From Mesostigma viride (lineage: Eukaryota > Streptophyta > Mesostigmatophyceae > Mesostigmatales > Mesostigmataceae): a stretch of DNA of 64,000 bases. Both the position numbers and the translations under genes were made by a program. The notes below the pieces were generated by a model, which searched no databases, was not told the origin of the DNA, and saw nothing but the letters and a program-made list of their open reading frames with translations. How positions within the stretch are numbered: the first letter of the stretch is position 1; every line of letters starts with the position of its first letter. Of this stretch, positions 1-64,000 are shown piece after piece. The stretch is taken from the NCBI GenBank assembly GCA_009746045.1, contig RPFO01000104.1, positions 5,910,895-5,974,894 of the forward strand, in the 5' to 3' direction.

Positions 1-358
1 AGATTCCTTCCAGGCCTGCATGGTGGGCCGGCAGCGCTGTTGCTGCGTGTAGTTTTGTGATGTATAGTTAGTTGTACCTTGTGCCGCTGGCGTGATCCTT
101 GGATGTCTGTGTCAGATTACTATTAATTTCTTCAGGGTTATTCTCCCAGTCATCGGTTTTTTCCTTATGTTGCATGCCTATCTCACCTTCGTAATCTATC
201 ATTCTCAATGAATATATGTATTTGTTTGCAGCTGTCACCAAAAAAATACCAAAAATACCAGGATCTTTTCTTGAATTCTATGAGATGTTTCTGACCTATG
301 TTGAAAGTTTCATACCAAAAATCGCATGTTTAATAGGTTTGCCACGTGTCATCTGATT
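1..358. other. intergenic, nothing recognised
   Basis: No open frame with recognisable coding character and no known repeat family was seen. The sequence is moderately AT-rich. Confidence 0.5.
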
Positions 359-412
359 ACAACGCGATACATCACGTTCTAACCCTACAACGCGATGTAT
401 CGCGTTGTAAAA
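359..412. repeat. paired inverted repeats (double hairpin)
   Basis: Two adjacent 18-nt palindromes of the form AACGC-N8-GCGTT (the first imperfect) are separated by a 10-nt spacer, CTAACCCTAC. The second has a 10-bp stem, ACAACGCGAT/ATCGCGTTGT. The same architecture with different inner bases occurs at 21811-21857, and a single hairpin occurs at 18132-18149. It is probably a mobile-element terminus. Confidence 0.6.
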
Positions 413-420
413 AAATACGG

Positions 421-482
421 GTTGATGCTCCGTGACTCCCCATGCAACGGGAGCACGAGTTTAATTAATTAATTCATTAATG
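421..482 (+). mobile_element. LINE-A 3' end fragment
   Basis: The stem-loop motif (TGCTCCGTGACTCCCC..., then GGGAGCACGAGT) followed by a TTAATTAATTAATT tail matches the 3' end of the LINE-A copy at 11478-11529. Only the terminal ~60 nt is present, so this is a very short 5'-truncated insertion. Confidence 0.6.
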
Positions 483-971
483 CGTGCACACAGGTCCCAT
501 TGTGCTGCATGGTTGTCTAATTGATACAGGTCCCATGCATGTTTCTTTGTACACATGTTCTGATTAGTTCCCATTGCAGTTCCTTGTGTACGTTCTGAAT
601 TTTTTTTTTTCATTATTTCATATAAATTGAAATTATGATACACATCACATGCAAGGCTGTTGCTTGCGGCCCACTCCAGTTGAACGCATGCTTATTCCCT
701 TTAAAACCAAAAAAAGATCCAAAAACCGCAAGGTCACTTGACGTCCAACTATGTCTCAACCACAAGGGCAAGGTCATACTGCCCTTACCACCAATATGCT
801 GTGCGCATGAGCACAGAATTCCCATAATGAACTATTTACGGTTGGATCCGGTGGTAGACGACCATGCACTGCGTTCTCCAACTGTAGTACTCATATAGGC
901 CTAACCACGCAATCCTCCGCTTGCTCAGTTTTGTCGCGTCACATCCGCAGACTGCTAAACCATGAACAGCG
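483..971. other. intergenic, downstream of GT29 gene
   Basis: This holds the 3' flank of the minus-strand GT29 gene and a short poly-T run near 600-612. No gene is supported. Confidence 0.5.
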
Positions 972-3900
972 CTACCGGTCCTCATGCCATTCCAGATCAT
1001 TCTCCCCTTCCACAAAGTTATCATCGGGCGACACGGTGACACTGTTCACCAGGCGCTGTGCCCGGATCGTCTCCAACAGCGACGACGCCCTCCCCACCGG
1101 CTGCAACCGCGTGCCGTTATTAGTAGCCACCAGCACGGTGAGCTCCGTCACCTCCTTCCCAGCCGACACCGCGACCGTGTCATTTCCTGAGGACCCTGCC
1201 GTGCCATTACCTGGCGTCGCATCCGGGACAGCCGTCGCATTTGCCCCGCCAGTGCCGGTCGCAGCCACCGGACGGCGCACGAGGGCCGCAGACAACTGCT
1301 TGGGCGGCGCGGGCACAAACGGCCCTAGCCCCTTGCCGTGGCACCCCGTGTTGCCGCAGTGGGTGATCATTCCGCTCCCTGCCAGGGACCGTATGAACGC
1401 GTTCTCGCAGCCAAAGCAGTGCACGGGGTTGCCCTGCGAGCGGCCGCCCATCCCACGGTAGTACTGGTACCGAGTCTTGACCTTGCCGTCCACACCGAAA
1501 CCGTACGTGGTCACGTGGGAGCACGTGCTCAGCAGCCTGCCAGGTGGCGCCACGCAGCGAGGGGGCGGCGGCTAGTCAATAACGCGGTGTTAGTGGCGCC
1601 ATGAGCGAGAAAAGCGGCAGAAAGAAACAACACTACATAAAAAGTGAATGGAGGTCGCCTTAGGCAAGGTCTTGGGGACATAGGGCAAGGGCACGTGCGT
1701 TGTGGGTGAACCCTGGGTATGCCCCTTCCCTCAGGCTCCAGGACCCGCCGCTACATTCTCCCAAACCGGCGCCTCTAAATGAGTTCCAAACCTATCTGGG
1801 GCCACTGGACCATGTGGGGCAGCCCTACTGCATTTCCGCTATGCATTTGCTATTTGTCGAAGCTTTATTACGCCCACAGTAGTTGCTAGACTCTTCCAGT
1901 GAGCAGTTTAATTGAACCTGTGGCCTGCCTTTGGAAGGAAGGAAGGAAGGAAGGAAGGAAGGAAGGAAGGAAGGAAGGAAGGAAGGAGGGAGGGAGGGAG
2001 GGAGGGAGGGAGGAGGGAGGGAGGGAGGGAGGGAGGGAGGAGGGAGGGAGGGAGGGAGGGAGGGAGGGAGGGAGGGAGGGAGGGAGGGAGGGAGGGAGGA
2101 GGAGGGAGGGAGGGAGGGAGGGAGGAGAGGGAGGGAGGAGGAGGGAGGAGGGAGGGAGGGAGGGAGGGAGGGAGGGAGGGAGGGAGGGAGGGAGAGGGAG
2201 GGAGGGAGGAGGGAGGGAGGGAGGGAGGAGGGAGGGAGGGAGGAGGGAGGGAGGGAGGGGGGAGGAGGGGGAGGGAGGGAGGGAGGGGAGGGAGGGAGGG
2301 AGGAGGGAGGGAGGGAGGAGGGAGGAGGAGAGGAGGGAGGGAGGGAGGGAGGAGGGAGGAGGGAGGGAGGGAGGGAGGAGGGAGGGAGGGAGGGAGGGAG
2401 GAGGGAGGAGGGAGGGAGGAGGGAGGAGGGAGGGAGGAGGAGGGAGGGAGGGAGGGAGGAGGGAGGAGGGAGGGAGGAGGGAGGGAGGGAGGGAGGGAGG
2501 GAGGGAGGGAGGGAGGGAGGGAGGGAGGAGGAGGGAGGGAGGAGGAGGGAGGGAGGAGGGAGGGAGGGAGGGAGGGAGGAGGGAGAGGGAGGGAGGAGGA
2601 GGGAGGGAGGGAGGAGGAGGGAGGAGGGAGGGAGGGAGGGAGGGAGGAGGGAGGGAGGGAGGGGAGGGAGGGAGGGAGGGAGGGAGGAGGGAGGGAGGGA
2701 GGGAGGGAGGAGGGAGGGAGGGAGGAGGAGGAGGAGGGAGGGAGGGAGGGAGGAGAGGAGGGAGGGAGGGAGGGAGGAGGGAGGAGGGAGGGAGGGAGGA
2801 GGGAGGAGGGAGGGAGGGAGGGGAGGGGAGGGAGGGAGGGAGGAGGGAGGGAGGGAGGGAGGAGGGAGGGAGGGAGGGAGGGAGGGAGGGAGGAGGGAGG
2901 AGGAGGGAGGAGGGAGGAGGGAGGGAGGGAGGAGGAGGGAGGGAGGGAGGGAGGAGGAGGAGGGAGGGAGGGAGGGAGGGAGGGAGGGAGGAGGGAGGGA
3001 GGGAGAGGAGGGAGGGAGGAGAGGGAGGGAGGAGGAGGAGGGAGGGAGGGAGGGAGGAGGGAGGGAGGGAGGAGGGAGGGAGGGAGGGAGGGAGGGAGGA
3101 GGAGGGAGGGAGGAGGGAGGGAGGGAGGGAGGGAGGAGGAGGGAGGGAGGGAGGGAGGGAGGAGGAGGGAGGGAGGGAGGGAGGGAGGAGGAGGGAGGGA
3201 GGGAGGGAGGGAGGGAGGGAGGGAGGGAGGGAGGAGGGAGGGAGGAGGGAGGGAGGAGGGAGGAGGGAGGAGGGAGGAGGGAGGGAGGAGGGAGGGGAGG
3301 GAGGAGGGAGGAGGGAGGAGGGAGGGAGGGAGGGAGGAGGAGGGAGGGAGGGAGGGAGGGAGGGAGGGAGGGAGGGAGGGAGGGAGGGAGGGAGGGAGGG
3401 AGGGAGGGAGGAGAGAGGGAGGGAGAAAGGAAGGAATTAATGAGCGAGTGAGTGGGTGAGTGGGTGAGTGGTGAGTGAGTGAGTGAGTGAGTGAGTGAGT
3501 GAGTGAGTGAGTGAGTGAGTGAGTGAGTGAGTGAGTGAGTGAGTGGGTGGGTGGGTGGGTGGGTGGGTGGGTGGGGGGGTGGGTGGGTGGGTGGGTGGGT
3601 GGGTGGTGGGTGGGTGGGTGGGTGGGTGGTGGGTGGGTGGGTGGGTGGGTGGGTGGGTGGGTGGGTGGGTGGGTGGGTGGGTGGGTGGGTGGGTGGGTGA
3701 GTGGGTGAGTGAGTGAGTGAGTGAGTGAGTGAGTGAGTGAGTGAGTGAGTGAGTGAGTGAGTGAGTGAGTGAGTGAGTGAGTGAGTGAGTGAGTGAGTGA
3801 GTGAGTGAGTGAGTGAGTGAGTGAGTGAGTGAGTGAGTGAGTGAGTGAGTGAGTGAGTGAGTGAGTGAGTGAGTGAGTGAGTGAGTGAGGGAATGAATGG

Positions 3901-6900
3901 GAACATATGGTGTCAGCTTTCACGCTTGTGCTGGTTGTCTTAGGAATGAGCGTCCCCAGGGGTTGACCTTGACCATACTGAGACAGGCCAGTGTGTCCAG
4001 ACAGTCCCCTAGCCAGACACAACCCCAGCAGGGGGTAAGATACTGAGTATTGACGTCACCACCGTTGCACACTATCATCGCGGCAGGTAAAGTCACGGCA
4101 GGCCATAGATCCACACGGGCCACACACAGAAGGCGTAGAGCCATTAATTAGCACGTAGACTGTGTCATAAGCCACACATAGATGCCTGTACTACTCAGCG
4201 ACCGCCACATTCACATCCACACAGCCACCATGCGGAAGAAGCAGCAGCAGCAGCCATACATCCACACAAGCCACCGATATGCGCGCACTCACATCAGCAC
4301 GGCCACGAGCCGGCATGTTCATCAGCCGTGTATTCCCAAATGCCAGCCACACTCACGTCCCACCAAACATCTGGTTATGGCTACATCAGTGCCCAGTTAC
4401 TACATCCAGTCAGTTCTGGCTACATCAATAACCAGAAGCCTGCACTCACATCAGCACGGCCACAAGCCCGGACGTGGGCGAGCGCCCGCCCTTATACTTG
4501 CGGTGCGAGAGCCCCATGCAGGTGCGGAACTCGGTGAGCACGGCCTGCGAGATGTGGACGAGCCCGTGGTGGAGGGAAAGCACGGTGTGCCGCTGGTGCA
4601 GGTGCCGCCAGAGGGCGGTCATCGCGGGCACCGTGTCGTGGCCGCAGCGCGACGAGATGAGCGTCACGTCCTTCTCCAGCGGCAGGTGGCTGTTGTGGGG
4701 CCGCACCGCGTACTTCCGCGTCCACAGATGGTTGAGGAGGCGGAACGTGGTCTTGCTGCCCACCTGCAGGGGGGGAGAGGAGGGTTAAGGGGGTTTAGGG
4801 GGGGGGGGGGGGGCGGGCTGCATAAGCAGAGTTATGGGTCTGGAGTGTTGGTCTGGTGTGTTGGTATGGAGTGTTGGTCTGGTGTGTTGGCTTGGTGTGT
4901 TGTTCTGGTGTGCTGGTTTAGTGACTTGGTCTAATATGTAGCGTATGTTACTCGCGCACGCTGCTCGTGTTACTCGCGCACGCTGCTCGTGTTACTCGCG
5001 CACGCTGCTCGTGTTACTCGCGCACGCTGCTCGTGTTACTCGCAAACGCTACTCGTGTTACTCACTCACAGTAGGGACGGTGCCATGTCCACAATGTCAT
5101 CCATCGGATGATCTGGATTACCCCAGCGCCGCGAGGAAAACGCGTTATGTTAAAGACATCCCGTTTTTATCGAGGGCATGCCCGCCTGGGTCCCTGCGAT
5201 GGCACAACATGACCAGAAACCAATCCCCTTGCACATTGCACCATTGACACTGCCATGGATCCTGCGGTTGACATCTCGCTTAGAAGCTTGCGGTCATGAA
5301 ACAAAGGCAGATGGGGAGCGCGTTGTCAAGAAGCCGGCAGACGCATCATCGCACCCACCAAGCACATACCGCTTCCGCTGGTGATGGCGATTGTTGGTTG
5401 ACTTGCTTAACTACAATACTCACCATATCGCGTACCATGCTTAGACCTTACGGCATGCCAACAGACGCCGAATCAAAGGTGCGCGCATATGGAGAACGGG
5501 CCAAGGTACGCTACTACGTGAGAACCCACCTTGTCCTTGAACCCTGACGTCGGTGCCTGGTTGATGCGGAAAACCACGTCGTGGCTGTCGATGTCAGCCC
5601 CATAGTTTGTGTGCAGCAGGCTACCGCTGTTGCCGACAACTGCGCAGCGGTTCCACTTGTGCCGGTCGAACACCGCCGCCCCGCTCTTGGGCATGGTGAA
5701 GCGCAGCTGCTTGTACGCCTCGGGCAGGTGATCCTGCGGCAGCTGGCGATGGAGGAAGCTGTTCATGGGGCTGCAGGCAGACAGATGAAAGAGGAAGCAT
5801 GTTTGAGAATGCACATGCGAGGAAGCACGTTTTAAAACGCACAATGGAGGAAGAACATTTCAGAGGCACTAATGAAAAATACATATAAGGGAACCCGCTC
5901 ATGCTGGCACAGGTGGTGCAGAATGCACGTGCAGATGGAGGAAGAAAAGGAAAAAAGGGAGAGTCCCAATGGGGAAACCAGGTTGAGAGTAAAGTTCATC
6001 CCACCTGTTAAGAAAGCATAGCGAGGAGGCACATTAAAAAAGAATACGGAGGAACCGCAATCTCAGAACATGTTGAGAAAGCACATTGGAGGAGGCCCAC
6101 ATGAGCCATTTTGAAGGCGGACCAATGCAAGAAACTAACTGGGGACGCAAATGGAGGAATCGGGGGAAATGGGTGTGGGTGGGTGGGGGTGGGTGGGTGG
6201 GTGGGTGGGTGGGTGGGTGGGTGGGTGGGTGGGTGGGTGGGTGGGTGGGTGGTGGGTGGGTGGGTGGGTGGTGGGTGGGTGGGTGGGTGGGTGGGTGGGT
6301 GGGTGGGTGGTGCGGCGGGCGGGCGGGCGGGCGGGCGGGCGGCGGGCGGGGTGGGCGGGTGGGCGGTGGGCGGGTGGCGGGTGGGCGGGTGGGCGGGTGG
6401 GCGGGTGGGCGGGTGGGCAGGTGGGCAGGTGGGCGGGTGGGCGGGTGGGCAGGTGGGCGGGCGGGTGGGTGGGTGGGTGGGGTGGGTGGGTGGGTGGTGT
6501 GGTGTGTGTGTGTCGGGGGGGGGGGGGGGGATGCGGGGTTGAGATACATGCTCTCTATGTTATATTAAGGTAGGTTTCAGGGGCACTCATCCACAAGCAC
6601 CCGTCCACGAGCACCCATCCATGGCTGCCTAGCAATGCTTGAACTAAGGGAGACCACCCCTTTGGCCTTCCGAGGGGTTGCCTTGGAGATGCCTGCGTAG
6701 CACACCACACCTGCTGCGATGGCGTAGCATGGGGGGCAATATATGTCTTGGTGGGCAACCGATATCTTGGTGGGCATGAACTTCCCTGGCTCCCATGATG
6801 ACTGATGACGGCCACGGCCACCGGATGCACCCACCCACAGAACAAGCTAACCAGCGAAAAGCGCGCCAGCAGGACAACACAAGCAGCACGGGGGCCAGCG

Positions 6901-8006
6901 ACAAACGCTCACGCATGGGAACCAGGGCACAATGACCAGGGACAGCCAGAACGACGACCAGGCAGGATGCCAGCTTGGCAGAACACAGCCACCAGGGGGG
7001 CCAGCATGACACAACACAACCACCGCGGGTGCCACCATGGCACAACACAACCACCACGAGGGTCAGCATTGCCCACTCACTCGAAGCTGTAGTTTGCGAG
7101 GAAGATGGGGAACAGCTTCATTGGGGGGTACTGCTTCTTGCTCAGCTTGGAACACACACGCATCGCCTGGCACTCGGCGTCGCAGTGCTTGTGCGCAAAG
7201 AACCCAACGACACGCGTGCCGTTGCCAGGTGGCGGCTTGGCACGGCCCAGCCAGAAATCCACGTCCTCAGGGTCCGGCTCCTCGTGTTCCTCCATCTCCA
7301 CCTCCTCCCCGTCCAGTGGGGTCTGGCCGGCCAGACGGTCGTCCACGGACTTAAACTCGTGGGGGAGATCTACGAGCACGTCAGGGTGGTCATGGTCGAT
7401 ATCTGCAGGGTGGACCGGGTCGGTGACATTGCTAGCCTTTCCGGATGATGCCTGGCTGTTTAGTAACGAGACGCCGGTCAAGGTCCCGTTGAGGGACGCG
7501 GCTCCCGGCGGGGAGGAACCGTCCGCGTCCTCCCCTTCTTCGTCTCCGGAACCGCCCTGCATGATGCGTCTCGCCCGCTCCATCTCCTTGGCGTAGTCGA
7601 AGTCGATCTCCTCCTCTTTATCATCAATTTCGAAGACGACGTCTTGGACCCCTCTGTCCCGCCCCCATCCGCGCTTGGAGCGCGTGTCGAATGCCAGGTG
7701 CATGCCATCCGAGTCGTGGTGTCGCTGACCCATGAGCAAGTCGTGCCACCGGGTCGCCATTGGCAGGCGGTACTGCGTTACCGAGTAATGGTGGCTGCCA
7801 CCATCCATAGCTATCTGGAATCGGAAAACCATCGTCACGACACATGCAACCGCTAGAGCAAGCAATGACTGCCATCGAAGACATCGCCGACTGAAATCCG
7901 CAGCAGCGCGTTTGAGGATGGCTCGCCGCATCCGGCTGGCGATGGCAGAGGCCGTTTCGGCCGCTTCCACCCGCTCATGGTGCTCATGGTGTACCGTCGT
8001 CCTCAT
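972..8006 (-). CDS. GT29 sialyltransferase-like glycosyltransferase, type II membrane protein (4 exons)
   Basis: Exons on the minus strand: 8006-7081, 5770-5530, 4763-4450 and 1536-972. Donors and acceptors are GT-AG and phases match, giving 681 aa. Residues about 46-62 ([15 protein letters not shown]...) form one N-terminal membrane anchor after a basic cytosolic tail, as in Golgi glycosyltransferases. A long acidic stem follows. Sialylmotif L spans residues 350-395 (CAVVGNSG, then [10 protein letters not shown]) across the exon 2/3 joint. Motif S ([11 protein letters not shown]...YGF507) spans the exon 3/4 joint. RYQYY is the motif III equivalent, and H533-x4-E538 is motif VS. All four motifs of family GT29 are present, so an active Golgi sugar transferase is likely; the acceptor and the true donor sugar are not predictable. 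After motif VS there is a ~130-residue tail with several N-x-T/S sequons. The start is the ATG at 8006; the frame is open for 36 nt upstream without an ATG. Confidence 0.93.
1694..1850 (+). repeat. dispersed repeat shared with 59033-59195
   Basis: This ~155-nt stretch (GTTGTGGGTGAACCCTGGG... to ...CTACTGCAT) matches 59033-59195 with scattered substitutions. It lies in the last intron of the GT29 gene. It is probably a remnant of an interspersed element; no coding capacity is seen. Confidence 0.6.
1934..3425. repeat. 1.5-kb polypurine GGAA/GGGA microsatellite array
   Basis: (GGAA)n runs into an uninterrupted mix of GGGA and GGA units with no pyrimidines for about 1.5 kb. It sits in intron 3 of the GT29 gene, so the transcript strand is a polypyrimidine tract. 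Long open frames in all orientations (SLPPS, REGG repeats) are artefacts of the repeat. Confidence 0.97.
3440..3890. repeat. (GTGA)n-(GTGG)n-(GTGA)n compound microsatellite
   Basis: GTGA repeats flank a central block of GTGG repeats (about 3541-3700) in a symmetrical arrangement directly after the polypurine array, in the same GT29 intron. Confidence 0.97.
4281..4463 (-). repeat. duplicate of GT29 exon 3 end and 5' splice site
   Basis: A 22-nt match links 4285-4306 with 4442-4463. The latter covers the last 14 nt of GT29 exon 3 plus its donor GTGAGTGC. The copy lies 157 bp inside the downstream intron and keeps GTGAGT. Weaker relatives continue towards 4200. Confidence 0.8.
4945..5068. repeat. 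22-bp tandem repeat, about 5 copies
   Basis: The unit begins GTGTTACTCGCGCACG and repeats at 4945, 4967, 4989, 5011 and 5033 before decaying at 5055. It lies in intron 2 of the GT29 gene. Confidence 0.93.
6174..6500. repeat. (GGGT)n/(GGGC)n microsatellite
   Basis: GGGT units grade into GGGC and GGGCGGGT units with a poly-G run at 6516-6530. It lies in intron 1 of the GT29 gene. Gly/Trp- or Pro/Thr-rich frames here are repeat artefacts. Confidence 0.95.
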
Positions 8007-8998
8007 TGGTGTTATTTCTGAACACAGAATTACATCTACCAATGCTCAATGTAGCTGGCTATGGCTCCCGGCAGCACTTATCATCATATGCTGAATCATT
8101 GAAGAATGCAACACGACAGCTGTAAAGGACAATATGGGCCTACCGCATATGGCATTGCATCAAAGAGCCGTGCATTTCGTGCCCACCAAGTTTCTTGGGT
8201 CAGTAGCGGGAATCTTTAACAACGCGGGTATTGCTTCAAAGGGCGGCCATAGGTGGCCATCTGCACCAACGCTCGCAGAACGAGCGGGGCGTGAGGATGT
8301 ATCTTACTTTTCATGGCAGCGACTGCCTGCCGGGGTCTATCCGCAGGTGCACAAAAGCTATCAGCAGGTTCAAGTCTATTTGCTCCCTGCATGACTTTAC
8401 AGTACTGTATTGGTGCCCTGGAATCTCACTACAGTACAGTAAGTGACTGACGCCGGTCATCATCAAGCCCAGACAGGAGATCCGGGGTTGATTTAAATCC
8501 GGTACTTATGGTCAGTCGGTCAGTCAGTTGGATCCCACGCCGGTCATACTGTACGGTAGGATCTTATTGAAACTGTACTTTCTACACTTGCGATTTCGGT
8601 CAGGTACGGGAAGCCCGAGGCACGGCCGGGTGCGCGCGGTGGCATCAGCTTGCCAAATGCCAACATGCCAAATACCACTGCGGCCATGGCATGTTTTTGT
8701 GGTCTCCTCCAGAAACCCAGGCGAATGCTACGTCGTGATCCCTGAAAAAGTGGACAGTTAAATACTTGCAAATACGTCTGCTTCATAAGCAATAGCTACA
8801 AGCGCCAGCCATTTTACTGCGGATTGGACGCCCGAGAGTTTTGAATTGGCTTAGGCTATTGGCGGACTGACTAATGGCGGCAGAAGCAGTTTAACTGAAG
8901 CTTTTTCTCAAAGGGTGGCATTTTATTCCCTTTCTTACAAAGGTCAATCTCAATTTCACAAGGGATACCATGCCTTCAAGGGGCTAATTTTGAGTGAA
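8007..8998. promoter_or_regulatory. divergent intergenic region (bidirectional promoter candidate)
   Basis: About 1 kb separates the GT29 start codon (minus) from the start codon of the Ser/Lys-rich protein (plus), so both promoters should lie here. No TATA box or other defined element could be assigned. Short CGGTCA/CAGTCGG repeats occur at 8450-8530. Confidence 0.35.
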
Positions 8999-9544
8999 AT
9001 GCCGGCCTCGACGTCCTCAGACAGTGCCAGCGAAGACAAGAAGGAGCGGAAAGCTCGCCGAAAACGAGACAGCAGCCCGTCGTCAAGTGATAGCGACAGC
9101 GACTCTTCTGAAGATTCCAGGAGAAAGTCTCGCAAGCGAAAGAGGGAAAGGTCATCTGGGAAAGGAAAGAGAAGAGCGAGCTCGTCGGAGAGCAGGTCGG
9201 ATTCCTCCGGCGACAGCGACAGCAGCAGCAGTAGCAGTGACAGTGATTCCGATCGCGGTAAAGGGAAGCAACGGCGAGACCGCAAAAAAAAGAGCAAGAA
9301 GAAGGACCGAAAGAAGCGGAAAGACAAGGACCGGAAGAAAGAGAAATCTAGCAAATCTTCCAAGGGGGATGGCAAGAAGCCGGGCCCTGTGCAGCTCTCC
9401 AAATTCCTCGCAGAAGATGGCGGTACAAAGCGCAGCATAATCTCGGGGAAAAAGATCAAGATGAGCGTGGAGAAAACAAAGGAGGATGTCCAGCAAGAAG
9501 CCAACCGTAGCCAGCTCTTGCGGTTCCTCAACGCGAGTTACTAA
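8999..9544 (+). CDS. Ser/Lys/Arg-rich nuclear protein, function unknown
   Basis: A single exon encodes 181 aa from the ATG at 8999 (MPASTSSDS). The frame is open upstream to 8915 but without an in-frame ATG. Residues 1-125 alternate Ser/Asp/Glu-rich acidic patches with Arg/Lys clusters (RRKSRKRKRER, KKKSKKKDRKKRK), which act as nuclear localisation signals and resemble SR-like splicing or speckle proteins. The C-terminal ~50 residues are different and look folded or conserved: GPVQLSKFL, then SGKKIKMSVEKTKED and SQLLRFLNASY at the stop. I have the impression of similar C-termini in plant nuclear proteins but cannot name the family. The gene is divergent from the GT29 gene. Confidence 0.75.
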   Translation: MPASTSSDSASEDKKERKARRKRDSSPSSSDSDSDSSEDSRRKSRKRKRERSSGKGKRRASSSESRSDSSGDSDSSSSSSDSDSDRGKGKQRRDRKKKSKKKDRKKRKDKDRKKEKSSKSSKGDGKKPGPVQLSKFLAEDGGTKRSIISGKKIKMSVEKTKEDVQQEANRSQLLRFLNASY

Positions 9545-10160
9545 ACGGTCGTCTTTGCCCGTACCAATCACTGAGAGCAGCAAAAGGGGGGCATGGCTGC
9601 GCAGGTCCATGGCTGCATTAGTTATGTCTGGGATTCTTCGTGAAGCTTTTACAAAGATTCCATTTCAGATTGCAATCGTGGTCACAATGTATCTCATCAG
9701 CAAGTGGTGCCACGATGAGCTACCAACTGCGCTCCCACGAGCACGCAATCAAAGACAGTCATGCGGTCCAGGGAAGAGGGGATCATAAAGGCGGCATGGC
9801 TGATTGCTCGGTTCCTCCCCTTCCATGGCTGCTTGTCTGGTTAGACCGTGGGCGCACATGATGTCGTGGTGTCCACGGCCAACTGGACGTAAGCAGTTGG
9901 GCGCTCATGACCTTGGCAGCAAGCGGCACGATGCGCGCGTGTGTGTTTGGTCAACAAACGGGCTGTCCCGCCCCGAACAATGACGTCTGCATTAATGACT
10001 TAATTTTAAAGGTGACTGGGTCTTCATGCCTGGTATCAATCAGAAAACCTGGTATGCTTGGTATGCTTGTGCGGGAGCTGGTGGATGCTTCCTCATAATG
10101 AGTACTATTAATTAATGTGCGTTGGACCTCCCATGCTCCATAGTGTACTGGCATGTTCAC
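9545..10160. other. intergenic, nothing recognised
   Basis: This holds the 3' flank of the Ser/Lys-rich gene. No gene or clear element was seen before the LINE tail at about 10165. Confidence 0.5.
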
Positions 10161-10164
10161 AGCC

Positions 10165-11611
10165 ACGAACTAACATTAAAAATTAAAATTAAATTCTAAC
10201 ATGACTCCGTGGAGAGATCATGAAGCACGTATTTCCTTTCTTGATGGATGGAGGTGAGCGAAGCCGCGAAATCTAACTAAGCTAACTCTAAGCTAATCTA
10301 GAAAATCCTAGGTGTCTACTGGTGCGAGCAAGATGTCCTACGAATGCTATCCTACGCTGCCTAACCTCGTCCGTAATGCGAGGCATACCCTTATACAACG
10401 CCGCATCGTGGGTAGGGAACCAGGGGTGCAGGTTGCTAACCACTTCTGGCATGGCGGAGCGGACACGGAGATTCGGCTGGCGGACATCATCTACGCAGAC
10501 GACACCACCCTCTTCGAGGACACAGAGCACGTGCAGACATGGCTTGACTGCCTGGCTATCGAGGCCCGTGCAGTGGGGCTTGAGGTCAGCAAGAAGACAG
10601 AGGCCCTGGCGGTTGGGCTCACCCACTCACCGCCACCCCTCTATCTCCTAGATGGCTCTCGAGTCCTGTATCGGGACCGCGTCAAGCTGCTGGGCAGCCT
10701 CAGTGCTTCCCAGCTGCGAGGCCGATGTGGACCATCGCATCTCGCTCGCCTGGCACGCTTTACGTCAGTACCGGGCCCTGTGGCGCAAGCCCCTGGGCAG
10801 GATCGAGAAACAGGACCTGTTTAAGGTCCTCGTCCTTCCTGTTCTCACGTATGGGGCCGAGACGTGGACCCTCACCGCCGACCTGGCCCGCAAGCTGGAC
10901 GGCGCGGTCACCAACATGCTGCGATCCATTTTCAGAGTAGGATATATGCTGCTCATGTTCGCAATTAGGACCTGTACCAGGGCATGCCATATATCACCAG
11001 CACCATTAAGCAGCGGCGCCTGCAGCTCATAGGGCACCTAGCTCGCACCAACCAGGTAGACAACTCACGTGGCCCTGAGCCCGCGGGACTGCGACCAGCT
11101 CAGCCTGGCCGGCACCTCCTGACGTGGGCCGGGCCCCATGATGTTAGACGCCGCAAGGCCCGCACCTTCAAAGAACAGCTAGTAGAGGACATGGGGGGCC
11201 GGCTAGGCCTCTCCGTGATTTGGAAGAAGATGATGGACAAGGCCAAGTGGGCCCAGGTCGTACAGGACAACGAGCCCCCCCCGTGGGGAAGCGCCCGTGT
11301 GTGCAAACCCGCGCGGGAGACACGCCAGACAGCTCCCCTAGGGTAGCGGGATGTTGTTTAGATAGATGTTGTAGTAAGTGATGATGTTAGATGCTGTAGG
11401 TAGATGATCGATGTAGATAGATCAGACCGGTAGGACTGTTTGCACCCATCCATCCATCCATGCATCCATCCATCGGGGTTAATGCTCCGTGACTCCCCAA
11501 CGGGAGCACGAGTCTAATTAATTAATTAATTATACAACGACTTATGTGTGGAAACCCCTACATTCATGACCTGTCGGAGCATCCTGTAAAACGTGCCGTC
11601 CAGCGGTGTGG
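10165..11611 (-). mobile_element. LINE-B 3' fragment, interrupted by LINE-A
   Basis: The minus-strand 3' tail (AT-rich, 10165-10200), stem-loop, 3' UTR and ORF2 C-terminus (frame containing ITDEVRQRR and GHLARTSR) run from 10165 to 10400 and resume at 11540-11611. The resumed part matches the ORF2 region at 52150-52225. The gap is a LINE-A insertion. The copy is 5'-truncated and non-functional. Confidence 0.7.
10401..11529 (+). pseudogene. LINE-A reverse transcriptase remnant
   Basis: Three reading frames succeed each other. About 10430-10710 holds the RT catalytic box IIYADDTTLF. About 10710-10945 holds LPVLTYGAETWTL, typical of the end of non-LTR RT domains. 10984-11346 holds the C-terminal region (QRRLQLIGHLARTN, GRHLLTWAGP). 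A 3' UTR follows with a CATC microsatellite, the stem-loop at 11483-11511 and an AATT tail. The direct repeat TTATACAACG at 10391-10400 and 11530-11539 is the target-site duplication. The element is 5'-truncated and frameshifted, hence inactive. Confidence 0.85.
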
Positions 11612-11935
11612 CCAACATGGCATGGCTAACGTAATGACTAACTAGCTAGACCTTTTCAGTGGTTTTCCATTTGCGGGTATTTCGTCGTAAATGGTGGGAG
11701 AGCGATCACAGCAATGGTGCTCACCATTAGACGTACACTCCCGGCCAGTTAGGCTCGAAACACACGCCCTGCATGATCAAGCAAGCTGTTTCCGGCCCAA
11801 CCGTCTAGGTCATATAGTCGCTCTACACGTAAGCCAGCCATAATTTCAATGCACAAGGCTACATATTTCCATCACCATTCATATTCATCATCCTGAACGA
11901 CTCGAACACGCGGACAAGATAACGGCAGGCTCGAG
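11612..11935 (+). repeat. long direct repeat, upstream copy (Penelope-like pLTR candidate)
   Basis: About 320 nt (starting CATGGCATGGCTAACG, ending near ...GATAACGGCAGGCTCGAG) recurs as a direct repeat at 13380-13700 with few differences. The pair brackets a Penelope-like RT fragment. Fragments of it also occur at 58855-59026, 59461-59712 and 31506-31533. Confidence 0.8.
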
Positions 11936-12575
11936 CGAACGCTGAAGGATGGAAAAGAGGGCGGCAAGCTGAAGGCGCGGTCGCGACCAGCCAGACAGGT
12001 CACCTACGCGGAATTGAAACTGGCCGTCAGACTGGCTGCGGAAGCATTTGTGGCGGTGGAGGCGCTGGCACAGTTCAAGAAGGGAGGCATACGACCCATA
12101 GAACAGGAGCTCCAGTATCCGGATGTGTGGCCTGTCGAAATAGCCGGGTCTGTTGACGTCGAAGGTGGAAAATAACTCGTAAACGTCAAAGTCGACATCA
12201 GACCCGCTAGGTTCGGTTGGGCGGCTGCGTTTGGGCTCGGGCGAGGCTGAAGGCGAGGCAGGAAGCCCGGGAGGGGGCTGGGCGACCACCAGTGCGCGAC
12301 TAGTGTCACCGCTGCCTGCCGGACCTGAGGGCGAAGCTGCAGCCGGAGCTGCAGACGTATTTTCATTGCCGAGCGCAGCCGTCAGGCTGCGTTGCGTCGA
12401 TGGGCGTTTGCTCATCGTATATTGCGTAATAGCGTCGCAAAATTATATCAGCATGTGCGTCTTAGAAAGACGAAGCGATAGTGATATTCACGACTAAATT
12501 CGGTGCTCAAACGTGAAAGTTATGAGCTCCGCCGTCAGCCATGGCTACCTCGTGGCTCGTGGCTCGTGGCTCGTG
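11888..12575 (-). pseudogene. ORF1-only retroelement, 5' fragment
   Basis: The minus frame from ATG 12415 begins MSKRPSTQRSLTAALGN, as in the full copy at 18375. It continues through the Pro/Ala-rich region and FYGSYASLLELCQRLH before the element joins the direct repeat near 11935. The 5' UTR and 5'-terminal GTGGCTC tandem repeats extend to about 12575. The 3' half is missing. Confidence 0.8.
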
Positions 12576-12639
12576 GTTGGGAGGATATGTAGCACATATC
12601 CAAGAGAAGGGGCATATCTCATTGCCTCAAACGATGATG

Positions 12640-13187
12640 TTCTCATCAGGCGTTTTATCCATACATGTCGATACATTGATGATGTCATCGCTTTCGACAA
12701 CCCTGATTTCGCAACCCATTTGTATATCACCGCTGGTCTGCCTGGCATCTACCCGCAAGCGTCCCTCACATTAAAGCTCACGTCGGAGGATACTCATTGC
12801 AATTACCTCGATCTTAACATTACCCATAACAAGAAGGGCTGGCGTACGGCTGTCTATGATAAGCGCAAGGATCCTAAATACCAGCAAATTCCTTTTATTC
12901 GTTACCCCGATATTCACAGTCTCCTTTCCCACACAGCAAAATATGGTGTTGTTCTTTCTCAGTTACATCGTTTTTCCCGTCTTTGTTCTTATCGTGTTGA
13001 TTTCATCACGACTCTTGTTGAACTCTTGCAGCGTTTATTGGTCAAAGACTATGACCGAGCCATTATGCTCCGTCAAGTCCGATGTTTTTTGCAACGTCAC
13101 CCACATCTGTTCGGTGCTGCCCCTTGGCACAAGCTCTACAAACAAGTCGTGGACCGGCTGGATCGCATAGTATCTCCGCACATCTGA
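12640..13187 (+). pseudogene. Penelope-like element reverse transcriptase, C-terminal part
   Basis: One frame encodes RYIDDVIAF (RT catalytic box with Y-x-D-D), then NYLDLNIT, then a thumb region GVVLSQLHRFSRLCS and a long helix ending HPHLFG before the stop at 13187. The order and spacing fit Penelope-like elements (S..HP...G....Q..RF.R.C). No GIY-YIG nuclease follows the RT, which would fit the algal type with a nuclease at the N-terminus. The fingers and N-terminus are absent, cut off by a junction with another retroelement's 3' tail at about 12575-12640. No function is expected from this copy. Confidence 0.72.
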
Positions 13188-13379
13188 ACCCTGTGATGCC
13201 AGATCTCCTTTGCGGCCGTTCCGAGCTTGGCACTGGATTCGTTGTCCACATCGTCGCGTCGCTGCCGCAACACGATGTTTTCTGGCATCCGCGGGCTTTT
13301 GGTTCCCGCCGCACATTTGAAAGTGCTGTCCTCCGGCTTTTTGCCTTTGCACCGTGTGCAGTTCTTGGACGTTTGGAAT

Positions 13380-13745
13380 CATGGCATGGCTAACGTGATG
13401 ACTGACTAGCTAGACCTTTTCAGTGGTTTTCCATTTGCGGGTATTTCCTCGTAAATGGTGGGAGAGCGATCGCAGCAATGGTGCTCACCACTAGACACTC
13501 CCGGCCAGTTAGGCTCGAAACACACGCCCTGATCAAGCATGCTGTTTCCGGCCCCACCGTCTAGGTCATCTAGTCGCTCCACACGTAAGCCAGTCATAAT
13601 TTCAATGCACAAGGATACACATTTCCATCACCATTCATCTTCATCATCCTGAACGACTCGAAAACGCGGAAAAGATAACGGCAGGCTCGAGCTACCATGG
13701 TCCGGATTCTCCCGATTTCTTGCCTGCGCTGGTTGTCTCTTTGAT
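13380..13745 (+). repeat. long direct repeat, downstream copy
   Basis: This matches 11612-11935 and extends about 50 nt further (GGTCCGGATTCTCCCG... to ...GGTTGTCTC). It lies 190 nt after the Penelope-like RT stop. Long repeats at both sides of a Penelope-like ORF resemble the pseudo-LTRs of that class, but the upstream copy abuts an unrelated retroelement fragment, so the intact unit is uncertain. Confidence 0.75.
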
Positions 13746-16700
13746 ATGGCTATACATTCTGGGCTACTTCCTGCATGCAAGGGTGGAATGTAAACAACAC
13801 TTAATTGCTCTAGGTGCACCAAGGGCACCTGCACCACCATGATATCTGGGGCTCAACCCAACCGTAAGGGGGGCCCGGCATGGGGTGGAAGATCATCATG
13901 GCTATACAAGAGCTAGGGCATGGCTTCTCAACAGAGAGCGTCTCTCTGCATAGGCAAAGCATGGTTGTCAGACTCCTTCATAGCATGGCTAAATTCTTAA
14001 TGCAACATCCATGGGGGTCCCATTATAGGCATGGCTTGGCTAAATTCTGAAGGCATCATCCATGGGGGCCATTCATTGCAATGATGGGCGCACATGCGCG
14101 TAGGCCACATGCTAGGGCTAAGCCTGACTAATCTACACCACTGGTATATATTCCCTATACTGAGGTGGCAGGAGGTGCCTGACTGCCTGCCAGGGCTTGT
14201 GGTCAACGTGGATGACCGCCCCCCTCCAGTATACCGACGTTTCCCCCCTGCGCTCTGCCGGAGCTGAAGGTAGGTCGGCCATAGCTCGCGTCGCCGGTGT
14301 TGCTGGGCCAGGCCGGGTCAAGTCGTCGTCCAGCGTGTAGCGAGTCAGTGAGAGCTAGCTTCTCGCGGCACGACACCTTGTCCGCCATGTACTGAAAGGT
14401 GAGGAGCACGGGTGCCGGGCAAGCCTTACCCCGCGCGCGCCGGGGAGGCGGACAGCCGACATCCGCAGCTCACCAGTGAGTTGCATGGGGGCAATAATGT
14501 CGCGCCGTGAGAAGAGTCGTCGAGGTCTCGTCTGCCGGCTGGTCGAAGTGCTTGACGATGACATTGTGGCTGCGCTAGCTGGGCGTGATGTCGGCCTCCG
14601 GCTCACGAAGGTCGAGTGCTTGTTGCTTGAGCTGCATGTGCCGCGATGGTGGAGGTGGTGGAGGTGGTGTGGTGCTTAAGCAAGTCCGCCCAGGAGGAGG
14701 GAGCATCGCCGGCCGGGCCAGCAGATGCCGGCTGGGCAGCGATGTCCTTCATGCACCGCCTGGGCGGTGAGGCCTGCGGTGTCATGCAAGCACTCAAGGG
14801 CGGTGGCGGTGGCGTGGAGGCGCTGGTCGTGGTCGAGGAGCTGGGCCTTGATGTCGGCAGACTGCACTGTGGAGTGTGGAGGCGGAAATGGCAGTGGAGG
14901 TGGAGGCGACAGTGCATGGTGGAAAGGTGAGGGAGCTCAGTAGCCAGCGTACGTGCCTCCCATTGCTGCCAAATCGGCAGCAAGAGGGGTCGCGTGCTGC
15001 TGGAAGGCTTCCGTAAGGATGGAACGGACTGTGGGGGCGGAGATGGATGGAGCCTGGCAGATCTCGCCATCAGAGCGCTGGAGAAGGGAGTTGAGGACGG
15101 CATGCTGGAGTTGGGGGCGGGGGCACACGAACAGCTGGCTGATGTTGTGCCAGCGGCCGCCGTTGGTGCAGATGAGGCGATTGATGTCGTGGAGATTGAG
15201 GCACAGTGTTAAGCCTCCCACGGTCCTTAATTTAGGACTTTGTCCTAAATTTAGGACCAATTTACTATAACCGAGGTACCGGGGGGGGGGGGCACTATAT
15301 GGACCGTACCCCATGTGGACCGTACCCGGCATGATGTACCCGACCCGTGGTACCGGCACATGGTACCCGGATTCCGTACCCGAGTACCGGGTATAATGGC
15401 GGGAAAGTAGGTACCTCGACCAAAAATATAACCGATTTTGGAGCGAAAAAGTGGGTGCGGGAATGATCTGAGGTGGATATGGCGACCTGACAATCGTGGC
15501 CGGCGTTTTCACGTGCGTTTATCATTTCGAGCGCCCAGTAGCAAAAACGAAAGGTCGTTAGTTATTATGCTTAAAGGCTGTGAAATTTTCTGCGCAAGTT
15601 TTTATGTGTAGCGCTGTAGCACAGTGGCACAACACAAATGGGTCGCAGATCGCCTGCTCGCGGAGGGTCGATTTTGGCACAAACATGTTAGTGTATTAGC
15701 AATGGTGGTGCGAATCAAGCCAGGAAATTTTTGTGGACGATTTTGATTATAGTCTGGAGTTTATAAAAGGAGTATTTGACATGGGAGCGCCTGGGCCGTG
15801 ATATTCTTGCTCGATTTCCATTGTCGACCATGTTTTAGGGACGTTCAGGCTGGGCAGCGAGCGCACCTTATAGGTCTTCACTTTCGGTATTTCTTGGACC
15901 TAGAACGCAGCACAAGCGTGGTTTATATCATTTTCGAACCGGTTGGCCAGCTTTGGTGCGCTCAGCTCTCGGAAAGCTGACCTCGCCGCGGATTTCAGCG
16001 ACTTTTTTGCAACCATCTGGAATGAGGCGACGTAAGTAGCAGGTACGTGCCGGGGTGCCCTAGATCATGAGTGTAACTGGCAACGCTGTTGTGGTGTTTT
16101 GAGTCAGTAAGCTATGCCTAAAAAGAGGGGACGCTACGTGTGCACATAACTGTCACACATAGTTGGTTTACGTCATACAATTTTTTACGTCTCTATCTTC
16201 GTCGTCCGCTGCAGCTAAAACACACATGCGTAAGAGCAGTTTTACTCATGTGTTAGTTATAAACCATGGTCCTATGGCCTGCAGTCGTTCAGGGTGTTCT
16301 CAGACAGTATATACAATATGGTTTACATGTTACATGCACCCTGAATTCGCTCACAAAGCGTTGCATGTTAGCACAACGTTGTTCTGTAACTTGATTTGGC
16401 TGCATTCATGTGTTAGTTGCAATGCAAATGCAATGTTTTTTCATCGCTGGGTGGTGGCCAGCATGTCCGTGATGTCAAAGAAGGTTTGGCATATGCTTAG
16501 AGAAAGTTTACCGCAAGGGGTGGGCCATGTTCAAGCCGGGCAACCTCAGCAACCATGCAACCGTATATTGCATTACCTGCACCATCTGTGACACCGTTAA
16601 CCACGCGTATATATAGAGGCAGCCACAGCAGGGTATGGCCTTGTTATACGCTGCCCCGCCATCCCAAGGCCTCGTAGGGTCCCCTAGCGCTCGTAAGATG

Positions 16701-17490
16701 CTCAAGGGACCGTGTGGATAGCATGGTCATGCGTTGACACTAATTGGTCCTATTGGTCCTAAATTCTCATTTTGACCAAATTCGCGGTTTGAGGCCTGCC
16801 ATGGGCCAGGGTCCATTCAGGCACTAAATGTAATTATTTGAACCCAGGTTTTTGTCCAAAATTCAAAAAGTGTGTTATCTGTCAGTGGTAAAAATGCCAG
16901 GGTCAAAATTTGATGTTTGCACATATATTTTTTAATTCAAACTGGTCCTAAAATAAGGACTTTTCTTGGGAGGCTTAACAACAGGTCGCGTAAAGCGAGG
17001 CGTAGTCCCCGAAGAAGATGCAGTGCATAGCATCGTCCGGAGACATGTTGGTCCAGTCGTGATCATCGACCTGGAAAGGTTGGGGCCGAAAGCGCGGTTC
17101 TGAGGGGCGTGAAGACCCTCCTGTTTTGTCGGCTGAGCGGGTGCGTTTAGGGTCAGCTAGGCGATGCCGATGGCGAGGCAGTAAGCCCGGGAGGTTGCTG
17201 GGCGACCACCAGTGCACGACTAGTGTCACCGCTGCCTGCCGGACCTGAGGGCGAAGCTGCAGCCTGAGCTGCATGCAGACGGATTTTCATGGCCGAGCGC
17301 ATCCGCCAAACTGCGTTGCGTCGAGGAGCGTTTGCTCGTCATATATTGCGTAATAGATTCGGAAATTTATATCAGCATGTGCGTCTTAGAAAGACGAAGC
17401 GATAGTGATATTCACGGCTTAATTCGGTGCTCAAACGTGAAAGTTATGAGCTCCGCCGTCAGCCATGGCTACCTCGTGGCTCGTGGCTGA
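13746..17490 (-). pseudogene. ORF1-only retroelement copy, interrupted by a DNA transposon
   Basis: Read on the minus strand, the 5' end with GTGGCTC repeats is near 17490. ORF1 follows (16979-17340, including the box FFGDYASLYATC) and resumes after the insertion at 15208 (HDINRLICTNGGRWHNIS...). Homology continues through the coiled-coil and RRM-like parts to about 14160 and the 3' UTR to 13746. Several frameshifts are present. The 3' stem-loop is lost at the junction with the 13380-13745 repeat. Confidence 0.8.
15213..16974. mobile_element. non-autonomous DNA transposon with TTAA target duplication
   Basis: TTAA at 15209-15212 and 16975-16978 bounds 1762 bp whose ends are inverted repeats: GCCTCCCA, then GTCCTTA-N-TTTAGGAC and CA-N-TTT on each side. 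Homology to retroelement ORF1 breaks off exactly at both TTAA sites and resumes on the other side, so the empty site can be inferred. No transposase frame is recognisable inside. TTAA duplication fits piggyBac- or Kolobok-type elements. A GGTACC/GTACCCG-rich block lies at 15270-15410. Confidence 0.85.
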
Positions 17491-17519
17491 GGGGCATGCT
17501 GCTGTTTTATCCCCGCGGC

Positions 17520-17960
17520 CTCCGCGACCCCCATTGTTGAGTGAATTAATTATAATTAATTATCAACATCACTCCGTTGGGAGTAGATGTAGCACATAGC
17601 CCTGAGAAGGGGCATATGGCTTTTAATACATTCTATAGGCTACTTCATGCAAGGGTGGGAATGTAAGCTACCCCTGCTCTAGGTGCACCAGGGCACCCGC
17701 ACCCTCATGGTCTGGTTGAGTGAATGCGGTGTTCAAACTTAGCTGGGACCACTAGGTCGGCCAGCAACATCTGTGTGTAGTTCATGGCAGGTTTACCCAT
17801 CTTTCTAGGAATGTCCTTGGGGCCAGGCCAGGTCAGGATATGCCGCCCTGGTCGGCCAAGCGGCTGGGGGCCGGCCAGACCGAGGGCGATGTCGACTACC
17901 TGACTGGTGCGAGCAAGTGTCCTACGAATTCTAGCTCTCTGCATAGGCAGGGCTAATGGC
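17520..17960 (-). mobile_element. ORF1-element 3' tail and LINE-B ORF2 fragment
   Basis: AATTAATTATAATTAATT (tail), the stem-loop CTCCGTTGGGAG and a conserved 3' UTR lie at 17528-17700. A minus-strand LINE-B ORF2 C-terminal piece (GRPGRHILTWPGPKD, ARTSQVVDIA) follows at 17705-17944. Both are truncated. Confidence 0.7.
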
Positions 17961-18110
17961 TAAATTCTTGGCCGTAGCCATGGCTGACGGCGGCGCTCAT
18001 GTGTACCATGCTAGCTTGGAACAAATGCACTGGTCGATCATGCTTCCAGGAATAGTTGTCTCTGATCCAGTCATGCCAGTATCTTATACATTTCTATAGG
18101 CACCCATTTA

Positions 18111-18160
18111 TTAACTCGCGTTAGCACATTTATAACGCAATTTTTTGCGTTATAACACTT
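18111..18160. repeat. element terminus with AACGCAA hairpin, inverted relative to 21811-21876
   Basis: TTAACTCGCGTTA is followed by the hairpin AACGCAATTTTTTGCGTT. The reverse complement of this arrangement ends at 21876. The two face each other across 3.76 kb. Confidence 0.55.
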
Positions 18161-18203
18161 TATTTCAATTAAACACATCTAATGAAGCAAGCATGATATG
18201 GGC

Positions 18204-20206
18204 GAGCCACGAGCCACGAGCCACGAGCCACGAGCCACGAGGTAGCCATGGCTGACGGCGGAGCTCATAACTTTCACGTTTGAGCACCGAATTTAGCCGT
18301 GAATATCACAATCGACGCGTCTTTCTACGACGCACATGCTGATATAATTTTCCGACGCTATTACGCAATATACGATGAGCAAACGCCCATCGACGCAACG
18401 CAGCCTGACGGCTGCGCTCGGCAATGAAAATACGTCTGCAGCTCCGGCTGCAGCTTCGCCATCAGGGCCGGAAGGCGGTGGTGACCCTAGTCGCGCACTG
18501 GTTGTCGCCCAGCACCCTCCCGGGCTTCCTGCCTCGCCCTCAGCCTCGCCCGAGCCAAAACGCAGCCGCCCAACCGAACCAAGCTGGTCTGAGCGCGACT
18601 TTGACGTTGACGGGTTATTTTCCACCTTCGACGGTGCCAGACCCGGCTTTTTCGACATGCCACCCATCAAGATACTGGAGCTCGTGTTTTATGGGTCATA
18701 CGCCTCCATTCTCGACCTGTGCCAGCGCCTTCACAGCCATTACCGCCTCCGCCCTGGACCTGACGGCCGGTTTACTCACCGACCTGAGAACCTGGCCCGC
18801 TGGTCTCGCCCCCGTCTTCAGCTCGCCGCCCTCTTTTCCATCCTTGACCGCTCTGTCACGGACCTCTGGACCCCCTCCCCCTTGACCGAATCCACCTTCC
18901 TCCTCCACCTCCAAGAAACCATCTCACAGCACGTGACGCCCCTAGCTGCAGATGTGGCAGCTGTGGGTCGCACGCTGGCTGCTGAGCTCCCCACCATCCC
19001 CACCGCCACCGCCACCCTCCTCGCCTCCACCCCCCCCCCTCCGCCTCCACCGACTCCATCACCGCCCAGCTCCGCGACATTGACCAACGTCTTAAGGATA
19101 ATGCCATCGCTATCGAGGTCCTGCAGAACACCGCGGGCCTCACCGCCCAGGCGGTGAAGGACATTGCCGCCAAGCCAACCTCTGCTGGCCTGGCCGGCGA
19201 TGCTCCTCCCATCACGACCTGGGCGGACATGCTTAAGCAGCACACCACCTCCACCACCTCCGCCGTCGCAGCCCAGCTCCAGCGGCAGACGCTTGACCTC
19301 CGCGAGGAGGCCGAGCTTGCCAAGCGCAGCCTTAACGTCATTGTCAAGAACCTCGACATGGAGGAAGGTGAGAATTCCGAGAAGCTTGCACGTGCGTTTG
19401 AGAGAGAAATTCTTAGTCGCATGGGCCTTACTGGTGAGATCGACCTGGTCGCCCACCGCCTTCCCCGCGCGCGGGGTAAGGCAGGGCCGCCCCCGCTCCT
19501 TCTCACCTTTAAGACCCCGGCGGACAAGATTTCTTTTCTCCGACGCCGCAAGCGGCTCGAGAAGACTCTCTTCACCCTTGACGACGACTTGACCCTGGCG
19601 CAGCAACAACGGCGACGGGAGCTATGGCCCACCTACCTCCAGCTCCGGAAGACCAAGGCGGGGCAGCCGGTGTACTGGAAGGGGGCGGCCATCTACGTCG
19701 GCCACAAGCCCTGGCAGGCGACCCCCGCGGCCCCAACGACTCCAGACGCCCCAGCTTAGGGGAATACAGCAGTAGTAGTGTAGAATAGATAGACCGTGGC
19801 CATGTACATGTACGCCTCCTAGAGGCACTATCCTAGCTAAGCCACACGCTTTATTTAATCATGTACATGTGTGCCTATGATGTGCCACACTCCAGATGAT
19901 GCCTAGCTTTATTTAGCTATGTTGTGCCCATGCAGGGAGTAACTCTCTGCTGAGACGCCATGCCCTAGCCTTTTTGTATAGCTCTGCTGATCTTCCCCCC
20001 CATGACAGGCTCCCCCTTCGCTGGGCATAGCTTGAAGATCATGGGGATGCAAGTGCCCTGGTGCACCTAGAGCAAGGGTCCTTTACATCCCCACCCTTGC
20101 AGGAAGTAGCTTAGGATGTATGATAGGCCATATGCCCCCTCTCAAGGGCTATGTGCTACATATACTCCCAACGGAGTTATGTTACAATTCAATTCAATTC
20201 AATTCA
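18204..20206 (+). mobile_element. full-length ORF1-only (gag-only) non-LTR retroelement
   Basis: The 2003-bp insertion is bounded by an 11-bp direct repeat, ATGATATGGGC (18193-18203 and 20207-20217). The 5' end consists of tandem GAGCCAC units, then a 5' UTR, one L1-ORF1-like gene, a ~450-nt 3' UTR, the stem-loop ACTCC-CAAC-GGAGT and an AATTC repeat tail. There is no endonuclease or reverse transcriptase. Because both ends and the target duplication are present, the lack of ORF2 is not due to truncation. Related copies lie at 11.9, 13.7-17.5, 48.5, 49.8-53.4, 54.9-56.8 and 56.8-58.4 kb. Confidence 0.85.
18375..19759 (+). pseudogene. L1 ORF1-like nucleic-acid chaperone, one frameshift
   Basis: ATG 18375 opens MSKRPSTQRSLTAALGN. 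The first ~220 codons comprise a Pro/Ala-rich head and a conserved helical region (FYGSYASILDLCQRLH, RPRLQLAALFSIL). The frame is lost at the C9 run near 19029-19037 and the homologous sequence continues in another frame to the stop at 19757-19759. That part is RRM-like: NVIVKNLDMEEGENSEKLA, HRLPRARGKAG, LLTFKTPADKISFLRRRK, DDDLTLAQQQRRRELWP. Joined conceptually it would be about 460 aa. The order coiled coil, RRM, C-terminal domain matches L1 ORF1 proteins, which bind and chaperone element RNA. The break in a homopolymer could be a true mutation or an assembly error. Confidence 0.8.
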
Positions 20207-20217
20207 ATGATATGGGC

Positions 20218-20500
20218 TATCTGAGGCCAGTTATGAATTCTCTGAGATATATAAAAAAATGTAGTATATGGTCTTGGCATGTAATTCCCAGCCTGGCTAT
20301 GTGAAATTCAAAGTTGAAGACACATGGGTCTCGTAAACTATGACCCCCTCACACTACAAGGGGCCGGTATGCCACATGGGTCAAGTATTGCAGGCACTGA
20401 ATTTTTTGGAGTAAAAGCAATATATGTAGACCCTCGTGGCTGCATATGGGCTTGAAATAAGCAGCCCTCCTATTTTCCCCACACCCATGAAATTATAACA
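20218..20500. other. intergenic, 3' flank of the AT-hook gene
   Basis: No feature was recognised. Confidence 0.45.
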
Positions 20501-21085
20501 CTATAACACTGGGTAGACAAGTGGGTGCACACAAAAGGCACCGTGGGCCCCTTGGGGGGCATAAACCCATGGAGATGCACAAACTAAGCCCAGATATGTC
20601 AAAATAAGACAGGGCAACCACCTGCAGCCAATAATACAAGCTGGCCACATGCCACGCTTAACGAGAAGAGCGGGCACTGCGGCCAGACCCCCCCGAGGAC
20701 GGGGTAGCCGTGCCACCGCTGGCCCGCTTCTTCTTTGGCCTCTTTGGAGTCCTTGGCGTCTTCTCCGTGTACTCGCCCCTGGCCCCCGTGCTCTGCCCTC
20801 CTGCTGCCAGTCGGCCTCCTTCCAGCCCTCGGCGTCCTTTACCACCCACCCCGCCAGGTCTGCCAGCTCGGCCTCAATGGCGTCCTCCACCGACTTGGCC
20901 TGCAGCTCCGGATCCACAAAATCATCCTCATCCGCCTCCTCTTCCTCCTCATCGCTCGTGACATTGCCGGCCTTGGCAGCCTCCCTTGCAGCTCGCTTGG
21001 TCGAGGTCTTGCTCTTGGACCCCGCAGGCCGCCCTCGCTTTCTTTTCTGAACCGGCGCCGGCTCCTCCTCCTCCTCCTCCTCCTC

Positions 21086-21127
<42 letters not shown>

Positions 21128-21577
21128 CTCCTCCTCCTCCTCCTCCTCCTCCTCCTCCTCATCGTCGTCTCCCTCGTCCCCCTCCTCCTCCTCGCCATTA
21201 TCCGAATCTAAGCCGACAGTGGCCTTCTGGGCAGCATCCTCGGGCAGGGCGTAGCCCAGCTCCTCGTCCAGCTGCTCGACCCGGAGGACAATATCATCCA
21301 TCTCGTCTGGCTCGGAATCGAGCCATTTCAGCACCTGCCATTCGTTAAACAGCTCGTGCGACCTATCTCGAGGGAAGTAGCACCTCCACAGGTCCAGATC
21401 ACCGACCTTTGGCGATGCTTTCATGAAAGATTTCACGTTTCCCTGCACTTTGGCCTCATTCCAGCCACCCTTGTACTGTTTCCTCGCCCATTTCTCACCC
21501 CAGTATGTTGCTGGGACGCTAACATGTCTTCCTATTAGGTTACGATCGCGTTTCCTGGGGTCAAACAGCTGCGCCAT
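20501..21577 (-). CDS. acidic AT-hook protein, possible chromatin factor
   Basis: ATG 21577 opens a 358-aa frame. Residues 1-95 are a compact, aromatic-rich region (IGRHVSVPATYWGEKWA, KVGDLDLWRCYF, HELFNEWQVLKWLD) of unknown family; the opening resembles a Tudor/PWWP-like barrel only loosely. Residues about 128-172 are nearly pure Glu/Asp from CTC/GTC triplet repeats. An AT-hook (KRKRGRPAGSK, about 175-185) binds AT-rich minor grooves. A second acidic patch follows. Nuclear location is likely. From about 20820 downwards the alternative -1 frame reads GEYTEKTPRTPKRPKKKRA and stops at 20658. That looks far more like a nuclear protein tail than the Arg/Pro/Trp-rich annotated frame, so a 1-nt indel or unseen splice near 20800-20830 is suspected. 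Confidence 0.72.
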
Positions 21578-21810
21578 GTCGCTAGACTACAGCAGGACTG
21601 CAGTGGGTACGCGCGATTTCTTTCGGCCATCACCTTCGTCTTCCCTAAAAAGTCCTGATTTACAGCTGGCATTGCATGATGCCACGTGGCAACCGTTGGG
21701 TACTTGGGTACGGGGATTTTTTTATGAGATCCTAGGGTTATAAACTAAGCCTGACTGCAGTTGTTTGGCCTCTAAACTATTGGGAAATAGTTGTTTGAAC
21801 TCCATGTTAA

Positions 21811-21876
21811 CAACGCAATTTTTTGCGTTATAACCTCACAACGCAAAAAATTGCGTTATGTAATAACGCGAGTTAA
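21811..21876. repeat. double hairpin and TTAACTCGCG-type terminus
   Basis: Hairpin AACGCAATTTTTTGCGTT, spacer ATAACCTCAC, hairpin AACGCAAAAAATTGCGTT, then AACGCGAGTTAA. It lies about 235-300 nt upstream of the AT-hook gene start and is the inverted counterpart of 18111-18160. Confidence 0.6.
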
Positions 21877-22843
21877 ATCAATGCGATCCTTAAAATTCCA
21901 GAGCTTCTGCGATTTGTACATGCATGCAACTCTCCGGCCTGTCAGACTACCAGTGCTTACGTGGTCGACGATGTTGGCATGTCATGCGTCCAGGAGCATT
22001 GTGCCTCATCTGCTATGATACTCTGTTGCGGAAGCACATCGCGTGCCGCATGCATGTGCAAATTGTTTTTCCAGTTTGGCGACTGGCTATGGTTACGATA
22101 GGCCATGTTTGATAATGGTCATGCTGAGTCTAAAAAAAATGCCACCATGTGCACCATTATAATGCTTGGCAGATCTCTGAACAGGCAAATCCATAAAAGA
22201 TCGGCTAGCATACAGTTAAGCACTTTCACTACTCCAGAAAGTGCAAAGTCTTACTACTGAGTGGAGCTCAACCTCGTGCGTGCAAAACTGGGCCCATGCC
22301 ACTTGCCGGCCAAAACCTATCCACTGGCAATGTTGCCAACAAAACTTGCCTGCCACCCACACCCCCGCCTCAGCCTTAGCTTAACTTGTAAAGCCAACAA
22401 GCAGGCTGCAATCCCTGGGTCACTTGGAGCCCTGGCAAAACAGCATGGGCCACCATTCAAATGTGGCAAGGCATTTGCTATGATGACGCATACCCCCTCC
22501 GTACTGCACACTGCGTCCTTCAAAAAGAAAAAGCAGCAGCACAGCTAATCACAGGCTACACTTAGGCAGACATGCCTTCACCAGCGCTCTTCTTCAGCTA
22601 CAAGAACCTAACTACTGTAAAAAGACGTGCTTGACACTGCCGGGCCACCGCCACCGCCACATGCACCGCGTATCAACTCTTCTCCCCACTCCCTCCCCCC
22701 TCTCCTTGCTCGAGCTCGCCCTGATTCGCACACGCCCCAACTCCACAAAACATCAACCTCGCCATTTAGCTCACGAGCTAGGGACCGCCCGACTCGAAAA
22801 CCACGGACCCGCGCTAGTCAGTCACCAAAGGGAAACAGGCCCT
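21877..22843. other. intergenic, downstream of KAS
   Basis: This holds the 3' flank of the KAS gene and the upstream region of the AT-hook gene. No further gene is supported. Confidence 0.5.
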
Positions 22844-25800
22844 CTACTCCCTCAGCTTGCTGAACAGGATCGCGGAATTGTGGCCCCCAAAACCAAAGGA
22901 GTTGGACAGCGCGACCTTGACCTCCTGGGGCTCTGCCGTCTTGCCCACAATCTTCCGCAGGTCCTGTGGACGGTTTTGTCCGGGGGCAAAGAGAAAGGGA
23001 CGGGCCCAACAACAAAGACAATGGGCCAGGGCAAGCCACGCGCACATGCGTCAGCCACGAGCAATCGCAGCCGCATAACAGTGAAGGACAGTAGCAGGAC
23101 TGATAACCAGGCCTTCGCCCCCAGACATGCACGGAGACAGCATGGGATGCAAGGGACGTGATTTCCGGATGCTGCACATTCAGTCTACAAACAGATCCTC
23201 CAAACAGAAACACAAAACATAGTCCCTGCCACAACAGCCACCACCCAGTCACCGCCTGCACGGAACATCGGCAGCAAGTAAAGACAATCATGCCGGAGCG
23301 AATGAAAAGGTGGCACCATATTTCACATTAGCACATCCGCATGTAGCTCGAGTCGCTCACAAACCAGATGAACTGGAGCACAGCTGTCCCCCAACACATC
23401 GCAATGAGACGGACCATCACGAATATCAATAAGACGGACCATCATGAATATCAATGAGACGGACCATCACGAATATCAATGAGACGGACCATCACGAATA
23501 TGAATGAGATGGACCATCATGAATATCAATGAGACGGACCATCACGAATATCAATGAGACGGACCATCACGAATATCAATGAGACGGACCATCACGAATA
23601 TCAATGAGACCAACTGTCATGAATACGCCCCCGCAAAAGCGCCTCGGCGTAGAATCCCCGCCGCAAAGCAACCACTCACCACTGCATCCTCTGGGTTGTC
23701 CAGGTTGATGGATGGATGCAGCATGCCCGTCTTCAGTGCCTGCTCCTCAGCAACAACCACACCACGACCATGTTATGAAGAAGGGGGGGGGGGGGGGGGG
23801 GGGCGTCATGAAAGGCTCAACCATTGTGCAAACTGTCTCATGTTGGGGGGCAGACTAGTGGCGGTGTGGTAACAAACCAGCTTTGCGGTGCACGCAAAAA
23901 AAAAGCCATTTACACCGTACGAGTTAGCAATGTGCGGATTGGCTTATGGTTGGGTTTGGAACCATCACACAACAGAACAGTCATTCGACACTATCGAAAA
24001 AGAAATGTGTGCCGGGTATTTCTGTGCACTCTGTCAGGTGCCATCACAACAACTCAAAACAGGACTGAACCACGATGCGCATGCATGACGTGGCAGGGGG
24101 AAAAGGTAAGTCACTACGAGAAAGTAGCCACCACTTTGTCGAAATTGTGACCACTACGCACCATCACGGATACCACGGCTTCGATGGCTCCCGCCGCGCC
24201 CAGCAGGTGCCCCGTCATGGACTTGGTGGCGTTGAGCTTGAGCACCGGGTTGTTGCCAAACACCTGCATGATCGCGCCGTACTCAGCCATGTCGCCCGCG
24301 GGCGTGGAGGTGGCGTGCGCGTTCACGTAGGTCACATCTTCGCGCTTGACGCCCGCGTTGCGAAGTGCCGTCTCCAGGCACAGCTTCACTCCCGCCCCTG
24401 GGGGTGATGAAAGCCATTTCACAGTAAATATTCAATGACACAACCAGCATTATATTACCATTATTAGGCAATTATTAAAATTCAGTTGACGTAAAAATGT
24501 TTCAGATTATTTGGTATTCTTGAGCAATCATACAGGTGGTTGGGGGATAGGCGGGCAAGGGGTGCAGCTAATAGGCAGTTGGGATGCGAACGGAAAAAAA
24601 TAGGGATCCGTTGGGTATCCTATGGATGTGGATCAATGTATTTATCATCCTTGTGCGCAGACAAAGCACCACTGTAAATTATGAATGGATGTGAACCCCT
24701 TGAATGGGATGTCACGAGAGCCTTGTCATCCTGTTGCCATCCTTTGCATTTGCAAATGCAGGCCGGGGTGGCATCCTCTCCAGCACACACGCTTAACCAG
24801 CAACTTGGCACACCAGTGCTGCTAACAGGACGAATTCGTCACTTGGTTGACGAATTTCGAAATAAATAGTAAAAAAGTCAACCATTTTGGGCAATTCGTC
24901 AACCACATTTGTCAACCAACTCGACAATTCGTCAACCAATTGACGAATATGTTCCGCAATTCGTCAACCGATTTGACGAAATGTTTAGGGTATTCGTCAA
25001 CCACGGAAGTCAGGTTTTCCCTTAGAGATGCTTAGAGACCTGAGGTCCAGCGGCGCGGCGTCAGGCCGTCAGCCCGTACCAGCTGAATCCTAGGTACGCT
25101 GCAGTTAGTGTTGTTTTGGAAAGACAGTACGGTTCAGTCGGGTACCAAAACTGAAGTACTGATGAGGTACTGAACTCAAATCGCCTGGACAAAAACCTTG
25201 TGAGACGAGGAAGGCAGGACCAGCCGACCAGGGCATGAAAAACTACTACTATTAATAAACCTCCGACCTATGGCCGTCTGGCAACAACGTAGTATGCGAT
25301 AAAATATTGCATGCGAAATTGTTTCGATAATGGCGGCGGGCGATGTTCAGGTAGTGTTGCATGAGCTAGATAAATTCAAAGAAAAACGGTTCGGCAGGTT
25401 TCAAGACTAGCACCTTAGATGCTCTGTTTAACAAGCAAGCTGGAGAAACTGTTCCGGTAGCGACGTAGAATATCGTTGACCTAGGCCGCAGTTTAGATGA
25501 AAAGGAGGGCAGGCAGGGCCGCGACAAACGCAAGAGAGTACAGCTTGAGGAAGAGGATGGGTCTAATGCGCAGGAAGACGACGATGGTGGCCAGCCAACA
25601 TCATCTGACAGCGCCTCAAATTCTGGCAAGGAGGAATCTGGCGAGGAGGGGGCCAAGACAGCAAGGAGCAAGGCCGATGATGGCGGCCGCTCTGAGCCAA
25701 GGAAGAAGAAGGGCAAGAAAGAGAAAGCCAGCTCCCAAGACGAAAAGGCAGAGACAGGAGGACAACAAGCAAGGAGCGGCCCGACCGTGAGCAGTGGTGG

Positions 25801-28800
25801 GGAAACGGAAAGTACGAACGAGCCCAACCGACCACGGATCTGGAGATTGTGATGGTTGATTCATGGCCTCGTGCTATGCACACTTGACTCTGGCCTAGCT
25901 GTGAATGATACTAGTTATTATTCTATCATTTATGCAGTTGTCAACAACCACCAAGTGATATTGTGTTATATCCACACGCATGCATTACACGCGTGTGTGA
26001 GCGACCTAAGTTAATTATATATCAAGCTGCCCCCCCCCACACACACACAGGTTTGACGAAGCGCCAAGGCAAATAGTCCACCAGTTTGACGAATTGCCGA
26101 GGCAAATAGTCAACCATTTGACAAAGTGCCGTGGCAAATAGTCAACCGTTTGACGAATGACAAAAACCCTTAGCAGAAGCACTGTGGCACACCAGTGTAG
26201 GGAGCAGCGAAACCGCTGGAGATTCAAAAAGACACGCAAGCCATGCACAAGGTGACATGAACTCCACAAAACTCTATACAGAGGACAAGGACAAAGACGA
26301 GGGGGAGTGGGAGGCATCCAGCCATACCGTTTGGCAGCGGCTCTGTCATGTGGTATCCATCGCATGCGTAGCCACCTCCCAGGAACTCGCAGTAGATATG
26401 CGCACCCCGCGCCTGGGGGTGGCCAGGGGGTGGCATTCCCACGTGATCCGATCAAGCCATCACAATCAAGCCATCACAATCAAGCCATCACAATCAAGCC
26501 ATCCCACGTGATCCGATCAAGCATGAGTCATCACAACATCCGAGCATCACATGGGACTGCGCACACTCCCATCCAAGTCCAGGGACATGGGATGAGGCAG
26601 CCCATTTGTAAGACTGCTGGATGGGCTATCACTTGAGGGTGTGGCATAGCAGGCAACCACTCATCACTCAACCACTAAAGAGGGTTGGAGTGCCGAGGGT
26701 ACAAAAGAAATTCTATACCCGGGGCATGTGCAACAGAGATTCCCTGACGTCGCTGTCTGCACCGGAAACTTAATCGTTCCCATGCACACATCCGCATGCT
26801 CGCGACAATGTCAACCTTCAAGTCGCCGATGCAAAGATTGCCGGTGTAAAGCAGCAAAGTGCCAGCCACACAAGTCGCAGCGAGACAAGGCTTTAGCTGG
26901 ACCATAGTCTGCTAACTAGGGAAAACATATTGTGTGAGGAAAACAAGGGCAGATAGAACAAAGGAACAATGGGAAAGTGCCCTTCCCCTACAAACCTTTG
27001 CGTGCTCGTAATCCTCCAGCACCAGCACACCAGCACCCTCGCCCATGACAAAGCCATCACGATCCTGGGAAGTGGGGAAGTGGCAAGGCACATGACGATA
27101 ATGGATACATGCGGCAAGGACACGGAGGCACCCGAATAACTCGGTTGGTTACTGAACAACATCGATGAGTTACTGAACCTGTTAGTTGACGATTTAAAGA
27201 ACCATTTGAATGATCCAGGAGCTACTCTGGCGTTTGCAATAGGGGCCATGGAAATGCTGGAGAAAGCGGTGCTGACAGCCGTTACCTCTTCCCGAAAGGC
27301 TGGGGCCCCCGTGAATATGGGGCATACATCTACTCCACAAAACATGTGATCCAATGAGCATTGCCCTGGTAAATTCAGCCCACTTTTCAAGCAAGGGATG
27401 TTTAGCACACTATTACAGCTGTGCCCACCAAAAGCTTGCAGGTGTTGGCCGTTCACAGGTAAGATGAATACGAGTGTGCACGGGGTTCGCAGGTGGCCGC
27501 ATAAAAACAGTGCCTTCCACCAGGATTACGATGATTACAGTACAGACCTCGCTTTCGTCGCTTAGCCGACCTAACAGAGTCACCATGCAGAGCGCGCTTA
27601 AGCCTTAAACTGACCAGCTGTATCAACCCCCCTTCTGTAGACCCACGCTAGCAACTGCCACCGGTACCATCCATCTCATGACCGTACCAATCTTAATAGC
27701 TTCCCCAAGCTATCGTTGAGATTCCATCTAACTTCCATGAACCACTGCTGTCAACCAACTCTGTCAGGTTCCTGTTAGCGTGTCACTCTTCCAACGAGAT
27801 TTTCCCTTTCTCCCCCCTGAGCGCACACAACCCACTCAACACCGTGCATCTGCAGACGTCCATGACAGCTTACCTTGTCCCACGGCCGAGACGCCCGATG
27901 CGGCTCGTCGTTGCGCTTGGACAACGCTTTGCAGGCGCAGAACCCCCCGATACCTGCGCACCCAGATGGCCATGGCGCAAGGTGAGGAGCCAGCCATAGG
28001 TAGGCATGTCAAGGGGCGGCCCAAGGTGAGGAGCGAGGGAAGGAGCGAGGCGAGGAGCGAGGCGAGGAGCGAGGCGAGGAGCGAGGCGAGGAGCGAGGCG
28101 AGGAGCGAGGCGAGGAGCGAGGCGAGGAGCGAGGCGAGGAGCGAGGCGAGGAGCGAGGCGAGGAGCGAGGCGAGGAGCGAGGCGAGGAGCGAGGCGAGGA
28201 GCGAGGCGAGGAGCGAGGCGAGGAGCGAGGCGAGGAGCGAGGCGAGGAGCGAGGCGAGGAGCGAGGCGAGGAGCGAGGCGAGGAGCGAGGCGAGGAGCGA
28301 GGCGAGGAGCGAGGCGAGGAGCGAGGCGAGGAGCGAGGCGAGGGGCGAGGCGAGGGGCGAGGCGAGGAGCGAGGCGAGGAGCGAGGCGAGGAGCGAGGCG
28401 AGGAGCGAGGCGAGGAGCGAGGCGAGGAGCGAGGCGAGGAGCGAGGCGAGGAGCGAGGCGAGGAGCGAGGCGAGGAGCGAGGCGAGGAGCGAGGCGAGGA
28501 GCGAGGCGAGGAGCGAGGCGAGGAGCGAGGCGAGGAGCGAGGCGAGGAGCGAGGCGAGGAGCGAGGCGAGGAGCGAGGCGAGGAGCGAGGCGAGGAGCGA
28601 GGCGAGGAGCGAGGCGAGGAGCGAGGCGAGGAGCGAGGCGAGGAGCGAGGCGAGGAGCGAGGCGAGGAGCGAGGCGAGGAGCGAGGCGAGGAGCGAGGCG
28701 AGGAGCGAGGCGAGGAGCGAGGCGAGGAGCGAGGCGAGGAGCGAGGCGAGGAGCGAGGCGAGGAGCGAGGCGAGGAGCGAGGCGAGGAGCGAGGCGAGGA

Positions 28801-31800
28801 GCGAGGCGAGGAGCGAGGCGAGGAGCCAGGCGAGGAGCGAGGCGAGGAGCGAGGCGAGGAGCGAGGCGAGGAGCGAGGCGAGGAGCGAGGCGAGGAGCGA
28901 GGCGAGGAGCGAGGCGAGGAGCGAGGCGAGGAGCGAGGCGAGGAGCGAGGCGAGGAGCGAGGCGAGGAGCGAGGCGAGGAGCGAGGCGAGGAGCGAGGCG
29001 AGGAGCGAGGCGAGGAGCGAGGCGAGGAGCGAGGCGAGGAGCGAGGCGAGGAGCGAGGCGAGGAGCGAGGCGAGGAGCGAGGCGAGGAGCGAGGCGAGGA
29101 GCGAGGCGAGGAGCGAGGCGAGGAGCGAGGCGAGGAGCGAGGCGAGGAGCGAGGCGAGGAGCGAGGCGAGGAGCGAGGCGAGGAGCGAGGCGAGGAGCGA
29201 GGCGAGGAGCGAGGCGAGGAGCGAGGCGAGGAGCGAGGCGAGGAGCGAGGCGAGGAGCGAGGCGAGGAGCGAGGCGAGGAGCGAGGCGAGGAGCGAGGCG
29301 AGGAGCGAGGCGAGGAGCGAGGCGAGGAGCGAGGCGAGGAGCGAGGCGAGGAGCGAGGCGAGGAGCGAGGCGAGGAGCGAGGCGAGGAGCGAGGCGAGGA
29401 GCGAGGCGAGGAGCGAGGCGAGGAGCGAGGCGAGGAGCGAGGCGAGGAGCGAGGCGAGGAGCGAGGCGAGGAGCGAGGCGAGGAGCGAGGCGAGGAGCGA
29501 GGCGAGGAGCGAGGCGAGGAGCGAGGCGAGGAGCGAGGCGAGGAGCGAGGCGAGGAGCGAGGCGAGGAGCGAGGCGAGGAGCGAGGCGAGGAGCGAGGCG
29601 AGGAGCGAGGCGAGGAGCGAGGCGAGGAGCGAGGCGAGGAGCGAGGCGAGGAGCGAGGCGAGGAGCGAGGCGAGGAGCGAGGCGAGGAGCGAGGCGAGGA
29701 GCGAGGCGAGGAGCGAGGCGAGGAGCGAGGCGAGGAGCGAGGCGAGGAGCGAGGCGAGGAGCGAGGCGAGGAGCGAGGCGAGGGGCGAGGCGAGGGGCAA
29801 GGCGTGGAGCGAGGCGAGGAGCGAGGCGAGGAGCAAGGGGAGGAGCAAGGCGAGGAGCAAGGCAAGGAGGAAGGCGAGGGGCAAGGCAGGAGCAAGGCAA
29901 GGAGCAAGGCAAGGAGCAAGGCAAGGAGCAAGGCAAGGAGCAAGGCAAGGAGCAAGGCAAGGAGCAAGGCAAGGAGCAGGGCAAGGAGCAAGGCAAGGAG
30001 CAAGGCAAGGAGCAAGGCGCGGAGCAAGGCAAGGAGCAAGGCTAGGGGCAAGGCAGGAGCAAGGCAAGGAGCAAGGCAAGGAGCAAGCCTAGGTAAGGCT
30101 AATGTAACAGAGTGCTTGCGCAAGTACATTTTGTTTACCCTACGTAACAAAACAAGCTGCCCAAGGCGAGGCGAGACGGAAAGCGGGTCAAGGAGCAAGG
30201 CAAGGAGGAAGCCTAGGCGAGGCGAGGGGCGAGCCGAGGCAGGTGACAGAATCATAACCTTTTCACAACACCTTTTGCATTAGGAACCCAAGTACATCAT
30301 GGTAAGGACAGGCAACGTGAACCGAACCAAGGCAAAGACAGCTGAGGAGGACATGATGCGTGACGTCACCAGCACAAAGGCACCGTGGCCCAATGCCTAC
30401 CTTCGGGCAGGATCGCTGCGTCCGACCCCCCCGCCAACATGATGTCGGCCTCCCCCCTGCGTATGTGCTGCGCCGCGTTGAGGATGCAGTAGTTGCCCGT
30501 CGCGCACGCGGTCGCGATGCTGTAGTTGGGGCCCATGAAACCCTGCTCGTGCGCCCACACCCGGACCCCAGCCAGCCACAAGCACGCCCGGGAAAATCAC
30601 GGAGCAAGGGAAAGAGAAGAAGAGGAGGAAGAGGGACAGAAGGGGAGGTTCCCGCGCCGTGCATGACAGTAGCTTGTCACCAAACTGCGGCGTGACAGAC
30701 ACACATGGTGGGAATGCGTGCGCGTGCCCAGCGGCATTAACGTGTGCTTGTTTCACCAGCGCGCAAGCAGCAGAAAATAAATCATGCCCAAACTAGATAC
30801 ATACATCACCAGCAATTGCAGCTGTCATCTCATCAACCAGGCACCACACCACAGGACGCAGCAAGATACTCTCCACCAATTACGCCAGGACTTGAAACAT
30901 GCTAAAAATGGTGATCTGGGCCTTTGCAGATCCTACAAGTGCAATGCATCTGCTATCTGAATGTGTCACATACCTTGTGGGGGGGGGCACCTAGTGGGAA
31001 CCAGCCAAGCTCTTGCATGGCCTCATGAGTAAACGGACAGGACTGCGGATAAGCGTTGGCCCCATGACCCGTAGCTGGCATGACATGGTACGCGAGGCAT
31101 GCTGCCATGTTGTGGGGCCTGGACATTCCAGGCTGCAACGATTCACGAGCTACCGAAGTGCGAGGAACAGTAATCCCAGGGTCCCTTAGCGGAGCTTCGC
31201 TATCATTCTTAGAATGACCTACCTGACAGCACAGCTATACCTGAAGAAAGCAGAGGGCCCGACTGGCAAATCCAACAAAGAGACAAGCCGGGCTAAACGA
31301 AACTTCCTAGTCCAGCGGAATGGGCACTTTGTGTCGCACTCACATATTCCATGGCGAGAATGGCAGAGCCCATGTTGGTGACGGCGAACGGGATGCAAAA
31401 CGGGTTCATCTTTTTGTGGCCTTCCGTTATCAACGCATTCACCGCGTCCGAGAAAATCTGTGCGTTCCCATGACCATAGGCACCATTCACATTTCCATAG
31501 ATAGCAAGGAGACAACCAGCGCAGGCAAGAAATTCCATATATGTTTTCTTTCATTTCGGGGGATGAGGGGGTGGGCAAAAAGAAAAGAGTTAGGTCAAGG
31601 TGGTTGCAATACGGGCAGCGGCGTAAATATTTGTGCGCATGACATGGACAATCAAGAGGACAACCGTCAACCCCACCCCGTCCACTACTACACGCACCCA
31701 CACACCTACCCATCGCTACCAATAACACACCTGCATGAACCATAGATAACTCTTGTACTACAGATACGATTACCTGCATCAGCGCGTGGACGACCCGATG

Positions 31801-34800
31801 AGCACGCCCCCATCGCCCCGCCGCTGACTACTACACCCAACCCATGACCACCAAGTCCATAGCTCCCTAGTACGGCTTCTCAAGGCAATCTGAGTGGTTG
31901 GGTTCCGATAGTGTAGTCTTTATACTACTCTTATGCTTCTATGATTACCTGCATCCCCCCCATGGAGGAGCCGATGAGCACGCCCACGCGGGCCTTGTTG
32001 AGCGCGTCCAGCTCCACCTTCTCAAACATCTTGGCGTCGCGCATGGCCTTCTTGCCGGCGACCAGCAGGTACTTCATGAACTTGTCCAGCCGGCGGTCTA
32101 GCTTCTTGCTCACCAGGCCGTCCGTGTTCAGGTTCTTGATCTCACCGCCGAATCTCTGTAAAGGATCGGTCCAAAGGGGGGTCAAAGGTCGGTGCGCGGT
32201 GTTGGCTAAGTGCTTGGTTAGTTGGCGGCTTGGTTGAGGGTGTGTGGGGATGGGTAGCTGTCGGGCACACCTGACAAACAAAACCCATGCACAGGAAGGC
32301 ACGCGAAAACTGCGCGACTGGGTATGATGGGCACACTGGCGAGGATTGTCTATTGGTGCGCGGAGGCATACAGATGCTCCCAAACAGCCGACCTTGGAGC
32401 AACCATCTCCACATGTGGCAAGCCGGGGAAGTGATGGCCCCAACAAAAGCATGCCGGGGTGCTTGCCTGCCACATGCGAAGAAAATGGTCTACCTGCTGG
32501 GAACTTACACAGCACTAAGCAACCCGAGGCTCCAGCACAGATGAAAATTAATTCAAAGCACGTGGCTAAGCACCCCGAGGCTCCAGCACAAAGAGGTGGG
32601 GGACACCTACCTTTTTTGGAATTTTTATGCGATGGGATATGATAAGGCACAGCAAGAGCCAGTTTAGGCAAACCCGAACTCCAAAAGTGTCTTTCAGCGC
32701 AAGCTTGATTCGCTCATGTTGGCCGCCATTTAACACTAGCATCACAGCCAGAACCCAAAATTGTGTAGAGCGCCACTGCAGTCCGTGGTGCGAGTCTACC
32801 TGCATCCCCCACCCAGACCCACCCACCCTTCCTCCTTCACCCCTCTTCGCTCTTGGCTATCAGACCAGGCTGCAGCATGCCAGCAAGTGGGCATCATGGC
32901 ATCAACGCCACGGGAGGCTGACCCCACAGCAGTACTATGGCTTCGCAAGGCGGCCCCGTTTTTCTAGTGGGCTCACCCCCATCGACCATGGGTAAGCTTA
33001 TTTGACTTAATACCCTGTTAGGGTCAATCGTGGAATATGGCCGAGTGCGCGCGCTCACCGTGGGGTAGTCGGTCGTGTCAAACGACTCGATCAGCGTCAC
33101 CCCGCTCTTGCCCGCCAACAGGTTGTTGTAAAAGGCCTCCACCTCGTCACCCAGGCAGGAGACGACACCCAGGCCCGTGACCACCACCCGCCGCGGCTTG
33201 CTGTCCTTCCCAGCTGCCGCCTCGGTGACGGTGAGCCTCCCTGTGGACATGACAGGAACGCCAAATGCGGATGAATACATCAACATGGGACCAAGCAAAC
33301 ATGGCACGACGGGAAAAGCAAAATTTGATGAAGGGCGTGGAGGGGGACATTGGATTAGTGCCATAAAGGGGGGAAGGGATTCTCAATAATTACCATTTTA
33401 TTGATTACTGTTCATGATCGGTGACAGCATCATCATCACTTCGAAACAAAGGAGATACTGTGCCATGGGGTGCAGCAGAATTAGGAAAAGGCATACAAGC
33501 AGTAGTCTGAGAACGAGGCACCCCTTAACCTTTGAGGGGCCATTCTCAGGGAGCATTGACTGGGGAAAGGGCAAAAAAAGCCACTCGAACACATCAAGCC
33601 TTTGTCTCTTAGAAGCTGCCCCAAGACGTCAACTGGTGGCGAAACAAGCAAAGAAAGAAGAAAAGTCCAACAAAATTGAAAAAAAGCTTTTATAACCAGG
33701 TAACCGAACGCTTCCCAAATGTCTATCAGCATGCTAGGTTCGTAGGAAAGGAAAGGAAAGCCATGTCACCCCATTCGCAAGCCTGATAACATCCATTGGA
33801 ATACCCAGGCCCAGGCAAGGGAAGAATACGTGTCTAGGCCTGCGTGCCTGCCAGCAAATCCCTTGTCCACGTGCGATTTATGAACTGCTGAGTAAGAGCT
33901 CTAAATACTGGACAAATGCTGATCTAGGTTCAATCGTCAATCAAATGCCCACCTGTCCAATCTACAGCAATGATTTTAACTACAAAAGCAAGGTAGCTCA
34001 CCGGCATACCGCAACACAGAAATTATATGTATAGAAAGCCGCCTAGACTCAAGACCAAGATTTTATACACACTAGAACCGAGCAGTGTCTGTCCACACCA
34101 CCGCCACTTATCAGTAGAAAAACTGCTGACCAGCTATAATTCTAAAACAAATGCAATCTGGAGACCAGAAGAGCATGAGATGCTCCATAGCATAAGCCTG
34201 GGCCACACGCAGCGCACGCTAGCAAACTAGTACTACAGGCCCTCATGGCAAGAGCTTACTATTTGATGTAAAATTGCTTAGTCACTGCCAAGAAAGCTTT
34301 AGCTTGCCAGAAACAGATTCATAGCATGAGATTGGGCCAGTGGACGGGACAGCATGTTAACACTAAACATGCTAACATCCATGTCAAATTACCGAGAAGG
34401 CACATCAATCAGGACGCACGGGGCTAGCAATCCTGGTAAGAAGTGCCTAATTGCTGTGAAGTGTGACGGCGACATACGCACAGCGCCGGCTAGCACAGAA
34501 GATAGCGCCGCACAAAGAAATCGAGACTATGACAAACTCTGTGTCCTTGCTCCCTCCTCTGGAAATGTGGGTAATGATTTCAAGGCATTGATAGGAGAAA
34601 GGGCTAGGTCAAGGAAATTAACAGGGGGCATACACTGGTTGCATGTATTCGAGGAGCGAGCACCCGCCAACAAAGACTTACGTCGAGCACCAGATGAACC
34701 ATCGGTGGTATTGCCGCGGATTACAACACGGTCAGAAGAAAATGAGCTGCGTCGCCATGAGAAACCTAGGCCGGAATGAGACGCTAGCTGGCAGATGTGA

Positions 34801-34877
34801 GGGGCATGCGAGGAGCGAAGGGCGCCTGAAGTGCTAGCTCTGCATAAGCTGCGGCAGCCTTGACGAGGAGGCCTCAT
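22844..34877 (-). CDS. plastid 3-oxoacyl-ACP synthase, KAS I/II (FabF) type, 11 exons
   Basis: Exons (minus): 34877-34682, 33240-33059, 32155-31949, 31457-31344, 30542-30401, 27953-27874, 27064-26996, 26412-26328, 24397-24162, 23739-23680 and 22963-22844. All junctions are GT-AG and in phase, giving 496 aa. The enzyme condenses malonyl-ACP with acyl-ACP in plastid fatty-acid synthesis. The start of the fold reads [15 protein letters not shown]. The catalytic triad is Cys246 (STACATG-type box ATACATGN), His386 ([11 protein letters not shown]) and His422 ([16 protein letters not shown]), with Lys417. GFGGHN closes the active site near the C-terminus. Residues 1-~75 are Ser/Arg/Ala-rich and low in acidic residues, as in a chloroplast transit peptide. 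An in-frame ATG at 34991 would add 38 residues, but these contain acidic residues and fit less well. KAS I and KAS II cannot be told apart by eye. The gene is divergent from the DCD-polymerase gene. Confidence 0.95.
23406..23605. repeat. 25-bp tandem repeat, 8 copies
   Basis: The unit starts GAGACGGACCATCACG and repeats every 25 bp at 23406, 23431 and so on to 23581, with 0-3 changes per copy. There are no spacers. It lies in the last intron of the KAS gene. Confidence 0.95.
24831..26158. mobile_element. non-autonomous DNA transposon with subterminal repeats, carrying a gene fragment
   Basis: The ends are imperfect inverted repeats (ATTCGTCA-N3-GGTTGAC at 24834 and its reverse complement at about 26152). 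Several copies of ATTCGTCAACC / GTTTGACGAA cluster within ~190 nt of the left end and ~110 nt of the right end, like transposase-binding subterminal repeats. The 12-nt GGCACACCAGTG flanks the element as a direct repeat at 24807 and 26186. It lies inside a KAS intron. No transposase was seen; the cargo is the broken coding segment at 25330-25852. Confidence 0.6.
25330..25852 (+). pseudogene. broken Lys/Glu-rich nuclear protein gene fragment
   Basis: ATG 25330 reads [19 protein letters not shown] and stops after about 27 codons. The neighbouring frame continues [19 protein letters not shown], stops, and then reads open as [12 protein letters not shown]..., [28 protein letters not shown] to the stop at 25850-25852. 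The sequence is coding-like but interrupted by at least a frameshift and a stop. The parent gene is not in the window. The family was not recognised; the tail carries nuclear localisation-like Lys clusters. Confidence 0.55.
26452..26503. repeat. 15-bp tandem repeat
   Basis: AATCAAGCCATCACA is repeated about three times, flanked by two copies of CACGTGATCCGATCAAG. It lies in a KAS intron just upstream (in gene sense) of the exon beginning at 26412. Confidence 0.85.
28020..30110. repeat. 12-bp minisatellite (GAGGAGCGAGGC)n, about 145 near-identical copies
   Basis: From about 28040 to 29790 the unit repeats with only a handful of substitutions (near 28341-28365 and 28826). After 29800 it decays into GAGCAAGGCAAG variants up to 30110. 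It fills the KAS intron between the exons at 30542-30401 and 27953-27874. Because 12 is a multiple of 3, several frames stay open for more than 700 codons; these are not genes. Confidence 0.97.
31506..31533 (-). repeat. short fragment of the Penelope-associated repeat
   Basis: GAGACAACCAGCGCAGGC and the following AAGAAAT match the reverse complement of the end of the 13380-13745 repeat and the copy at 58855. It lies in the KAS intron just upstream (in gene sense) of the exon at 31457-31344. Confidence 0.55.
31766..31983 (-). repeat. duplicate of KAS exon 3 end and 5' splice site
   Basis: GATTACCTGCATC and CCGATGAGCACGCCC, spaced as at the KAS exon 3 end (31943-31985), recur at 31768-31808. 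The copy is 175 bp inside the downstream intron and retains the donor GTAATC. Confidence 0.75.
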
Positions 34878-35961
34878 CCCGGGCTGTGTGCTGGTGGTAG
34901 ATTCATCGATCCGCACTCGAGGAGCAACATTCGCCGGCAGTGGGGAACACGCATTAAGACCAAGGCCCCGGGCGGGCCTGCACACGGACATTGCCACTAA
35001 TAAGGTGGCCACAATACGCTGGCAAGTTCCCCGACCTGGGGTGCTATACAACCACGACCTGTCGAGCTTCGCTTATCTGCTTCACGGCCAGCTGTGCTAT
35101 GGAGCACGTCTACCGATTACTGTACAGGCCAACGTGACTGGCCCCGACTGTTGAGCACGACCTTGTGATTGAGACAGGTGACGCCAGGCCAGCCTCGCTC
35201 GATCAAGCATGCGGGCATGACGTCGTTTCTTTCTCCGCGCCTGAGCTCGTGCTAGGTTGCCATGCCATGTCAAGGGCTGCCCCGTCTCCGGCGCCGGGCC
35301 ACCCCCAGCATGATATTTTGAAAAAGGGAAGTAAAATATCTTTGGTGCCGCTGATCCGCGCCCGGGTTCCTCGGCGCCGGGAGCTTGTAATTTTAGTATC
35401 CACCAATACAAATCGAACCTCGAGTAGGGAAGGTTTGGGATGCAGCTAGGGGGATAAAGATTCAGACACCATGATTGCGCGGGGCATCATGTGCGGCGTG
35501 GGCAACAACAACTACAACAACCATGATTGCACTGCACAGTGGCGTGGCGCCAAATCGCAGGGTGTTGCTGACAGAGCATCCGCGGGGGAGCCTAATGCTG
35601 CCGTGCGGCGCCCATTTCGCGTGCTTGCGCCCTCGCCTAGTGCGCCTCCGCCCTTTTTCCCTCGCAACAGCCTGTCGACGACGAAGTAAAAAAGGCAACG
35701 CGAGGAGAAGAAACGCAGGCTGCTCCCATATCAATCTAGCTCGTGGTAGGGCCGGCCATCCTTGTCGCTGCAGTGAGAGTCAATCTGGCGACCGACCAAA
35801 CATGTCGCAAAGCGAATGCAGCGGGAACGCGCGCCGTGTAGCCACATGTGAGGAAGTTTGTCGAAGATGCAGGTGCGGGATGCGCCGGAACTGACGGCGG
35901 CTTAAGGGATACGCTTACTAAACTGGTTTGTGTTTAATTAAGGTCTGAGGCTCTTACAGAC
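34878..35961. promoter_or_regulatory. divergent intergenic region between KAS and DCD-polymerase
   Basis: Just under 1.1 kb lies between two start codons facing apart, so both promoters and 5' UTRs should be here. No core element could be assigned. Confidence 0.35.
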
Positions 35962-38900
35962 ATGAGTCGCGCGGGCTTCAGACCTGATGGTGCTGGTAGT
36001 GACAGGAGAGGGAAGGATGACGGAGGGTCGTGGAAATCCAAAGGCCCCTCGAAAAAACGGGACCCGCCGCCATTGAACGAGCCTCTGGGCGGCTATATAT
36101 TTGTCTGTAATGATGAAACTTTTGATGAAGACATACGACGTCAGCTTTTCGGTAAGTCGCTCGTACAGAATGCATTGCGACTGTGCATCATAGCGTCCCG
36201 TTGCTTGTCAATCCCATGTTGGCATAGCGAATATAGCAGACATTTCTCGACACAGAACTCCAGTGGATGTCGTATGTATGAGCGGATCGTTACTTTGTAC
36301 TTTAGACGTGAGGGAGGATGTCGGGCTTTCATCATGGAGAGCGTGGCATGCGTACTGGCGAACCTCGGCTGTCGGCATCACGGGCAGACCAGTGTGCTTG
36401 GGGTTCATTTGAGGCATACTCGTCTGCTGGTAGCCTGTCACTTATCTGTCGGTAGTCCGTTGGTAGTCATTATAGACATATAAGGTCCCAGCCTCGTCCT
36501 CCTTATGGTGTGTGTGGCTACCCCATTTGTGATCCAATTCTCGTCGCCAACCCGCTTGTTATATATAACCGCTGTTCTGGCATTCCGTCTGGGAAAGCCG
36601 CTTACTTTAGCCTACGCAAACCTCGGTACGTGGACATTTGCACCCGCAGGTCTCCCTAGCCGGTACTGGGAGTCAGTAAAACTTATCACTCCAGGCCTGC
36701 CTCTATTCCTGTACAACTACAGCACGCGGATGCTGCACGGAGTCTTTGAGGTAACCAGCGCACGCTCTCCGTCTCACAAACAGCTCACTGTGGGTTTGCT
36801 TTCTTGGCACACTTGTCCGCCTCACTCCTGGCCATCGCCTTTTTTGTTGAGGGACAATTTTTTTGACGGACATTGCTTGTGGCCATCGTTTAATTTGGTT
36901 GGCCTTGTTGTTGTGGTCCTTTGTTATCGTCGGCTGCTGGTTGTGATGTGTTGCCCTCCGCCGTGCTCTTGGCCTTTGCTCTGTCCCTGCTCTGTGGCGA
37001 GGGTATTAGTTGCTACTACATCTATCACAGCATGTCGAGCAACGCTGGCGGCTATTGCGTTCCTTTACTCATGCATTCAGGCACCCACTCACTCAGTGCT
37101 CTGTTGGACATTGGCAACAGTGTCAGGGAAGGGGGGTTGTAGTTCAGGAGATGGGTTGATACGCAGGATCAGCAACCAGGCATGTGTGCCATGGAACATT
37201 CTGCAGGAAAGTTGGTGGGGATGGGCTAGAGTACGATGGGCCGGTGCGCTGCTAGGCATCTTTGGAATAGTGACTGCTGCATCCATAGTGACCGCTGCAT
37301 CCTTAGCACCATCAACATGCATCGCTGGCAAGCCACCCCTCGGTGATCCATGGCACGTGATGCCACCGGTGATACCCCCCGTTGCCTCGTTGGTGATCCC
37401 CGTGGACCCGTGAACCTGTGTCGACATGCCTTGAAGCCCGCGTCTGCTTTGGGCTCTCGGAAGGGCGGTCAAGGTGGACACCCCTGGCAGAGTTGCACGT
37501 GCACGCTGGCTCACCCGTATAGACAAGCCCTCGCGCGTCTGTATTGTTCGCGTGTCGTTATTGGTCACCAGCTCACGTCCTTACCGTGCACGCACGCACG
37601 CGGTCCATGTCCAGGCTGCCATTGTGACCCCTGGGGACCTGTGCCCATGATGCGGCCACAGCACCCACACTTGTGCCAGCTTGTGATTTGATTGGTAGCT
37701 AGATACCCGATTGCTGCTCGCTAGGCTAGCAAGGCAACCGCTCCTGGTGGGTGGACTCCCATCTCATTGTGTACATGGCCAGGGCGTTGTTTCAGGGTAG
37801 GATGCCGGGGCCCAGTCTAAAAGGCTTATGGATGCATGTATGCCATAAAAAGGAGGGATGACGCATTTGACATGGAATGAGTGATGCATTCGTTCATCCT
37901 TTCCTTTCGGTCAGTCCCTCACTCACTCATTTGCTGATTCATCACTATCATATGGGAGATGCGGGTCTTGACCATGAGCAGCAACTGCATCTAGGACAGC
38001 GAGCTTCGATTGCAATGTGGGCAGCGGTCAGCATTTCCGTGGGTTGTTGACAACCTACACATACACAGTCATTGCGTCTGCTCTGCGTGCATTCTCCTGC
38101 CTCGTTGCCTCTATGGTTACCTCCCGTGGGCCTCCATCCATCCAGTGGCGTACTCCCCACTCATGCCCAACTCCTGCCCCCGTGCTTTTTGAAAATTTTT
38201 CTTTAAAATTTCTTCACAAAAGAAACTGCATCAGTACCAGCGCTTTGCAATTGCTGGGCTGGTGTCACCGCCTACCTGCCGCTATGACCACACTATCACG
38301 ACCAGTAAGAGTACTACCACACGGTCACTAACAATTCTACCAGGGGCCTGCCAACCCGTGCTTGGACGCCCTGCTCCTTACCCACCGCGCTTGGATGGCC
38401 ACTGACTCCTTGCCCAGGGAGATCGTGGATCGCCGTCAAGTATCAAGGTCATCGACATCATTGTCATCATGACATCATTTGAACCGCTCTTTGCCCCTCA
38501 CTCCTTGTTTTTTGCGCTTGGACCCCCCAGGCGGCCACGGCAGGCGAGTTCAATATGGAGCCCACCGCGTGGGAGCAGCAGCAGCAGAAGGCGCGGCTGG
38601 CGGCCGCCCAGCGGTCCGGTGCCCCGTCGGCCATGGACAGTGGGCACGAGGGCGGCTTCTCGCAGTACCCCGCACAGGTGCGCATGCGCGTCAAGGTGGA
38701 GAAGCGGCCCCTCCCCGCGGATAGCTTCCGCAAGTACCTGTACACGTACGAGGAGACCAAGTTCCGGCTGGAGCTCTCGCGCACCGAGGTGAGGGGCGTG
38801 CGGTAGATTGCGTCCCCCCTGCAACATGGTAATTTGGCAGGTGGGATGTGGTCGTGTGCATGTATGTTGGGTTGGTGGTTTGCCACCCACTGGTTGCTGC

Positions 38901-41900
38901 TGCGTTCCCGTTTTGGGTGTGTGGTTTGTTGCTCCCACTAATGGTTGTTGGTCCCGCATCTGCATATGGTTCTTGCCTGTCTCAGGACAGGCATGCGTGG
39001 ATTATGCACTTGTTCATGTATGTATTACTGCGCCTACTTGTCCTCCATGTATGTATCATGCACATATTTGTCTGCTTGTGTGGATGGTGCCTGCCTTTGT
39101 GTGCCCCGTCCCTCCACCCTAACATCGTCCACCCCATGAGCGTCCGTCCCACTGGCATCCGCGCACACTGCTCCTGCCACTCACTTGTCTTATAATCACC
39201 TGATCTATGTGCGTGTCTCACCGACCTGGGCATCCCTCCGCCTCCACCCCCGTCCCTCGGAAATAACAGACGGACCACCTGCTTCAGCTCTTCCACGTTG
39301 GGTACGACAAGGAGAAGGCCTGCTTTGCCGACGTGGCCACCTCTGCGGGCGGCGACAGCCACCGCGGTGGCAGCGCCCCCGTCCACGAGGGCGACGCGGA
39401 CGGGTCCTCCGCGTCGGCCGGCGGCAACCACGAGGACGACGGCTGGGAGCGCGTGCCCAGCAAGAGGGGCAGCCACCAAGGGGCGGGCCATGCGGGGCAT
39501 GTGGGCCACGGCAAGGGCGGCGCGGGCGCCAGTAAGCAGGCACACCACACCGAAGGTGGCCGGCATGGGGGAGCGGGGGCGGGCGGCGGGGGGGCAAGCC
39601 AGGGTGGGGCCAGGGCACCCGGTGGGCGCCCAGCAGGGGACCGCAAGCTGGCATCCGCAGGGGGGCATAAACCCGGCTCGGGGGATGCTGGTACCAAGCC
39701 CTTAGGGCCGCTATCGGCGGGCAATGGGCAGGGATCGGAGTCCTCGGCCTCCCCCTCATCCGCATCCGGCAGCGTCAAGCAAGGGGAGGCAAGGGGGAGG
39801 AGCATTGACGGCACAGGCACGGTGTCCCCTTTGCCAGGGTCGCCCAGCGTGGGCAAGGGGCCAGCAGGGACTACAACCGCGGCTGCTGCCGCACCGGCTG
39901 TGAGGGCAGGGGAGTCGACGGCGGGGGATGTCGCCACGTCGGGTCCCAGGGGTGGGGGCGCTTCAGGGGGCGCCGCGGCTGCGACTGCTGCTGCGGGTGC
40001 CGCGGCATCCAATGGGGCGGCATCCCGGCCTGTTGACGCCGCCAAAGGTAGGTTGGATGGGCATGGGGCCACGGCCCCGAAGCCTGCCGCTGGCGGGGGT
40101 GGAGCGTCGGAGAGCGGTGCCACTGGCTCCCGGCCGTCCTCGTCAGCGTTCATCCAGCCCGCGCTCTCGTATTCGGCGGCGCTGGGCGCGCGATTGCGGG
40201 CGGCCAACGCGGCTGCCAGCGCGCCCACCGCGGGTCATGCTGCCGAGAAAGGGCGTCCCGCGCCAGCGGCTGCAGCGTCGGCTCCAGCGGATGTGGCTGC
40301 CGGTGCCTCTGGGACGGTTTCGCCTGAGCTTGCCGCCAGCACCGCCACATCAGCAGGCACCAGCGGTGCTTCCGCAGGAGAGGGGGATGGGCCGGCAGCC
40401 GCCAAGCCTGCACGAGTGGCGGGTCCCGCCACTAGCGATGCCAAGGGGGGTGCAGCAGAGGTGGCATCGAAAGACGGCATTCCTGCCGCTGCGTCGGGGG
40501 CACCTGCAGCAGCAGCAGCAGCAGCAGGGGTGGCGGCATCGACGACCTCGGCCACAGCGTCCAGCTCTGCGCCCGCAGCTACCATCGCGTCAGTCGAGAA
40601 GGCGATGATGTCATCGGCGGCACCAAAAGCCAAGGCAGGGCCCGCGGGGACAACCCCTCTGGCAGGCACGGCCAGCGCGGGGGCAGCGACCGCAGGGGCA
40701 GGGGCGGTGGCGGGCGTGGCGTCAGCGGCTCATGCGGGGAATGGTCCTGCGACAACGGACCCCCCAGGCAAGGCCAAAGGGGGGCCGCCGCCGCCCCCTG
40801 CCGGTGGGCCCGCGCAGGCACCCACATCCGTGACCAGCGGTGCGCCCTCGTCTACCTCTGCGGGCGCATCGGCAGGTCCGAGGCCTTCGTCCGCAGCCAC
40901 GGTAGATAGCGCACGAGCGGGTGCTGCGATAACCGAGGCACGCCCTGCAGGGGGGTCCTCCGCCGCAGCGGGCGCGGCAGCCCCTCCTGCGCCAGGCACC
41001 GGTGCGGGAGCGGCTGGATCAGGTACGGGGGCAGGGGCAGCCCCCGGAGCCGTGCGCAGCGTGTGGGGGCGGCTAGGCGGGGCCACGGCGGCCGACCTCG
41101 TGAGGGGGCAGCCTGTGGGGGCAAGCGCGGCCGCTCGTGCCGACGCCACGTCTGGCAGCAGCGCGGTGGCGTCTGCAGCGAAAGGGAGTAGGGCAGCAGG
41201 GCCCCCAGGTGGGGCGCTGCATGGGGCGGGTCCGTCAGAGGGGCAAGGGCGCAAGAATGTGCAGGCGAGCGGGGTGGGGGCGGGAGGACAGGGAAGCGAG
41301 GGGGGCGTTGCAGCGGCGGGGGCAGAGGGTGCGGCCGCGGAGGGGGGCGCGGGTCGCCCGGGCCAGGGCAAGGGGGGCGCGGCAGAGGGCAGGTCGAACG
41401 AGCAAGGCCCTCGCAAGAAGGACGGGGGGGAGGGCGGTGCAGCGGGGGGGCGAGGGCCGCGTAATGCTGCCGGCGGGGCAGCTGCCGGCGGGGGGGCACC
41501 TAAGGGGGGATTCAAGGGCACCGGGGAGGGTGGCGCGGGGATGACGGGGCCTCGTAACGGGCGCAACGCCAACCAGGCCGGCGGAAATGATGGTGCCGGC
41601 GCGAGCCGAGGGAAGGCGGGGTTTGTCGGCGCGGACGGGAACCATTCGGGGGGAGGGCGCGGGGGTCCTTCCGGTGGCCAGCATAATGGCCCGCGCGGCG
41701 CTCCCGGCTCTGGTTTCCACAATGGCAAGGCCGTGCTGGAGGCCGGCGGGGTCAAGGGCATGTGGAGCTACGAGGCACTGCGCCCAGCGTCTGTGGCCAC
41801 AACAAACGCAGCCGCCGGGACGGCTGCCAATGGGTCGGGTGCCTCGGCGGAGCACCCGCAGGGGGCTGGCGGTGACGGAAGCCAGGCGTCAGGGGGGGTC

Positions 41901-44900
41901 GGCTCTGTGGCATCGCTGCACGCGGAGGTGACAGAGTTATGGCGTGAGTTAAGGCTGTCACCAGAGGCGCGCGCGGCGGTGGTCGCGGCGGTGGGTGCGG
42001 TGCGCTCCAACGTGCTCGACTTCTGGCCGTACGCCGACATGGAGGTGTTTGGCTCCTTCTCGACCGGCCTGTGCCTGCGCCACAGCGACGTGGACGTGGT
42101 GGTGATCGGTGCGCCGCTGCCGCCGCCGTCACCGGCGGTCACCTCGGTGGCCACGGGCATGGCGGCACTGATCCGCCTGCTCTCACAGCACCTGTCGCTG
42201 TCCAAGTGCGTGGCCTCTTTGACCACGATTGAGACGGCGGCGATGCCTGTGATTAAAGTCAAGGTGGCGGTGGGGCCGGCGGGTGTCGCCCCTCCCTCTG
42301 CCTCTTCCTCCACGTCTGCTTCATCAGCAGCAGCGCCAGCAGCGCCAGCACCCGCGGCAGGAGCTCCGCCCGGCCAGCCGCAATCATCGCAAGGCGCCAC
42401 CAGCGCAGCCGTCGGCTCTACCACCCCTGCAACAGGCTCGAATGCTGCCGCCACCCCCGCGGGTAGCTCTGGTGGCGCCGCCCCTCCCCCACCTCCCCCC
42501 TTCCCCCCCGGGCTCATCTCAGTGGACATCACCATCGCGCAGCAGCACGTCGGGCGGCAAGCCGAGGCGGTCGCGCAGGCGGCGCAGGCAGGCATCGTGC
42601 TCCCGCTGGGGGGGGGGTGGGGCCCGCTCTGGGGTCCCACCGCCAAGTCGGTGCACAACGGCATGGTCGCCAGGGAGCTCGTGCGGGAGAAGCTGCAGCG
42701 GTATCCGGCGCTGGAGCCGCTGGTAAGGGCCATTTTTCAAATCTTGATGTCAAAATGGTTTCCTTTTCACTCACTAGGTAGGTGTCACCCAGCGCTGGAG
42801 CGAGTAGTGAGTCAGTTCTCACAGCTAGTCACATCTTGAGTTAAAAATCGTTTGATCTCGTAGCTTTTCCTCCGGGCTTAACATCCAGAGAGGCGCTACC
42901 CGGCGCTGTAGCAGCTGGTCAAGAGCCACATCCACTGCTCATAAGCCGCAGTTGGTCCTCATGAAGAGTTTCGCTTCATTCTCAAAACTGGTTCTTTTCA
43001 GAACTGTCTCTCCTTGCTAAGTAGGTAGCAGGCTGCCGGCGCTGGAGCCGTTCGTGTGGTGATCCTAACATCCGTCTCATGTCAGATCATCCCCTTGGCA
43101 GCTGGAACTCATTTCCTTTTATGATTTTGTTCCTGCATGGTCACTGTGCAGACTGTGGAGTTGACGGCACCCCGCAGGTCCACTCACCACACACACATGC
43201 AAGCACACACGGAGCACTAATGGTTTATATTGTCATAGGCTCATTGGTCATTCGTTCTCTTTCGTGCGTCCGGCATATTGATCATCCTTGAGGCGCTCCT
43301 CCACAAGCAGAAGCTCATCACACGTTTTCTCCTATCTGATTCTTATTCCATGATTCGTCAGGTGCTCATCCTCAAAGCGTACCTCTACAAGCTGAAGCTG
43401 AACGACGTGTACGCGGGCGGCCTGGGCTCCTACTCGCTCACCCTCCTGGTCGTCTTCTACCTGGAGGTGAGTCTCGCGGGGGGGTCCTTGCAAAGCGGAA
43501 GGGGATGGGCGGGCAAGGTTATCGGGGCATGGGGTGGATGCCGACAAGCTTTCGGGGGTGGTTGATGATGGTTGCAAGTAGGGGTGCACAATGCACGTGT
43601 CCCCTTGATAGCGAGAGTCCCTGTGACGTCCCTCTGACTGGCTCTATGGTTTGGGCCGGCGAACGGTGGTATTCGATGACCCTTGCCCTACATAGGTTGG
43701 GCGATGCACCCAGGCAGTGGTGTCCGACCCAGGAATGGCCTGGGGCACCCCACCCCGTTCCATTCAAAGCCTAATCTTTATCCTTTCTGCTTGCATAACG
43801 CCCCATGTGCTGATGAATGGCATGCAACTGCTTTTCATTGGCTTGTGCGTTTCCATTCCCCTTCTACACCCCTCGGACCCACCCACCCACCCACCCACCC
43901 ACCCACCCACCCACCCACCCACTGCTTGCCCCTCGTTGTCCCCACCACCACCACCACCACCACCACACCCTCCCTCAACCCCACAGCGGCTGACCCTGGG
44001 CCTGGGCTTCACCCCCGTGGTCCCGCCCACGTGGCCGCAAGGCGTGGCGGCGCCCCCTGCCCACGAGTTCAGCTGGGGCGAGGCCGGCCCGCCCGACATG
44101 GTGGACCTGGGCTCGCTGCTGCGTGGGGTGCTGCACCTGATTGGGTCGGGGCTGGACTTCTCCAAAGTGCGCCTGCAGCTCAAGGTGAGTGGCAAAGGGT
44201 GGTGGGAGGTGAAGGGTTTGTGGGTGGTTAATGGTGGTGGGAAGTAAAGAGTTCGTGGGGGGCAAAGGGTGGTGGAAAGTAATGGGTCATAGGGTGGCAA
44301 AGGGTGGTGGGAAGTAAAGGGCTAGTGGGTGGTTAATGGTGGTGCAACTCAGCAGCTTCCACCTAGGCCTGAAGTGCTTGGCCAGTGACATGGGTCATAC
44401 GCACCAGCTACCTACGCTTCCAGTCTGTGACGCGGGGGAGATGGGGGCCATTACTGAGATGATGTGCCACATGCTTGGGGGACAGCAACCCGTGGCACTT
44501 TACGAACGCCCTCTCATGTATCAAGCCCAATGTTGGCGTCGTAGCCGTGGGTCAACGATAAGGAGGCGACGCAGTAGCCATTTTGCAGTCTTGAATACTA
44601 AGAAGGCTGACTTTGTGGCCATTCCGTGGTTATGCTTCTCCACATGGCGGCATGTGGGCATCCCCCCCCCCCCCCCCCCCCCCCTCGAAACCCTAACCCC
44701 CTCCTCTTCCTGTTTGTGCCGGTCACGTGCCCTCCCCCAGGCCAAATCCATGCCCGGCGGCCTGTTTGTGCACGAGCCGTGGGTGCACGCGGCGCCGCTA
44801 ACGATAGAGGACCCGCTGCGACCTGGCGCAAATGTCAGCTTGGGCTCGTTCAACTTCTGGCGCGTGCAGGTGCGTCCGGTGGCAGGACATGCACTAGGGG

Positions 44901-45331
44901 GGTATTCAGTGGCACTGGGGCACGGCGCCTTGTGCTGGGTTTGACAAGCAGGTGCACCATACCCAAAGCGCGTGCGCCTTGAACATGCCGTGTTACCTGC
45001 CTAGCCCTGTTGGCAACATCTTGTTGTGTGTTCATTGTCGGTGTCTTCTTTTGCATATTTTGGTTGATCGGTCACGTGTGTCCCATCTGCCACTGGGCCT
45101 GTCTCCCCCCCGCACACCACCTGTTTCCTGCGGTTGTTTTCCCCCCATCCCTGCTCATAATCTCTCTCTCCACCTCCCCCCTTCCCCGCTCCCTTTTCCC
45201 CTCACCCCTCTTCCCCACCTCACCAGGAGGCGTGCCGCGTCATGCTCAAGGCGCTGGGCGGTAGCGGTGACGCGCCCGCCTCCGGCGCACGCCCGAGCCT
45301 CCGCAGCTTTTTCGCAGGCCTGCCTGGCTGA
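35962..45331 (+). CDS. DCD-domain / TRF4-PAPD5-type nucleotidyltransferase fusion (8 exons)
   Basis: Exons: 35962-36151, 36650-36750, 38531-38788, 39270-42722, 43362-43466, 43987-44184, 44741-44869 and 45227-45331. All junctions are GT-AG and in phase, giving 1512 aa. Residues about 42-195 form a DCD (development and cell death) domain: GGYIFVCNDETFDEDIRRQL, LPLFLYNYSTRMLHGVFE, DPTAWE-like EPTAWE, YPAQVRMRV and KFRLELS. Residues about 200-1060 are Ala/Gly/Ser/Pro-rich and disordered. The catalytic module has GSFSTG (1111-1116) and the Asp pair D1123/D1125 (DVDVVV). The third Asp is D1269 (ISVDIT), after a ~100-residue low-complexity insert. The PAP-associated part reads KAYLYKLKLNDVYAGGLGSY, VDLGSLLRGVLHLIG and EDPLRPG. 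Family knowledge predicts addition of A or U to RNA 3' ends, probably in the nucleus. The DCD domain may recruit partners; this is inference. Confidence 0.9.
42776..43320 (+). repeat. decayed copies of DCD-polymerase exon 4 end and exon 5 start
   Basis: The exon 4 end GGCGCTGGAGCCGCTGGTAA (42707 on) is echoed at about 42785-42812, 42891-42925 and 43036-43055. The exon 5 start (43365-43403) is echoed at 43280-43318 at 29 of 39 identical positions, still reading IILEALLHKQKLI against LILKAYLYKLKLN. All lie in the intron 42723-43361. Confidence 0.65.
43877..43922. repeat. (CCCA)n microsatellite
   Basis: CCCA units in intron 5 of the DCD-polymerase gene are followed by a short CCA run (43945-43968). 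Confidence 0.9.
44185..44345 (+). repeat. tandem repeat starting at the exon 6 5' splice site
   Basis: The donor-proximal block GTGAGTGGCAAAGGGTGG and the sequence after it recur at about 44256 and 44291 (GGCAAAGGGTGGTGG) with G/T-rich linkers such as GTGGGTGGTTAATGGTGG. The array begins exactly at the intron start. Confidence 0.8.
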
Positions 45332-47930
45332 GCGGGCGAGAAGGCTTGGGGTTTTGCTGGCAGACGGGGGCCAGGGCCCCGCTCAGTAGCGCGGCCGGGG
45401 GTACGGGACAGAGTGGGGTGGGGTTGGCATGGCCAATTTCGCCTGGTCGCGTGATGTCACTATCAAATATATATATCACTTTCAACCCCGTGGGGAGCCG
45501 TGGGGGATGCCCCCTTTTATCTATTTCAGCAGGCCATGCGCGGCATCGGTGGCGTGCGGCAGCTGCGTCCTTGGTCCCGTCATGAAGCGTCATCATTGGT
45601 GCCATAGTCCGTGTTCACCAAGGCTGTCGAAGGGGGAGACCCATAAACCCCCGCCCGACAAGTGGTCGCCGTGCGAAGCTATTGGCAGTGGGGAGAGGAT
45701 CGAGGATCACCCCCGACGCGCCTCTACCTGATACGCGGGCATGTCGTGCCGAGCGCATGTCCGTGATTAGAGTGCGCATATATCTGTGTGTGTTTGGGTG
45801 TTCTGGAAGAGCATCTGCTTTGGGGGGGTTGGTACCCCACTTGGCTCGCTGCGCGTCACAAGCATGCAACACTGGGAGAATGGCCCGACTGGGATGGCAG
45901 CGCATGGGCCTGTCTGTAGCCGCGCGACGTCACCTCCACGTGCCCTGCCGGACATGAGCGTTGTTTCATGGATAGACCAACAGGGTACCCCTGCTCCCCC
46001 TCCGGCCACCATGCTCAGGCGTTGCCATGCACGGTTTCCTGCTCAGACACATGGGCAGGTGTGTCATTCGGTGGATCCCCCTTGGGTGGCATATGCTGGG
46101 GAAGGAAAATGTGCCGTGTGTGGGCGATGCACGTGCTATGGCTGCTTTTTCCATGCATGGCAGCGATGATGGGCTTGCTAGGTCCCAGCAGTCAGTTGGT
46201 TGCTGTAGTGGTCCCTCGGGTCATTCTTCTGGCATAAGCAACTGCTGTCCCTTGCTCAGCCGCACTAGGCATCAACCTTTCTTACCGCGCACCGGCGTGG
46301 GAGCTGTGTAGGGATGTGGTTGATGTGTCTCTGGGGCGCATCTGGACCAGCTTAGTACCCCTCTCGGCGTGCCTGCATACCAACCCTTGCTTGGGGCTGC
46401 ATGCGGCAGCTGCCAAGAGGCAGCTTGTCCCGGCCAACGCGTTACGGATGACCCCAGCAACCAGTGGCGATGGCACCCTAGCGGGTGGTGAGTGCGTGAG
46501 AGCACGGTGGGGGCATCGCCAGGGCCGTGAGCCGTTTCCGAGAACCTCGCGGCCTTTCCGGTTTGGTTACCCGCAGGGGCTGATGCTTACTGCTTTACGT
46601 AAGATGCCTGTCGAGCGCTGGGGTAGGTGCAGGAGTTGACGAGCCGTGTCACTCGCCACTGTCCTCCCAGGGGTCATGAATGGGATGCGTGGATGGTTTG
46701 GTGCTCTGTGCACGGGCAGCGGCACAGACGTCCTGCTGCGTGGCAGCGAATGCCGCATCACGGCGGGGCAGTCGGGTGGTCTGTAGCGGGTAGCAGGGAG
46801 CGACTTTTGGTCATTGTCGAATAAAGCGTCGCTGTGCGGCAGCCTTGCGGGGGCCATGGGTGAGGCACGTATGGTAAGGCTGATGTGGGTGCAGCGGGGA
46901 GGTTGCCATGGGTCGCATGCGCATGTTTTTTGCCACATGCGACGTGTCTCGCAATTGGCTGCAGCAAATGGTGCCCTGCTTAGGTGCCCTCTGCTGTTAT
47001 GGCCATTCCATTTCCGAACCTCAGGGCATGCCGATGTGCGCTGTTATTTTATTGGGAGGCGGAGGGTTCTTTGTGTGTGCAAGAAACTAGGAAATGCATG
47101 ATACTGGCGTGTCAGCTGCTGCGCAGGTTAGGTACCTCTCGATATTCCGAATAAGTTGTCAGTTTTGTTGTCGTCAAGGGCCACTTGTGCCGTATGATTA
47201 CGTGGCCAGGAAGTTTTGAACCAAGGTGCGATTGGTTGTGCAGGACTAGGCATTCTGGCTGGTGTAATGCAGCCGTCATCGGCACTTTCCATGGGTGCCT
47301 TGTGTACTTTAACCCGTACACATGGTATGCTCCTCGGAGTTGCGATAGAAGGTCAGGCTGGAATGTGATGCCAGTCGCGATGACACATTCCTGCGATGAT
47401 GTGCATGAGTTAGGCAACAATCCTTTCCAAGACGACATCTGTGGTTTAATTTCTTATATTCAATAAAGTCTCGGTATGTAAAAGCCAGTCCCCGCCCTGT
47501 AGTATGTAAAAGCCACTTCCCAGCCTCCTGGACTAGAGTGAAACGCGTGAATGCAACCTTACATTTCCAGCATGCGGACTGCGCGGTACATACGAATCCA
47601 AGAGCATGCAGGCTGCCCGTAATTGAGACAACTTGCCGGAAATAACCACCATCATGCCGAAAGCACACATTTGTTGTATAAAACACAGGAGCTGGGTGGC
47701 TGCACCCGGCCAGGCGGGCAGTCACATTTTAGAACCGGCTACCCGCCAACGTGCGGCTGTCCACTGGGACCTTTTTTCATGTGATTATTGCATCCCCGAG
47801 CACGATCGAGCCCGCACGCCTTTCTAACAAAATACCTGGTCTTGAAAATGGGCTTTGGGCGCGGCTTTGATGCTCCAGGGCTTCACGAGAGCTGTCGAAT
47901 GCCGTATAGAAGTCTGTGAGAGGAGGGGTT
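45332..47930. other. intergenic, no gene recognised
   Basis: This 2.6-kb stretch follows the DCD-polymerase stop. Both strands were read; short frames lack coding character or known motifs. TATGTAAAAGCCA is duplicated at about 47475 and 47505. Confidence 0.5.
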
Positions 47931-48450
47931 AATTAATCAATTAATTAATTAATTAATTAATAGGCAGACACGTACACGGCTAAATAATTCTAAATCATCA
48001 GCTGGTGTGGGGCCCATCATAGGCATACATGTACATCATAATGATCAGAATACATGTACATGGCTAAGCCTTGTACTATTCTACACTACTACTGCTATAA
48101 TAATAATGCCTTCAGCATTTAGCCAAGCCATGTCTATAATGGGACCCCCATGGATGTTGCATTAAGAATTTAGCCATGCTATGCCTATGCAGAGAGATGC
48201 TCTCTGTTGAGAAGCCATGCCCTAGCTCTTGTATAGCCATGATGATCTTCCTCCCCCGTGCCGGGATCCCCTTAGTTGGGTTGAACCCGAGACAGCATGG
48301 TGGTGCCGGTGCCCTTGAGGCACCTAGAGCAAGTGTTGCTTACATTCCACTCTTGCAGGAAGTAGCCCAGAATGTATTAAAAGCCATATGCCCCTTCTCC
48401 GGGATATGTGCTACATGTACTCCCAACGGAGTTATGTTTCTAATTAATTA
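47931..48450. mobile_element. mosaic of ORF1-element 3' regions
   Basis: An AATT tail (47931-47962) is followed by a minus-strand stretch matching the region after the ORF1 stop. A plus-strand 3' UTR (48110-48420) then ends in the stem-loop ACTCCCAACGGAGT and an AATTAATTAAT tail. No coding sequence is present. Confidence 0.65.
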
Positions 48451-48455
48451 ATCAT

Positions 48456-49420
48456 AATGTAGTCCCCTAGGCTGGGGTTGCTGAGTGTTCTGGGGCAGCG
48501 ATCGAGGGACCGGGGGTCGCTTGCCAGGGCTTGTGGCCGACGTAGATGGTCGCCTCCTTCCAGTTCACCGGCTTTCCTGCCGCTGTCTGCCGGAGCTGGA
48601 GGTAGGTCGGCCATAGCTCCCGTCGCCATTGTTGCTGCGCCAGGGTCAAGCCCGGCCCTCGTCCAGACTATGTAGTGAGTCCTCTCGAGCCGCTTGCGGC
48701 GTCTGAGGAACGAAATCTTGTCTGCCGGGTTCTCAAAGATAAGCAGCAGCGCGGAGGCGGTACGTCCCGCCTTACCCCGCGAGCGGGGAAGGCGGTGGGC
48801 CGCCAGCTTGATCTCACCAATGAGGCCCATGCGGCCAAGGATTCCTTTCTCAAACGCCTGCATGGGCAAGCGCCTGGCCTTCACGGAGTTCTCACCTTCC
48901 ACCAGGTCGAAGTTCTTGATGATGACGTTATAAGGCTGCGCTTGTTGAGCTCGGCCTCCTCGCAGAGGTCGAGTGTTTGTTGCTTGCTGGGCTGCAATGG
49001 TGGAGGCGGTGGAGCCGGTGGTGTGGTGCTTCAGCATGTCTGCCCAGGTCCAGTGGTTGGGAGGAGCATCGCCAGCTGGGCCAGTGGGGGCTGGCTTGGC
49101 GGCAATGTCCTTCACCACCTGGGCGGTGCTGGCCTGCGGTGTTTTGCAGGCACTCGTCGGATGGCGATGGGGTTGTCTTGGAGGCGCTTGTCGATGTCAC
49201 GGAGCTGGGCGGTGATGGTGTCCGTGGTGGAGGTGGTGGTGGAGGTGCCAGTGGCGGTGGAGGCGCAGGCGAGGAGAGTGGAGGTGGCGGTGGCCAGACT
49301 CAGTGGTGGAGAGGTGGGGGAGCTCGCATGCATGCCAGCGTGCTCAGTGCCCATATGGCGCTGCCACATCTGCAGCGAGGGGGGCCACGTGTTGCTCCGG
49401 AGGGCCTCCTTAAGGAGTCC
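48456..49420 (-). pseudogene. ORF1-only retroelement fragment
   Basis: The minus frame contains the RRM-like half of ORF1 (NVIIKNFDLVEGENS, HRLPRSRGKAG, NPADKISFLRRRKRLERT, a DLTLAQQQWRRELWPT-like segment in the overlapping frame) and the coiled-coil region. It is frameshifted at several places and lacks the N-terminus. Confidence 0.75.
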
Positions 49421-49844
49421 TGCATGAGGGGTTGGGCTGCTCAATGAGCCTAATTCTACCGTTAAGAACTTTGCGACGCCAATTTTTTTGTGTCGAATCA
49501 TCGCGAGTCTGAAGAGAAAGCCTTTACGCGGTAGTAATGACTGTAAGTAAGTACTTTCATGCATGTCATGCGCATGGGCATGCCGCGGAGTACATACTTC
49601 GCTAATCTCACTGGAATGAGATAGCTTAGGCATTATAGCACTCGGAACATGATATTAGCTCTGCATCAGTTACAGTACCTCAAACTAGCTCTGGCTCCAG
49701 CTTGCATGGCCAGCATTAGCTTGCGCTAATGCGCTTTAGTCGACGCTTTGAGCCTACCTTTCTTATACAGCATAAGCTACTAGTATGAGTCAGCCTACCT
49801 AAGTATGGTATTGCATGGTTGTATTGCACCCGGCCCGGCCCACG
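49421..49844. other. intergenic, nothing recognised
   Basis: This is a short unassigned stretch between two retroelement fragments. Confidence 0.4.
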
Positions 49845-52800
49845 ATCGCCACGAGCCACGAACCACGAGATAGCCATGGCTGACGGCGGAGCTCGTAACT
49901 TTCACGTTTGGGCCGCACCAAACTCCGCCGTGAATATCACAATCGCTTCGTCTTTTTAAGACGCACACGCTGCTATATTTTCCCGAAGCTATCACGCAAT
50001 ATTATGGCGAGCAAACGCTCCTCGATCTACTAAACGCAGCCTGGCGGCTGCGCGCTGAGCCCTAAAAATACCTCTGCAGCTCCGGCTGCGGCAGCTTCGC
50101 CCTCATCAGGCCTAGCTGGAAGGCAGCGGCGCCACTCTAGCTAGCCAAGTGCTGGTGGTCGCCCATGCAGGTCCCCCCTGGGCTTAATTGCCTCGCCCTC
50201 GGCATCGCCTGAGCCCAAGCGCAATCGCCCTGCCGCACCGAGCTGCCGGACCGAGCATGACTTTGAGTCTTTGACGCCTGAGCCAGCTTGCCCGGTTTTT
50301 TTGAACAGCCCCGAATCCGGCTCCTGGAGCACGTGTTTTACAGATGGGTCTCACGCCTCGCTCCTTGCCCTGTGCCAGCTCCTTTACACCAGTGACCATG
50401 CGCATACGCATGCAGTGGAGCTGACGGCCGGTTTTCCCACCGCGGGCCCGTGACGGCCACCAGCCCGGGCTGCCCTGCTGGTTTCGTCCTCGCCTTCAGC
50501 TCGCCGCTCAGACTCGTCTCCCTCCTTCAGCGCCCTGCCGACGACCTCTGCGGGGTCCCCTCCGGGCCCTCGACCGAAGCCACCTTCAGCTCCCTCCTTC
50601 AGGAGGCCATATCGCGCAGCACATGACACAGTCTCGCTGCCGGGATGTGGCAGCCGCATGGTGGGCAGCACGCTCATGGCTGCCGAGCTAGCTCCCCACC
50701 TTCTCCACCGCCACCTTCACCCTCCTCGCCTCCACCTCCGATCCACCACCACCACCGCCATGCACTGACCACCGACGCTGGCCATCACTGCCCAGCTCCG
50801 TGACATCGACAAGCACCTCTATAGGATAACGCCGGCATCGCCATCCGGAGTGCCGGCTGCAAAAGCCCGCAGGCCTCACCATCCAGGCGGTGAAGGTCAT
50901 TGCCGCCGGCATGGCGGCCAAGCCACCGGCGACAGCCCCCGCTGGCCCAGCAGCCGCCGGATGCTCCTCCCCCCCACTTGCAAACCTGGGCCGCCATGCT
51001 GCTGAACCACACCATGCACAACCACCACCGCCATCGCAGCACATGCAGCTCAAGCAGCAGACGTCGCGCTCGACCTAGCTCCGTGATCGAGGAGGCCGAG
51101 CTCGCATTGCATGACAAGCGCGGCGCCTTAATGTCATCGTAAAGCACTTCGAGTCTTCGACCTGGTGGAAGGTGAGAACTCTGAGAAGCTTGCACAGGCG
51201 TTTGCAGACAAAATCCTTGCCCCCATGGCCCTCATTGCTGAGCTCAAGATGGAGGCCCTCCGCCTTCCCCGCTCGCGGGGTACTTATAGTACAGCATTGT
51301 AAGGCGGGGCCGCCCCCGCTGCTGCTCATCTTTGAGAACATGCCTGATGGCAGACAATGATGAGCTTTCGTTCTTCAGACGCCGCAAGCGGCTCAAGAGG
51401 ACTCCGTACACTCTGGATCATCGACGACTTGACCCTGGCGCAGCAACAACGGCGACGGGAGCTATGGCCGACTTACCTCCAGCTCGGACCGGCAGATTAT
51501 TATAGCGGCGGTGAAAATTAAATTATAATTAAATTATAATATGATGGTTGTCTCCTTGATAACATGACTCCCTGGGTAGATCATGTAGCACTGACGTATT
51601 CCCTTGCTGGATGGATGGAGGTGGGCGAAGCCGCGAAAACCGAACTAAGCTAACTCTAAGCTAATTAACTAGAAAACCCTTACTACCCTACTCAGCAAAG
51701 CACCCCTAGCTTCCTCCTGGGGGGAGGGGGCTTGCCCTGCACAGGGGCCGGCGTGTGAGCCTAGCTGCATGGACAATCGTCTTCCACCTCTTAATTCTTG
51801 TCCTGCATAGCCGGCAGTGACTCGATCCAAGCAAGAGAGAGGGAGTGAATTCATGTGGTGTTCAAACTCAGAGCTGGGACCACTAGGCCGGCCAGCAACA
51901 TCTGGATCAATGTAGTTCATGGCAGGTTTACCCATCTTTCTAGGAAATTATGTCCTTGGGGCCAGGCCAGATCGTCAGGATGTGTCGCCCTGGTTGGCCA
52001 AGCCGCTGGGGGCCGCGGCCAGACCGAGGGCCGGCGGTGTCTACCTGACCAGGGTGCGAGCAAGATGTCCTACCAATGCATCCTACGCTGCCTAATCTCG
52101 TCCGAAATGAGAGGCATACCCCTGAGCACTGATACAAAGACTCTAATGATCGACCTATGTGTGGAAAACCCTACATTCAGGACCTGTCGAAGCATCCTGT
52201 AAACCGTGCCGTCCAGCCGGGCGGCCAGCGTGTCCGTGAGCGTCCATGCCTCGGCACCATATGTGAGCACCGTGAGGGGCCAGGACCTTGAAGAGCACGC
52301 GCTTGCCGGTGCTCGCCCAGGTCCTTCCAGCGCCAGTAGGGGTTGAGTGAGCGGAGCCAGCTGGCCCAGGCCAGGCCGATGCGGATGTCCACATCGTTGG
52401 CGGTGTCGGGAAGCATGCTCCCCAGTGAGCAGTTTGAAGCGCTCACTGAACGGGACCTCCGTCCCATCTAACAGCCGGCTGTGGCTGCTGCGGGCAAGTG
52501 AAACTGGTAGCCACAATCACCATCGCCTCAGTTTTGACACTAATCTCCAACGTACCCCACCGCCCGCGCCTCCAAGCCAGACAGTCCAGCCTGGTCTGAA
52601 TGTGCTCGGGGCGGACGATGAGGGTGGTATCATGCATCCACATAAATCAGGTCGGACAGGCGGTTTGTTAGATTGTAACCAGGGCCACCACTGCCGTGTT
52701 CGCGCCGGGCTCGAACCCCTTATAAGAGCAGTAAAGCGCGCACGTGCCCGGCGCATGACGTGATCCACGACAATCATGAACAGATAATAATGGGGACAGG

Positions 52801-53452
52801 ACACAGCCTTGCCACACCCCGCCGGCGTGGTGAAGGGGGAATGGTGGGGTATTGCCTTCCGCAGTCCGCACTAGCTACTGCCTGTGAGCCCTCATACAGC
52901 CGGCGGATGGCAGCTAGCAATAAAAGCGGCGGTGAAGAAGGCGGTATACTGGCCGGCCGGTATTATTACTCGGGCCGGGGGCGGTCATCTACGTCGGCCG
53001 CAAGCCCTGGCAGGCGACCCCCGCTGCCCCAGCACCCTCAGAAACTCCAGCCTAGGGAATCGACTCATAGCATTAGTGTAGAAAAGTCAAGGCTTAGCCA
53101 ACATGGGGCCCATGTACATGTATGCCTATATACGATGGGATCCGGCACACCAGATGATGCATTAGCATTAAGTTGTATACGGTCATGCTTTGGGCCCATG
53201 CACAGAGCTATACTCTCTGCTGAGATGCTGCATGCCCTAGCTATTGCCTAGTAGCCACAATCATCTTCCACCCCAATGTGTCCGCACCTTAGCTGCTGTC
53301 CAGAATACATGGAGGTGCAGGTGTTAATTCATAACTTAATTAATTAAGTAATTAGTGCACCCAGAGTACTGGTGGCTGTTCACACCCTCCACCTGCAGGT
53401 TGTAGCCCAGCGTGTATTAAAAAACATAGGCCCCCTAGCTTCTCAGGGCCAT
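49845..53452 (+). mobile_element. degenerate ORF1-only retroelement, interrupted by LINE-B
   Basis: GAGCCACGA repeats at the 5' end, a 5' UTR and a heavily mutated ORF1 run to 51503. The ORF1 end (GGTCATCTACGTCGGCC, HKPW-like region) and 3' UTR resume at 52937 and go to about 53450. The gap is the LINE-B insertion 51516-52924. Confidence 0.75.
51516..52924 (-). mobile_element. LINE-B copy with reverse transcriptase remnant
   Basis: It is flanked by the 12-bp direct repeat AGCGGCGGTGAA (51504-51515 and 52925-52936). On the minus strand GVWQGCVLSPLLS (RT motif), a decayed catalytic region, then LTVLTYGAEAWTLTDTLAA and ISDEIRQRRMHWVGHLART lie in different frames. The 3' UTR, stem-loop region and AATTA-rich tail follow at 51516-51570. 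The copy is 5'-truncated and inactive. Confidence 0.85.
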
Positions 53453-53453
53453 T

Positions 53454-54039
53454 AAAATTAAATTGAATTATAACATGACTCTGTTGGGAGATCATGTAGC
53501 ACATATTCCACTGCTTGCTGGATGGATATGGAGGTGGGCGAAGCCGCAAAACCGATCTAATCTAATAACTCTAAGCTAATCTAATATAGAAAATCCTAGC
53601 TACTCTACTCAGCAAAGCGCCCCTTCCTCTTGGGGGGAGGGGGCTTGCCCACCGACAGGGGCTGGCGTGTGAGCCTGGACAATCGTCTTCCACCTCTTCT
53701 TGTTAGATGCAGAGCAGTCCAATTATGTAAGCACGAGAGAGGGCCGGGAGTGAATGCGGTGTTCAAACGGGGATGGTCGACCACTATGTTGTAGGTCGGC
53801 CAGCAACTGCTGTAGTATAGGTCATGGCATGTTTACCCATCTTTCTAGGAATGTCCTTGGGGCCAGGCCAGGTCAGGATATGCCGCCCCGGCTGGCCAAG
53901 CCGCGGCTGAGGGCCGCCAGACCGAGGTCGGTGTCTACCTGACTGGTGCGAGCAAGATGTCCTACAAATGCTATCCTACGCTGTCTAATCTCGTCCGAAA
54001 TGCGAGGCATGCCCTGCATGGTACAAAGATTCTAAAGAC
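53454..54039 (-). mobile_element. LINE-B 3' fragment
   Basis: CTCAGGGCCATTAA at 53442-53455 and 54040-54053 marks the target duplication. The minus strand holds the ORF2 C-terminus, 3' UTR, stem-loop CTCTGTTGGGAG and AT tail. About 590 bp, 5'-truncated. Confidence 0.75.
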
Positions 54040-54053
54040 CTCAGGGCCATTAA

Positions 54054-54869
54054 TTAATTGATTAATTAATTAATTAGAAACATAATAACTCCGTTGGGAG
54101 TAGTAAATGTAGCTCATCACTCAATCCCAGAGAAGCCGCCCTTGGTCTGGCAGGCCCCATGCAGCGGCTTGGCCAGCCAGGGCGGCATATTCTGACCTGG
54201 CCTGGCCCCAAGGGCATTCCCAAAAGGGTAGGGAAACATGTCACGAACTACATCCAGATGTTGCTGGATCGACGACCTCGTGGTCCCAGCCCAGTTTGAA
54301 CACCGCATCCACTCTCTCTCCCTTCTTTGGACTGCCATGCAGAACAAGACGCAGTGGCAGTAGATTGTCAAGGCTCACACACCAGCCCCTGTGGGCAAGC
54401 CACCTCCCCCCAAGAGGAGGCGGCGTTTTGATGAGTAGTGTAGTTAGGATTTTTCTAGACTAGGTAGCTTAGAGTTAGGTTAGTTCGATTACGCGGCTCC
54501 TTCCACTCCACCCATCCATCAAGGAATATGTGCTACATGATCTCCCAACGGAGGCATGTTATCATTTAATTTTAATATCCCAGAGAAGGGGCATATGGCT
54601 TTGAATACATTCTAAGCTACTTCCTGCAAGGGTGGGAATGTAAACGACACTTGCTCGAGGTGCACCAGGACACCTGCACCCCCATGCACGATCTATCAAG
54701 CTCGACCCAGCTAAGGGGAGCTAGCCTGTCATGGGGAGGGAAGATCGATCAGCATGGCTATACAAAAGCTAAGGCATGGCTTCTCAGCAGAGAGTGGCTC
54801 TCTGCGTAGTCACAGCATAACTAAATAATAAAGCGAGGCATCATCTGGTGACAGTGTGGCGCGTCATGG
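54054..54869 (-). mobile_element. ORF1-element 3' region, interrupted by LINE-B
   Basis: The AATT tail and stem-loop lie at 54054-54105. The conserved 3' UTR continues at 54577-54800 (GAGAAGGGGCATATGGC, CAAGGGTGGGAATGTAAAC). The interruption is the 441-bp LINE-B insertion. Confidence 0.7.
54136..54576 (+). mobile_element. LINE-B 3' fragment with 12-bp target duplication
   Basis: ATCCCAGAGAAG at 54124-54135 and 54577-54588 flanks it. The plus strand holds the ORF2 C-terminus (GRHILTWPGPK-type region), 3' UTR, stem-loop CTCCCAACGGAG and a TTTAATTTTAAT tail. Confidence 0.85.
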
Positions 54870-56835
54870 GCACACATTAATTAATTTATTAATTGATTAG
54901 GAACACAACTCCGTTGGGAGTAAATGTACGTAGCACATATCCCGCACCAGCCAGAGAAGGGGCATATGGCTTTTAATACATTCTAAGCTACTTCCTGCAA
55001 GGGTGGGAATGTAAACGACACTTGCTCGAGGTGCACCAGGGCACCTGCACCCCCATGATCCAAGCTATACCCAGCTAAGGGGGAGCCTGTCATGGGGAGG
55101 GAAGATCAACATGGCTATACAAAAGCTAAGGCATGGGCACACACATGTACATGACTAATTAATGTTCATAAGTCAGCTGGTATAGGGCCTGTAGTATAGG
55201 CGTGCATGTACAAGGCCACTGTCTAACTATTCTACACTACTACTGCTGTATTCCCCTAAGCTGGGGCGTCTGGAGTCGCTGGGGCCGCTGTGGTCGCTGG
55301 GGTCGCGTGCCAGGGCTTGTGGCCGACGTAGATGGCCGCCCCCTTCCAGTACACCGGCTGTCCCGCGCCTTGGTCTGCCGGAGCTGGAGGTAGGTCGGCC
55401 ATAGCTCCCGTCGTCGTTGTTGCTGCGCCATGAGGGTAAAGTCGTCGTCCACGGTGAAGGGAGTGTTCTCGAGCCGCTTGCGGCGTCGGAGAAACGAAAT
55501 CTTGTCCGCTGGGCTCAGACGAGAAGAAGCGGGGGCACCCCTGCCTTGCCCCGCGCGCGGGGAAGGCGGTGGGCTGACACCAAGAAGGCCCATGCGATCA
55601 AGGATTTTGCTCTCAAACGCACGTGCAAGCTTCTCGGAATTCTCACCTTCCTCCATGTCGAAGTTCTTGAGTATGGCGTTAAGGCTGCGCTTGGCGAGCT
55701 CGGACTCCTCGCGAAGGTCGAGCTTCTGCTGCTGGAGCTGTGCTGCCACGGCCGGCGGAGGTGGTGGATGTGGTGTGCTGCTTTTAAGCATGTGCGCCCA
55801 GGTCGGGATCTAGTGGCCGAGGAGCATCGCCAGCCAGGCCAGCTGGGGCTGGCTTGGCGGCAATGTCCTTCACCGCCTGCATGGGCGGTGAGGCCTGCGG
55901 TGTTTTGCAGGACGTACTCGATGGCGATGGCATTGACAGTCCTTGAGGCGCTGTTCAATGTCGCGGAGCTGGGCGGTGATGGAGTCGGTGGACTGGCGGA
56001 GCCGGGGGCCCGGGGCCGGGCCGGGGGGGGGGGTGGAGGCGAGGAGGGTGGCGGTGGCGGTGGGGATGGTGGGGAGCTCAGCAGCCAGCGTGCGGCTCAC
56101 AGCTGCCACATCTGCAGCTAGGGGCGTCACGTGCTGTGAGATGGCTTCTTGGAGGTGGAGGAGGAAGGTGGATTCGGTCACTTTGGGGACCCAGAGGTCC
56201 GCGGCAGAGCGCTGAAGGATGGTAAAGAGGGCGGCGAGCTGAAGGCGCGGGCGGGACCAGTTGGTCAGGTAGTCAGGTCCGCGGTGGCCGGTGAGAAAAC
56301 CGGCCGTCAGGTCCATGGCAGAGGCGATTAAGGCTTTGGAGGCGCCGGCACAGGTCCAGAAGGGAGGCGTACGACCCATAGAACACGCGCTCCAGTATCT
56401 TGATGGGTGCACGTGTCGAAATAGCTGGGTCTGTCGACGTCAAAGGTGGCCGGAAAATAACTCGTCAACGTCAAAGTCGCGCTCAGACCAGCTAGGTTCG
56501 GCTGGGCGGCTGCGTTTGGGCTCAGGCGATGCAGAGCTAGGGCGAGGCATTAAGCCCGGGAGGGTTCGAGGCGACCACCAGTGCATGACTAGTGTCACCG
56601 CTGCCTGCCGGGCCTGAGGGCGAAGCTGCAGCCGGAGCTGCAGACGTATTCAGTTTTCAGGGCTTAGCGCAACCGCCAGGCTGCGTTGCGTCGAGGAGCG
56701 TTTGCTCGTCATATATTGCGTAAATAGCTTCGGAAAATTATATCAGCATGTGCGTCTTAGAAAGACGAAGCGATTGTGATATTCACAGCCAAATTTGGTG
56801 CTCAAACGTGAAATCCGCCATCAGCCATGGCTACC
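54870..56835 (-). mobile_element. near full-length ORF1-only retroelement
   Basis: The AATTAATT tail is at 54870-54892 and the stem-loop CTCCGTTGGGAG at 54909-54920. The 3' UTR runs to about 55240. ORF1 on the minus strand runs from about 56700 to 55250: MSKR-type start region degenerate, then HPSRYWSACSMGRTPP, KRSLNAILKNFDMEEGENS, SPADKISFLRRRKRLENTP, AQQQRRRELWPTYLQLRQTK. It has frameshifts, one at the G/C run near 56010-56028. The 5' UTR ends near 56835 without the terminal GTGGCTC repeats. No ORF2. Confidence 0.8.
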
Positions 56836-58430
56836 TCTCGACATCGACCAACGCCTCATCGACATCGACATCGACATCGACCAACGCCTATTTAAGGACA
56901 CCGCCATAGCCATCGAGTGCATGCAGAACACCGCCGGCATCACCGCCCATGCGGTGAGGGACATCGCCACCAAGCCAGCCCCCGCTGGCCCAGGCGACGA
57001 CGCCCCTCCCACCGAGACCTGGGCGGACCTGCTCAAGCACCACGCCACCTCCACCACCTCCACCATCGCGGCACAGCTTAAACAACAAGCCCTCGACCTC
57101 CGCGAGGAGGCCGACCGCACCCAGGGCAGCCACAATTAACGTCATAGTCAAGAACTTCGACCAGCCGGCAGGTGAGGACTCGACGACTCTTCAAGATTAC
57201 GGCATTTAAGCGCGACATTCTTGCCCCCATGCACATTACTGGTGAGCTGCGCAATGATGTCGGCTGTTCGCCTCCCCCACGCGCGGGGTAAGGCTGGCCC
57301 GGCACCCGTGCTCCTCACCTTTAAGTACATGGCGGACAAGGTGTTGTTTCTTAAATACCGCAAGAAGCTCTCGAGGACTCACTTCACGCTGGACGACGAC
57401 CTGACCCTGGCCCAGCAACAACGGAGACGCGAGCTATGGCCGACCTACCTCCAGATACGGCAAAGCGCAGGGGGGAAACCGGTATACTGGAGGGGGGACG
57501 TCATCCACGTCGACCACAAGCCTTGGCAGGCACCCCCAGTCTAGGGAATATAGCAGTAGTGTAGATTTAAGGCTTAGCCTACCACGCGGCCCTTGGTCTG
57601 GCCGGCCCCCAGCGGGTTGGCCAGCCAGGGCGGCATATTCTGACCTGGCCTGGCCCCAAGGGCATTCACAAAAGGGTAGGGAAACATGTCACGAACTACA
57701 TCCAGATGTTGCTGGACGACCTAGTGGTCCCAGCCCAGTTTGAAAACCGTGATCCACTCTCTCTCCCGTCTTTGGACTGCCATGCAGGACAAGACACGGT
57801 GGCAGAAGATTGTCAAGGCTCACACGCCCGACCCTGTGGGCAAGCCCCCTCCCCCCAAGAGGAGGAGGCGTTTTGATGAATAGTGTAGTAAGGATTTTCT
57901 AGACTAGATAGCTTAGAGTTAGGTTAGTTCGATTACGCGGCTTCCTCCACTCCACCTGGCATCCATCATGGAATATGTGCTACATGATCTCCCAACGGGG
58001 GCATGTTATAATTTAATTTTTATTTTTTTTTACCACACGGCCCCAGCGCATGTGCGCCCATAATGGCCATGGATGATGCATTTAAGAATTTATCCACGCC
58101 ATGCCTACAACGGGACCCCCATGGATGTTGCACTAAGAATTTAGCCATGCTATGCCTATGCAGAGAGATGCTCTCTGTCGAGAAGCCATGCCCTAGCTTT
58201 TGTATAGCCATGATGATCTTCCCCACCTATGACGGGCTCCCCTTAGCTGGGCGTTGCCCGAGACTCTGGGTGGTGCAGGTGCCCTAGTGCACCTAGAGCA
58301 AGTGTTGTTTACATTCCCACCCTTGCAGTCCTGAAGTAGCTTAGAATGTATTATAGGCCATATGCCCCTTAGATCAAGGGCTATGTGCTACAGATACTCC
58401 CAACGGAGTTATGTTCCTAATTAATTAATT
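56836..58430 (+). pseudogene. ORF1-only retroelement 3' half, interrupted by LINE-B
   Basis: The plus-strand coiled-coil part (QRLFKDTAIAIECMQNTAG, DLLKHHATSTTSTIAAQLK) and RRM-like part (PHARGKAGPAPVLLTFKYMA, DDDLTLAQQQRRRELWPT, PVYWRGDVIHVDHKPW) end in a TAG at 57542. The 3' UTR resumes after the LINE-B insertion at 58044 and ends with the stem-loop ACTCCCAACGGAGT and tail at 58430. At 56838-56895 a short ATCGACATCGAC tandem array is present. Confidence 0.8.
57593..58031 (+). mobile_element. LINE-B 3' fragment
   Basis: ACCACGCGGCCC (57581-57592) and ACCACACGGCCC (58032-58043) are a 12-bp target duplication with one mismatch. Inside are the ORF2 C-terminus (PGPKGIHKRVGK, MLLDDLVVPAQFEN, PPPPKRRRRF before the stop), 3' UTR, stem-loop CTCCCAACGGGGG and AATTT tail. 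Confidence 0.85.
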
Positions 58431-58550
58431 AATGGCTACCTCGTGGCTCGTGGCTCGTTATGGGTATAGATAGGCGAGTGATCTCAGGGCCATGTGTTAC
58501 GTATACTCCCAACGGAGTTATGTTCTTAATTAATTATAATTAACCCAAAG
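58431..58550. repeat. retroelement end fragments
   Basis: A minus-oriented 5' terminus (GGCTACCTCGTGGCTCG) adjoins a plus-oriented 3' terminus with the stem-loop ACTCCCAACGGAGT and AATTAATT tail at 58500-58548. Confidence 0.6.
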
Positions 58551-58854
58551 AACAGCACCCCCAGTGTTGCGCCCCGGCACCATGCTGTGGATAGAGTGCT
58601 CACTCTGTGGCCTGCACAGCTAGTTGTGGCAGAGAGAGAAGCTAGGGCGCCCTCCCTCATCGTTATTGTGTATCTAGGGTTTGAAGGTTCCTTTACTCTG
58701 TACTGGCACCCACGTGACGCAGTTCCGTCATAATGCATGTGCACAGACAATAATTCTCTCAGTCTCATGCACACATGCATGCGCACACATATGTCGATAT
58801 ACAAACATCACCGAGCATACATGCAATCAATTAACATTATTAAGTGAGACAACT

Positions 58855-59026
58855 ATCAAGGAGACAACCAGCGCAGGCCAGAAATCGGGAGAATCCGGAC
58901 CATGGTAGCTTTCAAGCCTGCCGTTATCTTGTTCGCGTTTTCGAGTTGTTCAGGATGATGAATATGAATGTAGATGGAAATGTGTAGCCTTGTGCATTGA
59001 AATTGTTGCTGGCTTACGTGTAGAGC
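58855..59026 (-). repeat. Penelope-associated repeat fragment
   Basis: The reverse complement of the last ~170 nt of the 13380-13745 repeat (GGAGACAACCAGCGCAGGC, then GAATCCGGACCATGGTAGC, then CGTTATCTTGTTCGCG). Confidence 0.75.
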
Positions 59027-59032
59027 AAGAGG

Positions 59033-59460
59033 GGGTTGTGGGTTAACCCTGGGAATGCCCCTAAAAACCCTCAGGCTCCGGGAGAGGCATTTATACTCTG
59101 CCTTACCGGCGCTTCTAAATGTGTGTGTTGCCTATCTGTGGGCGCTGGACCAAGGGGCAGCCTTACTGCATCCGCTACGCCGTCAGCCATGCTTTGCCCA
59201 TGCAGAGAGCCACTCTCTGCTGAGACGCCATCTGCCCAAGCCATTGCCTAGCCATGATCATCTTCCACCCCCCATGTCCGCAACTTTGCACAGCTGCTGG
59301 AATACATGGTGGTGCAGGTGCACCTCAATTGTGCACCCCGAGTAGGTCACGGCAGTTTACACCAACCACCTGCAGGTTGTCGCCTAGAATATATGCCCCT
59401 TCTCAGGGGTATGTGTTGCATATCCTCCCCACGGAGGTATGTTCTGATTACATGTAGAGC
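59033..59460 (+). repeat. dispersed repeat and ORF1-element 3' tail
   Basis: 59033-59195 matches 1694-1850. 59195-59455 is a diverged ORF1-element 3' UTR ending in CTCCCCACGGAGG. Confidence 0.65.
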
Positions 59461-59712
59461 GACTGAATGACCTAGACGGTGGGGCCGGAAACAGCTTGCT
59501 TGATCAGGGCGTGTGTTTCGGGCCTAACTGGCCGGGGGTGTCTAGGAACTATGCCTGAATTATGCAAGATCAATACAATAAGATAAATATTGATCATCAA
59601 TTATATAAAAAGATTCGAACACGCGGATAGAAAAGATAACGGCAGGATCGAGCTACCATTGTCCGGATTCTCCCGACTTCTGGCCTGCGCTTGCTGTCTC
59701 CTTGATATAAAA
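59461..59712. repeat. Penelope-associated repeat fragments in both orientations
   Basis: 59461-59545 is minus-oriented (GACCTAGACGGTGGGGCCGG). 59608-59712 is plus-oriented (CACGCGGATAGAAAAGATAA, TTGTCCGGATTCTCCCG). The copy is rearranged. Confidence 0.7.
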
Positions 59713-60196
59713 GGGCCTCTTGCTGCATATCCCTACGAGGCTCAGGACTCCACACCTTCAGCGATGCGGTAGAACAAATACAGGCCTGCCCGTTTCCGCA
59801 CTGCGACTGTCGCATATTGACCTAGTTACATCACCAGTCCTTTGCCACATCACTGCTTGTCCCTGGCACGAAAAGCTCCCCACCACCCAGTGCAAAGTGC
59901 AATTTCAAATACACTTAATTTCATCCCCATGCACTTCGGTTTACCACTGGTCCCTGCAGCGGTCTCTATCATGCCTCACCGCAGCTCTACTACCTCCCAA
60001 CCAATTGGGCGCTTCACTCCTCCAGCCATGTGGAACATAGCCTAAATCCCTTACCCTCATGTCTCAGTCATCGCCACACTTCTCCAACGCCAAAGCAGAG
60101 CTCAAATGCGTCATGGATCAACCCTCACATATACTTTTCCAACACGGCCCAACTGCTTCACCCTTGTAGGTAAAGCTTGTAGGTAGAATAGGGGCC
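59713..60196. other. intergenic, 3' flank of starch branching enzyme
   Basis: No feature was recognised. Confidence 0.45.
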
Positions 60197-63100
60197 TCAC
60201 TCCTCCAAGGTGGACAGCGCCTCCATTGCCGCCGCCGTCGCCCCCACCGCGTCCTTGTCCGCCTTGCCCTTGGCGTCCCCGGCCGGGACGTACTGCGGGT
60301 ACTGGTCCGCATTGAAGTACACCTGGCACGTGCGTGATGGCGCTAGCACCGCAAACGAGTGGCAGCGGTTGTTGAAGTTGCTCGCGGGGTCACCTGGCAC
60401 GCCCTCGGGCTGCGTGAAGTGGTCCGTGTCGTGGCCCACGCGGCCCTTCCCCCCAAACTCGTACGCATCGCTGTCGAGCGCCACACGGTACTTGCCCGCG
60501 TCACGGCACCCGACCTTGTACCCCTCGTACGTCTTGGTGGGGTGGAAGTTGAACACGAACACGAGGTCGCCGCGCTCAAACACGATCACCTGGGGGGTGG
60601 GTAGCATGGGGTTGAGGGGGGGGTTGTTTAAAAGGTGGGTGGGACGAAGGGGGGATGGACGAGAAGTGTGAATGTTAGACTGACGAGGGAAAGGGGATAG
60701 ACCAAGGGAGGGGAGGGGAAGAGAGCGATCCAAGCTGGGAAACAGAGGATGGGAGAGAAGAAGACTTTAAAAAGGTAGGCGCAACGTGACATATGCCAGG
60801 GCACAGTTATGTCAAGATGCCACAGAGACAGGTACCAAACGACACGCAGACAGAGACAACCAGCCGAGTGGGCATGCCCAATCAAGGCACCAGCAGCAGC
60901 ACCTATCAAACGGGGGGGGCGCAGGCAGGGGATGCGTGGTTGCCCAGACAGGGCGAAAGGGCAGGGGGCGGCAGGGGCAGGGGGCAAGGGGTAGGGGGCA
61001 GCGCATGTGAACAAACCATGCACACACATTCTGTCCTCCTCGTGAAAACTGGGCACTACGCACGTGTTATTTGCGCCACATATTTCAAGATGAGCTATCA
61101 AAGATGGAAGATAAGAAGAACCCACACAACTTGGCTATAGTATCTCCCCTACCATACCCTCCTCATGGAAGCTGGGCACAACGTCACTAAAATTAGTGCA
61201 CATACTGTATTGAATATTTAACCATACTTTCCCCCAGGTGAAAGCTGGGCACAACTAGCTTTTATTAGTGCCACCTGTTATATCTTGTTACCGGTGATTT
61301 TTTTTAAACGCTGTCATGAGCCAATCAGACCTAGTTTGCCCGCATTACGCCTACGTTTGCCCTCCTTGTATACGCTGGACACCTGGTCCCTATTAATAGC
61401 AAAACAGAAATAACAACGTACTACACCGCAGTGACCCATATATTACCTCCCCGTGAAAACCCGGGCACTACGTACCTGTTATTAACGCCACATGCTACAT
61501 GTCAACCAATCCGTGCTATTATTATGCCCGCCTACCCTATCCTCCTCGTGGAAGCACCAACTGACATCAAGAACCAACAACCTATTAATAACAAAACTTT
61601 TCAACAACAATTATTTTTCCTGATAACGTTTAAGTGAAAATCGTTCTACCTTATCCTCCTTGTGGAAGCTGGACACCCAGCCCCTACTATTTGCAAAACT
61701 TCTACAGTAACTTATTACATCTCAGTGACCCATGTCCTACCTTGTCGTCCTCGTGGAAGCTGGACACCAGCTGGTGCGGGCTGCGCATGAACCCGAACCG
61801 CTCATCCAGAGCGCACATGGCCCGGTCAAACTCCGCCATGAACTTGTACCGGAGGTGGCTCTCGTCCGCCAGGTGCCACTGCCGGCGGCAGTAGTTGTAG
61901 CTCCAGCCATTGCCCTCACGAGGAAAATCCATCCACTCGGGGTGGCCGAACTCGTTCCCCATGAAGTTGAGGTACCCGTCCCCCCCCAACGCAAAGGTGA
62001 TGAAGTGGATCATCTTGTGGAGCGCGATGCCTCGCTCGATGACCGGGCTCGCGGGTGACAGCGCCGACATGCCCGTGTACATCTCCTTGTCCATGAGCCA
62101 GAACGCAACCGTCTTGTCCCCCACGAGCGCCTGGTCGTGCGACTCAGCGTACGCGATGCACTTCTCGCTGTACCGGCGGTTGCAGAGCGCGACCACGATC
62201 TCGTGCATTCCCCACTGCTCATCCACGCGGTGCTTGAGGAGCTGGATCCACTTGTCGGGGATCGCCATCGAGAGCCGGTAGTCAAACCCCAGGCCGCCCT
62301 GCGAGACAGGGACGCCCAGGGTGGGCATGCCCGAGACGTCCTCCGCGATCATGATGGCGTCCGGGTAGAGGGAGTGGATCGTCTCGTTCGCCAGCATCAT
62401 GTACACGCAGGCCTCGACGTCGGTCGAGAAGCCAAAGTATTCGTGGTACTGGCCCGAGAAGGCCATGTTCAGGCCGTGGTGCGTGTACAGCATGGACGTC
62501 ACTCCGTCGAAGCGGAAGCCGTCAAACATGTACTCCTCCATCCAAAAGCGGAGGTTGGAGAGGAGGAACCTCTTCACCTCCCAGTTGCCGTAGTTAAACA
62601 GCCGGCTGTCCCACAGCTTGTGGTACCCGCGGTCCCCCGTGTGGAAGTAGGAGTCCGCCGAGGACTGCCCGAAATCAAACCCGTTGAGGCCGTCGTCGAC
62701 ATTATTGGAGGCGTGGGAATGGATCACGTCCATGAGCATGGTCAGGCCAAGCCCATGCGCGGTGTCGATGAGATATTTCAAGTCCTCGGGGGTGCCGCAG
62801 CGGCTGGAGGGCGCGAAAAAGTTGGTCACGTGGTACCCGAAGGAGGCGTAGTACGAGTGCTCCATGATCGCCATGAGCTGGACGCAGTTGTAGCCCGCAC
62901 GCGCGATGCGGGGCAGCACGTTGTCCGCAAAGTCCCGGTACGTGTTCACTTTGGGCTCGGAGGAGGACATGCCCACGTGGGCCTCGTAGATGCGAGGCGT
63001 CGCGGGACGGGGGGGCCGTGCGTGCTTGAACTTGTACTTCTCGCTCGCGGGGGGGTCCCAGTAGATGCCGTCGTATTTCGCGCCCATCTTGCCCGGCTCG

Positions 63101-63912
63101 ACGGTCGCCCACTTGATCCAGGCCGGGATCCGGTCGACGGCCCACCCTTCGGGCCGGGTCACGCGCACTTTGACCCGGGATCCGTGGGGGATCCGCGGGC
63201 GGCCGTCGACGTCGTCCAGCTGGACGCTCCACACGCCGAACTGGTCGCGCTGCATGCGGTGGGACTCGGGGTTCCACCCGTTGAAATCGCCGATCAGCGC
63301 CATCCCGCGAGCAGCCGGTGCCCACTCCCGGTAAATGATGTGACCGTCTTTTCGAACGAAACCGAAATCATTGTAGCCCTGCGAGAATTTGTCCAACCCG
63401 CCGCCGTGCTGTTCGATGGCCTCCTTTGCCTGCTTGTATTGGTTCGCGCGGTACAGCAGGTGGTCCTTGAAAGGCGCCAATTGAGGGTCCGTGTCCAACA
63501 CGGCCAGATCAGAGCCGGACTCAACTCGCTGACTCAACTGCGCCTGTACCACATGGGTGAATCCTCGGCCGCTGGAACGCTGGGGTGGGGCCGTTTGGTG
63601 CTGTTTCAACGTTAGCATCTTCTTTCCGGATCTTGAAAACTGCAACCCCGACCCGTGCTGCCTAACACTGCCGCCTGATACTAATGCGGGGCACGAAACG
63701 ACGCATCGCTGCCCTGCTGGGCTTAACGCCTCCACACAGGTTGTTGTTAGGCATCCTTCTGACAACGACCTGGCTGCCATGCCGACAGAAAGTAATAAAA
63801 TGCGGCTATGGCTGTCGTCAGGCACAACCTTAATCTGGCAAGAGTGGTCTTTGCGCGTGCTTCGCAAAAATTCGTAACTCGACCTGGCAGAATTTGGACC
63901 TCGGCCTTTCAT
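60197..63912 (-). CDS. 1,4-alpha-glucan (starch) branching enzyme, GH13, 2 exons
   Basis: Exons 63912-61741 and 60589-60197 (GT-AG, phase 0) give 854 aa. The enzyme cleaves alpha-1,4 chains and re-attaches them as alpha-1,6 branches during amylopectin synthesis in the plastid. The leader (to about residue 130) is Ser/Arg-rich. An internal ATG at 63780 ([20 protein letters not shown]) is an equally good or better transit-peptide start and would give 810 aa. CBM48-like segment: [34 protein letters not shown]13 catalytic regions: [10 protein letters not shown] (D395), [10 protein letters not shown] with nucleophile D469, IAEDVSG with acid/base E524, and AESHDQ with D593. The C-terminal beta domain is in exon 2: [20 protein letters not shown], ending LSTLEE. 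All key residues are present, so the gene appears intact. Confidence 0.96.
61028..61779 (-). repeat. array of decayed copies of SBE exon 1 end and 5' splice site
   Basis: The exon 1 end/donor (61737-61772) is echoed at 61646-61679 (about 30 of 34 identical), 61531-61556, 61442-61471, 61350-61386, 61224-61258, 61146-61180 and 61028-61061. Linkers are also related, for example CAGTGACCCAT...TACC and ...TAGCAAAAC. Spacing is about 78-126 bp. All copies lie in the intron 60590-61740. Confidence 0.85.
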
Positions 63913-64000
63913 CTAAGTGTCTGCCACCTGGCGCCCTCTCAGTGCCAGCGGTTGTACTGTGCCGACAGGTGGCAGAGAACAACAATCAATCTGTGCAAGT

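Follow-up and report, generated by a model that had tools for sequence, protein, structure and literature searches.

The question raised by this locus is how introns of four unrelated genes of Mesostigma viride came to carry copies of the end of the upstream exon and its donor. An earlier note had described such copies in a 64,000-nt stretch of contig RPFO01000104.1 (the window) and had read them as tandem duplications straddling the 5' splice site that later decayed into intron sequence. Tandem duplication is a well-known proposed source of new introns, and Zhuo reportedly traced human introns to tandem arrays in 2007. The lengthening of existing introns is difficult to follow, since introns keep no lasting record of their past; duplications that cross a donor remain readable because the exon retains a reference copy.

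Exon-end and donor copies in the window

We searched 20 introns from hand-made models of the GT29, KAS, DCD-polymerase and starch branching enzyme (SBE) genes. The donor query (40 nt of exon plus 12 nt of intron) was aligned with the initial 1 kb of its own intron, with 500 dinucleotide shuffles as the null. The sources and copies found were as follows (window positions).

61734..61776, minus strand: SBE source, exon end (-36..-1) plus donor (+1..+7); intron 61740-60590; junction gap-free against rice branching enzyme
61643..61681, minus strand: SBE copy 1, score 28, ghost donor AAG/GTAGAA
61531..61555, minus strand: SBE copy 2, score 19
61350..61383, minus strand: SBE copy 3, score 17
61148..61179, minus strand: SBE copy 4, score 20
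61032..61066, minus strand: SBE copy 5, score 18, match ending immediately before the donor
31940..31985, minus strand: KAS source, exon B end plus donor; intron 31948-31458
31765..31809, minus strand: KAS copy, score 29, ghost donor CAG/GTAATC
42688..42732, plus strand: DCD-polymerase source, exon 4 end plus donor; intron 42723-43361
42893..42928, plus strand: DCD-polymerase copy, score 23
43020..43055, plus strand: DCD-polymerase copy, score 17
43279..43325, plus strand: copy of the start of DCD-polymerase exon 5 (source 43362-43408), lying upstream of the genuine acceptor and mirroring the donor copies at the 3' end
4442..4475, minus strand: GT29 source, exon 3 end plus donor; intron 4449-1537
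4285..4318, minus strand: GT29 copy, score 26, ghost donor GAT/GTGAGT, identical to the real donor
4184..4209, minus strand: GT29 second copy, weak, score 15

Own-intron scores were 26 for GT29 intron 3, 29 for KAS B, 23 for DCD-polymerase 4 and 28 for SBE, against shuffle means of 8.9-9.9 (z 11.5-14.5; z 10.7-12.6 with 60 shuffles). For each of the four queries, the own intron ranked first of 20, with the other introns reaching at most 12-15. When both strands of the 64 kb were scanned, the top match of each query lay within its own intron, ending 98-206 nt past the donor, and the top scores elsewhere were 14-17. The first convincing copy began 59 (SBE), 131 (GT29), 139 (KAS) and 170 nt (DCD-polymerase) inside the intron, in agreement with the distance of about 60-180 bp given earlier. 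Copies scoring at least 14 numbered five in SBE, two in DCD-polymerase, two in GT29 (one of them weak) and one in KAS. No convincing copy was found in the remaining 16 window introns, the runner-up being KAS_E (score 15, z 4.0). The description of the pattern as present in four of four genes is thus correct by gene, but it holds for only 4 of the 20 introns, one per gene. The mirror query, acceptor plus exon start, matched in one of the 20 introns (DCD_4, z 7.1).

Tandem Repeats Finder (TRF) placed 14 of the 15 strong arrays of the window in introns and one in coding sequence; the remaining non-coding DNA had none. A 12-nt array dominated the matches of a repeat search over the whole window.

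Specificity of the copies and background duplication

The comparison of own with other introns, suggested in the earlier note, favoured the own intron: only 1 of 646 comparisons of a donor query with other introns of the same gene gave a match. Judged by this and by the 64-kb scan, the copies are restricted to their own locus, and mobile introners or other intron-making transposons were rejected on the samples compared (own intron rank 1/20; 1/646 within genes). Exon-interior queries gave no match to the own intron (0/150).

Local duplication was also detected in intron-internal DNA and around intergenic anchors, at 67 of 471 anchors on one strand, with 40 of these 67 matches coming from one satellite, and at 68 of 470 on the other. 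These counts led us to reject both an intergenic DNA without such repeats and, for the larger region, the confinement of tandem arrays to introns that the TRF picture of the window had suggested.

Recurrence in other genes

Ten chaperonin genes on other contigs provided 76 introns, of which two shorter than 100 nt were removed. Donor copies were detected in 16 of the remaining 74, six of them in CCT-zeta alone, and acceptor plus exon-start copies in six. Alignments to solved chaperonins covered the 13 donor matches outside L026, L027 and L029, and all 13 lay at gap-free junctions, positioned by hand in the alignments from exon lengths. The chaperonin models contained errors in exon 1 and a skipped exon of L030, exons 1-2 of L025, exon 3 of L032 and exon 3 of L033. 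The donor-copy pattern is real and extends past the window to unrelated genes on other contigs, as does the reading of it as the decayed product of tandem duplication across the 5' splice site.

Pooling window and chaperonin introns gave 20/94 at donors and 7/94 at acceptors (Fisher p 0.011); the control run, after removal of low-complexity queries (one donor, two acceptors), counted 19/95 and 6/94. Of 14 genes, 11 had unequal counts at the two ends, and in 10 of these the 5' count was the higher (two-sided sign test about 0.012, counted by hand). The seven acceptor cases, together with the intron-internal and intergenic duplications, show that the pattern extends beyond donors, and a donor-only process was rejected.

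Ab initio introns from 196 kb around the window behaved differently from the hand-made and chaperonin sets. The 257 predicted introns were reduced to 137 by removing predictions that fell inside the window, exceeded 4 kb, contained N or had weak exons, and to 125 by removing those shorter than 100 nt. Copies were found at 5/125 donors and 5/125 acceptors; stricter exon requirements gave 4/72 donors against 2/72 acceptors, and 1/23 at each. The gene finder, trained on the window, proposed 60 introns there; of the 20 hand-made introns it recovered every acceptor and 19 donors. Because only 19 of its 60 window proposals had a hand-confirmed donor, the ab initio set includes false introns, yet its low copy rate stands. 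The earlier suggestion of a general route of intron lengthening has to be given a rate, which is 20/94 for hand-made or chaperonin introns but only 5/125 for the ab initio neighbours.

Structure and age of the copies

The copies keep the order and orientation of the original (exon end, splice site, intron sequence) and lie close by. Of 40 analysed copies, nine of which derive from one array, 36 run on into the intron head, one into the next exon, and three were ties. Because the copies continue into the intron and not into the next exon, they are DNA duplications, and copying from spliced mRNA was rejected.

In the 20 donor cases, the copied exon piece measured 12-62 nt, with 11 pieces at 30-38 nt, and the unit length was 90-195 nt in 15. 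These extents are accurate to within several bases, and the value for L031 (57 nt, 42/57 identity) is probably too long. Random straddling would give a longer exon piece (mean x/U 0.62, against 0.39 observed; 0/50,000 draws as low), and the plain tandem-duplication model leaves this shortness unaccounted for. Exon pieces in the seven acceptor copies measured 20-48 nt.

Both young and old examples were observed. Intron 5 of CCT-gamma contains nine near-identical 48-nt units, in frame and without stops, so that ten donors lie at 48-nt spacing, and intron 3 of a cpn60-like gene contains three 76-nt units; both are head-to-tail arrays of one unit, as in a minisatellite. A further chaperonin gene, L033, has a 40-nt duplication at a donor, with two units on each of the two contigs that bear the gene. 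These contigs, near-identical copies of the locus and regarded as haplotypes, differ by a 43-nt unit in an array inside an intron. The series runs from the young CCT-gamma and cpn60-like arrays to the decayed arrays of SBE, and KAS has a single copy. Whole-unit alignments in SBE match -27..95 to 64..209 and -1..86 to 293..380, the latter at 74%. Identity between exon and copy in SBE was about the same as that between copies, and one-sided decay was not seen there.

Ghost donors

The mean position weight matrix (PWM) score was 5.01 for ghost donors, picked by a similarity that includes the donor, 5.87 for real donors and 0.33 for random GT. The GT was lost in two of the 20 best copies. The copy offset was a multiple of 3 in 13 of 40 copies, nine of these 13 belonging to the 48-nt array, and in 4 of 31 by count outside that array. 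Since offsets are seldom multiples of 3, splicing at a ghost donor would in most cases disrupt the reading frame. The earlier explanation of tolerance, that both donors are usable, is thus doubtful; preference for the upstream donor would be a simpler reason.

Discussion

We consider it likely that the copies arise by general local tandem duplication, tolerated across donors, with the frozen exon preserving the trace of the decaying copies. Tandem duplication of units of about 30-200 nt would occur often in non-coding parts of this genome, and some units would straddle a 5' splice site, doubling the donor and intron head along with the last 12-62 nt of the exon. The original first donor presumably stays in use, so that the protein would be unchanged and the extra unit would turn into intron; the unit may later expand within the intron into an array. 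The copies would then drift, probably by neutral decay. The exon-derived piece should remain recognisable longest because purifying selection constrains the exon while the copies drift. Acceptors undergo the same duplication less often, possibly because splicing would as a rule take the first acceptor it reaches, breaking the frame.

The excess of donor over acceptor copies, and the clustering of exon pieces at 30-38 nt with a maximum of 62 despite the long units, would also be expected if the duplication process itself were tied to the 5' splice site, through nascent RNA, an R-loop or a spliceosome footprint, with a near-constant exonic piece. We regard this as unlikely: acceptor copies have similar exon pieces, non-coding DNA away from splice sites duplicates too, selection against longer ghost exons could set the same limit, and the extents are uncertain by several bases. 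It is improbable that introns of this lineage grow from their 5' ends by donor-anchored duplication in which a near-constant exon piece of about 30-38 nt is taken together with the intron head; if they did, about one intron in five would still show a legible relic of the end of its exon, and the direction of intron growth would be readable genome-wide. The retained strength of the ghost donors and the stop-free, in-frame CCT-gamma array might suggest functional arrays, in which decoy donors slow or regulate splicing or permit in-frame extensions, but the ghost donors were selected by a similarity including the donor, frame-preserving offsets are rare outside that array and some copies have lost the GT; we find such a function very improbable. 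Chance similarity or low-complexity sequence might be suspected in introns so rich in simple arrays, but it is contradicted by the shuffles, the other introns and the exon-interior controls, and for the four window introns it is refuted with near certainty.

In the intron-gain model of Rogers 1989 and Hellsten 2011, as presented in PMC4974935 and PMC3443670, tandem genomic duplication of splice signals converts sequence to intron. Under it, the arrays would be the remains of a founding event, the birth of an intron from a duplicated AGGT-containing exon piece. The class of mutation is the same and is known from other genomes, according to these two sources, but it is highly unlikely that this model explains the arrays. 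In the model an exonic AGGT supplies both new splice sites; here the copies contain exon end, donor and intron head, so a pre-existing donor is required and the outcome would be lengthening rather than gain. The layout expected under the model, an intron bounded by the GT of one exonic AGGT copy and the AG of the following copy, disagrees with the continuation of 36 of the 40 copies into the intron head and of only one into the next exon.

General local tandem duplication has partial parallels in other systems. In the potato RdRp gene as described by Ma et al. 2016 (PMC4974935), a tandem duplication over the intron 1/exon 2 boundary creates a new intron. As here, one exon-intron boundary is crossed and existing splicing signals are re-used; there the acceptor side is involved and an intron is new, whereas here the donor side is involved and existing introns are lengthened, repeatedly and in many genes. 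The new Daphnia introns described by Li et al. 2014 (PMC4202315) contain direct repeats of 4-17 bases, 4-12 where shared with the exon, ascribed to staggered breaks. Our introns share with them the proposed lengthening through recurrent local events, marked by direct repeats, and short repeats in common with the adjacent exon end, but our units measure about 30-195 nt and include 12-62 nt of exon plus the donor. Minisatellite arrays of about 30-bp units also occur in human duplicated genes, and those at exon-intron boundaries can alter splicing (De Grassi and Ciccarelli 2009, PMC2812944); they are described from recent paralogs, with alternative splicing or novel introns, whereas ours are mostly decayed arrays in conserved genes.

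With the exon as reference copy, the rates, the sizes and the 5'/3' difference of such duplications become measurable. The L033 intron, CCT-gamma intron 5 and cpn60-like intron 3 provide natural tests of how the spliceosome chooses among near-identical donors 40-76 nt apart.

Donor copies in the window genes

Gene models were built by hand for GT29 (three introns), KAS (nine), a DCD-domain polymerase (seven) and SBE (one) from an assembly of 440 Mb in 2243 contigs, presumably of a green alga judging by its proteins; the window spans 5910895-5974894 of contig C1801. All 20 introns are GT-AG, and the reading frame is open in each joined gene. Gene names come from the earlier note and from us, with alignment to a named protein for SBE only, whose junction aligned without a gap to rice branching enzyme. 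As donor query, we took 40 nt of exon plus 12 nt of intron and scored it within its own intron. Scores of 23–29 (z 11.5–14.5 against dinucleotide shuffles) were obtained for GT29_3, KAS_B, DCD_4 and SBE, and for each of these four queries the own intron ranked first among the 20. When both strands of the window were scanned, the top match of all four lay in the own intron, with best scores of 14–17 elsewhere. The donor queries of the remaining 16 of 20 introns found nothing comparable in their own introns, and the mirror query at the 3′ end was positive in a single intron of 20, DCD_4 (z 7.1). The earlier note had described the pattern as present in four of four genes, which is correct for genes but amounts to four of 20 introns.

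The copies differ in number between the introns: KAS has a single one, GT29 one strong and one weak, and DCD two, together with a copy of the start of the following exon. In a self-alignment of the SBE intron, −27..95 matched 64..209 and −1..86 matched 293..380 (74%). Copy donors are found at 91, 205, 386 and 588, and the match of a fifth copy ends before the donor. Together they form a tandem array that has decayed. The three copies that align best have GGAGG in place of the exon's GGACG, suggesting growth of the array within the intron following an initial duplication.

The window introns also contain the following features:
1933-3892: 2-kb GGAG-type array in GT29 intron 3, the intron that holds the GT29 donor copy
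25366-25860, minus strand: open stretch inside KAS intron G, possibly a remnant or one piece of a small nested gene
28024-30084: 12-nt minisatellite, about 172 copies, filling most of KAS intron D (27954-30400), with open frames on both strands

Fourteen of the 15 tandem arrays with a TRF score of at least 80 lay in the 20 kb of window introns and one in a coding stretch; no such array was detected in the window's 32 kb of other non-coding DNA.

Recurrence in other genes

Outside the window's contig, we sampled ten loci with chaperonin (PF00118) genes and predicted their introns with a small gene finder, for which the window genes served as training set. Inside the window this finder recovered 19 of 20 donors and 20 of 20 acceptors, yet proposed 60 introns in total. 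In the chaperonin loci it predicted 76 introns, of which 74 (at least 100 nt) were scored. Donor copies (z > 5) were detected in 16 of the 74 and acceptor copies in six. CCT-zeta alone contributed six of the 16 donor copies. Junctions of 13 of the 16 aligned without gaps to solved chaperonins, all in five genes (zeta, gamma, epsilon, beta and a cpn60-like match) chosen first for having donor copies. Another locus, L032, also aligned to a solved chaperonin and has no donor copy. A Pfam scan of four of the ten predicted proteins, including that of locus L033, returned PF00118 for all.

In the 196 kb flanking region, where introns came from ab initio prediction only, copies were found in five of 125 introns at donors and five of 125 at acceptors. 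With stricter exon scores the counts were 4/72 versus 2/72, and with the strictest 1/23 versus 1/23. False introns depress these rates. The pattern recurs beyond the four genes in the chaperonin introns, but is sparse in the ab initio introns around the window.

Published work describes tandem duplication as giving rise to new introns and to altered boundaries (PMC4974935, PMC3443670, PMC2891723, PMC2812944), and new Daphnia introns have internal repeats (PMC4202315). A literature search covering few subscription papers found no description of introns being widely lengthened by duplications that straddle the donor.

Donors, acceptors and non-coding DNA

Donors were positive in 19 of 95 cases against their own introns and in one of 646 comparisons with other introns of the same gene; exon interiors at least 70 nt from the donor gave 0 of 150 matches to their own intron. 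Detectable direct repeats covered 17% of exon positions −50..−1, 2% of −100..−51, and 6% of +1..+50 on the 3′ side. Acceptors were positive less often than donors (6/94). With a score of at least 20, intergenic anchors were positive as well (67/471), as were intron-internal anchors (67/446). Local duplication is thus no donor-only trait. One satellite accounted for 40 of the 67 intergenic positives; the intron-internal positives averaged 7.3% per intron, with any internal match in 22 of 86 introns. Introns with a donor copy were not clearly richer in internal repeats (8/20 versus 14/66). To the right of the window, about 4 kb of repeats at 212724-216604 of the joined 260-kb region, probably a satellite, lie outside the predicted genes and are typically offset by 152 nt.

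The exon half can hardly drift, which should leave a donor copy readable for longer than a copy of non-coding DNA, and the donor excess over such DNA need not reflect a higher duplication rate. Acceptor copies should have the same advantage in readability and are nevertheless scarcer, which suggests that duplications at acceptors are removed.

Origin and extent of the copies

Downstream of the copy donor, the sequence favoured the intron head in 36 of 40 copies, the next exon in one and neither in three (nine of the 40 come from the CCT-gamma array). DNA was hence duplicated, and back-copying of spliced RNA is rejected. Ghost donors, the donor-like sites within copies, had a mean PWM score of 5.01, compared with 5.87 for real donors and 0.33 for random intronic GT, partly because copies were selected by a similarity that includes the donor. 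The offset was a multiple of three in 13 of 40 copies, nine of them in the CCT-gamma array.

The exon piece measured 12–62 nt across 20 donor cases (30–38 nt in 11), with units of 90–195 nt in 15 of the 20; seven acceptor copies included 20–48 nt of exon. If breakpoints fell uniformly between a lower detection limit of 20 nt (for short units, 0.6 of the unit) and the unit length, exon would make up 0.62 of the unit on average; the observed mean was 0.39, and 50,000 draws yielded no value that low. Short pieces could result from selection against longer ghost exons, or from a duplication process anchored at the splice site.

Young and old units

At L033, which we take to be CCT-theta, a 78-nt array repeats, with zero mismatches, the final 31 nt of an open exon together with the donor and its 9 nt of intron; the gene finder missed this duplication, and the exon end was placed from the open frame. 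In CCT-gamma (L030), intron 5 starts with nine 48-nt units, each made up of intron head (17 nt) and then exon end (31 nt). All nine units share one exon-derived sequence, with two of its 31 bases departing from the exon, and the intron head has two variants, in two and seven units. Ten donors are spaced 48 nt apart in this intron; splicing at any of the ghost donors would lengthen the protein by 16 amino acids for each unit and introduce no stop. Three units of 76 nt are present in a cpn60-like intron. The old end of this age series is represented by SBE and the rest of the window introns.

Contig C1641 carries a near-identical locus in which the L033 duplication is found too, its two units differing once. 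Contigs C887 and C1641 were taken as haplotypes; a recent paralog is a possible alternative. A stretch of roughly 3.1 kb on C1641 (L035, about 546-3669), missing at the corresponding C887 position, is possibly a recent transposon and includes the same 112-nt repeat row twice (1067-1178 and 3462-3573). The two contigs differ by 14 substitutions in 786 aligned bases, and one of them lacks a 43-nt unit that the other has in an intron-internal array, so that array units are probably gained or lost even now.
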